From Pseudomaricurvus alkylphenolicus (GTDB taxonomy: Bacteria > Pseudomonadota > Gammaproteobacteria > Pseudomonadales > Cellvibrionaceae), in NCBI RefSeq assembly GCF_011683955.1, contig NZ_JAAQPI010000032.1:1-46852 (forward strand): DNA of 46,852 bases. The letters are read 5' to 3'. This document shows, in pieces, positions 1 through 46,852 of this stretch. The notes under the pieces are model-generated. The model did no database searches, was not told where the DNA came from, and saw nothing but the letters and a program-made list of their open reading frames with translations. The position numbers and the translations under genes were made by a program. How positions within the stretch are numbered: the stretch's first letter is position 1; the number at the start of each line of letters is the position of its first letter.

Positions 1-211
1 ACTCAACAATGGTGACCTTCATGTCGCGGTCATCAAACACAGTGCGGGAGAAGAAGGTGTTGGTCTGCTGGTCACTGTAGTGGGAAATCTCGGTAATAAA
101 CGCCCCCAGATCCTGCATTAAACCGGAAAACTGGCCCAGGATGCCTAAACGCTCGGGGCACTTGAAAGTCAGGATATATTGGTCATGGACGGTTTTAGCG
201 CTTGCAGTCAT
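1..211 (-). CDS. purU: formyltetrahydrofolate deformylase, N-terminal part (runs off the window)
   Basis: The first 70 codons are present. They encode an N-terminal ACT domain: a hydrophobic strand followed by CPERLGILGQFSGL, then ITEISHYSD and FFSRTVF, the layout of PurU. PurU hydrolyses 10-formyl-tetrahydrofolate to tetrahydrofolate and formate in the cytoplasm and balances the one-carbon pool. The catalytic formyltransferase-like domain lies outside the window. The ATG at 209-211 has an AAAGG element about 10 nt upstream on the minus strand. The family call is firm because the ACT segment is distinctive, though related ACT proteins cannot be fully excluded from the N-terminus alone. Confidence 0.85.
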   Translation of the reverse strand, partial: MTASAKTVHDQYILTFKCPERLGILGQFSGLMQDLGAFITEISHYSDQQTNTFFSRTVFDDRDMKVTIVE

Positions 212-433
212 AAGAGATCTACCTTTTAAAGCCGAAATGTATTAGAAGCTCGTAACTTGATAAGTTTAAGTATGCTCCCATTAAGCCACGCGACTTATCT
301 TTAAGTCAATAGGATTATGGATGAGAAGCCACAATTGCGCTGACAATAGGCACATTTTTTGAATTTGCGAGAGAAAGGCCTTACGTTGAAGAAGTCTCCT
401 CCCGGCAGAGCTTGGGTCTCCCAATTGGACTGG

Positions 434-600
434 TCAGCCCGTAACCTCATTACCCATATGGGAGTTACCGAGATTCTTTTGATCGGCCAACCCCTGAATA
501 ATCCCGGTGACCCCAAAATTCCGGTGCTGACACAACAGCTGATTGACGCGATCAATGCAGTCTTGCGTGAAGAAAAAGGGTTTAGAAGGATCAAAATATG
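434..600 (-). pseudogene. 3' relic of a TetR-family regulator
   Basis: One minus-strand frame, ending at the TGA at 434-436, encodes a peptide containing NFGVTGIIQGLADQKNL and NSHMGNEVTG. It lines up closely with the C-terminal region of the intact TetR regulator at 18312-18947 (NFCVTSIIQGMADYKNL, NSYMGDVSCG). No DNA-binding domain precedes it; upstream sequence runs into AT-rich, pyrimidine-rich DNA without a start. The intact protein extends about 20 residues beyond this point, so the relic is shortened at its C-terminus too. I read it as the decayed remainder of a duplicated regulator. Confidence 0.6.
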
Positions 601-642
601 ACCCCTCTGTTCCCCCTTTTCTCTTTTTTTCTCTCTACAATC

Positions 643-1236
643 TCACTTCTTTTCCGAAGACTGCTTCAATTCCAGCATCACTTTGTCCAAATACTGCTGT
701 GCGCCTTTTTGGGCAGTGCTTATGTAATTGGCAATTTGCTGCTGCGGGTTAGCCCCCTCGGGTGCTGGAATATACAACTGCGTATAGGCGTCGAGACTAT
801 ATTTAACGCCAGACTCTGTAGGGGTCAGGTAATAGCTGGCGTTAACGGTCATCCCTTTAAATGGCGGTGCCAGGTAGGTTGCAAACAGCGAGAAGCGCTT
901 GTTCTGCTCATCCATTTCGGTAATTTTTACGATACGCTCATCCAGCACTTTTCCATCTTTTTCAAGCACCATGTGGATACCACCAAGGACAGCTGTCGGA
1001 TCGACCTTGAGAGGATGTACAACAAATCCTTCAGACAAAAACCTTTTACCGTAAGCAATATCGTTTTTTATTGCCTGCCAAATTTTTTCTACCGCTTGAT
1101 CAATCTCTACATCAGCATGATTTACCATACTGATCTGCACCAGTTCAGCCTCTCCAGCTGTTGATTCTGCATTAACCCCCAAAGCAGTCAGACAAAGGAC
1201 CAATGCAGCAAAACCTCTCGCAAAACCACCCACCAT
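643..1236 (-). CDS. putative periplasmic SRPBCC/START-like protein of unknown function
   Basis: A 197-residue protein. It starts at an ATG with a good GAGGGG ribosome-binding site 8 nt upstream and has a Sec signal peptide (hydrophobic core ALVLCLTALG, likely cleavage after VNA). The mature part has an alternating beta pattern with a helical C-terminus (QQIANYISTAQKGAQQYLDKVM). This resembles the helix-grip fold of SRPBCC/polyketide-cyclase-like proteins, which bind hydrophobic ligands. That fold assignment is inference; no catalytic motif is evident. It stands alone between relic genes and is the only intact gene of the 0.4-2.1 kb debris zone. Confidence 0.6.
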   Translation of the reverse strand: MVGGFARGFAALVLCLTALGVNAESTAGEAELVQISMVNHADVEIDQAVEKIWQAIKNDIAYGKRFLSEGFVVHPLKVDPTAVLGGIHMVLEKDGKVLDERIVKITEMDEQNKRFSLFATYLAPPFKGMTVNASYYLTPTESGVKYSLDAYTQLYIPAPEGANPQQQIANYISTAQKGAQQYLDKVMLELKQSSEKK

Positions 1237-1298
1237 ATTTTTATCCCCTCAGAACATACAGAAAGGCCGACATATCAGCCGCCTATGTTAAGTCAAAA

Positions 1299-1715
1299 TT
1301 ACAATGCAAATGCCTGGGCGCTGCGCCTTGGGTCACCACAAGCGTGAGCCAGACCACTTTCATCAAAATAGATGCCGTCGAAGGAGCCATTTGACCAATT
1401 CCACGGGTTTTGTAACTGGTACTTGGCATCGTGCTTATTCAGGTAATCGAGCACTGACTTGTCCATATGACCTTCAACGAAAAACGCGCCCGGCACTTTT
1501 GCCCCCCAGGCACTGCCAAATCGCGGTTGATGGACGGCCTCTTCAATGTTCATGTCGAAGTCCAGCAGGCTAGTGCTCACTTGTACAATATTTTCTACCA
1601 ACCCGACGCTCGGCGAACCCGACATCAATACCGGCTTGCCATTTTTAGTAAACAGGTTTGGTCCAATTCGGGCTTTAATCCGCTCGCCGGGTTTGGGAAT
1701 ACCACTGTGGCATAA
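1299..1715 (-). pseudogene. C-terminal fragment of a gamma-glutamyltransferase-family gene
   Basis: This encodes about 138 residues from SGIPKPGERI to the natural stop, including SGSPSVGLVENIVQV, IEEAVHQPRFG and the terminal ACGDPRRSAQA. The segment matches the last quarter of the complete GGT-family protein at 3508-5238 (SGVPKPGERI, CGSPSVSLYENLIQN, ACGDPRRSALA). Everything upstream, including the catalytic nucleophile region, is missing. Homology stops near 1715, where unrelated sequence on the other strand begins. Codons 5' of the breakpoint (AAASRARGGPAGQ) are not GGT-like, so the apparent Met start at 1757 is spurious. Confidence 0.8.
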
Positions 1716-2040
1716 CTGGCCGGCGGGCCCGCCCCTGGCCCTGCTGGCGGCAGCCACCCAGTTCGCCCTGAGCTTTTCGCTGGCCGTGACCTTCTCCGCC
1801 TACATCCAATGGTTATTTGATACTGGGTCTAGAGCGCTCTCGAAATTTCTCAATGTTGTTGTGGGAACCAACCTCACTGCCCTGGGGTTATTGGTTGGCG
1901 TTCACAAAATAATGGGCACGACGGCCATTCTGGTGACCATTACACCCAATATGGTGATGGCCTTGCTGGGCTCAGTGGCGTTCTATTTTCGGGCACAGAG
2001 AGCAACGCGGGGGCCCGAGAACAAAACCCAAGATGGTTAG
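1716..2040 (+). pseudogene. C-terminal fragment of an unidentified membrane protein
   Basis: Starting at the breakpoint near 1715, the plus strand encodes about 107 residues with three hydrophobic segments: around ALLAAATQFALSFSLAV, then LTALGLLVGV with TAILVTI, then VMALLGSVAFYF. A basic/polar tail and a TAG stop at 2038-2040 follow. The open frame continues 5' into the antisense of the ggt fragment, which cannot be its own N-terminus. I therefore treat it as a truncated gene. I do not recognise the family. A hairpin about 75 nt downstream may be its original terminator. Confidence 0.45.
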
Positions 2041-2115
2041 ATTTCCATTGCCAATAACGGCAAACCCGAGGAAATAAGCCGCCGTTTTTAGCGCGTTCTC
2101 TCGATTCGAGTTAAC

Positions 2116-2154
2116 GGGATCAGATGCATAAGTTTCATCTGATCCCACTTTTTA
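2116..2154 (+). terminator. 11-bp hairpin, REP-like or terminator
   Basis: GGGATCAGATG (2116-2126) pairs perfectly with CATCTGATCCC (2136-2146) around a 9-nt loop, followed by ACTTTTTA. It lies between the plus-strand membrane-protein relic (stop 2040) and the minus-strand amidohydrolase (stop 2163). It could end transcription on the plus strand. The right arm plus flank (2130-2148) recurs inverted at 5388-5406 with one mismatch. That, and its resemblance to GGGGTCAG-type REP palindromes, makes a repetitive extragenic element equally possible. Confidence 0.5.
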
Positions 2155-2162
2155 GAGCAGAA

Positions 2163-3485
2163 CTAGTTGGCACGAACCACTTTACCGCCTTTCATGACGA
2201 AACTGACCGACTCGATGTTTTTCATCTCGTCGATGGGGTTCTTGGCGGTGGCGACGATATCGGCCTGCTTACCCACCTCAAGACTTCCGATGGTGTCTTT
2301 CAGACCCAACATTTCGGCACTGTTGATGGTGCCCATCTGTAACACATACCAGTTGTCGGGAATACGTTTGGCCATGGCATCGAACTCGCGGATGGCCTGA
2401 TCCATGGGGAAAATCGGGTCGGAGCCCAGCGCCATTTTCACACCGTACTTATAGGCCATGGCGACTGAGTCGGCATGTTTTTTTGCAACCATTTTTGCCT
2501 TTTCCAGGTTGTTGGCGGTAATGCCACCCTTTTGCCCCATCTCCAATATCCAGTCGAGTACATAGAGGGTTGGCACATAGTAGGTGCCCTTTTTAGCCAT
2601 CAGCTTGGCTGTCGACTTTTCCATCAAAGTACCGTGTTCGATGGAGTCAAAACCCGCTTCTACTGCGGCTCGAATACCGGCATCGCCGTGGGCATGGGCG
2701 GTAATTTTTTTGTTGTGACGATGGGCCTCTTCGGCGAAAACACGGAATTCCTCTTCACTGTAGGCCGCGATATTGGGGTCGTCGTGCTGGGACATCACAC
2801 CACCGGTGGCCATGATTTTGATCCAGTCGGCGCCGTATTTGAACTCGGTACGCAGGGTGCGGCGGATATCGTCGACGCCATCCACAATATTGATGGCAAT
2901 CGGCAGGTGAGAGTCTGCGGCAAAAGAATTGGCATCGCCGTGCCCGCCCGTGGGTGACAGGGCGTGAGGAGCCACCAACATACGCGGACCATCGAACTCA
3001 CCCCGATTGATGGCGTTTTTCAGGGAAATGGATGCGTAAGCTTTTTCCAGGTCACCGGGAATACGGATAGTGGTAAAACCTTGGTTCAACAAGCTCTGCA
3101 AATTGCGCAGCCCCATCAGGGTCTGATCCGCCGAAGAGTTCATAATGCCCTGAGCGTCAAGATTGGACTTGGTACTATCGATAAAAATATGCGTATGCAT
3201 ATCCATCAAACCCGGCATACAGACCTGATTCGACAGATCAATCTGCTCCGCATTCACTGGTGCCTTTACCTCTGCCCCCATGGCTTCAATAACACCGTTG
3301 CGCACAAGGATATTCTGGTTGCTCAGGGTCTTTTTCTTAACCACGTCCAGGAGCTTGCCACACTGGATATATTGTAATTGCTCACCGGTGGTGGCCGGTG
3401 CAGGCGCTGCGGCCAAGGCTGAAGTGGCGAGTAATGCCAGCGCTGAACCCAGCAGTTTTTTCTTCAATGTCGTCTTATTATCCAT
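2163..3485 (-). CDS. secreted metal-dependent amidohydrolase (dipeptidase-like)
   Basis: A 440-residue amidohydrolase-superfamily protein with a signal peptide (LLGSALALLATSALAAA). The HxH metal motif is at residues 97-99 (GLMDMHTHIF), the bridging-lysine region is ADWIKIMATGG, further metal ligands are in ITAHAHGD and SIEHG, and the terminal metal Asp is in ALGSDP. This layout is typical of the imidazolonepropionase-like / Xaa-Pro-dipeptidase branch, whose studied members hydrolyse N-acyl or dipeptide bonds. The substrate is not inferable. It lies 22 nt behind the GGT-family gene on the same strand and is probably its operon partner. No strong Shine-Dalgarno is visible, so translation may be coupled. 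Confidence 0.85.
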   Translation of the reverse strand: MDNKTTLKKKLLGSALALLATSALAAAPAPATTGEQLQYIQCGKLLDVVKKKTLSNQNILVRNGVIEAMGAEVKAPVNAEQIDLSNQVCMPGLMDMHTHIFIDSTKSNLDAQGIMNSSADQTLMGLRNLQSLLNQGFTTIRIPGDLEKAYASISLKNAINRGEFDGPRMLVAPHALSPTGGHGDANSFAADSHLPIAINIVDGVDDIRRTLRTEFKYGADWIKIMATGGVMSQHDDPNIAAYSEEEFRVFAEEAHRHNKKITAHAHGDAGIRAAVEAGFDSIEHGTLMEKSTAKLMAKKGTYYVPTLYVLDWILEMGQKGGITANNLEKAKMVAKKHADSVAMAYKYGVKMALGSDPIFPMDQAIREFDAMAKRIPDNWYVLQMGTINSAEMLGLKDTIGSLEVGKQADIVATAKNPIDEMKNIESVSFVMKGGKVVRAN

Positions 3486-3507
3486 CTATATCATCGTTGT
3501 CAGAAAG

Positions 3508-5238
3508 TTACACCGCCATAGCCAGCGCCGAACGGCGCGGGTCGCCACAGGCAAAGGCGGTATCACCGTTAAAGGCAATGCCTTCAAAAGAGCCATGGGC
3601 CCAGTGACGGGGGTTTACTTCTTTCAAGTTCACACCCGGCTTGGCTTTTAGCTGTTGCAGCATTTTTTCGCCCATATCCGCTTCAATCAGGCGTCCGCCC
3701 GTGCCCCAGTTGCCGCCAAAGCGTGGCCGGTTAACGGACTCTTCAATGCTCATACCGCAGTCCAGCACATTGGTGATGTTCTGGATCAGGTTCTCGTACA
3801 GGGATACACTGGGTGAACCACAGGCCATCACCGGGCGGCCCTGCTTGAACAGCATCATCGGCACAATGCGGGCATTGATGCGCTCGCCGGGCTTGGGCAC
3901 ACCGGAGCTGTAATGAATACCGGAGCCACAAATACTGGTGCCATCGATAAACAGACTGTTGGACCAGGGTAGCGCCATACAGGAGTGCAACACAGTCGCC
4001 ACATTGCCTTCGGCATCGGTTACGGTCAGGTGGTTACTGCCGGGAGGCGCCGCGGCGTAACCGGGCTCCAGTGAATTGATGCCCGCCAATTTGAGAACAT
4101 CACCGGTACTCCGTGGTGGGTTCTTCAGTACTTTTTCATAACGCTGTGCCGACAGCTCCAAATCCAGCGCCTGCTGCCAGGGCACTTTTTTGCCCGTGTG
4201 ATTGGCGATCAGGGTTTCTGCCCAGACTTCGTCCAGGGCCTTGAACATCAGATAGGCTGTTTCCGGTGACTCTGATGCTGGGCCCAATTTGCCGATATCC
4301 GCGTGAGACAAAATCTGCAACACCTCGGTGACATTGGTGGCACCAAAGTCTGGTGGCGGCGAGGCTACCACGTCGTAGTCGCGGTATTTGCCCTTCGCAG
4401 GCTCCTGCCACATCACTTCATAGCGGGCAAAGTCTTCGGGGGTGATGTCACCGCCAGCCTGTTGCACAATCCGCGAGAATTTCTCCGCAAAACCACCATG
4501 ATAAAAGTAATCGTTACCCTCTTCGGCCAAACGACGCAGCAAGTCCGCGTAGCGTTTTTGGTAGAGTTTCTCACCCTGGCCAACAATGGCGTTGCCGGGC
4601 ATAAAGATTTCCCGCCCCTGGGGGTTAATACCGATATGCTCCATTTCGGCAAAGATTTCACCCCACAGGAAGGGGTGCACCTCAAAACCCTGGTCAGCAT
4701 AATAAATAGAAGGTGCCATCAAACGCTTACGCGAGAGCTTACCCCAGCGTTCCTGCACTGCCTGCCAGCCGCCCCAGAAACCGGGAATAGCCACTCCCTG
4801 GGCATTGCCCATCATTCCGAGTATATCTTTCACGGCAAAGTCTTTGTGCTGCAGGGGACGGTTGTTGGAACCGTTCATATAGTAGGTTTTACCGGTCGCC
4901 TTTTCGAAATAGAGCATGGAAAAGACACCGGTAATAGTGGTCATATGGGGCTCGACCACTGTTTGCATCAAGGCCGCGGCACAGGCACCGTCCACGGCAT
5001 TACCACCATCTTTAATGGCATCAATGGCCGCCTTGGTGGCCAGGGGGTGGGTGGTGACCGCTACACCCTGGCTGCCGGAGACGCCGGTTTTGGTCCCCAT
5101 AAAGTCTGCCTGGCTAATCAGCGCCCGGCGCTGGGCGTCATGTGCCGCCTGCCATTGCGACTCCGGGCCTGAAGTTTTGGCCATCAGTGGCGCAGCCGCA
5201 CCCAGTGCGGCAGCGCCGAGAAAAGTACGTCTATGCAT
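3508..5238 (-). CDS. ggt: gamma-glutamyltransferase-family protein with Tat-like signal
   Basis: A 576-residue Ntn-hydrolase-fold protein. I chose the ATG at 5238 because it directly begins MHRRTFLGAAALGAAAP, a twin-arginine-like signal peptide; a further upstream ATG (5259) lacks a ribosome-binding site. Typical GGT landmarks are present: AIKDGGNAVDGACAAAL near the N-terminus, and GSNHLTVTD, PKPGERI and CGDPRRS towards the C-terminus. GGTs self-cleave and transfer or hydrolyse gamma-glutamyl groups in the periplasm. At the position of the catalytic Thr (canonical TTHYSVVD) this protein has Ser (about residue 401) followed by Asn, so maturation and activity are uncertain. The promoter region carries a 21-bp tandem repeat (5318-5359). 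Confidence 0.85.
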   Translation of the reverse strand: MHRRTFLGAAALGAAAPLMAKTSGPESQWQAAHDAQRRALISQADFMGTKTGVSGSQGVAVTTHPLATKAAIDAIKDGGNAVDGACAAALMQTVVEPHMTTITGVFSMLYFEKATGKTYYMNGSNNRPLQHKDFAVKDILGMMGNAQGVAIPGFWGGWQAVQERWGKLSRKRLMAPSIYYADQGFEVHPFLWGEIFAEMEHIGINPQGREIFMPGNAIVGQGEKLYQKRYADLLRRLAEEGNDYFYHGGFAEKFSRIVQQAGGDITPEDFARYEVMWQEPAKGKYRDYDVVASPPPDFGATNVTEVLQILSHADIGKLGPASESPETAYLMFKALDEVWAETLIANHTGKKVPWQQALDLELSAQRYEKVLKNPPRSTGDVLKLAGINSLEPGYAAAPPGSNHLTVTDAEGNVATVLHSCMALPWSNSLFIDGTSICGSGIHYSSGVPKPGERINARIVPMMLFKQGRPVMACGSPSVSLYENLIQNITNVLDCGMSIEESVNRPRFGGNWGTGGRLIEADMGEKMLQQLKAKPGVNLKEVNPRHWAHGSFEGIAFNGDTAFACGDPRRSALAMAV

Positions 5239-5317
5239 CGTCAAACTCGCTCTATACAAACTACGGGATTATTATGCTGCTTGTTTATCCTATCCTATCG
5301 ATTGCGCGGCATCCGCA

Positions 5318-5359
5318 TGTGGCCGATCGGCACTCTTTTGTGGCCGATTGGCACTTTTT
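5318..5359. promoter_or_regulatory. tandem 21-bp direct repeat, candidate AraC-type operator
   Basis: Two directly adjacent copies (5318-5338 and 5339-5359) share the core GTGGCCGATYGGCACT and differ at two positions. They lie 80-120 bp upstream of the GGT-family start on the minus strand. Tandem sites one 21-bp step apart are typical for AraC/XylS regulators, which contact each repeat through two HTH motifs. Related repeat pairs sit upstream of the alpha/beta hydrolase (10984-11025) and the TonB receptor (15780-15821). An AraC gene lies at 15929-17026. Confidence 0.6.
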
Positions 5360-5387
5360 AATCCATATAGCTTACCCCAAGAGCATA

Positions 5388-5406
5388 GTGGGGTCAGATG
5401 AAACTT
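5388..5406 (+). repeat. 19-bp inverted copy of the 2130-2148 element
   Basis: GTGGGGTCAGATGAAACTT here matches the reverse complement of 2130-2148 with a single mismatch. The two copies bracket the amidohydrolase-GGT block in opposite orientation. This copy lacks the second hairpin arm and ends 14 bp before the IS6-family element. Confidence 0.5.
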
Positions 5407-5420
5407 TTAGCGCTTATTCT

Positions 5421-6212
5421 GGTTGCGTCGCACCTGATGTCCAGATTCGCGTACAATTCGCCGTTTAGACTCTGGATGGTGTCTTCGTGATCAGTTTCAA
5501 GGGCTATTGTTACCCGAAATCCGTTATTCTGCAGTGCGTCCGTTGGTACGTTGCCTATTGTTTAAGCTATCGTGATATCGAGGAAATAATGAAGGAGCGC
5601 GGAATTGACGTAGATCACAGCACTCTCAATCGCTGGGTTCTCAAGTTCTCTCCTCTACTCGAGAAAGAGTTCCAGAAAAGGAAACGCCGTCCCGGTGGCA
5701 GGGTCCGACTTGACGAAACCTACCTGCTAGTGAAAGGCCAATGGAAATATCTGTATCGAGCTGTGGATAAAGAAGGTAACACCATCGACTTTCTGCTTTC
5801 AGCTAAACGGGATAAGAAGGCCGCCAAGCGGTTTTTGAAAAAGATGATCAAACGAAATGGTAAGCCAAGCCTGATCAACATCGACAAAAGTGGCGCCAAT
5901 CATGCTGCGATCAATCACTATAACATTGATAATAATACCCGAATCACGATTCGACAATGCAAGTACCTTAACAACGTGATTGAGCAGGATCATCGATTCG
6001 TAAAGAGGAAAATGAAACAGGTCATGGGCTTTGAAACATTTAGCAGTGCCGCCAGAACCATTGCTGGACTGGAGTTGTGGCGAATGCTCAAAAAGGGTCA
6101 AAAGAGATGGGGAGGCTCCCAATCTCCCTGCGCACTATTCTATGCTTTGGCAATGTAGGCCATAGGTGCCACTGAACCACTCCTTATTCTCAACGATAGA
6201 TGCGACGCAACC
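5421..6212 (+). mobile_element. IS6-family insertion sequence, 792 bp, apparently complete
   Basis: The ends are perfect 12-bp inverted repeats, GGTTGCGTCGCA at 5421-5432 and its complement at 6201-6212. They enclose one transposase gene. Size and single-ORF structure match the IS6/IS26 family. The flanking 8-mers (CTTATTCT on the left, CAATTATT on the right) are not a target-site duplication, so the copy may have arisen through cointegrate formation or an adjacent deletion. The right end lies four bases from the stop of the DUF885 gene. Confidence 0.85.
5487..6158 (+). CDS. IS6-family DDE transposase
   Basis: A 223-residue protein, close to the usual length for IS26-like transposases. An N-terminal HTH region (YRDIEEIMKERGIDVDHSTL) is followed by the catalytic core. 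The DDE triad is visible as Asp in RLDETY, Asp in NIDKSG and Glu in NNVIEQDH; the last is followed by the family-typical RFVKRKM and GLELWRMLKKGQ. It catalyses replicative transposition using the 12-bp ends. The start is GTG at 5487; no frameshift is seen, so the gene looks intact and possibly active. Confidence 0.9.
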   Translation: MISFKGYCYPKSVILQCVRWYVAYCLSYRDIEEIMKERGIDVDHSTLNRWVLKFSPLLEKEFQKRKRRPGGRVRLDETYLLVKGQWKYLYRAVDKEGNTIDFLLSAKRDKKAAKRFLKKMIKRNGKPSLINIDKSGANHAAINHYNIDNNTRITIRQCKYLNNVIEQDHRFVKRKMKQVMGFETFSSAARTIAGLELWRMLKKGQKRWGGSQSPCALFYALAM

Positions 6213-6215
6213 CAA

Positions 6216-8033
6216 TTATTGGCCCATGGACCACGCCACGTGTTTCTCCAGCACCGGCATTGGCAGTGCACCGCTACCCACTACTGCAGCGTGAAACTTT
6301 TTAATTTCGAATTTATCACCGTACTTGGCTTCCATATCACTACGAAGTCCTTTGATAAACTCAAAGCCAAGTTTGTAAGCCAGGGCCTGCGCCGGCATGT
6401 CTGTGGAGTAGCGCATCATCTCGGTGCTGGACTCGGTTTTGGTGGAGAAGGTGTTTGCCAGGGTAAACTCCAGCGCTTTCTCAGCCGACCAGCCGAAATA
6501 ATTCATGCCGGTATCAACCACCAGACGATTGGAAATAAAACTGTCAAACAGCAGGTAACCATAACGGTCCATTGAATCCAGGAAGCCCATTTCCAGTGCC
6601 AGGCTTGCCGCATAATTGGCCCAGCCCTCGTTAAAGGCTGTAACCATGCTGCCGCTCTTGCGATAGGCAGAGAGGTTCTCATTTTCTGACTGCAGGGCCA
6701 AATGGAAATGATGACCGGGAATCAATTCGTGAAAGATCAACGGCGCTGTCCACACCATTGGGCGCTCTGAGAGATTCGAACCGTTAAAGCGATAAAGCCC
6801 CGTAGATTCGAGCTTGTTGGGCATCTGGTAGTAACCAAAGGTCATGCCCGCTTCGGCTGCCGGGTCCAAACGCTTGGAGCCATATGGCGCTTTGGGCATG
6901 AGCGAAAAATAATCGTCAATATGCGGTTCAATTTTGGTGATGTAACCGTCATAGCGCGCTTTTACTTCCTCTGGCGTTTTAGCGAAGAAACGCGGGTCTT
7001 TGCGCATCTGATCGTGAAATTCCTGGGCGCTACCTTTAAAGCCCAGTTCATCACGGATTGCCTGCATTTCTTTTTGTATCTTGGTGAGACTGTCGAGGCC
7101 GAGCTGGTGAATCTCTTCCGGGCTTAAGTCCAAAGTGGTCTCTCGCTTAATGGCATGGGCGTAGGCCTCTTTACCACCGGGGTATTGCCCCAGCCCCACC
7201 GACTCAGGTGCACGAGCCAGATAGTCATCACTCAGATACTCTAGTAGTGCATCTATGGCCGGATTCACCTGCTTGGCAAGTATGGCGTCACGACCAGAGA
7301 ACAGTGCAGACTTCTGCTCCGCCGTCAGCGTGGCAACGCGGGCATCTGCCACGGCAGTTAAGGCCGGTAAATTTGTCTTCAGGCTTTGATAAACACTTCG
7401 TGCGCCGGGAATAGCAGGCTTAGGCAGTAATATTCCTCGCTCATCCTGGCCCTTTAACTTGGTCAATTGATCACCGGTAAAACGCCCTATATCAGCAATC
7501 AAAGCCAGATAGGTCTCTACATCACTCTGGCTATTCAGCGACGCACCGGCCAATGCCCCTGGCAACAATGTACTGACCACAAAACCGGATTGGTAAGGGG
7601 TTACCGAGAACTGATGCCAATAATGCTTGGGGTCAGCGACCAGCAACTGCATTTGCTGTTCAAAAATATCGGCCGTCAGCTGGTCTTCATGGTTTAGTGC
7701 CGTGCGATCTATTTCCGCCAAACGCGCCAGGTAATCACGAGCCCCTTGAGCCTGTTTTTCGCTAGCCGCTATCGACAACTCAGGCAATTGGGTAACTTGT
7801 TTTCCCGCGAGCATCAACACATAAGGATTGGCGGCTGCTGAGGCTGCGAGAAATTCCTGTGTCAAGGCTTCTAAGCTGGCACCAGCGCTTTGCTTATCGG
7901 CTACCGCTGGCGCCGCCACCTGTTCAGCAGCAGATTTTTCAACGGCCGATGTTTTTTGATTGGCTTTTTCAGTTTCGCTGCACGCTGCCAGGGCCACCGC
8001 CGCTGACAGTAATAATACTTTGGTTGTTTTCAT
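6216..8033 (-). CDS. DUF885 lipoprotein, metallopeptidase-like
   Basis: A 605-residue protein. The ATG at 8033 is preferred over one nine codons upstream because AGGA lies 9 nt before it and it begins a lipoprotein signal directly (VALAAC, lipidated Cys 18). A low-complexity Ala/Glu/Lys linker follows. The HELIPGHH motif (about residues 435-442) and the later NEGWA are the hallmark of DUF885, resembling zinc-peptidase HExx motifs. The protein is expected to be membrane-anchored in the periplasm. A paralogue lies immediately upstream on the same strand (gap 23 nt), so they form an operon. The IS6-family element begins within a few bases of the stop codon but leaves the frame intact. Confidence 0.85.
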   Translation of the reverse strand: MKTTKVLLLSAAVALAACSETEKANQKTSAVEKSAAEQVAAPAVADKQSAGASLEALTQEFLAASAAANPYVLMLAGKQVTQLPELSIAASEKQAQGARDYLARLAEIDRTALNHEDQLTADIFEQQMQLLVADPKHYWHQFSVTPYQSGFVVSTLLPGALAGASLNSQSDVETYLALIADIGRFTGDQLTKLKGQDERGILLPKPAIPGARSVYQSLKTNLPALTAVADARVATLTAEQKSALFSGRDAILAKQVNPAIDALLEYLSDDYLARAPESVGLGQYPGGKEAYAHAIKRETTLDLSPEEIHQLGLDSLTKIQKEMQAIRDELGFKGSAQEFHDQMRKDPRFFAKTPEEVKARYDGYITKIEPHIDDYFSLMPKAPYGSKRLDPAAEAGMTFGYYQMPNKLESTGLYRFNGSNLSERPMVWTAPLIFHELIPGHHFHLALQSENENLSAYRKSGSMVTAFNEGWANYAASLALEMGFLDSMDRYGYLLFDSFISNRLVVDTGMNYFGWSAEKALEFTLANTFSTKTESSTEMMRYSTDMPAQALAYKLGFEFIKGLRSDMEAKYGDKFEIKKFHAAVVGSGALPMPVLEKHVAWSMGQ

Positions 8034-8056
8034 CAGTGTTTTCCTACTTTTGATTA

Positions 8057-9823
8057 TCAAGCTTTTTTCTGTTCAGCAATCCAGCTGTCAACAATACTTT
8101 CCAGCACTGTCAACGGCACGGCACCACTCTTCAACACCAGGGTGTGAAACTTGCGCAGTGAAAAATGTTTACCCAGGGCCTGTTCGGCTTTGCCGCGCAG
8201 TTCGCGAATTTTAAGCTCGCCGTTCTTGTAGGCCAGCGCCTGACCCGGGTAGGTGATGTAGCGATCCACCTCGGAGGTGATGTTGTGCAGACTTAAGGCC
8301 GAATTGTCCGCCATAAAATCGATGGCCTGTTGACGGCTCCAGCCTTTGGCGTGCATGCCGCTGTCTACCACCAGACGCAGGGCGCGCCACATCTCGTAAC
8401 TCAGGCGACCAAAGCGGTCATAGGGGGTATCGTAAATGCCCATCTCTTCACCCAGGTATTCCGAGTAGAGTCCCCATCCTTCACCGTAAGCGTGGAAGTA
8501 ATAGCTGCGACGGAATTTCGGCAGGCTGTCCAACTCGCCGGCAATAGAAATTTGCTGGTGATGGCCGGGTACGCCTTCATGCAGCGTCAGTGCGGCCAGG
8601 GTGTACAGCGGGCGACTCTTCAGGTTGTAGGTATTGAGGAAATAAACTCCTGCGCGGGTGCCGTCGGCCGCGCCTCCCTGGTAGTAACCGGCAGCGGTTT
8701 TCGGCGCAATGTGCGCAGGCACCGGCTGAATACCGTAGGGGTTGCGCGGCAGGTAGGAGAAATACTCCGGTAACTTGCCATCAATGCGCTTGGCCAGGGT
8801 GGCCGCTTTAGCCAGGAATTCCTCTTCGGTTTTAGGGTAGAACTGTGGGTCTGTGCGCAGATGCGCAAAAAACGCTTTCAGGTCACCTTCAAAGCCCACC
8901 TCTTTCATGATCGCTTCCATTTCCGCGCGGATGCGTTTTACCTCCGACAGGCCCAAGGTGTGCACAGCATCAGCATCGGTATCCATGGTGGTGTAGTAAC
9001 GGACAAAATGATCGTAGAGCTCTCGCCCTTTGGGTATTGCCGACAAGCCAATGGTGTTACGGCAGGCGGGCTTATAGGTTTTCGTAAAGAAGGTGTTGTA
9101 TCGCTGATAGGCCGGGTTTACCACGTCGCTGACCAACTGCTTGCCCTTGGCTTGCAGCTCGCTGATGACCTCGTCGCCGTAGCTGGCGGGAATGCGGTTG
9201 AATGGCGCGTAAAACAGGCTCTGCTCGGGTGTGGCCGCAATAAATCCAGAGATACTCGCCTCGTAGCCGTTCAGGGTTTCACAAGGCTGTACATAACCGA
9301 CTTCGATGCCTTTTTGCATCAAGGCCATGTTCTGGTCAGCGTAGGTACCAAATGCCTCCAGGCGTTTCAGGTATGCGCGGTAATCATCTTCACTGTTAAA
9401 CGTGGTCATACCACCGACTATTTGCGCAAAACTTGTCTGCCATCCCATCACCGTGTTGAAGGTGATAGAGCGCCAGTCATAATCCAGGGTTTTGCGCTCG
9501 TTATGGACCATCCACTCGAACACCTCGTAGTTAACGCGGTTGGCGTCGGAGAGTTCTTTAACAGGGATTTTTTTCAGCTCCGCGATAGCCAAATCAAGGT
9601 TAGCCGTACGCTCGGCAAAACCTTTTTCACTGAGGTCATCCAGGCGATCACTGTAGGAGGTATCACCCAAATAGCTAGCCATCATCGGCGAGCTCTTCAA
9701 GTGTTTATCCCAATAGCCATCCATCAAGGTTTCAAGCTGAATGTCTGCTTTGCCGGCAAGTACCGGTGCGCTAGTGACAACCAGTGCGGCGGCTATCATT
9801 TTTTTAAGGGTACGTATTTTCAT
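8057..9823 (-). CDS. DUF885 secreted protein, metallopeptidase-like
   Basis: A 588-residue paralogue of the neighbouring lipoprotein, with a cleavable Sec signal (MIAAALVVTSAPVLAG). It carries HEGVPGHH (about residues 416-423), the GEGWGLY segment, and the family C-terminus (PGQALAYKNGELKIREL). The two DUF885 proteins differ in anchoring, one soluble and one lipidated, which suggests a division of labour rather than redundancy. Peptidase or amidase activity is inferred from the HExxxGHH motif. The start ATG has only a weak AAGAGA ribosome-binding site. It is likely transcribed from the alpha/beta hydrolase promoter. Confidence 0.85.
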   Translation of the reverse strand: MKIRTLKKMIAAALVVTSAPVLAGKADIQLETLMDGYWDKHLKSSPMMASYLGDTSYSDRLDDLSEKGFAERTANLDLAIAELKKIPVKELSDANRVNYEVFEWMVHNERKTLDYDWRSITFNTVMGWQTSFAQIVGGMTTFNSEDDYRAYLKRLEAFGTYADQNMALMQKGIEVGYVQPCETLNGYEASISGFIAATPEQSLFYAPFNRIPASYGDEVISELQAKGKQLVSDVVNPAYQRYNTFFTKTYKPACRNTIGLSAIPKGRELYDHFVRYYTTMDTDADAVHTLGLSEVKRIRAEMEAIMKEVGFEGDLKAFFAHLRTDPQFYPKTEEEFLAKAATLAKRIDGKLPEYFSYLPRNPYGIQPVPAHIAPKTAAGYYQGGAADGTRAGVYFLNTYNLKSRPLYTLAALTLHEGVPGHHQQISIAGELDSLPKFRRSYYFHAYGEGWGLYSEYLGEEMGIYDTPYDRFGRLSYEMWRALRLVVDSGMHAKGWSRQQAIDFMADNSALSLHNITSEVDRYITYPGQALAYKNGELKIRELRGKAEQALGKHFSLRKFHTLVLKSGAVPLTVLESIVDSWIAEQKKA

Positions 9824-9921
9824 CGCGTTATCTCTTAACGTTATTATTGCTCACTACATTCTTCTGACCAAATCCAGGACCGGTAAACAGCGCCTCACTA
9901 GCCGCTTTTGAATCCAACGGA

Positions 9922-10821
9922 TCACTGTGCAGAAACAAGCGCTGGTGCACTCTCACTCACAAACTGCACCAGCAAGGGGTTGATCTGTAGTGGCTTTTCT
10001 CCCAATAAAAAGTGACTTACACCCTGCATCTGCACCAGAGAGGAATTGGGAGCAATGGCACTGATCTTTTGCTCGATACCGTCAGACCAAGCGGGGCTGG
10101 GGGCATATATCGCCAACAGAGGAATATCAATTTTGTCGTTGTAGGCCGTCTCTGGCGCCGTCATTTGTTCCATAAAACTCAGCACTACATGCCGGGGAGC
10201 ACCTTTCATCGAAACACTCACTCGCTCGCGCAAAGCATCGGGGGTGTGTTCGTTGGTCATGGTGTCAACAAAGGTGCCCCACAGACTATCGTAGAGGGGT
10301 GAGTCCATCAGCCAATGTAAAGCCCCCATGATCCAGGAGGGCTCGTCGTAATAGACAATACCGTCAACGGCAACCATACCCTGCATCTTTTCCGGCCAGG
10401 CGCGGTAGAACTCCCTGAGTGTCGGCACCCCCATACTGTGCCCCATAAACACGGCTTTTTCGGTGTTGGTTGCCTCCATCACCGCATTCACCGACTGGGC
10501 AAAGAGTTTCATGGTGTAGTCGATTTCAGGCTTATCGCTCAGGCCATGGCCGGCGAGGTCCAACAAGATAACCTTGCCGACTGACGCCAGCGCTTCTACC
10601 TGTTGATCCCAAAAGGTCATATCACAGGCACCACCGTGAACCAGCACAGTGGTTCGGTCTCCGCTGCCGAGGGTTTTGTAGTGCAGCTGAATGTTTCCTG
10701 CCGGGGTTTGCAGATTGGTGTACTGGCTTTGGGCCTGGGTTAATAAATCACTGGCCAGGGACGGCAGTGGCAGCAGGGCCAGGACAATGAACAGTAACGC
10801 AGTGAGTTTTACGTTTTTCAT
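9922..10821 (-). CDS. secreted alpha/beta hydrolase
   Basis: A 299-residue protein with a signal peptide (LLFIVLALLPLPSLAS). The alpha/beta-hydrolase core is clear: oxyanion-hole segment VLVHGGACD, nucleophile elbow GHSMG (Ser 129), and a late His in VSHFLLGEKP. It probably cleaves an ester, amide or peptide bond in the periplasm; the substrate is unknown. The ATG has AAGG about 6 nt upstream. It is the first gene of a likely operon with the two DUF885 genes (98-nt gap). Its upstream region contains the 21-bp tandem repeat at 10984-11025. Confidence 0.8.
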   Translation of the reverse strand: MKNVKLTALLFIVLALLPLPSLASDLLTQAQSQYTNLQTPAGNIQLHYKTLGSGDRTTVLVHGGACDMTFWDQQVEALASVGKVILLDLAGHGLSDKPEIDYTMKLFAQSVNAVMEATNTEKAVFMGHSMGVPTLREFYRAWPEKMQGMVAVDGIVYYDEPSWIMGALHWLMDSPLYDSLWGTFVDTMTNEHTPDALRERVSVSMKGAPRHVVLSFMEQMTAPETAYNDKIDIPLLAIYAPSPAWSDGIEQKISAIAPNSSLVQMQGVSHFLLGEKPLQINPLLVQFVSESAPALVSAQ

Positions 10822-10983
10822 AGCGACCTTTTCAGAAATTTTTTTTTAGAACAGTTGTTATAAAAGAACCTTGCAGCCTTCAGATTTTGGTAATTAATAA
10901 CCCCATCTTTCTGCCAGCAATGTGCACCCTTTCTCCACCCGTAATTGGGGCTAGCCTATGGTAACTCCAAAATTTCGCCCCCA

Positions 10984-11025
10984 ATTGGCCTATTGACACT
11001 ATTACGTGCTCGATGGTGACTTTTT
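10984..11025. promoter_or_regulatory. tandem 21-bp repeat, candidate AraC-type operator
   Basis: Two phased 21-bp units (10984-11004, 11005-11025) each match the repeat at 5318-5359 at about 15 of 21 positions, sharing TGGCC.ATTG.CACT in the first unit and CGAT.G..ACTTTTT in the second. The pair lies about 165-205 bp upstream of the alpha/beta-hydrolase start. It is weaker than the site before the GGT gene and would be unconvincing alone; identical phasing at three promoters is what supports it. Confidence 0.45.
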
Positions 11026-11191
11026 ATTTCCCTTAGCTAGCTATCGAACGGTTGGGCTGGCCCTACTCCTTCTCAGCAGCGCCCCAATTTAAGCAGAATG
11101 ATTTAATTTAGACAGATTAACCACTTCTATTCACTGCCTCAAGTTAAAAAGCGTTAAATCTCCGACAGGCATAAACTAAACCCCTGGCGAA

Positions 11192-11227
11192 CAAAAGCCG
11201 ATGAAACCCGGGTTTCATCGGCTTTTG
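11192..11227. terminator. perfect 36-bp palindrome, probable bidirectional terminator
   Basis: CAAAAGCCGATGAAACCC is followed directly by its exact reverse complement, centred at 11209/11210. Each arm ends in a CTTTTG tract on the outgoing strand. It lies about 57 nt downstream of the GGT lipoprotein stop on the minus strand. The terminal U-run is short, so termination strength is uncertain. Confidence 0.6.
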
Positions 11228-11283
11228 AGGATACAGCTAAACCACCTTATAACATTAGGCGACTATCGTGATCGGTTGCTGAC

Positions 11284-13101
11284 TCAATAAGCAACTGCCT
11301 GGCCGTTGGTATAGGGGTGAGAAGCGGCACGCAGTTCACCGGTTTTCGGGTCGCGGGCAATCCCGACCCACAAGCCCTGGGCCATACGGCGCTCGGCAGG
11401 GGTAATCTGCTTGACCGGCAAGCCGGTTTTATCCAGCAACGCTTGATCAAACTCACCTTCCATTACCCGTGCAGTATTTTTAGGAATACCCGTTGCCGGG
11501 TCGAGGCGCATTTCCGGCATGAAGAACGACGGCGCGTCCAGGGCTTCTTTCGGCGACATACCAAAGTCCATGACGTTAATCAGTGACTGGGCAGTTTGCT
11601 GATGCAAGCCCATGGACATGGAGCTGAACGCCATGACCGGCTCGCCATCTTTCAACAACAGACCGTGCTCAACGGGGTCTGGCAGGCGCGAACCCGGCTC
11701 AACCGAGGCAATGATAGCCTTCTGGTTAATTGCCGGATCACCGATGGAAATACCGTCCACCATAATGCCCGTCGCACCCCACACCACTGAGTTGATGGAG
11801 TGAACAACAGCGGTCATATTGCCCCATTGGTCGATAGCCACCACGGTATCGGAATGCTTGGGGGAGGCGTCATCCCACATGGCCAGCTTGGCGCCGGCTT
11901 CCATGCGCTGCCAGAATTGCTCGCCGTGCTTGGCGGTAATACGAGACTCGGGGGAAAAGTCCATCCCGGGGTACATTTGATCCAACACCTGTGGCGTTCC
12001 CGCTTGAATATGGGGGACCATCATATTGGCGGTCAACTCAGCCATACGACGGAAGGACTCGGCATTCTTGGACCAGTGCCCCAGCTCACGAATGTTGGCC
12101 GCTTCTGCCAGGTGCAGGGCTTCAATCATACTGGCACCGCCGTATGAAGGCAGGCCGTTGGCGTTAATCGTATAGCCGTTGTGCTCGGCGATCAGCGGCT
12201 TGCCCCACATCACCTGGTAATTGGCCAGGTCTTCCAGGGTCATATGGCCACCGTCTTTTTGTACAGCGGTCACGAGCTTCTGGGCCCATGGCCCAGTATA
12301 CATATAGTCAGCGCCTTGCTTGGCGACCTCACGCAGGGTTTTAGCCAGAGCCGGTTGTTTGAAGGTATCCCCCTCTTGCAGCCAGCTGCCGTCCGCCTTG
12401 GTGAAAACCGCCTTGGTTTCCGGCAGGCGCGATAAGGATTTTTTCCGGGGTTTCAGGTATTTATTCAGTGCAGGACTCCAGGTGATGCCCTCTTCCGCGA
12501 GTTCGATACTGGGGTCGAACAAACGCTCAAACGGCAACTTACCGTAGCGCTCGTTCGTGGCTTCAACACCTTTCATGAATCCACCCACCAGCGCTGTTCG
12601 ACCGCTGGGCACACCGTCAAAGAGTGCGTCACCACTGAAACCTATACTGCCCGGAATCGACATGGCATCGGTTTCACCTTTGACCGTATTCCAGTTGGCA
12701 TTCATATAAGACACTTCGCCCGTTGCCGCGTCATAATGCACCACGGACATAATGCCGAAGTAACTGATGACCGCACCGGCGCCCAGAGCCACCTGGGTCA
12801 GTGCTGTTGTCATAGCGGCATCGGCGGAAGTGCCACCCTGTTTCAAGGCCTCCAGCCCCGCGCGCTGGGCCAAACCATGAAAACTGCCGGCCACGGCGCC
12901 CTGGTAGCCCACCGCTTCGGGGTTACCCGGGAAGGTGTCCCACTCAACCTGCTTAAACTTGGCCAGATCTTCGGCGGGCCACTGGCTGGGAGCCAGGGAA
13001 ATCGCCTGGGTGTCAGGAGTTTGCGTTTCCGAAGTCAGACTACAGCCGCCCAGCGCCAGACTGGAAATTACAGAGAGACTGATCATTTTTTTACTCAGCA
13101 T
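11284..13101 (-). CDS. ggt: gamma-glutamyltransferase-family lipoprotein
   Basis: A 605-residue GGT-family protein with a lipoprotein signal (VISSLALGGC, Cys 20). Family landmarks: GLEALKQGGTSADAAM near residue 85-96, a long alpha-subunit region, and a beta-type region with DTVVAIDQWGN. At the canonical catalytic Thr position it has Ser 417 followed by Asp-Thr, unlike the classical TTH. The C-terminus also departs from the usual CGDPRR motif (GIARDPKTGELRAAS). It is divergent from the GGT protein at 3508-5238. Both Ser substitutions may still permit Ntn chemistry, which is inference. It lies behind the TonB receptor gene but is separated from it by a strong terminator. Confidence 0.8.
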   Translation of the reverse strand: MLSKKMISLSVISSLALGGCSLTSETQTPDTQAISLAPSQWPAEDLAKFKQVEWDTFPGNPEAVGYQGAVAGSFHGLAQRAGLEALKQGGTSADAAMTTALTQVALGAGAVISYFGIMSVVHYDAATGEVSYMNANWNTVKGETDAMSIPGSIGFSGDALFDGVPSGRTALVGGFMKGVEATNERYGKLPFERLFDPSIELAEEGITWSPALNKYLKPRKKSLSRLPETKAVFTKADGSWLQEGDTFKQPALAKTLREVAKQGADYMYTGPWAQKLVTAVQKDGGHMTLEDLANYQVMWGKPLIAEHNGYTINANGLPSYGGASMIEALHLAEAANIRELGHWSKNAESFRRMAELTANMMVPHIQAGTPQVLDQMYPGMDFSPESRITAKHGEQFWQRMEAGAKLAMWDDASPKHSDTVVAIDQWGNMTAVVHSINSVVWGATGIMVDGISIGDPAINQKAIIASVEPGSRLPDPVEHGLLLKDGEPVMAFSSMSMGLHQQTAQSLINVMDFGMSPKEALDAPSFFMPEMRLDPATGIPKNTARVMEGEFDQALLDKTGLPVKQITPAERRMAQGLWVGIARDPKTGELRAASHPYTNGQAVAY

Positions 13102-13154
13102 TAGATTTACCTATTGTTAAGTACAAATCACGGGAAAATGCTCCCCCTTTTTAA

Positions 13155-13189
13155 ATAAAAAAAGCTCCCTTGCTATAAAGAAAGGGAGC
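13155..13189 (-). terminator. Rho-independent terminator of the TonB receptor gene
   Basis: Reading the minus strand, GCTCCCTT (13182-13189 complement) pairs with 13164-13171 across a 10-nt loop. The stem is followed by a run of seven U and an AU-rich tail (13155-13163). It begins 15 nt after the receptor stop codon. It separates the receptor gene from the downstream GGT lipoprotein gene. Confidence 0.85.
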
Positions 13190-13203
13190 GAAGGGAGAGA
13201 CGT

Positions 13204-15639
13204 TTAAAGCTCGTAACGCAGGTTAATACCCACCGTGCGTGGACGGTTGATGTAGGACAGATTGGTGGTGCCACCCACCCCGACCATCAGATTCGACTGT
13301 TCGGCGATTTCATTGGTCAAGTTGGACACATAGGCTGTGACGGCCCACTGTCCGGCTTGCAGACCGACACGCAGGTTGGCCAGACCATAGCCATCCAACT
13401 CGGCGTCACGATCGTTGATGGCTTCCATAAACCGGTTATCGGTATACTGATAGCCCAGGTGGGCAACCAGCGCCATATCCCTGTCCGCTAATGGGTAGTA
13501 AACGTCGGCGGCCAACGAATAAGCGTATTTGGGCACGTTGGGCAATTCGTTGCCCTCGGCGACGATATTCTCCGGGCGCCCCAACAGTTCGCGAATAAAA
13601 GCTGCATCGGGTGTCTCCCAATTTTGGGCGTCGTCAAACTCGGCCACGGTGTAGTTAGCAGCACCACTCAACGTTAACCAATCGTTGACCCGATAGAGGG
13701 CATCGACCTCAAAACCATGGGTGGTCGCGTCGCCGGCGTTCTGGAACAAGGCACCAGCACTGGTGCTTACCAAGGTTTGAATATCACTGTAGTCATTGAC
13801 ATAAACCGACCCGTTGAGCACCAAATCACCGCCCAACAATACACTCTTGATGCCCAGCTCATAGGCCCACACTTCATCCTGGCCATAGCCGATTTGATCG
13901 GTACTGACTTCCGGCGCCTGGGCTACCACAAAGGAGGAGTTCAGGCCGCCGTTGCGAATGCCCTTGGTGGCCGAGGCATAGGCCAATATATCTTCGTCCA
14001 GCTGATATTCCACCGCGAACTTGGGCAGGATCTCGCCGTCGACTTCATTGGTGACTTCCTTAATGTCGGCAAGGCCAAAGAAACCGAAGTAGGTGCCACC
14101 ATCGAGCACCATTGTAGCTACGCAGGGATTAATACCAAACACCGGTGCGGCTGGGAAGTTGCCCAGGGCATCGGCAACACAGAGGGCGATCGCGGGATCG
14201 CCAAGTAGTTTGGGATCAGCAACCGGGCTGACTTGCTCCTCATCCAGCCAGCGAGCACCGGCGATCATGGTCAGCTTGTCATTAATCTCGTAATTCGCCT
14301 CCAGGAACACCGCCTTTTGCTCGCGGTTTGCTGGCGACGCTTTCTCGGAACCAAAGAAAAGATCATCACCGGTCAGGGAAATCGCGGCAATTTCCTGAGA
14401 TCTGGCCACTGCCGTCTGACTGTACTCTGCATCTTTATAGAACAGTCCACCGGTAAAGTTCAGCGGGCCGTCAAAATTCGTGAGGATGCGAATTTCTTGG
14501 GTAAAGTTATCTTCCTCAGTAAAGTTCTCTGTCACCACGGTGCCGTTGATACCGTACAGCGCTGGCAGAGAGCTCTCTGACTGAGCAAAGTCGTAGCCGA
14601 GATTTTGACGTTCGCGTTGATAGAGTCCGGTCACACTGGTGACCGAGAACTTACCGAAGTCGTAGCTGACATTAAGGCTGTAAAGTTCATACTCATCGGT
14701 ACCAAAACTGTCGGTAGGCAGTGCGGAAATAGTGTAATCATCACCGGTATCATCTACCAGCCAGTCACCGCCAATTTCGTCATCCGCAAAGTGAGCGGCA
14801 AAACGAATGCTCAACTCTTCCGATGGTTGGGCCAGCACCACCAGACGGCCACCTTCACTTTTATAGCTATTAACGTCGTCGCTGCCGGTCAGGGCATTGT
14901 CGATAAAACCTTCATCGTCGCGCTGGAAACCAGTCAGTTTAATACCCAGTACATCCGGAATAATGGTCAGGTCCAGTACGCCATTAACGGTGTGGTTATT
15001 GCCACCGCCATCAACACTGGACACATCTGCACTGAATTTGCCACCAATACCCTCTTGCAATGAGGGGTCAGCACTGAAATAACGCACGGTTCCGCCCACC
15101 GAACCTTCACCAAAATAAGTGGGCTGCGGCCCTTTCAACACCTCCACGCGATTAAAATCAAACAGATTGAAGTCGCGCTGGCTTGAGTTAGGGCTGGAGA
15201 CGGGAATATCATCCACAAATTGGGTGATCAGCGTTTGAGTGCCGAGAATATCCAGGGTAGAGCCACTGACCAGCTTGGAAATACCTCGAATAGACATTTC
15301 GTTGCGATTGGGTCCGCGGTCGCTAAAGTCCAACCCCGGCGTGCGGCGGGCGATGTCCTCAAAATCGATCATACCGGCCCGTTCCATGGCATCTCCGCCA
15401 AAAGCGCTGATGCTCTGGCCGATGTCCTGAGCACTTTCTTCTTTAAAACGGGCTGTTACGATGATTTCCTCTAGCAGGAAGTTATCTTCACTGTCATTGG
15501 CCATGGCTGGAGTCATGGCGGCACCGGACAACACAACGGCGCCGGCGGTGGCTCGAACAGCTGTGCGGATATGGGCTGCCAGTGGCTGTCGGCAGAGACG
15601 ACCACCGGTACAGGAAAAGGCGTTTACGTCTTGACTCAC
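13204..15639 (-). CDS. TonB-dependent outer-membrane receptor
   Basis: An 811-residue receptor. The start is GTG at 15639, supported by GAGGAG 7-8 nt upstream. A long basic leader precedes the hydrophobic core (GAVVLSGAAMTPAMA), then comes the TonB-box-like EEIIVTARFKE and the plug domain (MSIRGISKLVSG, VEVLKGPQPTYFGEGSVGG), then a beta-barrel ending in RTVGINLRYEL. It is of the FecA/iron.complex type in plug layout, but in this locus the ligand is more likely a peptide-like or organic compound than a siderophore; that is inference from neighbours. It is flanked upstream by an AraC gene and a 21-bp tandem repeat. Confidence 0.92.
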   Translation of the reverse strand: MSQDVNAFSCTGGRLCRQPLAAHIRTAVRATAGAVVLSGAAMTPAMANDSEDNFLLEEIIVTARFKEESAQDIGQSISAFGGDAMERAGMIDFEDIARRTPGLDFSDRGPNRNEMSIRGISKLVSGSTLDILGTQTLITQFVDDIPVSSPNSSQRDFNLFDFNRVEVLKGPQPTYFGEGSVGGTVRYFSADPSLQEGIGGKFSADVSSVDGGGNNHTVNGVLDLTIIPDVLGIKLTGFQRDDEGFIDNALTGSDDVNSYKSEGGRLVVLAQPSEELSIRFAAHFADDEIGGDWLVDDTGDDYTISALPTDSFGTDEYELYSLNVSYDFGKFSVTSVTGLYQRERQNLGYDFAQSESSLPALYGINGTVVTENFTEEDNFTQEIRILTNFDGPLNFTGGLFYKDAEYSQTAVARSQEIAAISLTGDDLFFGSEKASPANREQKAVFLEANYEINDKLTMIAGARWLDEEQVSPVADPKLLGDPAIALCVADALGNFPAAPVFGINPCVATMVLDGGTYFGFFGLADIKEVTNEVDGEILPKFAVEYQLDEDILAYASATKGIRNGGLNSSFVVAQAPEVSTDQIGYGQDEVWAYELGIKSVLLGGDLVLNGSVYVNDYSDIQTLVSTSAGALFQNAGDATTHGFEVDALYRVNDWLTLSGAANYTVAEFDDAQNWETPDAAFIRELLGRPENIVAEGNELPNVPKYAYSLAADVYYPLADRDMALVAHLGYQYTDNRFMEAINDRDAELDGYGLANLRVGLQAGQWAVTAYVSNLTNEIAEQSNLMVGVGGTTNLSYINRPRTVGINLRYEL

Positions 15640-15779
15640 AATAGATTCTCCTCAAGGGATTATTATAGTTGTTACCCAGGCTCTGAACGAAAGTACATAC
15701 CCGGGAAACGGGATCGAGGCCTGTCAAACGGACTACAACTGACCCTTCGAGCTATGGTAAGGCGCCTTTACAGGCCGCG

Positions 15780-15821
15780 GGTGGGCAACTGGCACTCAAA
15801 GGTGGGCATTCGGAACTTTCT
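15780..15821. promoter_or_regulatory. tandem 21-bp repeat, candidate AraC-type operator
   Basis: Two phased units, 15780-15800 and 15801-15821, share GGTGGGCA at their starts and contain GTGGGCAACTGGCACT and GTGGGCATTCGGAACT. Both resemble the repeat before the GGT gene (GTGGCCGATTGGCACT). The site is 140-180 bp upstream of the receptor GTG start and 110 bp beyond the end of the AraC gene. The whole 15640-15928 interval contains no other feature I can support. Confidence 0.5.
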
Positions 15822-15928
15822 AAGTCAAACGGATCAAAAGCAAGAAAAGGAGGCGGTATTAATAACGCAATCGCCTAAAGATACAGACTACTATTTCTGT
15901 TATTGATATGTGTTAGCACCGGCAGGCC

Positions 15929-17026
15929 CTAGTATTCCTTCGGGGTAACACCAAAATGGCGCTTGAACACCTTGCTGAAGCTGCCCCGGTCCAGATAGCC
16001 CACCCGTTCAGCCACCTGGGCCACCGGCATTCCCTGGCGAAGCAGGCTACCGGCCTGGGACATGCGCTGCAACAGCAGGTACTCATTCACAGTGGCGCCA
16101 TAGAGCGCTTTGAAGCCCTCGGTGAGTTTACGGCGGTTTAACCCCGCCCAGCGACTCAGCTCTTCCAGGGTCAAGGCACTGGCATACTCGGACTCCAGGC
16201 GCTGTTTCACGGCATTTAGCTGGGTGATTTCCTGCTCCCGAAAGCGCAAGTCGGGGGATTGATTGCCACTGGCCAGCGCCTGCAGCGCGACAAATAACAA
16301 TTCCTTGGCCTTGGCCTGGGCCAATAGCACACAGAAGGGGTCTTCTGTCGGCAGATCCAGCAGTTCCCTGGCAACCCGGTAAATAGCCGCATTGACGTCA
16401 ATGGCCACCACGTGGGAGGCCGCCTTCTGCGCCTCCCCCGCCGCCAATAACGGGCTCAGGGCCTCACAGGTTTGGCTGCCAAGCAAGTTTAACAGCCACT
16501 CGGTCTTGAACGTCAGCGACAGGCTAGCCAGCTGCGCTTGTCCTGAGACATTCATGGAATACTTGAGCCCCCGGCCGAAGTTCAGGAACGAACAATCGGC
16601 ATTGCCACTATGGCGATCGTAGTCGGTGAAGGACTCCACCAGATCGCCCTGCAGACGAACCCGGAAAATACACCAGTCGCAAGCATCGTACTCCAGGTGG
16701 GTGGCCTGAGCCTTGGGGTTACCGCCCCCCCTGTTCACCGCCAGGTAGCAGTCTTTTTCCAGCAGGTACCAGTCGGTGGTGAACGCTCCCTTGTACTCCA
16801 TTCGCAGGATGCGGGAAGCCTGCTCGGTCTGCGCCAGCGCCCACAAGGGATCGAAGGACTGGCCTAAATCTATGGTCTCACCTTGCAGAATTGCCCCGGG
16901 CAATCCTGAAGTTTCAAGATCGTAGGACACACAGGTTATGCTACCTTCCCGGTGGAATTCCAGTCCTGGAAGTAAGTTGTCTTTATTAGGTTGACCCGGC
17001 GGGTTCGTAGGACCTGAACCTGACAT
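15929..17026 (-). CDS. AraC-family transcriptional regulator
   Basis: A 365-residue regulator. The C-terminal 100 residues carry the two AraC helix-turn-helix motifs: LTLEELSRWAGLNRRKLTEGF and PVAQVAERVGYLDRGSFSKVFKRHFG, ending in PKEY. The N-terminal 250 residues are an unassigned sensor domain, longer than a simple cupin, with several Cys residues. It lies immediately upstream of the TonB receptor on the same strand. It is the obvious candidate to bind the 21-bp tandem repeats before the receptor, GGT and hydrolase operons. The start ATG lacks a strong Shine-Dalgarno. Confidence 0.88.
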   Translation of the reverse strand: MSGSGPTNPPGQPNKDNLLPGLEFHREGSITCVSYDLETSGLPGAILQGETIDLGQSFDPLWALAQTEQASRILRMEYKGAFTTDWYLLEKDCYLAVNRGGGNPKAQATHLEYDACDWCIFRVRLQGDLVESFTDYDRHSGNADCSFLNFGRGLKYSMNVSGQAQLASLSLTFKTEWLLNLLGSQTCEALSPLLAAGEAQKAASHVVAIDVNAAIYRVARELLDLPTEDPFCVLLAQAKAKELLFVALQALASGNQSPDLRFREQEITQLNAVKQRLESEYASALTLEELSRWAGLNRRKLTEGFKALYGATVNEYLLLQRMSQAGSLLRQGMPVAQVAERVGYLDRGSFSKVFKRHFGVTPKEY

Positions 17027-17410
17027 TTTAAAACGCTCTGCAATATATACCCCGCATTAACTATACCCGAACCAGAAGATGCCATCCACACGACTAACCA
17101 CGACATGTATTTAGGACTATCAGTGGTGATGCACTTCAGATTTGAATCCGCGTCATCAATAAGTGAGACGGGAGTAACTAAACCATACGCAAGAGTATGA
17201 TCGCAACCCGGTGCCAGTGTATCCTTTTGCGTTATGGCATCGTCCAGACGTCTTTCCAGTCCGAACGAAGCCGGATGCTCTCTCCGACAATTACCGTGAC
17301 TTTTGTCGGCTTTAGACACTCAGTCACTGCAATACAATAGGCGTAAACGAGAAGAGCACGAACTTTTTGATGTGACGATTTTCAATAGCGGACTACCGGA
17401 GGCTCACGCC
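17027..17410. other. 384-bp divergent intergenic region
   Basis: This region separates the leftward AraC gene from the rightward solute-binding-like gene. I see only a small CATAC/GTATG hairpin near 17187-17200 and no gene with plausible codon use. It must contain promoters for both genes, but no convincing -35/-10 pair stood out. Confidence 0.4.
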
Positions 17411-18286
17411 ATGGCCGAAAGCTGTATTGAAGAGATCTTTGTTGAAAGAGCAAGGTGTGCATCGAAACCGACTACTGCGTGGCCGGTGCAGTGGTGCCTG
17501 GTCCTGGCAATCATTCTGAGCTTTGCGCAGTTGACTGCTGCGAGTCCAGAACAACGGTGTACCCGCCTGAAAATAAGCGCCGCCAGCTGGCCGCCGGTAT
17601 TTCAACCCGCCACGGACAATCGCCCCGCCTCCGGCGTCGGTTGGAAGCTGCTGCAACAGATCCAGCGCTCGCTGGCAGTGGACGTTGAGCTGCTCAGGGC
17701 TGAACCCTTCGCCCGAGAGCTTCATCTTCTGCGATCGGGACAGAGAGACGCGCTGATCAGCCTCTACCCGATAGGCAGCCGCCGCTCGGCCTTTGACTAT
17801 ACCCTCCCCTATTTCACCGAGCCACTCTATGTCTATACCCGCGAGCACGATCAACTGAGAATTGCAACGCTAAGCGATCTGGATGGACTCACCGGCTCGC
17901 GCATACGCGGCTCCAGCCTGGGCCAGCGGCTGGATGATTACTTCGCTCGTCATCAATCCCTGATTCCAATCAACCACAACCGCCAGTACGTTACCTTGCT
18001 GCTGGCCGGGCGTACGGATTTTTTCATCAACTCGCCGACAACCTCCATGGAGTTGATCGCCGAACAGCAGGCAACGCACCTGATCCGGCGCAGTCGTAAC
18101 GCCATCGCTTGGGCAGAGGTCGCCATGGCCTTCTCTTTGCGCTCCCCGTGTCGTCGCCTGATACCGGACATCAATCGTTTGATCAGCCGTCATTTTCAGC
18201 CTTTGGAGTCTTCCTCCGTAGTACAGATCTCATGGATGCCCATAGGGATAGGAATCCAAGAGAAATCCACAGCGTCAGTCGAGTGA
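17411..18286 (+). CDS. periplasmic solute-binding protein, family 3-like
   Basis: A 291-residue protein. I place the start at 17411 because GGAGG ends 8 nt before it; the open frame extends 36 codons further upstream without a ribosome-binding site. A Sec signal (WCLVLAIILSFAQLTAAS) precedes a bilobed-type sequence: LKISAASWPPVFQP, GVGWKLLQQI, RDALISLYPIGSRRSAFDYTLPYF and LLLAGRTDFFINS. This is the pattern of SBP_bac_3/amino-acid-binding-like proteins. No ABC permease or ATPase adjoins it, so it may serve a signalling role or pair with a distant transporter. It converges on the TetR gene (25-nt gap). Confidence 0.75.
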   Translation: MAESCIEEIFVERARCASKPTTAWPVQWCLVLAIILSFAQLTAASPEQRCTRLKISAASWPPVFQPATDNRPASGVGWKLLQQIQRSLAVDVELLRAEPFARELHLLRSGQRDALISLYPIGSRRSAFDYTLPYFTEPLYVYTREHDQLRIATLSDLDGLTGSRIRGSSLGQRLDDYFARHQSLIPINHNRQYVTLLLAGRTDFFINSPTTSMELIAEQQATHLIRRSRNAIAWAEVAMAFSLRSPCRRLIPDINRLISRHFQPLESSSVVQISWMPIGIGIQEKSTASVE

Positions 18287-18311
18287 CGATTCCAGACCGT
18301 CGTCAGCATAT

Positions 18312-18947
18312 CTACACCACTGGCGCTTGCAAACCCGCCGCATTGTAGTCCAGGTACGTCTCGCCGAGCCTGTCCAGGCCGCAGCTGACATCCCCCATAT
18401 AGGAATTTTCGAGGTTTTTGTAGTCGGCCATCCCCTGAATAATGCTGGTAACGCAGAAGTTCCAGCGCTGCTTGAGTTGCCTTGGCGGTACATGGGGCAA
18501 AGCGGTCATCAGGAGTTTGGAAAAGCGCTTCATGGCCCGATCGGCAAAGCGATGCAGGATATCCCGAATTTCCGCCCCGCCTTCCATTTCCATACGGGCG
18601 ATAAAACGCACCGCGTGATAGCCCCACTCCTCCTCTTTCAACAATTTGAGATAGGGAGCGAGAAAGGCATCGACAATTTCGCGAACACTGGGGTTCTTCT
18701 GGGCCTCAATGGCCAGAAACGACTCCTCGCGAGCCAGTTCAAACCATTCCTGGAAAAACGCCACTACCGCTTCCACCAGGCCAATCTTGCTGCCAAAGTG
18801 GTAATGCAGGGCGGAGTTGTTCTTTGCTCCGGCCGCACGATTGATCATGCGCAGGGAGACGGCGTCGATGCCCTGCTCGGCGAAGAGTTTAAGGGCAGCG
18901 AGGATCAGGCGCTGTTTGCTGAGCTCCGAGGGGCTGAGGGCCGCCAT
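18312..18947 (-). CDS. TetR-family transcriptional regulator
   Basis: A 211-residue regulator. The N-terminal HTH is clear (LILAALKLFAEQGIDAVSLRMI, then ALHYHFGSKIGLVEAV). The ligand domain contains the SIIQGMADYKNLENSYMGD segment also found in the relic at 434-600. The ATG has AGGA 8-9 nt upstream. An imperfect inverted repeat about 27 bp upstream of the ATG (18974-19004) suggests autoregulation. It lies next to a pair of acyl-CoA dehydrogenase genes, which it may control; that is inference. Confidence 0.88.
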   Translation of the reverse strand: MAALSPSELSKQRLILAALKLFAEQGIDAVSLRMINRAAGAKNNSALHYHFGSKIGLVEAVVAFFQEWFELAREESFLAIEAQKNPSVREIVDAFLAPYLKLLKEEEWGYHAVRFIARMEMEGGAEIRDILHRFADRAMKRFSKLLMTALPHVPPRQLKQRWNFCVTSIIQGMADYKNLENSYMGDVSCGLDRLGETYLDYNAAGLQAPVV

Positions 18948-18973
18948 AGTTCCGATCCTGTCAAGTCAGACAA

Positions 18974-19004
18974 TTAAATCACTCGATTCATTCAAGTGAC
19001 TTAA
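18974..19004. promoter_or_regulatory. inverted repeat, candidate TetR autoregulatory operator
   Basis: TTAAATCACT (18974-18983) and AGTGACTTAA (18995-19004) are complementary at nine of ten positions around an 11-bp centre. The dyad sits just upstream of the TetR start codon, where a TetR operator overlapping its own promoter would be expected. The remaining 19005-19224 interval holds nothing I can support. Confidence 0.45.
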
Positions 19005-19224
19005 TATGAACAATAACCAGAAACTGATCAAGAAGCAAGAAGGGGCAAGGAAAAGCCTGCGCAGGTGCTCCCTCCAACCACCTTAGTAATCGGCCTAATA
19101 TTGAGTTATGTTTTCTACGCGGAGGGCTGGAAGGCCGGTGGTAATTGGCCGGGATGCGACAGAACCTTTCTCTCCCCCTACAGACTTAAACCCAACTCAA
19201 GTCGATTTCCCAGCAGCTCTAGCT

Positions 19225-20373
19225 TTAATTTAACAACAACGGCGCCAGGCGTTTGCGGTGGTGGGCAGAATCACCAAACTGCTGCTGACTCCACTGCGCA
19301 CGTCGGATATACAACTGCGCATCACATTCATAGGTAAAACCCATGCCGCCGTGAAACTGCACTGCACGGTCGCCCGCCATCAACAAGGCATCATTGGCGG
19401 ATGCCTTGGCCATGCGGCAGGCGATTTCCAGATCGCGTTCAATTTCCCCTTTGCCTTCTTCAAACAGCGTTGCTGCGTGATAAACCTGAGAACGTGCGCC
19501 TTCCAGCTTAATAAGAATATCAACACTGGGGTGTTTTAATGCCTGGAAAGAACCAATCGGCTTGCCAAATTGCTTGCGCGTGTTGAGATAATCAACAACA
19601 AGATTTAAACAGGAAGACGTGGTACCCACAGCTTCCGCGGCCGTCAGCAACGCGCCAATCAATTTAATATCGGCAAGTATTGCCTCGACATTATCCGCCG
19701 CAAGAACGGCATCGGCCGAAACAGTAACACCGGTAAAATCAACTTTAGCTGAGCGCTTGGTTTCATCAATTAAGGCATGGGCTTTTATCGCACCCTCAGA
19801 TAACTGATTACGCTCTACTAGCACAAAGCGGGCACTGCCCTGATATTGGGTGAGGATGATAAACAGCTCCGCAGTCGCGGCATCATCGACAAACCACTTT
19901 TCACCCGTTAATACCAAATCATCAGAAAGCTGGTGAGTGGTATTGTCTGCACCCCAATCTTCGTTATCCAATAACGCAAGGGTCGCTATCTGGCCCTCTA
20001 CCATTTTCGGCAACCAGCGCTGCTGTTGCTCGGGGCTCGCCGCGCGCAACAGTAGCTGGGCTGCCAAGGTACAGCTGATAAACGGTGTAGCCGAAAGATT
20101 ACGGCCCATGCTTTCTACAATGGGAACTACCGCTTCGATGCCCAATTCTGAACCACCAAAAGCCTCGGCTATGGCAATTCCGGTCCAGCCCAACTCTACC
20201 AGCTGTTGCCAAACATTGTCTTCATAACCCTGAGCGGATTCCAATAGCTTTCTCACCTGCTCAATAGACGATGTATCCTGACAAAAGCTACGGGCGCTTT
20301 CCAAAATCATCTTTTGTTCTTCACTAAAGCGCATGCTATAGGATTTATTTTCTTCGTATCTTACAAAACCCAT
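19225..20373 (-). CDS. acyl-CoA dehydrogenase, beta-type subunit of a heteromeric pair
   Basis: A 382-residue acyl-CoA dehydrogenase. The start at 20373 is supported by AGGAG 8 nt upstream; an internal ATG 13 codons on lacks one. N-, middle and C-domains are present (LIKLEGARSQVYHAA; QFHGGMGFTYECDAQLYIRRA). The C-terminus ends FGDSAHHRKRLAPLL and lacks the (E)GTS segment near the flavin. Enzymes of this shape pair with a longer partner in the FadE26/FadE27-type alpha2beta2 dehydrogenases of steroid side-chain catabolism. The partner is the upstream gene at 20444-21646. The reaction is alpha,beta-dehydrogenation of a probably bulky acyl-CoA (inference). Confidence 0.85.
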   Translation of the reverse strand: MGFVRYEENKSYSMRFSEEQKMILESARSFCQDTSSIEQVRKLLESAQGYEDNVWQQLVELGWTGIAIAEAFGGSELGIEAVVPIVESMGRNLSATPFISCTLAAQLLLRAASPEQQQRWLPKMVEGQIATLALLDNEDWGADNTTHQLSDDLVLTGEKWFVDDAATAELFIILTQYQGSARFVLVERNQLSEGAIKAHALIDETKRSAKVDFTGVTVSADAVLAADNVEAILADIKLIGALLTAAEAVGTTSSCLNLVVDYLNTRKQFGKPIGSFQALKHPSVDILIKLEGARSQVYHAATLFEEGKGEIERDLEIACRMAKASANDALLMAGDRAVQFHGGMGFTYECDAQLYIRRAQWSQQQFGDSAHHRKRLAPLLLN

Positions 20374-20392
20374 ATTAATTCTCCTGACTCTT

Positions 20393-20420
20393 GTCTCTGC
20401 TGACTTGTCTCTGCTGACTT
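20393..20420. repeat. 14-bp tandem duplication in the intergenic gap
   Basis: GTCTCTGCTGACTT occurs twice head-to-tail between the two acyl-CoA dehydrogenase genes. It looks like a slippage product and merely lengthens the gap; no regulatory role is evident. Confidence 0.6.
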
Positions 20421-20443
20421 TTCGCTACTACTCTTTTCTATAG

Positions 20444-21646
20444 CTACTTGGGCAAGCCGAGCGCATGCTCTGCGATGATGTTTGTTTGAACCTGGCTGGT
20501 ACCGCCGCCAATGGTGGCCGAGAAGTTATTAAAGTAGCCGTGCTGCCAAATAGCACCATCCAAGGCATCATTATCGTGAATATAAAGACCACCCTTCGCG
20601 CCCTGTAAACTCACCGCGTACTGACGCATACGTCGGCAAAGTTCAGTGGCTTCCAGTTTTCCAGACAACATCAGTGACAAGGGGTAATCCGTACAAAGGT
20701 CCGGTAGCTTTCCGCGAGTATTATTCAACTGCAGATTTTTTTCCTCCAGGATAAACTGCACCAGTTGATCCTGAACAACAGGGTCTTCCAATAACGGCTT
20801 ACCATCGCGCTGAATCGAGCGGCAGGTTTCGATAAGGTCGTCGCTGGAGATAGAGGTAAGACAATAGCTGGTCGCCTGACCTCCCTCAACACTACGCTCA
20901 TACTCCAAGGTTCGCATGGCCAGTTTCCAGCCCTCGCCTTCCTCACCCATTAAGCATTCTGCCGGGATACGGGCATCATCAAAGAAGGTTTGCGCAAAAC
21001 CGTACTCACCGGTGATTTTCTGAATCGGTGAGGTGGTAATGCCAGGCGCCTGCATGGGGGAGAGAAAGAATGACAAGCCAGCGTATTTGCTCTTGGCCTC
21101 AGGATTGGTACGGGCCAACAGAATCATATATTTACCGTAGGGACCGTGAGTCGTCCAGATCTTGCTGCCGTTAATCACATACTCATCGCCATCGCGTACA
21201 GCACGGGTTTGTGCGTTACCGAGATCGGAGCCGTGATCCGGCTCTGAGAAACCCTGACACCAGATATCCTCGGCGGTAAGAATGCCTTTAATGTATTTCT
21301 GTTTCTCGGCCTCGGTGCCCATTTCCAAAATCAGAGGACCTGCCCAACCTAAACCAATGGTGTTAAAAATAATCGGCGCTTTATGATTTGCCAGCTCTTC
21401 ATCAACGATATCTTGATAAACCTTAGGCATGCCGCGGCCGCCGTACTCTTGTGGCCAGGACATACCCAAATAACCGGCTTCGTAGACTTTACGCTGCCAG
21501 GCCACTAAGAATGCCAGCTGCTCATCAGTACCCACTTCCATAAAGGTTAATGGCAACAGGAAACCGGGGTCTTCAGGAATATTATCTTCTAGCCAGGCAC
21601 TAACTTCTTGTCGAAACGCCGCTAAGGTATCTGGATCGGTATTCAT
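20444..21646 (-). CDS. acyl-CoA dehydrogenase, alpha-type subunit of a heteromeric pair
   Basis: A 400-residue acyl-CoA dehydrogenase with GAGG 7 nt before its ATG. It has the WPQEYGGRGMP N-domain segment, WCQGFSEPDHGSDLG, and the C-terminal IGGGTSQVQTNIIAEHALGLP. The residue where classical enzymes such as MCAD carry the catalytic Glu (EGTS) is Gly here. This is also seen in FadE26/FadE28-type subunits, which use an alternative base. It probably forms the FAD-binding half of a heterotetramer with the downstream gene. The 13-mer CATAAGATGATAG at 21675-21687 upstream is shared with the other dehydrogenase operon. Confidence 0.88.
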   Translation of the reverse strand: MNTDPDTLAAFRQEVSAWLEDNIPEDPGFLLPLTFMEVGTDEQLAFLVAWQRKVYEAGYLGMSWPQEYGGRGMPKVYQDIVDEELANHKAPIIFNTIGLGWAGPLILEMGTEAEKQKYIKGILTAEDIWCQGFSEPDHGSDLGNAQTRAVRDGDEYVINGSKIWTTHGPYGKYMILLARTNPEAKSKYAGLSFFLSPMQAPGITTSPIQKITGEYGFAQTFFDDARIPAECLMGEEGEGWKLAMRTLEYERSVEGGQATSYCLTSISSDDLIETCRSIQRDGKPLLEDPVVQDQLVQFILEEKNLQLNNTRGKLPDLCTDYPLSLMLSGKLEATELCRRMRQYAVSLQGAKGGLYIHDNDALDGAIWQHGYFNNFSATIGGGTSQVQTNIIAEHALGLPK

Positions 21647-21753
21647 CTTTAGCCTCTATTGATTATCTTTGAGTGCATAAGATGATAGTCAGTCGTCGAT
21701 GAGTGCGCTTCTGAATTGGTGCCACGGACTTTTCATTTGGCGCCAGAATAGAC

Positions 21754-22734
21754 TTAGGAGACAAAATCTCTAGGAGAACAGCCATGCCAACCCTTAAAGG
21801 CCGTAGAGAAAGAAGAGATATTGGCGTAGCCGAGCATGAAGGCGATTTCAGTCACTGGTATTTGTTTATCGGTCAATAGACGCACGGCCATTGCCGAACG
21901 CAATTCCTGCACGACATTGGCAAACACCTCATTGCGCTCGGATAACCGACGTTGCAAAGTCCGACGTGATATCGCCAGCTCGTTAGCAATGGTGTCAATG
22001 GTCATCTTACCGGATGGCAGTGCTCTGACAATGGAGCGCCTCAGTCGTCGCATAAAACCATCGCTACTGCCCTTCTCAATAATACTCAGCAGATTGTTTT
22101 CAGCGACTGGGGACTTTTCATCCCACACTTTGATAATCGGCCACACCAGTGCCTCCGCAGGATAAAACAGACCACAGAAAGGCTGGTCAAACACCAATTG
22201 CCCCCCAAACACCTGTCGATGGACTGTCGTATCTTCAGGCTCTGGATAGTTAAAATAAACCGTGGGAACGGGTACCGGGCGATAACATACCGAATTAAGC
22301 AGACACTGGCTTGCACTTAACATCATATCGGCGATATACCGGCCACTTACCGCCATCGACACTGTGGGGCGCCACTCGGTGCAAAGCATATCCCCATCCC
22401 TGACCACCACAGTTTCTCCAATGCCAGCCGTGGTTAATGGCGCGCTGGGTATCATATGCAGCCACTGACGAAAATGACTGCAAATAGCAGAGAGATACTT
22501 TAACAGGCTTGCCTGGTTAAGAAAGTTGGCTCGACCGGCCCACAAACCAATATCCTCGCTGCCCGCTAACTTGGCTACCTGCTTTGTCAGATGATAAAGC
22601 GAATCAACCGGCATAAATGCATCTGGCTTTTCCAGCCAAATGGGATCTATATCTGCGCTGGCGATAAGCTGGTCACGGTCAACCCCCAGATCATCTGAGA
22701 GCTGTAAAAACAGCTGTGCAATTTCTGTAGACAC
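21754..22734 (-). CDS. AraC-family regulator with arabinose-binding-like N-domain
   Basis: A 326-residue regulator. I prefer the GTG at 22734, preceded 5 nt earlier by GGAGG, over an ATG at 22833 that would overlap the neighbouring gene by 38 bp and has no ribosome-binding site. The N-terminal part (LGVDRDQLIASADIDP, LGLWAG-like ED-IGLWAGRA) fits the Arabinose_bd/OruR-type domain. The C-terminal HTH pair is IDTIANELAISRRTLQRRLSE and PVTEIAFMLGYANISSFSTAF. It is located beside the acyl-CoA dehydrogenase pair and is a candidate regulator of it. Confidence 0.85.
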   Translation of the reverse strand: MSTEIAQLFLQLSDDLGVDRDQLIASADIDPIWLEKPDAFMPVDSLYHLTKQVAKLAGSEDIGLWAGRANFLNQASLLKYLSAICSHFRQWLHMIPSAPLTTAGIGETVVVRDGDMLCTEWRPTVSMAVSGRYIADMMLSASQCLLNSVCYRPVPVPTVYFNYPEPEDTTVHRQVFGGQLVFDQPFCGLFYPAEALVWPIIKVWDEKSPVAENNLLSIIEKGSSDGFMRRLRRSIVRALPSGKMTIDTIANELAISRRTLQRRLSERNEVFANVVQELRSAMAVRLLTDKQIPVTEIAFMLGYANISSFSTAFKGWHGCSPRDFVS

Positions 22735-22795
22735 AGTTTCCTCCGATACGGTTATTTCAGGGGCTATTATTCCGGAATCAGTGCTCCTTAAAGCT

Positions 22796-23140
22796 CTACA
22801 ACCCCTTCTCCTCGGCCTCTCTCGCAAGCTCATCTAAAGGCTTGGCAATAGTCTCCGGAATAGCGTTATTCAAAGCCACTCCGTAGAGCAAAATGAGCAC
22901 ACACACTAAAAATGTACCCGCAGTAGCTACAGGCTTTGACCTGATGTATTGCAATAGCGCCCGATAGTTATAACTAAGGTGGCCCACAACGGAAACAATC
23001 ATAAGCAAACCAAAGAGCTTATGAACAGGGTGCATCTGCATGGTAAATGAGGGCTTCTCTATGACAAACATCATCAAGCCAGATGTTGACATGGCTACAA
23101 ATGAAACAAACAACGAAACTGCAAATATCTTTCTAGTCAT
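22796..23140 (-). CDS. small membrane protein, DUF4405/cytochrome b-like
   Basis: A 114-residue protein. The start at 23140 has AGGGG about 8 nt upstream; longer in-frame starts at 23179 and 23233 lack one. It has three predicted membrane helices (IFAVSLFVSFVAMSTSGLMM; LFGLLMIVSVVGHLSYNY; AGTFLVCVLILLYGVAL). His residues in MHPVHKLFG and VVGHLSYNY match the heme-ligand pattern of DUF4405 and cytochrome b561-like domains, suggesting membrane electron transfer. It ends in a charged cytoplasmic tail (KPLDELAREAEEKGL). It diverges from the XRE regulator gene. Confidence 0.65.
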   Translation of the reverse strand: MTRKIFAVSLFVSFVAMSTSGLMMFVIEKPSFTMQMHPVHKLFGLLMIVSVVGHLSYNYRALLQYIRSKPVATAGTFLVCVLILLYGVALNNAIPETIAKPLDELAREAEEKGL

Positions 23141-23220
23141 ATTCGACCCCTGGGGATTCCTGTCACTCAAGCGAGTCATGTTAAAACTATAGATCAGTTG
23201 ATGGAGATAAAATACAATTG

Positions 23221-23251
23221 CTTGACCAACCAATCAATAACTTGATATAGT
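23221..23251 (+). promoter_or_regulatory. sigma70-like promoter overlapping an 18-bp regulon operator
   Basis: CTTGACCAACCAATCAAT (23221-23238) is one of seven copies of the CTTGRYCRACCAWTCAAG motif in this window. Within it, TTGACC (23222-23227) is 18 bp from TATAGT (23246-23251), a plausible promoter for the rightward XRE gene. A bound repressor would cover the -35 box and spacer. It also lies 80 bp upstream of the divergent DUF4405 gene. Confidence 0.55.
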
Positions 23252-23360
23252 CTAACACATGCTCAAGTAACTCCGTAAGGAGCAGGAGGACTTGAAGACG
23301 TAAATAGGACTGGCGATAATCACCGCTTATCTTTAACAGCAGCCTAAGCGAATTTGGTGT

Positions 23361-24209
23361 ATGCCCAGCTCCTCCGATCAAAACCCAAAAGACGATCTTC
23401 CCTTTGCGCGACTGCTAAGATTCTGGCGCGACACTTATCAACTCAGCCAGGAACAGCTAGCTGAAGCTCTGGGCTCATCAACACGGCATATCAACCGCCT
23501 TGAGAACGGCCATGTGCATCCCAGCAAGGATATCGTAGGTAAAATCGCCAAACAGTTTTCGCTTCGAGAGCGGGATAGTAACTATCTGTTACTGTCTGCG
23601 GGTTACCGCCCGGCTTCCAGCAAGTTGGATTTTAATTCGCCGACATTAAAGTGGTTACGTAAAGCAGTGACCCTATCTTTGAAGGCTCTGAATCCTTACC
23701 CAAGCATTCTGCTCGATGGCGCTTTCAATATTGTTATGGTCAATAAGGCCTGGGTAGGCTTGTTTCAATCGACAGTAGAACCCGCCGAGTTACAAAACAT
23801 TAAAAACTATATTGATTTTTTCTATGCCCATATAGTCACGAGCATTGATGATGAAGAGTGCTCAGATGCGCAATCACTGATGGCTATGTGGTTGCAACAA
23901 GAAGTTATTCTCGATAACGATGATGAAAACAGGCAACGGCTCAATAACCTGTTATCACAGCCACAAATCCCGAAAAATTGGAAGCAACGCGCAGCAGCTC
24001 TCGACCCTATGAGCAGTTTCCGCATCAAGCTTAACGTCAATGGCAATGACGTACACTTTTATCACGTTGTTCAAACGATTGGCGCTATTGGTCCGGCCGC
24101 CTATGTTTCCGAACCGCGCCTAAGCATTCACACCTATTACCCTGTCGACGACCAAGATGTGTCGAGTTTAACCGCGGGTGATTTGCAACACCCGCTGCTA
24201 CACGATTAA
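23361..24209 (+). CDS. XRE-family regulator with MmyB-type ligand-binding domain
   Basis: A 282-residue regulator. The N-terminal HTH spans about residues 15-70 (LSQEQLAEALGSSTRHINRLENG). The remaining 200 residues resemble the MmyB-like ligand-binding domain (NPYPSILLDGAFNIVMVNKAW, then a polar helical region, then FYHVVQTIGA). Such proteins are thought to respond to fatty-acid-like small molecules. The gene is preceded by a regulon operator over its promoter. It may therefore be the regulator of the aromatic-degradation genes, controlling itself, or only a target. No strong Shine-Dalgarno precedes the ATG. Confidence 0.8.
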   Translation: MPSSSDQNPKDDLPFARLLRFWRDTYQLSQEQLAEALGSSTRHINRLENGHVHPSKDIVGKIAKQFSLRERDSNYLLLSAGYRPASSKLDFNSPTLKWLRKAVTLSLKALNPYPSILLDGAFNIVMVNKAWVGLFQSTVEPAELQNIKNYIDFFYAHIVTSIDDEECSDAQSLMAMWLQQEVILDNDDENRQRLNNLLSQPQIPKNWKQRAAALDPMSSFRIKLNVNGNDVHFYHVVQTIGAIGPAAYVSEPRLSIHTYYPVDDQDVSSLTAGDLQHPLLHD

Positions 24210-24213
24210 CGGG

Positions 24214-24927
24214 TTATCGCAGTAACACACCGCCATCCACAGGAATACTGACGCCCGTAATATAGGCTGCCAGCGGTGACGCTAAAAACACGGCTACCCC
24301 ACCGATATCTTGCGGTTGCCCCCAACGATTCATGGGCACGTTCGACAAGAGCTTTTTCTCAACCCGGGGATCCTCCTGAAATGAACCGGTCATTCGGGTT
24401 TGTATATAGCCCGGAGAAATAGCATTAACCCTTACGCCTTTTCGTGCCCATTGATCAGCCAGGGCACGAGTTAATCCCAGAAGGCCGGCTTTACTGGCTG
24501 TATACGCCGGTGTGTCCCGCAGGGATAAATAGGCAGACAAGGAAGCGATATTAATAACAGAGCCGCCCCTCGCAATCAGTGTTTCAGCATAAAGCTGACA
24601 CAACTCCATTACCCCATTCAAGTTCATTTCAATGGTCTTGCGAAAGACCTCGCCCTCATACTCATTGGACTGCACAATACCCGCATTGTTAACCAGCACA
24701 TCTATTTCGGCGATATTCCGATATAAACCATGCTGGCCTTCAAGAGTTGATAAATCCGCTTGGTGATAAGTAAATTGACCTAAGTCGCCATCGTAATCAC
24801 TGGCTGTTGGTCGCGTACCGGTGATATGCACTGAAGCACCCGCCGCCAGAAAGCTGCGAGCAATCCCCAAACCAATCCCTTGGGATGCTCCCGTCACCAG
24901 TGCCACTTTGCCTGTTAGATCAATCAT
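24214..24927 (-). CDS. short-chain dehydrogenase/reductase
   Basis: A 237-residue classical SDR. It has the Rossmann TGASQGIG at residues 12-19, NNAG at 80-83, Ser 129 (INIASLSAY), catalytic YTASK (Tyr 142, Lys 146), and a C-terminal SIPVDGG. The enzyme oxidises or reduces an alcohol/ketone with NAD(P); in this operon it probably acts as a 3-hydroxyacyl-CoA dehydrogenase-like step. Shine-Dalgarno GAGGG lies 8 nt upstream. It is last in the minus-strand operon behind two acyl-CoA dehydrogenases and a crotonase (gap of 15 nt to the preceding gene) and converges on the XRE gene. Confidence 0.9.
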   Translation of the reverse strand: MIDLTGKVALVTGASQGIGLGIARSFLAAGASVHITGTRPTASDYDGDLGQFTYHQADLSTLEGQHGLYRNIAEIDVLVNNAGIVQSNEYEGEVFRKTIEMNLNGVMELCQLYAETLIARGGSVINIASLSAYLSLRDTPAYTASKAGLLGLTRALADQWARKGVRVNAISPGYIQTRMTGSFQEDPRVEKKLLSNVPMNRWGQPQDIGGVAVFLASPLAAYITGVSIPVDGGVLLR

Positions 24928-24942
24928 AGTTATTCCCTCTCT

Positions 24943-26058
24943 TTAAAACCCGCGCAACGTTGCAAAACGATCACGGTGATAGGCAGATGATCCATACAAG
25001 TATTCCGTCACTCGTGCTCGCTTAATAAAGAGCCCTGCATCATGTTCATCCGTCATACCAATTCCCCCATGAAGCTGAATGGTTTCATTGGTAATATGCT
25101 GTAAAGTGTCACCCATCAGAGCTTTTGCTTGCGAAGCAAGCACTGCCACTTCAGGGCTATCTTCATCCACTGCCTGTAACGCCTTTTCAACAACACTGCG
25201 CGCCAGCTCAATTTCGATATACATCTTTGCCGCACGATGCTGAAGTGCCTGGTAGCTGCCAATAATTTGACCGAATTGCTCGCGAATCTTTAAGTACTCC
25301 AGCGTCATCTCAAATGCGGCTGTGGCTGTACCTAACATTTCGGCGGCCAAACCAATGCAAGCCCGATCTAGCACTTTATCCAGTAACGCACAGCTTTCAT
25401 CGCCTAACTCCAGAAGTGCATCGGCTGGCACTGAGATATTGTCAAACGCTATATTGGCGTGATCACGGCTATCAATCAGCTGCAAAGGTTTGATTTCAAT
25501 ATTTTCTGCGCTGACAAGAAACAACCCCAATCGATTGCTATCTTCTGTACGCGCGCTAATAAGTAAAGCGTCAGCACTACCCGCCTCAGCGACGTGAATT
25601 TTCTCGCCACTCAGCAACCAACCATCAGCATGTTGCTTAGCGACGGCACTCACAGCTTGAGGATTGTGGTGATGATTTTCTTCCAGCGCCAAGGCGACTT
25701 TTAATTCGCCCAACGCGATCGCCCGTAGCTTCGCTTGACTGTAATCCGTTTGCTGGCAGAGTGTTAATGCAGAAACAGCAATCAATCCTGTCGATAAGAG
25801 TGGTGAGGCACACAGATGATGACCGGCTTGTTCAATAATTAAACCCAGTTCAGTTATGCCTAATCCGCTTCCTCCCAAGTCTTCAGGTACCATAATACCA
25901 GGCCAGCCTAAGGCGGCCATTTCTTGCCAGGATTCATGACCGCTGACACAACTTTGCTTATCTCGCTGGGCACGAAAATGTGTAATCGACGCATTATCCA
26001 CCAACCATTCCCGAGCACTGTCTTGGAATATTTGACGACTTTCTTTATCCAGATTCAT
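24943..26058 (-). CDS. acyl-CoA dehydrogenase, beta-type subunit
   Basis: A 371-residue protein with GGAG 7 nt before its ATG. N-domain GWPGIMVPEDLGGSGLG, middle DSRDHANIAFDNI and C-domain QLHGGIGMTDEHDAGLFIKRA are visible; the protein ends YGSSAYHRDRFATL without the GTS segment. This mirrors the protein at 19225-20373 and again fits the small subunit of an alpha2beta2 dehydrogenase, its partner being the gene at 26097-27281. A short tandem AACTTTCTCC repeat precedes the gene. Confidence 0.85.
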   Translation of the reverse strand: MNLDKESRQIFQDSAREWLVDNASITHFRAQRDKQSCVSGHESWQEMAALGWPGIMVPEDLGGSGLGITELGLIIEQAGHHLCASPLLSTGLIAVSALTLCQQTDYSQAKLRAIALGELKVALALEENHHHNPQAVSAVAKQHADGWLLSGEKIHVAEAGSADALLISARTEDSNRLGLFLVSAENIEIKPLQLIDSRDHANIAFDNISVPADALLELGDESCALLDKVLDRACIGLAAEMLGTATAAFEMTLEYLKIREQFGQIIGSYQALQHRAAKMYIEIELARSVVEKALQAVDEDSPEVAVLASQAKALMGDTLQHITNETIQLHGGIGMTDEHDAGLFIKRARVTEYLYGSSAYHRDRFATLRGF

Positions 26059-26096
26059 TAACTTTCTCCAACTTTCTCCGCTACTGCCTCACAATG

Positions 26097-27281
26097 CTAT
26101 CGAGGGTCCGGTAAACCTAAAATCCGCTTGGCGATAATGTTCAGGTTTATTTCTGAGGTTCCACCTTCAATGGAATTCGCTTTTCCTCGCAACCACCCCT
26201 TAACTTCTGTGATTTCCTCTTGAGTAAAATCGTCACCCTCCCAAGCCAAACCTGCCGCCCCCATGGCCTCAATCGCTAACTCTCCGCGTTTATGATTGAT
26301 ATCTGCCATAGCGACCTTCATCACGGAGGTAGGTGCTCCTAAACCAGAACCATCAACATCTCGCTCCATACGTTCAATCAAAAGCCCTAAGGCTTCATTC
26401 TGCATGGTCTGTAGAGCTATGCGTGAACGTAAATCCGGATCGATCTTGCCTGTTTCGCTATCCGCATATTGCAGGGCCAAATCGTGTAGCTGTATATCGA
26501 AAGATTTGTTAAGGAACTTGCCGACGCTTTGGCGCTCGTACTGAAGTAGTCGCTTGGCAATACTCCAACCCGCATTCACTTCTCCTACCAGGTTTTCAGC
26601 CGGCACTTTTACATCATCAAAAAATGTCTGGCAGAAAAGCGAAGTACCGGAGATTAATTTGATGGGTTGCCGCTCTACCCCATCACTTTCAAGATCAAAT
26701 AACAGGAAGGAAATTCCCTGATGCTTGGGTGCATCAAAATCGGTTCGCACAAGACAAAAAATCCAATCCGACTGATCCGCTTCTGATGTCCATATTTTGC
26801 TACCATTGACAACAAAATGATCTTCTTTGATCTCCGCCTTGGTTCTCAAACCGGCCAGATCACTTCCAGCGCCGGGTTCCGAATATCCCTGACACCAGCG
26901 AATCTTTCCCTTAGCTATATCCGGTAGAAAGCGCCGTTTTTGTTCTTCGGTTCCAAGTTCCAATAAAACAGGTCCCAGCATCCATACACCAAAACTCATT
27001 AAAGGAATCCGCGCATTGATACGTTCCAGTTCCTGTTCAAGCACTTGGGCCTGCTCAATACCCAGCCCTGCGCCACCATACTCTTGTGGCCACATGGGTA
27101 CCGTCCAGCCCTTATCGATCATACGGTCCAGCCACAATTTGGTGTCTGGATTGACAAACTTGGCATTACGCCCACCCCAGGGGGTCTCTTCATCAGGCAT
27201 CGGTGTGCGCATAGAAGCCGGACAATTCCGCTCCAGCCATGCTCTAACCTCTACACGAAACGAATTCAGCTCAGTCGTCAT
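26097..27281 (-). CDS. acyl-CoA dehydrogenase, alpha-type subunit
   Basis: A 394-residue acyl-CoA dehydrogenase with GAGG 8 nt before the ATG. It contains MWPQEYGGAGLG, WCQGYSEPGAGSDLAG, VNGSKIWTSEADQSD and the C-terminal SIEGGTSEINLNIIAKRILGLP. The SIEGGTSEI form is characteristic of FadE26-like subunits, in which the canonical EGTS glutamate position is shifted. With the downstream gene it probably forms a heterotetramer acting on ring-bearing acyl-CoAs; the substrate is inferred only from the family. Confidence 0.88.
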   Translation of the reverse strand: MTTELNSFRVEVRAWLERNCPASMRTPMPDEETPWGGRNAKFVNPDTKLWLDRMIDKGWTVPMWPQEYGGAGLGIEQAQVLEQELERINARIPLMSFGVWMLGPVLLELGTEEQKRRFLPDIAKGKIRWCQGYSEPGAGSDLAGLRTKAEIKEDHFVVNGSKIWTSEADQSDWIFCLVRTDFDAPKHQGISFLLFDLESDGVERQPIKLISGTSLFCQTFFDDVKVPAENLVGEVNAGWSIAKRLLQYERQSVGKFLNKSFDIQLHDLALQYADSETGKIDPDLRSRIALQTMQNEALGLLIERMERDVDGSGLGAPTSVMKVAMADINHKRGELAIEAMGAAGLAWEGDDFTQEEITEVKGWLRGKANSIEGGTSEINLNIIAKRILGLPDPR

Positions 27282-27331
27282 TGATAGAACCTCTTTACTT
27301 CAATTTTTTTGAAAATTAACGGGCAGCGTCG

Positions 27332-28129
27332 CTACTTGCTGGCACGACGCTGGAGATTGGCCAGGCGCTCTTCCATAACGGAAAGATCACACGCCGTGTT
27401 ATAGGCAAGAGACCGCTCACTTTCCATCTGCAGGCCTTCACCCAAAGACATTTCCCAACCTTCATTCATCATGGCCTTGATTCGATATAAGGCATCCGGA
27501 TTGGCTGTAGATATCTGCCGAGCCATATCCAATGCCGCATCCAGCAATTGATCATCAGCAAATACCTTGTTGACCAAGCCCCATTCACAGGCCTGTTGAG
27601 CGCTAAAGTAATTACCCGACCAACTCAGTTCACGAGCGCGATTAATACCTATGAGACGTGGTAATTTTTGCGACAAGCCCCAGCCAGGTAGCAGGCCAAC
27701 ACGTGCGTGGGTATCGGCAAACTTCACCGATTCAGCGGCATAAAGAAAATCACAGTAGAGCGCCAATTCAAACCCACCGGTAACAGCGAAACCATTGATA
27801 GCGCCAATAATAGGCTTGGGGCATTGGGAAACTGCCCGGGGAATAGTGCCGTTAACCCCCAGGGTATCGCTACTCATCATGGAAGCGTCGGTGGTAAGCT
27901 CTTTAAGATCAACTCCGACACTGAATGCCTTGCCCTTACCGGTAACAACCGCCACTGAAACAGCCTCGGTTTCCGCGACATAAGCCAAGGCTTCTACCAG
28001 CCCCGAAATAAGCTGACTAGTGAGTGCGTTTAACTGCTCCGGACGATTCAGGGTAATCAGGGCGACACCAGCCTCCACCCCAAGAGTGACCTGATCTGTG
28101 GATAACTTAACGGGATTAAAACTCATCAT
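27332..28129 (-). CDS. enoyl-CoA hydratase/isomerase-family protein
   Basis: A 265-residue crotonase-fold protein. The oxyanion-hole segments are present (GKAFSVGVDL; INGFAVTGGFELAL). Compared with rat crotonase, Glu144 is kept (Glu 121 here) but Glu164 is replaced by His 141 in ADTHARVGLLPGWG. The single-acid arrangement points away from textbook hydration and towards isomerase, hydrolase or retro-aldol-type chemistry. Two adjacent ATGs exist; the second (28126) has better spacing to GAGG. It is first in the operon ECH, dehydrogenase alpha, dehydrogenase beta, SDR. An operator-like palindrome lies at 28195-28213. Confidence 0.88.
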   Translation of the reverse strand: MMSFNPVKLSTDQVTLGVEAGVALITLNRPEQLNALTSQLISGLVEALAYVAETEAVSVAVVTGKGKAFSVGVDLKELTTDASMMSSDTLGVNGTIPRAVSQCPKPIIGAINGFAVTGGFELALYCDFLYAAESVKFADTHARVGLLPGWGLSQKLPRLIGINRARELSWSGNYFSAQQACEWGLVNKVFADDQLLDAALDMARQISTANPDALYRIKAMMNEGWEMSLGEGLQMESERSLAYNTACDLSVMEERLANLQRRASK

Positions 28130-28194
28130 CTTCCTCTCATTACCATTTCACACATTAACTGTGCTCCAGTGTATTAAGAGAAGGGTCAATAAGG

Positions 28195-28213
28195 TATGAC
28201 CTGTTAGGTCATA
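28195..28213. promoter_or_regulatory. palindrome TATGACCTGTTAGGTCATA, candidate TetR operator
   Basis: Perfect 8-bp arms flank GTT. It lies 66 bp upstream of the crotonase operon and 75 bp behind the end of the TetR gene (28288-28947). That is the expected place for repression of the operon by this TetR protein. The right arm overlaps the 13-mer CATAAGATGATAG (28210-28222) also found before the other dehydrogenase pair. Confidence 0.6.
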
Positions 28214-28287
28214 AGATGATAGAGAGGGACAAGAATTAAGACTTAGGGGCTCCTATAGTTAGAGGAGCCCTAAGGCAGCAGGCAGGA

Positions 28288-28947
28288 TTAGCTATTTTCT
28301 AGCGCTTCAATTTCAACTTTAATACCCGCAACAACGCTCTTTGCAGCTGTAGCGCACATCTCCTTGAGACCAGATTTTGTCGCCTCAACAGCGGATCTTA
28401 TAAATATTCCATCAGCAATGGCCATTAAGAGCCGAGCGTACCTTCTTGCAATCGCTCGAACATGCTTTTCCGGCAATTGCGTAAACATAGCTACCAAGTC
28501 TTTTTCTATTTCCTGGGTCCAACCGGATCGTAAAGACCTCAAAGCATCACGAACTTCCGCATTCTCAGTCTTATCCTCTACCACAGCCACATGTATCAGC
28601 TTTACAAAGGTCGGGCTTTCCTTCAATACATATAGAGACTTAGCCATCCTCTCTTCCACCTCATCAAGATCATGAGGCTCCGTACCATATAAACTGTCAC
28701 GATCTTCTCCTATCTGTTTCCACTGCTCGCTACTATTAATCAGTACAGCTGAAAAGATTGCATCTTTAGAATCAAATATCCAATAAATAGATCCGGACAA
28801 TACGCCAGCTTTCTTTGCAATTTTAGAGATAGAGGTTGCGGCATACCCATTCTGGGCAAACAGCTCTTCTGCTGCAGAGAGGATCTTATCTCGAGTAACC
28901 CTGTCATTTTTCTTGGATTTAGTATCTGATTTTGCCGCGCTACCCAT
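28288..28947 (-). CDS. TetR-family transcriptional regulator
   Basis: A 219-residue regulator with a textbook TetR HTH: ILSAAEELFAQNGYAATSISKIAKKAGVL in pieces, then GSIYWIFDSKDAIFSAVL. The ligand domain is helical. GAGGA precedes the ATG by 5-6 nt. It is encoded directly upstream of the crotonase/acyl-CoA dehydrogenase operon in the same orientation. The palindrome at 28195-28213 lies between them, so it is the likely local repressor, presumably released by a CoA-ester. Confidence 0.9.
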   Translation of the reverse strand: MGSAAKSDTKSKKNDRVTRDKILSAAEELFAQNGYAATSISKIAKKAGVLSGSIYWIFDSKDAIFSAVLINSSEQWKQIGEDRDSLYGTEPHDLDEVEERMAKSLYVLKESPTFVKLIHVAVVEDKTENAEVRDALRSLRSGWTQEIEKDLVAMFTQLPEKHVRAIARRYARLLMAIADGIFIRSAVEATKSGLKEMCATAAKSVVAGIKVEIEALENS

Positions 28948-29376
28948 ATCTTCCTCTGTTAGCGACCACGCTATCTATGGCCTAAATACTGTTTAAATTT
29001 TCATCAGTTAAAGCTTGCTAATAACGTTACTAACTTCAGGTAACTGTTTAACTGCAAGCATCAATATTAACCCAGTATATCAAACCTTCCCCCTTCTCGG
29101 GAAACCGACTTTCAAGATAGCTCAAAGCCTATTTATCGTGACATCAGGCGTGTTAAATCAACAAGCAACAGAAACATCATAACCCATTGATTTATAAAGA
29201 TATTACCCGGAGGCCGGCACCGTGAACCGTTATGTTCGTCGGCGGGTCAGAGATGTGCCGCTGTTTGGCTATGACTCACCACAACAACCTGATTGATCAA
29301 GCAAGCACCTATACAATAGTTGCTTGCTTGATCCGCGAGACGCCATATACCAAGGGCGCCAGCTACATGTCGGGGT
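28948..29376. other. 429-bp intergenic region with a 13-bp inverted repeat
   Basis: No gene is supported. GATCAAGCAAGCA (29295-29307) and its exact complement (29321-29333) form a 13-bp stem with a 13-nt loop, 44 nt downstream of the acyl-CoA ligase stop. No U-run follows on either strand, so it may be a weak terminator, an mRNA 3' stabiliser or a protein-binding dyad. The rest should hold the TetR promoter near 28950-29010. Confidence 0.5.
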
Positions 29377-30993
29377 TCACTGGCTATCACTGGTGATTGG
29401 CGGCAATCGATCACGCAAGACGTTCTTGGCAATCTTTTCCAGCGTGGAGCGCGGTAGCTCATCGACCACGTGCACACTCCGTACAACCTTGAAGTCCGGC
29501 AGGTTTTCGCGACAGTGCGCTATCAGCGTCTCCTCGAGTTGTGCGTGGGTCAGTCCTGCAGCGCCAGGACCGGGAATAATGAAAACCACCGGAACTTCGT
29601 CCAGCATATAGTGTTCCTGTCCCACCACGGCACATTCATCGACAACTCCCGACAGCATAATCACACTCTCGATTTCCGAGGCCGCAACATTCTCTACGCC
29701 GACTTTCAGCATGTCCTTGTCGCGATCAGAAAAGTACAGCCAGCCGTCTTTGTCAGACCGGACCAGGTCGCCTGTATCAAACCAGCCGTGCTCGTCGAAA
29801 GCGGACTCGTTGGCGTCTGGATTGCGGTAGTACTCCTTGAACAGGCTGACGCCCCTGACACCGCGGATGAAGAGATGCCCGGTCTCACCCAGCTCACAGA
29901 GAGATCCATCGGCGCGGCGCAGCTGAATATCGTAGTCCGGCGCCGCGCGACCTATGGTCATTTCGGGGCCGAGGTGATCCATATCCACCGTAATGCCGTG
30001 GGTGACCGTTTCAGTCATGCCCCACAAACCCAGTGTCTTTACACCGAATACTTCTTCTATCTGACCTATCCGTGCACCCAGATTCCAGAAACGCATTTTG
30101 TGTTCGGGCACCGGTTGATCCATGATCGCCTTGATGGCGAAGGGGATCATGGAAGCCCAGGTTACCTGGTGATTGGTGGCAACCTGCCAGAAACGCGATG
30201 CCGAAAACTTGGGCTGTACGACTATCGTTCCCCCCGACCAATGGGTAGACAGCATGGAGTAAGACTGGGCATTGGTGTGAAACAGCGGCAAGAACGCCAT
30301 GGCAATGTCGTCACTCCTCAGCCGATAGTGCTGGGCGCCGGTCTTACCGCCCCAGATGCCATTGGCGTGTGTCCACAACACGGCCTTCGGTCTGGATGTG
30401 GTGCCGGAAGTGAACTGCACGCCGAGATTGAGACTGGCATCCACCGGGCGCAGTGAGATGGGTTCTTCTGCAAACAGATCGGCAAACGCCACCGCATCGA
30501 GCTCGGACTGCAAGTCAACACTGTCCTCACAGCGGACGCCAGCGTCGTTGTCAGCAAGACCAAGGAAGCGAATCTGCGGGCAGGACTCACGAATCATTCG
30601 CGCATATTTTGGCTGGGTCAACGCGCAGACAGCCTCGGTGACCTCAGCGAAGTAGCTCATATCCCGGGCGACAGAGCGCGTGTTGGTGGATACGGCTACC
30701 GCACCCAGGATCGCGCAGGCATACCAAAACAGGATGAACTCGGGTGAGTTGTCCATGTGCAAGAGGACGAATTCTCCCTCTTTTACTCCCCTGCTCTGTA
30801 GCCCCGCAGCCAGTCGTCGGGCTGCATCGAATAGCTCGGCATAGGTGAAGCTTTGTGTATCGCCTTCGAACGGGCACCAGACCACACAGGTTTTATCCGG
30901 CGTCTTTTCTACCCACTGTTGCAACATCCAGGGGATGTCCATGCCTGCCGCTGCCTCGCGGTAGCTGTGATCGATCTGGTCTTTGAGTTTCAT
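29377..30993 (-). CDS. acyl-CoA ligase (AMP-forming)
   Basis: A 538-residue member of the ANL superfamily. Motifs in order: phosphate-binding FTSGTTSRPKA (about 194-204), LPLFHTNAQ, WGMTET, WFDTGD, DRDKDMLKVGVENV and, near the C-terminus, RSTLEKIAKN with the catalytic Lys. It activates a carboxylic acid to its CoA ester through an acyl-adenylate. The CaiC/FadD17-like form suggests a medium or cyclic acid, but this is not determinable. It is a single-gene unit with AAGGG 9-10 nt before the ATG. It could feed CoA esters to the dehydrogenase pairs. It is noticeably GC-rich compared with the sulfatase gene next door. Confidence 0.9.
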   Translation of the reverse strand: MKLKDQIDHSYREAAAGMDIPWMLQQWVEKTPDKTCVVWCPFEGDTQSFTYAELFDAARRLAAGLQSRGVKEGEFVLLHMDNSPEFILFWYACAILGAVAVSTNTRSVARDMSYFAEVTEAVCALTQPKYARMIRESCPQIRFLGLADNDAGVRCEDSVDLQSELDAVAFADLFAEEPISLRPVDASLNLGVQFTSGTTSRPKAVLWTHANGIWGGKTGAQHYRLRSDDIAMAFLPLFHTNAQSYSMLSTHWSGGTIVVQPKFSASRFWQVATNHQVTWASMIPFAIKAIMDQPVPEHKMRFWNLGARIGQIEEVFGVKTLGLWGMTETVTHGITVDMDHLGPEMTIGRAAPDYDIQLRRADGSLCELGETGHLFIRGVRGVSLFKEYYRNPDANESAFDEHGWFDTGDLVRSDKDGWLYFSDRDKDMLKVGVENVAASEIESVIMLSGVVDECAVVGQEHYMLDEVPVVFIIPGPGAAGLTHAQLEETLIAHCRENLPDFKVVRSVHVVDELPRSTLEKIAKNVLRDRLPPITSDSQ

Positions 30994-31115
30994 AAGATAT
31001 AACCCTTGTCTTCTTTGCCTGATAGTCTTGCCAGCAAAAAATGCCGGTCGCTCTATACGAAGCCATCCAGTACCACTCGCGCTATCGAAGCAGCCTTCGT
31101 GTTTCTGTATTGGCG

Positions 31116-31153
31116 AAAAAAAAGGCGCTGACGTCAGAGGTCAGCCAGCGCCT
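31116..31153 (-). terminator. intrinsic-terminator-like hairpin in the leader of the acyl-CoA ligase
   Basis: On the minus strand, AGGCGCTG (31146-31153 complement) pairs with 31123-31130 and is followed by eight U (31116-31123). It is positioned about 125-160 nt upstream of the ligase start. It is either a transcription attenuator in the ligase leader or the surviving terminator of a lost upstream gene. The remainder of 30994-31307 holds a short GGATCAG tandem (31256-31276) and the sulfatase promoter. Confidence 0.6.
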
Positions 31154-31307
31154 GAAATCGGTCGTAGGGATCCAACAATACCAGAGCTTGATTGAGTAAC
31201 CAAGTAATTATACAATAACTATCGTCAAACCGCATATTAGCAATGAAGCTACGCACTCAGGGATCAGGGATCAGGGACTTTTGCCGTAGTAAACTAGATT
31301 AGCAACT

Positions 31308-33020
31308 ATGAAGAAGGTACAAGCAATAATCGTTGCCTTAACCCTAGTAACAGTAGGGTGCGGGCAAAGAACAGAGAATGGACAACCCCCAGCGACACCT
31401 TACCCAAATTCAGCCAGTAACCCCCTTTCCAGCTCTCCAAATATTCTGTTGATTGTCGCAGACGACCTTGGCTATACCGACCTGGGAAGCTACGGAAGTG
31501 AAATCAGTACTCCCAATCTTGATCGTATCGCCCAGGAGGGGACAAAATTCTCACAGTTTCATGTTGCTGCAGCATGCTCCCCAACTCGAGCAATGCTACT
31601 GACAGGTGTTGATAATCACATTGTTGGATTAGGGGCGTTCAACCCTGAAACTATCGGAAAGAATCAGAGGGGCATTGCAGGCTACGAAGCCCATTTGAAC
31701 TTTCGTGCAGCTTCCATGGCCGAGATATTTATCGAAAACGGCTACCACACATACATCACGGGAAAGTGGCATCTAGGATATGAAGCTAACAGCACTCCCG
31801 TAGTGCACGGGTTCCAGCGCTCATTCGTACAGCTAGACGGAGGAGCAGGTCACTTTAATGAATTACCGGCAATACCGCTTAGGCGCCAGGCCAGCTTCAG
31901 GGAAGACGGGGTTCCTGTTAATCTGCCAGATGGATTCTATTCCAGTGATTTTTATGTCCACCAGATGATTAACTATATCAATGAGGATAGATCTACTGGA
32001 AAACCTTTCCTGGCCTACCTTGCATTTACAGCCCCCCACTGGCCACTTCAGGCCAAAGCTGAAACCATAAGAAAGTATCAGGACAAATACCTGGACGGAT
32101 TTGAAAGACTTGCCCAACAACGGCAAAAGAAGCTTGTCGAACTAGACATCCTTGAGAATAGCGTCACTCCTGTTCCATATAACCAGGATATATTCCGCCG
32201 CTGGTCCACACTGAGTCATCAAGAAAAGGCATATGAAGCCAAAAGAATGGCAATTTATGCAACCATGATCGATGACCTGGACTCTGCAACAGGAGTATTA
32301 ATTCAGTATTTAAAAGACATTGGAGAGTTCGATAACACCCTTATAGTATTTCTATCCGATAATGGCGCTGAAGGCCACCAAGCCCAAGAGACTGAATCTC
32401 TAATTGAGCTAGCTACCGTTTTGGGCATCCCTTGTTGCGACAACAGCCACGAAAACATCGGGAATGCAGATTCATTTATAGGCCTGGGCCCTGAGTGGGC
32501 TCAAGCAAGTGTAGGGCCTCATCGAATATACAAGGGGTACCCAACCCAAGGAGGCATTATAGCGCCAGCCTTTATTCGCCCCCCTACGCAAGAGGGGCCT
32601 GAATGGTATAAGGGTTTTACATCCGTTAAGGATATCCTGCCAACGATGCTTGAATTTGCCGGCATAGATAACCACAACAACACCTTCAAAGGCAGAAGCG
32701 TTTTTCCAATAGAAGGTAAATCCATCATGCCGCTGCTTCAGGGCAAAGCAGACACAGTACACGCAAACAACATCAATATGGGTTGGCACCTATTTACGAA
32801 GCATGCGGTTAGAGCAGGTGATTGGAAACTATTACGTTTACCCAAGCCCTACGGGGACAATGAGTGGGAGCTTTACCACCTGCCTTCCGATCCGGCAGAA
32901 ACGAAGAACCTAGCTAAACAGGAACCGGAACGGCTGAAAACACTCATTCAGCACTGGGAGAAGTATCAACAACAATCCAACGTAATCATCCCTGAATTAC
33001 CATGGTATGTTAGATATTAG
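31308..33020 (+). CDS. arylsulfatase-family lipoprotein
   Basis: A 570-residue type I sulfatase. The lipoprotein signal ends VTVGC (Cys 18). Metal ligands are in VADDLGYTDLG. The formylglycine motif CSPTR has its Cys at residue 90 (ACSPTRAMLLTG), followed by ITGKWHLGY and LSDNGAEG. It hydrolyses sulfate esters in the periplasm after conversion of Cys90 to formylglycine by a separate enzyme not seen here. Next to phenol hydroxylases, an aryl sulfate substrate is plausible (inference). No Shine-Dalgarno is visible before the ATG. The last codons, WYVRY-stop, lie inside a repeat that recurs at 34133. Confidence 0.9.
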   Translation: MKKVQAIIVALTLVTVGCGQRTENGQPPATPYPNSASNPLSSSPNILLIVADDLGYTDLGSYGSEISTPNLDRIAQEGTKFSQFHVAAACSPTRAMLLTGVDNHIVGLGAFNPETIGKNQRGIAGYEAHLNFRAASMAEIFIENGYHTYITGKWHLGYEANSTPVVHGFQRSFVQLDGGAGHFNELPAIPLRRQASFREDGVPVNLPDGFYSSDFYVHQMINYINEDRSTGKPFLAYLAFTAPHWPLQAKAETIRKYQDKYLDGFERLAQQRQKKLVELDILENSVTPVPYNQDIFRRWSTLSHQEKAYEAKRMAIYATMIDDLDSATGVLIQYLKDIGEFDNTLIVFLSDNGAEGHQAQETESLIELATVLGIPCCDNSHENIGNADSFIGLGPEWAQASVGPHRIYKGYPTQGGIIAPAFIRPPTQEGPEWYKGFTSVKDILPTMLEFAGIDNHNNTFKGRSVFPIEGKSIMPLLQGKADTVHANNINMGWHLFTKHAVRAGDWKLLRLPKPYGDNEWELYHLPSDPAETKNLAKQEPERLKTLIQHWEKYQQQSNVIIPELPWYVRY

Positions 33021-33055
33021 AGCTGCTACTACCCCTGAGGGAAGCAGCTCTAATA
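32999..33055 (+). repeat. sulfatase tail plus terminator, repeat copy 1
   Basis: This copy covers the last five sulfatase codons, the stop codon and a hairpin with perfect 12-bp arms (ATTAGAGCTGCT at 33016-33027, complement at 33043-33054). The stop codon is inside the stem. A near-identical copy occurs at 34133-34186. The hairpin probably ends sulfatase transcription. Confidence 0.8.
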
Positions 33056-33134
33056 AGTTAAACAAACATAAAGATAAGCTAGCGCTCTGCCATATACCCA
33101 TAAGACATGAATAGTGAGAGTTTAAGGAATTACG

Positions 33135-34109
33135 ATGAAAGCGATTGTTTGTGAAAAATTTGCCCCGGTAGAAGAACTTCAATACAAAGAAGTTGCCACT
33201 CCAGAAATTCAGCCCGGCCATGTCATTATTGATATTGAAGCCATTGGTGTTAACTACCCGGATGGTTTGTTAGTACAAGGTCTGTATCAAATGAAGCCAC
33301 CCTTCCCCTTCACGCCAGGTATGGAAATTGCCGGCACCATCAGTGAAGTCGGTGAAGGCGTGACGCACCTGAAAGTAGGCCAGCGAGTGATGGGCATGAA
33401 CACACTTAATGGCTACGCCGAGAAAATGCTTCTTCCTGCTCAATCAGCCATACCTTATCCGGAAAGTATTCCTGCAGAAGAAGCAGCAGGATTAATCACC
33501 GCTCACGCCACCGCCCACCACGCCTTAAAACAGCGCGCTAACATTCAGCCTAGTGAAACCCTGCTGGTAACCGGCGCAGCCGGTGGTACCGGATTGGCTG
33601 CGGTTCAAATTGGTAAAGCCATGGGCGCTAAAGTGATCGCACTTTGCTCTACCCAGGAAAAACTGGATATTGCCAAAGCCAACGGCGCCGACATCTTGAT
33701 CAACTACACCGAAGTTGATTTAAAAGCCACCATTAAAGAAGTTACTGAAGGAAAAGGCGTTGATGTAGTTTACGATGTGGTTGGCGGAGAAACCTTTGAC
33801 ATCTGTTCACGCTCCATGGCCTGGAATGGTCGCTTACTGGTCATCGGTTTTGCCTCAGGTACTATTCCTAGCCTGCCTGTCAACCTGACACTGGTTAAAG
33901 GCTATTCCCTGGTCGGTGTGTTCTGGGCAACCTTCAGCATGAAACAACCTGAAACCTTTATGGCCAACATGCAAGAACTGTTGACCTGGTACACCGAAGG
34001 TAGAGTTAAGGTACATGTCGATGAAGTCTTCCCACTGAAAGAAACTGTCAACGCGCTAAACAAAGTAATGAATCGTCAGGTAATCGGCAAAGTTGTCCTT
34101 AAGCCGTAA
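33135..34109 (+). CDS. quinone oxidoreductase-like medium-chain dehydrogenase
   Basis: A 324-residue zinc-independent MDR protein. It has the N-terminal GroES-like domain (VNYPDGLLVQGLYQ, PFTPGMEIAG) and the nucleotide-binding domain with VTGAAGGTGLAAVQIGKAMGAKV, a form typical of NADPH:quinone/enone reductases. It likely reduces an activated double bond or quinone with NADPH. AAGGA lies 7 nt before its ATG. It is sandwiched between two copies of the sulfatase-tail repeat, so it may have entered the locus as a unit or the terminator was duplicated around it. It converges on monooxygenase copy 1. Confidence 0.88.
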   Translation: MKAIVCEKFAPVEELQYKEVATPEIQPGHVIIDIEAIGVNYPDGLLVQGLYQMKPPFPFTPGMEIAGTISEVGEGVTHLKVGQRVMGMNTLNGYAEKMLLPAQSAIPYPESIPAEEAAGLITAHATAHHALKQRANIQPSETLLVTGAAGGTGLAAVQIGKAMGAKVIALCSTQEKLDIAKANGADILINYTEVDLKATIKEVTEGKGVDVVYDVVGGETFDICSRSMAWNGRLLVIGFASGTIPSLPVNLTLVKGYSLVGVFWATFSMKQPETFMANMQELLTWYTEGRVKVHVDEVFPLKETVNALNKVMNRQVIGKVVLKP

Positions 34110-34132
34110 CGACAAAAATATTGCACTGTATA

Positions 34133-34186
34133 ACCATGGTATGTTAGATATTAAAGCTGCTACCCTTAAGGGAAGCAGCTCTAATA
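34133..34186 (+). repeat. sulfatase tail plus terminator, repeat copy 2
   Basis: This copy matches 32999-33055 except for a 3-bp deletion and three substitutions. It still spells the sulfatase end (PWYVRY-stop) although no sulfatase precedes it. The hairpin here is extended: AGCTGCT/AGCAGCT arms with an inner CCCTT/AAGGG. It sits between the convergent dehydrogenase and monooxygenase genes and probably terminates both. Confidence 0.8.
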
Positions 34187-34213
34187 TTTTAGACTAACAC
34201 CCGTCTGAAGTAA

Positions 34214-35422
34214 TTAGAACAATCCCATATCGGGCTCTAGAGCCATCAGATGTCGGCCAAACGTCTGCTTGGCAACATCCATATCTGAATACGCATGGCT
34301 AGCAGCCATATTTACATCACGCCACAGCTTTTGCATAAGGTTGTCATCAAACCAGGCACTACCTCCGCTAGCGGCGTAAAGGCGATTAACTGCTTCAACC
34401 GCTTGATTCGTAACATAAGTTTGACTCACTCTCCAGCTCGTACTGGTGGATTCATCTGGGAGTTTACGTTCATTACAGTGATTTGCGATTTCTTGCCAGT
34501 CTTGTTTCAGCCGGGTTTCTGCAGCCCGGACCTGCAGCACGGATTCGGCGAGTCGCATATAGGCCGGTGCATTGTCGGACATATTGGCGCCAGTGTAAGC
34601 ACGTACGCGTTTTGATGTCTTCTCCTTGTATAGGTTGATAAAAGATTTAGCCATACCAAGAGAAGCTATTGAAAAACCTAACCCGAAGTAATTAAAGAAG
34701 TGAGCATAGAAGATATTTCCAGGATGTGAGCCAAAGCCTTTGGATTGACCTGCATTCAAAGCGACAGTAGTGTCGATACGGTGCTCAGGAACAAAGACCT
34801 CCTTCAATCTGAGTGTTTTACTACCCGTGCCTTTTAAGCCTGCAGTATGCCAGTCGTCTATGATCTCGTAGTCTGCCTTTGGCACGACTGCCATATGTGG
34901 TACTAGCATATTATTTAATTCAGGTACCTTGCGCTTAAAGCCGAGCATCGCCCAGTCCGCATGATCGCATCCACTAGACCAACCCCATGTCCCATCGAGT
35001 ATAACGCCTCCCTCTTTTTCCTTACACTCCAGAATGGGAGCGACGGCGGAAGAAATGAGAGCATTTTCATCCTGCCCCCAAACGTCCTGTTGGACTTCTT
35101 CACTCATCAAGGCGAGCCCGTGGGCGTGTTGAGCATATAGACCTGCAATCCAGGCTGTAGAGGAGCAATTTTCCGCAATTTCCATGAGTATGGGAGCGTA
35201 TTCAGGAACTTCAAGTTCTAATCCCTTGAACGCCTTAGGCTGCAGTGCACGCGTAAATCCTGTTGATTTAAGCAAAGCAATATTCTCAGGATCAACACAG
35301 CGGTTTTTTTCGGTTTTTTCAACATTCTTAAGAAACGTGGGTAAAACCTCTTGAATATTTCGCTTGAGCAATTCGCCAGCAGTTTGGTTTTCTAGGTCAA
35401 AAGAACAGGTCTTGTCAGGCAT
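34214..35422 (-). CDS. HsaA-type flavin-dependent aromatic monooxygenase, copy 1
   Basis: A 402-residue group D flavoprotein monooxygenase of the acyl-CoA-dehydrogenase fold. Hallmarks shared with HsaA (3-HSA hydroxylase) are GTWGWSSGCDHADW, the DDWHTAGLKGTGSKTL segment, and the C-terminal KLWRDVNMAASHAYSD. Such enzymes hydroxylate a phenol ortho to its OH using FMNH2/FADH2 supplied by a separate reductase (the one at 41576-42058 is the candidate). GGAG lies 8 nt before the ATG. It is a close paralogue of the protein at 43122-44327. A regulon operator lies at 35497-35514, 75 bp upstream. Confidence 0.88.
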   Translation of the reverse strand: MPDKTCSFDLENQTAGELLKRNIQEVLPTFLKNVEKTEKNRCVDPENIALLKSTGFTRALQPKAFKGLELEVPEYAPILMEIAENCSSTAWIAGLYAQHAHGLALMSEEVQQDVWGQDENALISSAVAPILECKEKEGGVILDGTWGWSSGCDHADWAMLGFKRKVPELNNMLVPHMAVVPKADYEIIDDWHTAGLKGTGSKTLRLKEVFVPEHRIDTTVALNAGQSKGFGSHPGNIFYAHFFNYFGLGFSIASLGMAKSFINLYKEKTSKRVRAYTGANMSDNAPAYMRLAESVLQVRAAETRLKQDWQEIANHCNERKLPDESTSTSWRVSQTYVTNQAVEAVNRLYAASGGSAWFDDNLMQKLWRDVNMAASHAYSDMDVAKQTFGRHLMALEPDMGLF

Positions 35423-35496
35423 TTTGGATCTCCGATTGCACTTACTTTGTTTTTGACGGCCTTAGTTAGCTGCGTACGACCCAAACATTATTCTAA

Positions 35497-35514
35497 CTTG
35501 GTCAACCAATCAAC
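35497..35514. promoter_or_regulatory. regulon operator upstream of monooxygenase copy 1
   Basis: CTTGGTCAACCAATCAAC matches the shared 18-bp consensus. On the minus strand it begins with a TTGATT that could serve as -35. The 35423-35867 interval between the divergent monooxygenase and dioxygenase genes has no gene; it contains this site and the duplicated module at 35722-35811. Confidence 0.6.
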
Positions 35515-35721
35515 AAGGAGATTGGTGCCGACTTGATCTGATTCAGGAGGGGTTTACTTTGAAAATCGCTACTCAGGCGACAACGAACTTTCCGTATGCT
35601 TTGGACAAACTGACCGAACAGCAAGGGCTTTCAAGCAAGTAACCACTAACACAAAAATCATCAACCACATCGTGATTTAGCGAAATTGGCAACAAGTGCA
35701 TCCGTAATTGAATACAGCTTG

Positions 35722-35811
35722 TTTGATCGAGATCAAATAATCTATTTGGTCGACCAATCAAGGATCAACCAGTTGATCAAGATCAAGTGTGTTAATTGAT
35801 CGACCATCAAA
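35722..35811. promoter_or_regulatory. tandem-duplicated module: FNR-like box plus regulon operator, twice
   Basis: Two units repeat with a 50-bp step. Unit 1 has TTGATCGAGATCAA (35723-35736) and TTTGGTCGACCAATCAAG (35745-35762). Unit 2 has TTGATCAAGATCAA (35773-35786) and ATTGATCGACCATCAAA (35795-35811). The 14-mers fit the FNR/Anr consensus TTGAT-N4-ATCAA exactly. The second elements belong to the CTTGRYCRACCAWTCAAG family; the last lacks one base. The array ends 57 bp before the extradiol dioxygenase ATG. Confidence 0.6.
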
Positions 35812-35867
35812 GGAGTTGATACAGTAAAGAAAACACAGACAGCTCCGAACGGAGCAGGAGAACTTAG

Positions 35868-36833
35868 ATGCAGTACATGATGGTTAGCGCCTCTCATTCC
35901 CCCATGTTGGACATGACTCCAGCAGACAGGGAGCGAACAAAGAACGTCAAGCTGGCGCTTGAGTCAACACGCAAGCGAATCGAAGATTTTGATCCTCAAC
36001 TGGTCGTCCTATTTGGCGTAGACCACTACGGTGGGCACCAGATGGCGTGCATGCCAAGCTTTACTATTGGCGTAGAAGCCACGTCGCTTGCAGATGTTGG
36101 AGGCACACCTGGCCCGCTGAATGTTCCCCGTGATGTTGCAGTTTCTGCGGTGGAAGCCGTTAGAGATTCAGGCGTAGATGTTGCAGTTTCATACGCTATG
36201 GAAGTTGATCACGGGTTTTCTCAAGTTGCGATGACGACTCTGGGATCTCTCACCCGATACCCAATCTTGCCTGTATTCGTTTCCTGCATACAACCTCCCT
36301 TTGTACCCTACAAGCGAGCGAGGGCTCTTGGCGAAGCCATAGGGAAATTCACAAGTGATTTGGACGCTTACCAAAGAGTTCTGTTTTTAGGTTCCGGTGG
36401 GCTTACTCATGATCCAGCGTACCTCTACCCACCTATTGATGTCGTAAGCGATGAGTGGAAACCCTACATCCTGCACGGAAAGTCTCAATCGGAAGTACCA
36501 CAGCAGAAATGGATCGACTACGAAATTGAAGCGCATGAACATGGACTTCCAATGCTATTGGACGAAAGCATTACAGAAAGTGACTTGGGCCTCGTTGACC
36601 ATTGGGATAAAAAATTTCTTGAAACCTATTGCAGCGGTGACATGTCGGCATTTGACAGCTGGGATCCTAAAGAGGTCATGGCGGAAGCTGGCATTGGTGC
36701 AGTCGAAACTCTTAGTTGGGTCGCCGCGAGATCGGCAATCTGCAGCGTATCCGATTGCGTTCCTCGTGAATCTTTTTACCAACTAACCAGGGAGGTGGGG
36801 GTTGGTTTCGGAATAGTGGAAGCCAGAAGTTAG
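35868..36833 (+). CDS. extradiol ring-cleavage dioxygenase, MhpB/LigB type
   Basis: A 321-residue class III extradiol dioxygenase, close in length and sequence to MhpB (2,3-dihydroxyphenylpropionate 1,2-dioxygenase). Conserved His: His10 (SASHSP), His53 (GVDHYGG), His115 (MEVDHGFSQ) and His181 (GSGGLTHDP). The latter three mirror MhpB metal and acid-base residues. It uses Fe(II) and O2 to open a catechol next to the diol. The catechol is probably made by the neighbouring HsaA-type hydroxylases. AGGAG precedes the ATG by about 7 nt. Upstream lies the duplicated regulatory module. Confidence 0.92.
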   Translation: MQYMMVSASHSPMLDMTPADRERTKNVKLALESTRKRIEDFDPQLVVLFGVDHYGGHQMACMPSFTIGVEATSLADVGGTPGPLNVPRDVAVSAVEAVRDSGVDVAVSYAMEVDHGFSQVAMTTLGSLTRYPILPVFVSCIQPPFVPYKRARALGEAIGKFTSDLDAYQRVLFLGSGGLTHDPAYLYPPIDVVSDEWKPYILHGKSQSEVPQQKWIDYEIEAHEHGLPMLLDESITESDLGLVDHWDKKFLETYCSGDMSAFDSWDPKEVMAEAGIGAVETLSWVAARSAICSVSDCVPRESFYQLTREVGVGFGIVEARS

Positions 36834-36919
36834 TGTGGTGAATCGACAGAGGTTACCTTTAGCGGGGTAAGAAACGCATGAGGTAACCAATGTTCATTCT
36901 ACCAAGAAAAGTAATAAAT

Positions 36920-37345
36920 TTACTGGTTTTCTTCCCAGTTAGGAACTTCACCAAAAACTTGATTGATAATTCTCGACTTATACTTCCAAACACCATCAAC
37001 TTTTACATACTCATCATTGTAATCCATGATGATAAGAGGATTAGCAGGATGCGGCCCCTCTCCGTCAGCTGCAAATAATGTCAAATGGCATGTTCCAACT
37101 ATTCTGCTTTCACTCTCTTCGTGAATAGCAACGGGAGAAAAAATGTGACGTGATAAACGATGCCCTCTGGCAGTGCGCATATCATAAAACGCTTTTATTT
37201 CTTCACGTCCCTTAGCGCCTCTATCTTCAAATCCGTAGTAACCGTCCTCGGTAAACAGTTCAGGAACGCCAACACCATTACGGTGATCAATCAGCCAAGA
37301 GAACTTAGCATTCAACTTGAGAATTTCTTCGTAATTACTAGCCAT
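36920..37345 (-). CDS. SnoaL-like (NTF2-fold) protein
   Basis: A 141-residue protein. I place the start at 37345, where GAGGAG lies 9 nt upstream; an ATG 12 codons further on the 5' side (37381) has none. The sequence has the cone-shaped NTF2/SnoaL pattern: LNAKFSWLIDHRNG, ELFTEDGYYGFED, GREEIKAFYD, then alternating strands and a C-terminal VWKYKSRIIN. Related proteins are isomerases, dehydratases or small subunits of ring hydroxylases. The function here is unknown, but a regulon operator 95 bp upstream ties it to the aromatic cluster. Confidence 0.75.
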   Translation of the reverse strand: MASNYEEILKLNAKFSWLIDHRNGVGVPELFTEDGYYGFEDRGAKGREEIKAFYDMRTARGHRLSRHIFSPVAIHEESESRIVGTCHLTLFAADGEGPHPANPLIIMDYNDEYVKVDGVWKYKSRIINQVFGEVPNWEENQ

Positions 37346-37439
37346 TACATTATGCTCCTCGTCATCTTCAAGCCAAAACATTAACTTGAAAAGGTATGTT
37401 TATAGAGATCAACGCACTCTCCGATCAATAATAAACTTA

Positions 37440-37468
37440 CTTGACCGACCATTCAAGAGGTGTAGAAT
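37440..37468 (+). promoter_or_regulatory. regulon operator overlapping a promoter
   Basis: CTTGACCGACCATTCAAG (37440-37457) is the best palindromic example of the shared operator. TTGACC (37441-37446) and TAGAAT (37463-37468) with a 16-bp spacer form a plausible rightward promoter for the membrane-protein gene. The site is also 95 bp upstream of the divergent SnoaL-like gene and could control both. Confidence 0.6.
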
Positions 37469-37597
37469 AGGGACATGCTCCCTTTAGCGGATTGATGGTT
37501 TAATAGGGGTATGCAATAAGGGTAAAACTATCTCTCAAAGCGAATAGCTACAGATATCGATCTTAGCTACAGCTGACTGTTAATAAGAGGCCATTAG

Positions 37598-38044
37598 ATG
37601 GATAATATAAATGACACTTTTTTCACTGTGCGAGTACTTTTAAGTATTGCCCTATTTGGCTGCACTATTATACCAATGCTTGCTGATTTTAATAAAACTC
37701 ATGCTACCAACCCGCTGTGGACAGGGCACGCCCGTTACCACGTAGTTTGGCAGTGTATTTCTTACGGCTGGCTAGGTATATTTGCCCTCTATCTACTCTG
37801 GTTTTATGAGTCTGAGTCTGTCTTACCCCTGTATATCACCGCAATCATCTGCGCATCAATCTATGGCGGATTCTTCATGGCATTAATGTTTAAAAGCCTT
37901 TACGGAGGCAAAACTTACGATGAGAATGGCTACCTCCCCATAGCATTTAACATTGGTGGTAAAACCTTATATATAAATCAAAACATTACTGCATTTTCTG
38001 TAATGGTTGCTGTTTTATCCGTTGCTGTATATATGCTTTTCTAA
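37598..38044 (+). CDS. four-helix membrane protein, unknown function
   Basis: A 148-residue integral membrane protein with GAGG 8 nt before the ATG and four hydrophobic helices (VLLSIALFGCTIIPML; ISYGWLGIFALYLLWF; LPLYITAIICASIYGGFF; ITAFSVMVAVLSVAVYMLF). A polar first loop contains NPLWTGHARYHVVWQ, a conserved-looking HxRxH motif that I associate with DUF6640-like proteins, with modest certainty. Two His at a membrane surface could bind a metal. It shares an operator-bearing intergenic region with the SnoaL-like gene. Confidence 0.65.
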   Translation: MDNINDTFFTVRVLLSIALFGCTIIPMLADFNKTHATNPLWTGHARYHVVWQCISYGWLGIFALYLLWFYESESVLPLYITAIICASIYGGFFMALMFKSLYGGKTYDENGYLPIAFNIGGKTLYINQNITAFSVMVAVLSVAVYMLF

Positions 38045-38259
38045 GCAAGAAGGTCATGGGAGTTATCGATATTCTTTTAAGATGATTCCCATTGCTCATG
38101 CCTAAACGTCGAATTGGTGCAACTGGCACCAGCTCTCTCTCCGCACCAACCGCTTGGGAGAAGGGGTTTCTACCCCTCCTCACTTTTATTCGATTTTCAG
38201 CCAAGCATCTCCCCAGGAACAACACCCCCCCCTCTGGTGCCTTTTGGGGAAGGTACGGG

Positions 38260-38850
38260 CTAAACTATCTTTTTAACCGTGTGCTTTCCATCATCATAGT
38301 GAGATGAGTATACTGAATAATTTTTGCTACGATGCTCAAAGGGGAAGTTATCCATTGCGTCTGCAACCTGGGGAAAAGCCGCTTTTTCGATAGGAATAGG
38401 GTCATCAAGGTCGAAGAACTTAACCTCCATCGCTTCTTGTGTTGTGTGGCATTCAGGCGAAGTTAACTCCCCCCGATAGACCAAATACACTTCGTTAATA
38501 GCCGGTAGAGAACCCACTATGTACAGCTTTAAAGACTGCACGTCTATTCTCGCCCCAGTTTCCTCATAAAGTTCTCTTGCCGCAGCTTCTTCAGGGGTTT
38601 CTCCACACTCCATAAAGCCTGCAGGAACAGACCAGAGCCCTTTAGCTGGCTCTATTCCTCTTTTTATCAGCAAGAGCTTGTCCTGCCAGGTTGCTATACA
38701 GGCCACCAGTATCTTAGGGTTCTGATAAGCAATATAACCACAACGCTTACACACATACCGTTCATGTGTATCCCCATCAGGGCACTCTACATCCATAGGG
38801 CTTGCGCATTGGAAACAGTATTTGGTTGAAGCAATGGGCATAGTACTCAT
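38260..38850 (-). CDS. Nudix hydrolase with N-terminal zinc ribbon
   Basis: A 196-residue protein. A zinc ribbon is formed by Cys12/Cys15 and Cys34/Cys37. The Nudix box follows exactly (Gly78-x5-Glu84-x7-Arg92-Glu-Leu-x-Glu-Glu-x-Gly99), giving a pyrophosphohydrolase acting on a nucleoside diphosphate derivative such as NADH or ADP-ribose. The NudC-like arrangement lacks clear additional NudC signatures, so the substrate is open. It is convergent with the membrane-protein gene; the 38045-38259 gap contains an AGGGGT/ACCCCT hairpin and nothing else supportable. It is probably not part of the catabolic unit. Confidence 0.88.
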   Translation of the reverse strand: MSTMPIASTKYCFQCASPMDVECPDGDTHERYVCKRCGYIAYQNPKILVACIATWQDKLLLIKRGIEPAKGLWSVPAGFMECGETPEEAAARELYEETGARIDVQSLKLYIVGSLPAINEVYLVYRGELTSPECHTTQEAMEVKFFDLDDPIPIEKAAFPQVADAMDNFPFEHRSKNYSVYSSHYDDGKHTVKKIV

Positions 38851-39099
38851 AGTAGTTCCATGGATGACATCTGATTAAAGGCTGTACGAGAATGAAATTT
38901 ATAGCCGATATTATCTAAGTGTAGACGGGAAGAGATCGATTCTCTAGAAGGGATAGCAACTAACTGTAACTCTGCAGAGACATAGTTGTTTAGACATCCT
39001 TGTCATAAACATAGCTAAAGTTATGAACCCGCCAAACTCATAATTAGCAGTATGGGCCTAGAGGGTCATAACTTAATAAACGTAGATTACCCTCTCGAT

Positions 39100-41472
39100 T
39101 TAGAAGCGGTAATCCGCGTTAAGCGTGATGGTTCGAGGAGCATCTGCAATACCCCAGTAGGCGCCATCTCGCAAGGCAGTGCCGCCACCGAAAGAAGTTG
39201 TTCTCTTATCGGTAATATTACGGCCCACCAGGTTTACACTCCAATTGTCATCGGCGGATTCATAGCCAATCGACAAATCAGCCTTGGTAAATGAGTCTTG
39301 CGCAGCGTAGTCATCATTCTGGACTGCCACGAAGAATTCATCACTATAGAAAACATCACCACGAACCCGAATGGTACCCATACCGTCAAGAGGATACGAA
39401 TAGATGAAGTAGGCACTACCACTCCACTCTGGCGCATTAGGTAATTTATCACCCTTCGCATTTCGAGAATTTGTAGCAATATCACAATCAGCCTCAAGAC
39501 TCAGGCCTGGGGAACATGGCGCACCGACGAAACCATCGTATATCGCATCAACAAATGACAGGGCACCTCCAAGCTCCAAATTGGAGGTCGCGGCAAAACG
39601 CACGTCAGCTTCCAGACCCTCAGAGGTCGCTGCACCAGCATTGTTTACAACAAAGCTATTGGTCGCCGAATCCAAGACACTGACTTGCTGATCAGTATAC
39701 TCCGTTGTAAACAGAGCCACATTCAGCTGCATGCGGTGATCGAAGAAGTAAGTCTTCAATCCCAGCTCGTAACCTTCAGCTTCCTCAGAATCAAAGCTGA
39801 TGTTATTTGCAGTTGTTGTTACAGCGTTAAAACCGCCAGCTTTAGTAGCCTTAGTATAAGATAAGTACACCGCCGTATCAGGGGTCATGTCCCACTGCAT
39901 TGACAGACTAGGATCTACACCTTCTTCGTGTATTTTCGTGTCTTCAAGCTCATCATAAGTAAATGGTGACATACCGAATAGTCCCGCAGCAAAGGCATTT
40001 TCACCTGGGTTGCTGGTGTCAAAAAAGCCAACCTGGAAACTGTGATCATCAAGCGACTTGTTTTCATATGAATAACGCAGACCCGCGTTCACACGAAATA
40101 CATCACTTACATTCCACGTCACCTGACCAAAGGCTGCGTATGCCTCAACACTTTGCTGAAACTCTCGATTGGTTTGAAGATCAAATGTTGTAGGCACAAA
40201 TCCACCTCCGCTCAGACTTAGTGCATAAATCTGGTTAACATCAGGCACGGCGATTTCCTGATCAACAAAGTAAAAACCGACTACATAGTCGAATGTTTCA
40301 CCGCCAGGGGAAACCAGTCTTAACTCTTGAGTGAATTGCTCAAAATTTTCTTCCTCATATTGAGTGAAGATATCAAATGGCGCTGGAGAGAAAGAGTAGT
40401 TGGAGTGACTTTCAAACTCAGAGTAGGTACTAATGGATGTAACCATACCCATTGGCAGATCCCAATCCAGCTGCAAGGTCAATGCATCGCTATCAACAGT
40501 GCGCTCGTCCTCTTTGTCTGTAACGACCACCCCTGTGCCATCGGCATTGACTTCCACATGACGGGCAGATGCGGCAACACCATTATCAATAGTATCGAAT
40601 CCTGGCTGGCGAGTTGTGAAATCATCAATGATTAGAAAAGGGGTACCTGCTATGGTTGCGCCAGGTTGGATTCCAGTCGTACCAAAACTGGTACCGGTTA
40701 CTTTCTTCTCAGCGTGCTCATACTTCGCAAAAACACTGAAATCATCGTTCACATCCCATACAGCACTTAAACGAATGGTATCGATTTCGGATTCATTTTG
40801 ATCCTTTCTGCCCTTCAAAGCAGTACTGCCATCGGAACTTTGACGAGGTAGCGTATCTAACCAACCACCCACTTTATTGGTAGAGGCTACAAGGCGGGCT
40901 TTAAAAGAGTCAGTAATCGGACCAGAGACAACCGCCTCTACGCCCAGACCGTCATTTTCAAACTCATAGTTACCACGAATAACGGCTTCGAATTTATCAG
41001 TTGGGCGACGAGTAGAAATTACAACGGCACCCGCGACACTGTTTTTACCCTGCAAAACACCTTGAGGGCCACGCAGGACTTCAACTCTCTCCAGATCCAA
41101 GAATGGACTATTCGCCTGCTTTCCACGACTAACATACAAGCCATCAATATACATACCCACCGATTGCTCAAAGCCTAAGTTTGCACCACCGGTAGTAACA
41201 CCACGAACATTTACAACACTAAAATTCGGGGACGTCTGCAGGGACACGCTAGGAATCGAATCCACAAGCCCAGACATGTCAAAGATACCTTGATCCTCAA
41301 GAGAATCACCTGTGACAGCAGCTATGGAAATAGGTACATCAGTTAAACCTTCAGCACGTTTTTGTGCCGTAACAATTATCTCCTCCAGGACTGGCTGTGC
41401 GAAACCTACAGTAGATGTCATTAATCCTAAGGCACCTAACAATGCAGTTTTACTAGCTACAGAGTTCAACAT
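39100..41472 (-). CDS. TonB-dependent outer-membrane receptor
   Basis: A 790-residue receptor. A signal peptide (ALLGALGLMTSTVGFAQ) is followed by the TonB-box-like LEEIIVTAQKR, plug domain (NVRGVTTGG, VEVLRGPQGVLQGKNSVAG) and a beta-barrel ending ITLNADYRF with the terminal Phe needed for BAM-assisted insertion. GGAGAGAG precedes the ATG. The IIVTAQKRxE plug type is common in Cellvibrionales and sphingomonads for uptake of hydrophobic or aromatic substrates. It follows the flavin reductase of the monooxygenase operon but is separated by a hairpin. It is the likely importer for the 31-46 kb pathway (inference). Confidence 0.93.
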   Translation of the reverse strand: MLNSVASKTALLGALGLMTSTVGFAQPVLEEIIVTAQKRAEGLTDVPISIAAVTGDSLEDQGIFDMSGLVDSIPSVSLQTSPNFSVVNVRGVTTGGANLGFEQSVGMYIDGLYVSRGKQANSPFLDLERVEVLRGPQGVLQGKNSVAGAVVISTRRPTDKFEAVIRGNYEFENDGLGVEAVVSGPITDSFKARLVASTNKVGGWLDTLPRQSSDGSTALKGRKDQNESEIDTIRLSAVWDVNDDFSVFAKYEHAEKKVTGTSFGTTGIQPGATIAGTPFLIIDDFTTRQPGFDTIDNGVAASARHVEVNADGTGVVVTDKEDERTVDSDALTLQLDWDLPMGMVTSISTYSEFESHSNYSFSPAPFDIFTQYEEENFEQFTQELRLVSPGGETFDYVVGFYFVDQEIAVPDVNQIYALSLSGGGFVPTTFDLQTNREFQQSVEAYAAFGQVTWNVSDVFRVNAGLRYSYENKSLDDHSFQVGFFDTSNPGENAFAAGLFGMSPFTYDELEDTKIHEEGVDPSLSMQWDMTPDTAVYLSYTKATKAGGFNAVTTTANNISFDSEEAEGYELGLKTYFFDHRMQLNVALFTTEYTDQQVSVLDSATNSFVVNNAGAATSEGLEADVRFAATSNLELGGALSFVDAIYDGFVGAPCSPGLSLEADCDIATNSRNAKGDKLPNAPEWSGSAYFIYSYPLDGMGTIRVRGDVFYSDEFFVAVQNDDYAAQDSFTKADLSIGYESADDNWSVNLVGRNITDKRTTSFGGGTALRDGAYWGIADAPRTITLNADYRF

Positions 41473-41519
41473 AATCTCTCTCCAATGTAATAGTTTTTAA
41501 CATATCTTGATAATTATTC

Positions 41520-41540
41520 TGCTCGGAAAAACACCGAGCA
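41520..41540 (-). terminator. hairpin between the flavin reductase and TonB receptor genes
   Basis: TGCTCGG (41520-41526) and CCGAGCA (41534-41540) form a 7-bp stem with a 7-nt A-rich loop. It lies 36 nt after the reductase stop and 48 nt before the receptor start. No U-run follows, so it may be only a partial terminator that lowers receptor expression relative to the operon. Confidence 0.4.
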
Positions 41541-41575
41541 GATCACTCTTACACGAATACTACCTCCAAAATGAT

Positions 41576-42058
41576 CTAGTCGATCTTGATCTCCGCGTAT
41601 TTTCCTCGACAGAAAAGTAACGGTTGCTTATCTTCCGTTACAAATCTCTCAACCTCTCCCACAATGATTAAGTGATCACCACCCTCGTACTCATGACGCG
41701 TTACACACTCAAAGCGCGATACACACCCTGGCAGCATAGGTATGCCATGATCATTATTATCATATTCGACTTCCGAGAAATCTCCAGCCCCGGATCCAGC
41801 AAACTTATTGGAAATATCGATCTGATCTTCAGCTAACACATGAACGACGAATTTCCCTGTTTCTCTGAATGCAGGTAATGAGGATCGCTCATAGCCGATA
41901 GACCAGAGAATCAACGGGGGATCCAAAGATACAGAGTTAAAGCTGGAAGCCGTCATAGCGATAGGGTTACCTTCACTATCGGTCGTGGTGATAACTGTCA
42001 CGCCCGTAGGAAAGGAACCTAATGCATTTCTAAATTCAGTAATATCAATAGAAGCCAT
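41576..42058 (-). CDS. flavin reductase, HsaB/HpaC type
   Basis: A 160-residue flavin-reductase-domain protein. Family segments: FRNALGSFPTGVTVITT, MTASSFNSVSLDPPLILW, KFVVHVLAEDQ and GGDHLIIVGEVE. It reduces FMN or FAD with NAD(P)H and passes the free reduced flavin to the HsaA-type monooxygenase. It is last in the operon monooxygenase-FAH hydrolase-reductase; gaps are 27 and 40 nt. GAGG lies about 10 nt before the ATG. As the only such reductase in the window it probably serves both monooxygenase copies. Confidence 0.92.
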   Translation of the reverse strand: MASIDITEFRNALGSFPTGVTVITTTDSEGNPIAMTASSFNSVSLDPPLILWSIGYERSSLPAFRETGKFVVHVLAEDQIDISNKFAGSGAGDFSEVEYDNNDHGIPMLPGCVSRFECVTRHEYEGGDHLIIVGEVERFVTEDKQPLLFCRGKYAEIKID

Positions 42059-42085
42059 TTCAGTTATACCTCTTCAGTAAGAAGA

Positions 42086-43081
42086 CTAATCTTCTACAAC
42101 AACTGGGTTGACTAAGGTACCTAAGCCTTCAATCTCAATGCTCACCTTTGCACCATTAGACTCGTTGAGATCCCAGTGACCTATCGACGCAAAGCTGCCA
42201 TTTTCAGCTGGCTTCGCTGCAGTCCCGCAATGGATAATATCCCCCGTTTCCAGGGTGCAATAACGTGAGGCATGCGCAATCACCTTCTCAACAGAGAAGG
42301 TCAAATTAGCCGTTGAGTCCACGAAGGTAAGCTCTTCGTTTTGATATGAACGAACACGAAGATTATTCGGATCGCTAATCTCATCGGCGGTAACCAACCA
42401 AGGACCCATAGGTGCAAACGTATCGCAACCTTTAGAACGCGCGTGATAGGTCAGATACAGTCTGCGTGCATGATCAGCATCGCGAATCTCTCGCCAACCC
42501 ATTGACTTTTCGTAACGAGCTTCAAAACCAGAACCTTCTGGAGCAATAATCTCAATACTATCTTCCGCTTTTAATCCATGAGAGGTCACATCATTGAGAA
42601 CGCTGTAACCAAAAACATGATCTAAAGCATCTTCTTCTTTAATGTTTTTGCCACCCTTACCAATGATCACCGCCAATTCTGGCTCTGGATTGGTGATGCC
42701 AAATTCCTTTCTGAGAACAATGGGTTGGTTTTGGCCAGTTAAAGCGGTTGCCACTGAAAAGAAAAAGGCCGGGGTTGCAGAAGGCCTATGAGAGAGCGCC
42801 TGAAATATCTGATTGTTTATCGCGACCCCCATAATCTTTCCTGGACGTGGGATAGGGGCCAGCATGGTTAGAAGAGCAGGATCTTTCTTGTAATCCTGAG
42901 AAAAGTCTTCCGCCATCAGCGAATCTAAAGAGATATCACCACTGACAACTTCTTCCATAAAATCGGCTAATGTAGCAGGGGCTTTCGCTCCCAATACAAG
43001 CCTCAGGTCGGCAATTTGGCCATCCGCTGTTTCAAAGCCGTAAGACTTCTGCCCTTCCGAAACAAAACTACAAAATTTCAT
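42086..43081 (-). CDS. fumarylacetoacetate hydrolase-family protein
   Basis: A 331-residue protein with an N-terminal small domain and a C-terminal FAH-type catalytic domain: NPEPELAVIIGKGG supplies acidic metal ligands, FGYSVLNDVTS and DIIHCGTAAKPAENG follow. Family members cleave C-C bonds of acylpyruvates or act as hydratases or decarboxylases in meta-cleavage pathways. Here it lies between the monooxygenase and its reductase, so it likely handles a product downstream of extradiol cleavage. The specific reaction cannot be told from sequence. The ATG has AGG 8-9 nt upstream. Confidence 0.88.
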   Translation of the reverse strand: MKFCSFVSEGQKSYGFETADGQIADLRLVLGAKAPATLADFMEEVVSGDISLDSLMAEDFSQDYKKDPALLTMLAPIPRPGKIMGVAINNQIFQALSHRPSATPAFFFSVATALTGQNQPIVLRKEFGITNPEPELAVIIGKGGKNIKEEDALDHVFGYSVLNDVTSHGLKAEDSIEIIAPEGSGFEARYEKSMGWREIRDADHARRLYLTYHARSKGCDTFAPMGPWLVTADEISDPNNLRVRSYQNEELTFVDSTANLTFSVEKVIAHASRYCTLETGDIIHCGTAAKPAENGSFASIGHWDLNESNGAKVSIEIEGLGTLVNPVVVED

Positions 43082-43121
43082 AACTAACCTATTAGATTCA
43101 ATAAATTTCAGACTGAACTAA

Positions 43122-44327
43122 TTAGAACAAGTCCATGTCAGGCTCAATATCCATCAAATGACGACCATATGTTTGTTTGGCAACATCAAGGTCTGAGTAG
43201 GCATGGGAACCCGCCATGTTTACATCACGCCACAGCTTTTGCATACGATTGTTATCGAACCATGCACTACCACCACTGCCCGTGTACAAACGATTCACAG
43301 CTTCGATAGCTTGGTTAGTCACATAGGTTTGGCTTGCACGCCAGCTGGTGCTCATTGACTCATCAGGTAGTCTTAGCTCATTACAATGCTGAGCCACCTC
43401 ACTCCAATCTTGCGCCAGTCGCGTTTCAGCAGCTCGCACCTGAAGCACAGACTCAGCCAGTCGCATATAGGCTGGAGCGCTATCAGCAGCTTTTGCACCG
43501 GTATACGCACGCACACGCTTAGACTGCTTCTCTTTGTAAAGATTGATGAAAGCTTTCGCGGTACCCAGAGCTGTTACAGAGAAACCTAATGCAAAGTAGC
43601 TAGCGAAGGGGGAGTGGAAGATCTTACCGGGATGAGAGCCAAAACCTTTTGATTGGCCTGTAGCCAGTTCAATGGAACCATCAATACGGTGCTCTGGCAC
43701 AAAAACATTTTTAAGTTTCAGAGTCTTACTACCGGTACCCTTCAGGCCAGCCGTGTGCCAGTCATCAATGATTTCATAGTCAGTTCTAGGTACGCATGCC
43801 ATGTGTGGGATCATCATATTATCCAGCTCTGGAACCGCACGCTTGAAGCCAAGCAGAGCCCAGTCGGCATGGTCACAACCACTTGACCAGCCCCAGGTAC
43901 CGTCCAGTATAACGCCGCCATCTACGGGCTTAGCTTCAAGAATTGGCGCAACTGAAGAAGAAACTAAAACGCTGGTATCTTTACCCCAGATCTCTTGCTG
44001 AAGCTCTTCACTCATTATAGCAATCATATGAGAATGCTGGGCTAATAGACCTGCAACCCAAGCCGTTGATGAACAATTTTCCGCAATCTCCATCAAAATA
44101 GGGCCATAACTTGGCGCTTCAATTTCTAAACCACCAAAGGCTTTAGGCTGAAGTGCACGCGTAAACCCAGCTGCTTTCAGCAGCTCAATGTTTTCCTCAG
44201 CAACAGAACGATTTGCATCGGTCTTTTCAGCGTTTTTGGCAATGATAGGCAAAATCTCACGAACTCTTTGCTTCAGTGCCTCTCCAGCCTTTTGAGCTTC
44301 TTGGTTAGACGGTGCTAAGTCAGACAT
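43122..44327 (-). CDS. HsaA-type flavin-dependent aromatic monooxygenase, copy 2
   Basis: A 401-residue paralogue of the protein at 34214-35422, sharing nearly all motifs (GTWGWSSGCDHADW, WHTAGLKGTGSKTL, KLWRDVNMAGSHAYSD, MDIEPDMDLF end). The true start is the ATG at 44327 with AGGAG 7 nt upstream. A longer in-frame ORF to 44438 merely reads through the operator repeats. It heads the operon with the FAH-family hydrolase and flavin reductase, giving a complete two-component hydroxylase. The paralogues may differ in substrate or act on successive intermediates. Confidence 0.9.
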   Translation of the reverse strand: MSDLAPSNQEAQKAGEALKQRVREILPIIAKNAEKTDANRSVAEENIELLKAAGFTRALQPKAFGGLEIEAPSYGPILMEIAENCSSTAWVAGLLAQHSHMIAIMSEELQQEIWGKDTSVLVSSSVAPILEAKPVDGGVILDGTWGWSSGCDHADWALLGFKRAVPELDNMMIPHMACVPRTDYEIIDDWHTAGLKGTGSKTLKLKNVFVPEHRIDGSIELATGQSKGFGSHPGKIFHSPFASYFALGFSVTALGTAKAFINLYKEKQSKRVRAYTGAKAADSAPAYMRLAESVLQVRAAETRLAQDWSEVAQHCNELRLPDESMSTSWRASQTYVTNQAIEAVNRLYTGSGGSAWFDNNRMQKLWRDVNMAGSHAYSDLDVAKQTYGRHLMDIEPDMDLF

Positions 44328-44373
44328 AGTAAATCTCCTGTTGATATAGGGGCTAAGATAGTCATTGCGTGGC

Positions 44374-44443
44374 TTATACACCACACTAACTTGGTCGACC
44401 ATCCAATAGTTATACACTACTCCAACTTGGTCGGCCACTCAAG
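44374..44443. promoter_or_regulatory. tandem-duplicated promoter/operator upstream of monooxygenase copy 2
   Basis: A 27-bp segment beginning TTATACAC is repeated at 44374-44400 and 44410-44436, a 36-bp step, with about four differences. Each copy contains the start of one regulon operator: CTTGGTCGACCATCCAAT (44390-44407) and CTTGGTCGGCCACTCAAG (44426-44443). The rest of 44444-44831 has no gene; it holds a near-FNR dyad TTGACCAAGATCAA (44563-44576) on the side of the rightward dehydrogenase. Confidence 0.6.
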
Positions 44444-44831
44444 GATTTTGTGTGCTATACCCATCAGATTTCAGCACCAAAAGCACAAATCAGACGTTGA
44501 ATCGCCTTGTAACCCGCGTATTTACCAGGGGTTTAGGTCCTGACATTGAATTTGACTAATAATTGACCAAGATCAATTGCGTATAGCTATGATGAAAGCG
44601 AAGACCACAAACAGGGGCTAAGAATTGAAGGCGATTAATCTTCTTGACCTAATAAATAGGTTTACTATGAATTCAAGCCACGATCATCATTCAAGTTCTG
44701 AACTTGTTGACAATTACGGAACGATCGGCACATTATGATTTAATACATGGTTTTTGATATACACGCCCCATTGAATTTGAAACACTGCCTTCATAACGCA
44801 ATAACGTCAATATTCAACAACGGAATAACCT

Positions 44832-45962
44832 ATGACTACTGGGCTACAACTATTCTCCACAACGGGATCTAATCAAACACTAAAATTATCTTTAGAAAAA
44901 GTAGATATCCCTGCACCTAAATCTGAAGAGATTGTTATTCGTATCGAAGCATCTCCCATTAATCCAACAGACCTGGCAAGTATGTTCGGCCCTGCGGACT
45001 TAACAACCTTGAGAAATGAGCAAGGGGAAAATAGCACTGAATTACTCGCAGACATCCCTTCCAAATTAATGAGAATGGTTAAGTCTCGTATAGACAGCCC
45101 ACTTGCAACAGGCTCCGAAGGTGCTGGAGTTGTCATTGAAGCAGGCGATTCACCTGAAGCTCAAGCGTTAATTGGGAAGGTTGTCAGTGTGGCCACTGGC
45201 GGTCACCACGGTCAATATTGCTGCGTACATTACTCTCTGGTTAACCCAATGCCAGAAGGTATCACTCCAGAACAAGCGGCTTCAGCATTTGTTAACCCTA
45301 TGACAGCTTTAGGCCTTGTAGAGACAATGCATAATGGAGGTCATAAAGCACTCGTAAACACGGCAGCGGCTTCTAACTTGGGTATCATGCTAAACCGTAT
45401 CTGTCAGGCAGATGGTATTGATATCGTCAATATTGTTCGTAAGCCAGAACAAGTAGAGATCCTCAAAGAGATTGGCGCTAAATATATCGTTAACTCTTCT
45501 TCAGAAACCTTCAGAAAGGACTTATTCAAAGCACTCGCTGAAACCGGAGCCACCATCGCGTTCGATGCTATTGGTGGCGGTAAATTAGGCTATGAGATTC
45601 TGGCGTGCATGGAGCAGGTTGCGGCATCCCAAATGACCTCATACAACCATTATGGTTCTTCCGTTAAAAAACAACTCTATACCTATGGCCGACTGGATCT
45701 AAGACCAACGGTAATTAACGCGGGTATAGGCTTTGCCTGGAATCTAGGCGGCTGGCTATTGTTCCACTTCCTGGCAGACACGGATAGCGAAACCATCCAA
45801 CGAATGTACAAACGAGTAGCCGATGAAATCACGACAACGTTTGCCAGTCACTATGCAAAGAAAATATCTTTAGAGGATGCTATTAGCGTAAACGCTGTTG
45901 CCGAATATGGTCGTATGGCAACGGGTGAGAAATACCTGATACTGCCTCACCAAGAAGCTTAA
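44832..45962 (+). CDS. zinc-binding-dehydrogenase-family (MDR) oxidoreductase
   Basis: A 376-residue MDR protein. The N-terminal GroES-like domain has EIVIRIEASPINPTDLASMFG and TGSEGAGVVIEAG; the cofactor domain has ALVNTAAASNLGIMLNRI instead of the usual GxGxxG-rich loop, then IVNIVRKPEQVEILKEIGAKY. The modified loop (AAASNLG) is typical of a distinct subgroup of annotated zinc-binding dehydrogenases; catalytic zinc ligands are not apparent. It probably reduces an enone or carbonyl with NAD(P)H. A weak GGA lies before the ATG. It is divergent from the monooxygenase operon and may share its regulatory region. Confidence 0.8.
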   Translation: MTTGLQLFSTTGSNQTLKLSLEKVDIPAPKSEEIVIRIEASPINPTDLASMFGPADLTTLRNEQGENSTELLADIPSKLMRMVKSRIDSPLATGSEGAGVVIEAGDSPEAQALIGKVVSVATGGHHGQYCCVHYSLVNPMPEGITPEQAASAFVNPMTALGLVETMHNGGHKALVNTAAASNLGIMLNRICQADGIDIVNIVRKPEQVEILKEIGAKYIVNSSSETFRKDLFKALAETGATIAFDAIGGGKLGYEILACMEQVAASQMTSYNHYGSSVKKQLYTYGRLDLRPTVINAGIGFAWNLGGWLLFHFLADTDSETIQRMYKRVADEITTTFASHYAKKISLEDAISVNAVAEYGRMATGEKYLILPHQEA

Positions 45963-46072
45963 TGATTAACAGGGTCTAAAGACCAACCTGTGTAACATTG
46001 GTCGTATGTACCTTAATAGGCATAGCGGTTATTACTTGATGCTACGCCTTACAGGTGGTAGTTCTATATTCG

Positions 46073-46746
46073 TCAAGGTCCTGGGGGGCCTCTACTATCA
46101 AATAGTTTAATCGCACGTAATGTTGTTGGTGAAAGACGTTCTGACTGGTTATCCACAATATCGAAATAGCTTTTCGTAAACTGATCAGCCAGTAATTCGG
46201 CGGCCTCCCCGAATCCTTCAACAGAAAAACAAAGCACAGCACTCATGTAGCCTACATGTTCCCTGGCCTCCATTTTAATTTGAAAAACCTCTGATAAATG
46301 CTCAACAATTAAAGCCGAGCTAACTATTGAGTTAACTCTTTTCGCCTTTAGCGATCTAAAAATAAGCACTGGGTTCTTAAAGAATTGGATATTAAGCTTT
46401 TCAAATTCTGGTGGCCAATCAGCATGACTGAGACTCTGCGCACCAATTTTTAGTTGGTCCCAGGGAATATTCGGAGAGCGGTGCGGGCTTGATGCTTCTA
46501 AATACAAACCAAACGGCACTGTAACTAAAGGTTGGCTACACACTAAGGATTCAAGAACAACACCAGGATTGATCAATACGACGACACCAGCATCAATTGA
46601 TTTATTGCGCAGCATGCTTACCACTCTGGCAGGAGGCGCATAGCTAAATACTGTTTCTTTGTCAAGTGCTTCCATCGTCGTTTTAACAATGTCAATAACA
46701 ATTCCTGTTGATTCTCCCGTATCATCCCCCTGTGTCAGGATAGATG
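46073..46746 (-). pseudogene. solute-binding-protein-like gene, 5' end removed by an insertion sequence
   Basis: About 224 residues of a family 3 solute-binding-like protein remain: STGIVIDIVKTTMEAL, RVVSMLRNKSIDAGVVVLI, a hinge region and KAKRVNSIVSSALIVEHL. No signal peptide or N-terminal lobe start is present. The frame begins abruptly where the adjoining sequence becomes an insertion-sequence end (about 46746). The GTG at 46748-46750 is unlikely to be a real start. It resembles the solute-binding protein at 17411-18286 in type, not closely in sequence. Confidence 0.6.
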
Positions 46747-46852
46747 TCACCCCCTAAATTGTTGAAAACTTGAACAGGGGGCTGATGAGGAATGAGTGAA
46801 ACACTATTCACCAGAAAGGAAAGAAGCGGTACTTAAGAAGCTGTTGCCACCA
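46746..46852 (+). mobile_element. left end of an IS3-like insertion sequence (runs off the window)
   Basis: From about 46746 (TGTCACCCCCTAAATTGTTG) the sequence switches from the solute-binding gene to a short leader with CCCCCT/AGGGGG complementarity. This leads into a transposase ORF start. The terminal TG and the following reading frame fit an IS end; the exact boundary and family need the other end, which is outside the window. Confidence 0.65.
46796..46852 (+). CDS. transposase orfA-type protein, first 19 codons
   Basis: A GTG at 46796 with GAGGA 6 nt upstream opens a frame reading KHYSPERKEAVLKKLLPP after the initiator. This is the characteristic beginning of HTH_Tnp_1-type transposase subunits (IS3-like). 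The overlapping ATG at 46792 is in a frame that stops after 14 codons, so GTG is preferred. The frame stays open to the window edge. Confidence 0.7.
   Translation, partial: MKHYSPERKEAVLKKLLPP

Follow-up and report, generated by a model that had tools for sequence, protein, structure and literature searches.

An 18-bp inverted repeat shared by ring-cleavage promoters of Pseudomaricurvus alkylphenolicus is a candidate operator of a TetR-family repressor

Introduction

Seven similar 18-bp dyads lie around the genes for an extradiol dioxygenase and two flavin-dependent monooxygenases in P. alkylphenolicus, which raises the question of whether they are operators of a single repressor and, if so, of which one. 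The original prediction held that the dyad fits a TetR- or XRE-type repressor, proposed one regulon for aromatic ring hydroxylation and cleavage, and named the XRE-family protein at 23361 as candidate regulator. An answer would pair a candidate regulator with its operator in a pathway of aromatic ring cleavage, point to genes on three contigs as one regulon and, once the inducer is identified, offer a potential sensor part.

Results

The window is the whole stretch of DNA that was analysed, 46,852 nt long. A pattern search of the window found all seven predicted copies in their places (Table 1), including the copy at 35795, which is one base short, as claimed, and has three mismatches. The claim that all seven are intergenic holds if ATG 44327 is the start of monooxygenase 2 and ATG 23140 that of the DUF4405 gene; both starts were read by eye from the frame and a ribosome-binding-site-like sequence. 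The mechanical ORF list contains longer GTG/TTG frames at these two genes that would overlap sites. With up to 3 mismatches to the first pattern, the window has 8 matches, the eighth being 31187 on the minus strand with 3 mismatches. One hundred dinucleotide-preserving shuffles of the window gave a mean of 0.33 matches and none reached 8; the seven sites are far from chance.

The sites are imperfect copies of the 18-bp inverted repeat CTTGRYYGAYCRAYCAAG. Built from the half-site CTTGRYYGA, this repeat describes the sites better than the first pattern, and both of its halves are matched at L003:9373 (contig C21) and L020:5028, the other sites being imperfect. TetR-family operators are perfect or imperfect inverted repeats of about 14-20 bp. 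At up to 2 mismatches the symmetric pattern yields 12 strand-matches at 8 distinct sites in the window (shuffle mean 0.06), gaining 29288 and losing 35795 relative to the first pattern. Two further window sites fit the repeat: 31187 and, less surely, 29288.

Table 1. Sites and genes in the window
Feature	Position	Strand	Remarks
Operator CTTGACCAACCAATCAAT	23221..23238	+	1 mismatch; between DUF4405 gene (-) and XRE gene (+)
XRE-family (HTH_3) protein	23361..24209	+	Probable target
TetR-family regulator, helix 2-3 region SISKIAKKAGVLSGSIYWIFDSKD	28288..28947	-	PF00440
Weaker site CCTGATTGATCAAGCAAG	29288..29305	.	341 bp upstream of TetR start; low confidence
AMP-forming acyl-CoA ligase	29377..30993	-	
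Site CTTGATTGAGTAACCAAG, absent from the original prediction	31187..31204	.	Between acyl-CoA ligase (-) and sulfatase (+)
Sulfatase	31308..33020	+	
Flavin-dependent monooxygenase 1	34214..35422	-	Like p-hydroxyphenylacetate hydroxylase and HsaA oxygenase components, below cut-offs
Operator CTTGGTCAACCAATCAAC	35497..35514	+	1 mismatch; 75 bp upstream of monooxygenase 1
Operator TTTGGTCGACCAATCAAG	35745..35762	+	1 mismatch; 106 bp upstream of dioxygenase
Degenerate operator ATTGATCGACCATCAAAG, one base short	35795..35812	+	3 mismatches; 56 bp upstream of dioxygenase
MhpB-like class III extradiol dioxygenase (LigB)	35868..36833	+	
SnoaL-like protein	36920..37381	-	
Operator CTTGACCGACCATTCAAG	37440..37457	+	0 mismatches; holds the -35 boxes of divergent promoter-like sequences
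148-residue protein	37598..38044	+	No Pfam match; membrane protein per original prediction
Flavin reductase	41576..42058	-	
Fumarylacetoacetate-hydrolase-family enzyme	42086..43081	-	
Flavin-dependent monooxygenase 2	43122..44327	-	Start moved by eye to ATG 44327
Operator CTTGGTCGACCATCCAAT	44390..44407	+	2 mismatches; upstream of monooxygenase 2
Operator CTTGGTCGGCCACTCAAG	44426..44443	+	2 mismatches; second copy, 36 bp beyond 44390

The predicted overlap with a TTGACC -35 box was borne out at both sites named. At 23221, TTGACC-18-TATAGT faces the XRE gene, and 37440 holds -35 boxes both ways (TTGACC-16-TAGAAT on the plus strand, TTGAAT-17-TATTAT on the minus strand). In addition, TTGATT-17-TACAAT at 31187 faces the sulfatase gene and TTGATC-18-TACAGT at 35795 faces the dioxygenase gene. 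A fitting -10 box on either strand accompanies 9 of 16 sites, versus 15.7% of 2585 background positions (binomial P 2e-4). Six of the nine face a neighbouring target gene, and three (29288, 44390 and L001:4726) face away from the neighbouring pathway gene. The other 7 sites have no fitting -10; they include 35497, searched at 16-18 bp, as well as 35745 and 44426. Neither monooxygenase promoter has a -10 that fits its own site among the 16 sites checked. Between 28900 and 45000 there is no general excess of promoter-like sequences (20 found, shuffle mean 24.2). The overlap of site and promoter is clear at some sites, though not at the two monooxygenases.

The scan was extended to the 8.88-Mb genome, in which the window contig is C25. 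At up to 1 mismatch to the first pattern there are 6 sites in total, of which the window has 4 and contig C32 has 2; at up to 3 mismatches there are 71 matches, versus 53 for the reversed control, and therefore only close matches carry signal. Contig C32, which was not used in making the first pattern, has 4 sites at up to 3 mismatches to it. With the symmetric pattern at up to 2 mismatches, 13 of 21 distinct genome sites fall on C25, C32 and C21, which make up 0.88% of the genome, a count for which the pattern had been refined partly on those very sites; the remaining 8 are scattered elsewhere. At 3 mismatches the symmetric 18-mer is near its control (168 versus 124 matches). A looser 16-mer palindrome (120 matches per strand versus 47 in the control) was dropped as too loose. 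No 21-mer is common to any of contigs C21, C25 and C32. The C21 site, L003:9373, heads a row of genes that includes AtuA and a biotin-dependent carboxylase. What stands of the single regulon proposed originally is a TetR-type operator common to the promoters for ring hydroxylation and cleavage, backed by clustering in the genome, conservation before the dioxygenase gene in two other lineages and -35 overlap at some sites. More genes carry sites than was proposed: sites also occur on C32, on C21 and at the sulfatase promoter, so that aromatic ring hydroxylation and cleavage covers only a part of the set.

Some sites resemble each other beyond the repeat. Left flanks are shared between L001:2105 and L001:14330 (24/30) and between window site 35497 and L001:14330 (19/30), and L003:9373 agrees with L001:2105 on the right (18/30) and with L001:14330 on the left (17/30). 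Such likeness would be expected if the sites were a duplicated promoter module or a chance resemblance, and not operators at all. Against it, agreement of at least 15/30 on one flank occurs in 13 of 120 site pairs, whereas the 18 bp themselves match throughout, and exact and one-mismatch sites recur in other lineages. We consider this reading highly improbable.

In other lineages, an exact site lies upstream of the dioxygenase orthologue in Paraburkholderia tuberum (60% identity), and a site with 1 mismatch lies upstream of that in Sphingobium sp. YC-XJ3 (55%); four more orthologues, all with 50% identity or higher, have no such site. When the 450 bp upstream were shuffled by mononucleotide, a site at up to 2 mismatches arose in 1 of 3000 cases each for P. 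tuberum and Sphingobium. In a scan of the 8.8-Mb P. tuberum genome, the dioxygenase site is the sole match at up to 1 mismatch to the pattern used there; at 2 mismatches the reversed control has more matches (6) than the pattern (4). For the 31-kb Sphingobium locus, 2 of 100 shuffles also reach two strand-matches. More distant dioxygenases have no site at up to 3 mismatches, neither in 24 loci of Paraburkholderia paralogues (34-39%; L035-L058), which are part of the 46 matches listed besides P. tuberum's own, nor in the own-family relatives L063 (41%) and L064 (38-39%). The best matches in wider own-family stretches have 4 mismatches (L065) and 3 (L066:14564, about 4 kb past the dioxygenase).

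The two loci that keep the site also point to a regulator. The window protein TetR 28288 has a TetR_N domain (PF00440, E 1.1e-17), and the P. tuberum and Sphingobium loci hold TetRs with 20/24 and 15/24 of its helix 2-3 residues. A TetR resembling 28288 occurs in exactly these two of the six orthologue loci; the co-occurrence thus consists of two foreign loci, reached via the dioxygenase and not via the TetR. The HTH query also matched 17 further distinct TetR-like sequences, which share at most 10/24 residues. The 28288 type was found in 1 of 144 own-family genomes (itself; up to 20 candidates scored per genome) and in 1 of 349 genomes of the P. tuberum family (P. tuberum itself; up to 8 candidates each). 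A further set, with no known matching genome and uninformative alone, gave 0 of 347 (up to 8 candidates each). The TetR 28288 type is rare at the thresholds used. Autoregulation is usual, not universal, for TetRs. The site nearest the TetR 28288 gene is the weak one at 29288, 341 bp from its start; it belongs to an inverted repeat, and its -10 match faces away from the TetR gene. In P. tuberum, 3.8 kb and several other genes separate the TetR from the site. The Sphingobium TetR may be truncated, its annotated length being only 144 residues. Judged from these comparisons, we favour, with moderate confidence, the reading that a single repressor of the TetR family, in all likelihood the one encoded at 28288-28947, has these sites as its operators.

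The pairing of site and TetR is not exclusive. A Sphingomonadales metagenome-assembled genome (G145), scanned with the pattern used for P. tuberum, has an exact site (C213:16272) and one with one mismatch (C196:8327), with no TetR of the 28288 type in the 1.5-kb flanks. These two sites are counter-examples and are unexplained. Contig C196 of G145 (15960 bases) differs from its dioxygenase contig (18388 bases).

The XRE-family protein, the owner first proposed, has a site over the -35 box of its own promoter. A tblastn search for it at E<=1e-8 gave no match in the site-bearing loci taken from P. tuberum and Sphingobium (L020, L060), whereas both loci contain a 28288-like TetR. Of the two repressor types that the dyad was thought to fit, these loci support the TetR type and do not support the XRE protein as regulator. 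The XRE protein is very unlikely to be the owner and is probably a target.

Another TetR, on contig C32 (L001:2193-2774), is AcuR/NemR-like and could repress itself, the adjoining gene for an old-yellow-enzyme-type reductase and the distant window genes. Its match to the AcuR model is weak (42.5 bits, cut-off 247). It was favoured first for the strong site L001:2105, which starts 88 bp upstream of its gene; two more sites (4726 and 4749) precede the reductase gene, the nearer with TTGATT-17-TATAAT towards the reductase. It was lowered as owner because its orthologues (49-55%) in three family members (L012, L013, L014) have no site in the 1.5 kb upstream, although those in L013 and L014 retain its helix region ISRSSLYxxFGDKRQLF (L012 less so). 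By eye, TGKACCRAYTGGTACA-like palindromes precede the orthologues' start codons and C32 has AAGACCGACTAGTCCA at a like place. Moreover, the P. tuberum and Sphingobium loci showed no closer relative of the C32 protein than TetRs that better resemble 28288. Its ownership now appears rather unlikely. The owner could also be another regulator, such as the second window TetR (18312), an AraC protein or a further TetR, since a genome this large holds many TetRs and the regulators examined were those of the window, C32, C21 and selected loci. That possibility, which leaves the joint occurrence of the TetR 28288 helix region and the site in three lineages unexplained, is unlikely.

Discussion

If TetR 28288 is the owner, a dimer of it would bind the 18-bp repeat CTTGRYYGAYCRAYCAAG and, by covering the -35 box at several promoters, would keep RNA polymerase off. 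The promoters repressed in this way may include those of the monooxygenase, extradiol dioxygenase, FAH-hydrolase and sulfatase genes and further acyl-CoA-pathway promoters on C32 and C21, where the sites would be used likewise. The promoters might then be freed by a metabolite of the pathway, for which a CoA ester is one possibility.

It is conceivable, as a tentative extension, that this rare TetR subtype, its cognate operator and an MhpB-like ring-cleavage module travel together across the window lineage, the betaproteobacterium P. tuberum and the alphaproteobacterium Sphingobium, and that in this genome the operator spread, partly by promoter duplication, to sulfatase, acyl-CoA and atu-like carboxylase genes. 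If so, the travelling pair would mark out a single, undescribed regulon that breaks an alkylated or terpenoid phenol down completely, the phenol possibly being imported as a sulfate ester. TetR repressors of catabolic clusters are common, and this seems to be an ordinary kind of bacterial regulon, seemingly a real one.

The 18-bp operator was not found in the text of the literature searched. RutR, a TetR regulator of pyrimidine use, has the operator TTGACCANNTGGTCAA, a TTGA...TCAA inverted repeat of similar length whose centre differs from the repeat described here; TetR 28288 matches 8 NCBIfam families at E<=1e-10, and none of them is the RutR model. MbdR of Azoarcus is a TetR repressor of an aromatic catabolic cluster that responds to a CoA ester and has the operator ATACN10GTAT. 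Like MbdR, TetR 28288 would be a catabolic TetR. A profile of three TetRs matches the MbdR structure 4uds (E 3e-13), but structures 5d18 and 6a4l match it better, and the MbdR operator is unlike the 18-bp site. In the mhp cluster, the MhpB dioxygenase is accompanied by MhpR, an activator of the IclR type. The window dioxygenase is MhpB-like (37% identity to E. coli MhpB), but here a TetR-type operator takes the place of the IclR activator, and the flavin monooxygenases are of the p-hydroxyphenylacetate/HsaA type. AtuR of Pseudomonas is a TetR repressor of acyclic terpene utilisation with two inverted repeats at a catabolic promoter (PMC9973270, citing Forster-Fromme and Jendrossek 2010). The 13-bp repeats of AtuR, AGCAAGCGCTTGG/CCAAGCGCTTGCT (PMC9973270), are by eye unlike the CTTGRYYGA half-site and were set aside as a match. 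The likeness lies in a candidate TetR repressor with two inverted repeats at a catabolic promoter and, here, in the AtuA and carboxylase genes in the row headed by the C21 site.

Results

The seven copies of the site listed in the original prediction are all present at the stated window positions, far beyond chance; the predicted pattern has eight matches at up to 3 mismatches, compared with a shuffle mean of 0.33. Comparison of the window copies with sites later found elsewhere shows that all seven deviate somewhat from one 18-bp inverted repeat, CTTGRYYGAYCRAYCAAG. The exact form occurs at C21:9373 (CTTGGTTGATCAATCAAG) and in Paraburkholderia tuberum (CTTGGTTGATCGATCAAG). This symmetric pattern locates eight distinct window sites at up to 2 mismatches (shuffle mean, 0.06 matches), including an additional site at 31187 and excluding the copy at 35795, which is one base short. 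By eye, the region between the ligase and TetR genes (28948-29376) contains a 13-bp inverted repeat, GATCAAGCAAGCA...TGCTTGCTTGATC, which overlaps the 29288 site and has no T run.

Putative operator sites, candidate target genes and direction of any fitting -10 box. Window sites (contig C25) match the symmetric pattern at up to 2 mismatches, except 35795; C32 sites match the predicted pattern at up to 3 mismatches.
Site	Gene context	Fitting -10
23221	XRE and DUF4405 genes, candidate targets	toward XRE gene
29288		away (-35 CTGATT)
31187	between acyl-CoA ligase and sulfatase genes, candidate targets	overlaps promoter-like TTGATT-17-TACAAT, toward sulfatase
35497	monooxygenase 1 and dioxygenase, candidate targets	
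35745	as 35497	
35795	as 35497	toward dioxygenase
37440	SnoaL-like and small-protein genes, candidate targets	toward both neighbors
44390	monooxygenase 2, then FAH hydrolase and flavin reductase, candidate targets	away
44426	as 44390	
C32:2105	ahead of AcuR/NemR-like TetR gene	
C32:4726	ahead of old-yellow-enzyme-type reductase	away
C32:4749	as C32:4726	TTGATT-17-TATAAT, toward reductase
C32:14330	between thiolase gene and broken second TetR copy	
C21:9373	ahead of 114-residue ORF (no Pfam match), then carboxyltransferase, biotin carboxylase, AtuA row	
P. tuberum 5028		TTGATC-17-TATCAT, toward FAH gene

The dioxygenase is similar to the MhpB type and both monooxygenases to the oxygenase components of the p-hydroxyphenylacetate and HsaA systems, with all scores below the curated cut-offs. 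We infer that the candidate gene set hydroxylates and cleaves an aromatic ring, carries out hydrolysis and degrades a side chain, branched or terpenoid, by way of acyl-CoA intermediates.

The 8.88-Mb draft genome (70 contigs, the window being the complete 46,852-base contig C25) contains six matches to the predicted pattern at up to 1 mismatch, four in the window and two on the 15.7-kb contig C32, and 14 at up to 2 mismatches (six in the window, three on C32, one on C21 and four elsewhere). Close matches cluster in the window and on C32, and loose matches are mostly noise, since 71 were found at up to 3 mismatches compared with 53 in the reversed control. The four C32 sites provide independent confirmation because C32 had no part in making the predicted pattern. 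The symmetric pattern has 21 distinct sites at up to 2 mismatches, a count that is partly circular because some of these sites helped to refine the pattern; eight are on C25, four on C32 and one on C21 (together 0.88% of the genome), with one apiece on C2, C11, C13, C20, C23, C29, C34 and C66. Nor are all copies independent, since C32:2105, C32:14330 and C21:9373, and to a lesser extent window 35497, have common flanking sequence and are probably duplicates of one promoter module. On C32, the stretch 1929-2914, which carries the operator, the TetR gene and the first part of an enoyl-CoA hydratase gene, recurs in part at 13817-14740, where the second TetR copy has a frameshift and is shortened.

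Conservation ahead of dioxygenase orthologs, a check suggested with the original prediction, held at two of the six fetched loci encoding a dioxygenase of at least 50% identity. P. tuberum (L020, 60%) and Sphingobium sp. YC-XJ3 (L060, 55%) have the site; in each it lies in the gap separating an FAH-hydrolase gene from the divergently oriented dioxygenase gene. The 450 bp upstream of the dioxygenase lack it in Sphingopyxis granuli RW412 (L059, 60%) and in MAGs of Sphingomonadaceae (L024, 59%, partial), Sphingomonadales (L021, 53%) and Caulobacteraceae (L022, 52%); in L022 and L024 the dioxygenase directly follows the FAH gene. The site is also absent from two weaker relatives (L023 and L025, 34-35%), 24 Paraburkholderia paralog loci and two family members (L063 and L064). 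For the upstream regions of L020 and L060, 1 of 3000 mononucleotide shuffles each yielded a site at up to 2 mismatches. However, the complete 31-kb L060 locus has two strand-matches, a number also reached by 2 of 100 shuffles, and the P. tuberum genome contains four matches at 2 mismatches, fewer than the reversed control (six), although its sole exact site is at the dioxygenase.

Pfam Sulfatase genes are found in both dioxygenase clusters (L020:8547-10262 and window 31308-33020), a likeness at the family level only because the window sulfatase has no tblastn match in L020 at E<=1e-8. A Sphingomonadales MAG (G145) has good palindromic sites at C213:16272 (L030) and C196:8327 (L033), with no TetR of the type encoded at window 28288 detected within 1.5 kb of either.

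Discussion

The putative operator is somewhat likely to belong to TetR 28288 (window 28288-28947, minus strand), the best candidate for a TetR-family repressor acting on it. Among the fetched stretches, close relatives of TetR 28288 occur only in the two loci carrying the site. The one in P. tuberum matches it at 33.7% across 193 residues (E 3e-36), and the one in Sphingobium at 38% across 110 residues (E 2e-21). Across helices 2-3 these match TetR 28288 at 20 and 15 of 24 residues, respectively, compared with at most 10 of 24 for the other 17 distinct TetR-like sequences (HTH-query matches at E<=1 and at least 35 residues, with duplicates and shorter rows dropped; the L014 and L017 TetRs are absent from the set). 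TetR 28288 is followed by paired acyl-CoA dehydrogenases. It is probably part of this pathway, since Sphingobium also has relatives of these dehydrogenases (47% and 42%), the FAH hydrolase (47%) and the flavin reductase (35%). The Sphingobium TetR (L060:13326-13760, on a plasmid), close to the conserved site, is annotated at just 144 residues and adjoins a transposase gene. It appears truncated, and the cluster could consequently be derepressed.

The XRE protein (23361), the regulator first suggested, has no counterpart at E<=1e-8 in the fetched P. tuberum and Sphingobium loci and is not favored. The main rival is the AcuR/NemR-like C32 TetR, whose own gene follows a site. However, its orthologs in three family genomes lack the site; two of the three retain the helix region. 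By eye, all three (L012, L013 and L014) instead have TGKACCRAYTGGTACA-like palindromes ahead of their start codons, with a version, AAGACCGACTAGTCCA, at the equivalent place on C32; such palindromes are perhaps the operator of AcuR/NemR-like TetRs.

A TetR such as TetR 28288 would bind the site, repress transcription and be released by an inducer. With the hexamer at site positions 2-7 of either strand taken as the -35 box, 9 of 16 sites (14 from this genome and two foreign) have a fitting -10 box (16-18 bp spacing, at least 4 of 6 matches, A2 and T6), compared with 15.7% of 2585 background positions in nine window intergenic regions, sites included (binomial P 2e-4). Six of the nine point at a neighboring gene; the three that point away slightly lowered our confidence in this model. 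No site has a fitting -10 box toward either monooxygenase gene, the Sphingobium site has none, and window 28900-45000 shows no general enrichment of promoter-like sequences. Given this uneven fit and direction and the lack of enrichment, the prediction that the repressor covers the -35 box has a sound basis at only some of the promoters.

No description of this 18-bp operator was found in the literature searched. Control of catabolic promoters by TetR repressors that recognize inverted repeats is well known, and the putative regulator-operator pair described here would be a new instance of it. By gene context on C21, the closest known system is AtuR, whose operator differs in its letters from the present 18-bp site (PMC9973270).
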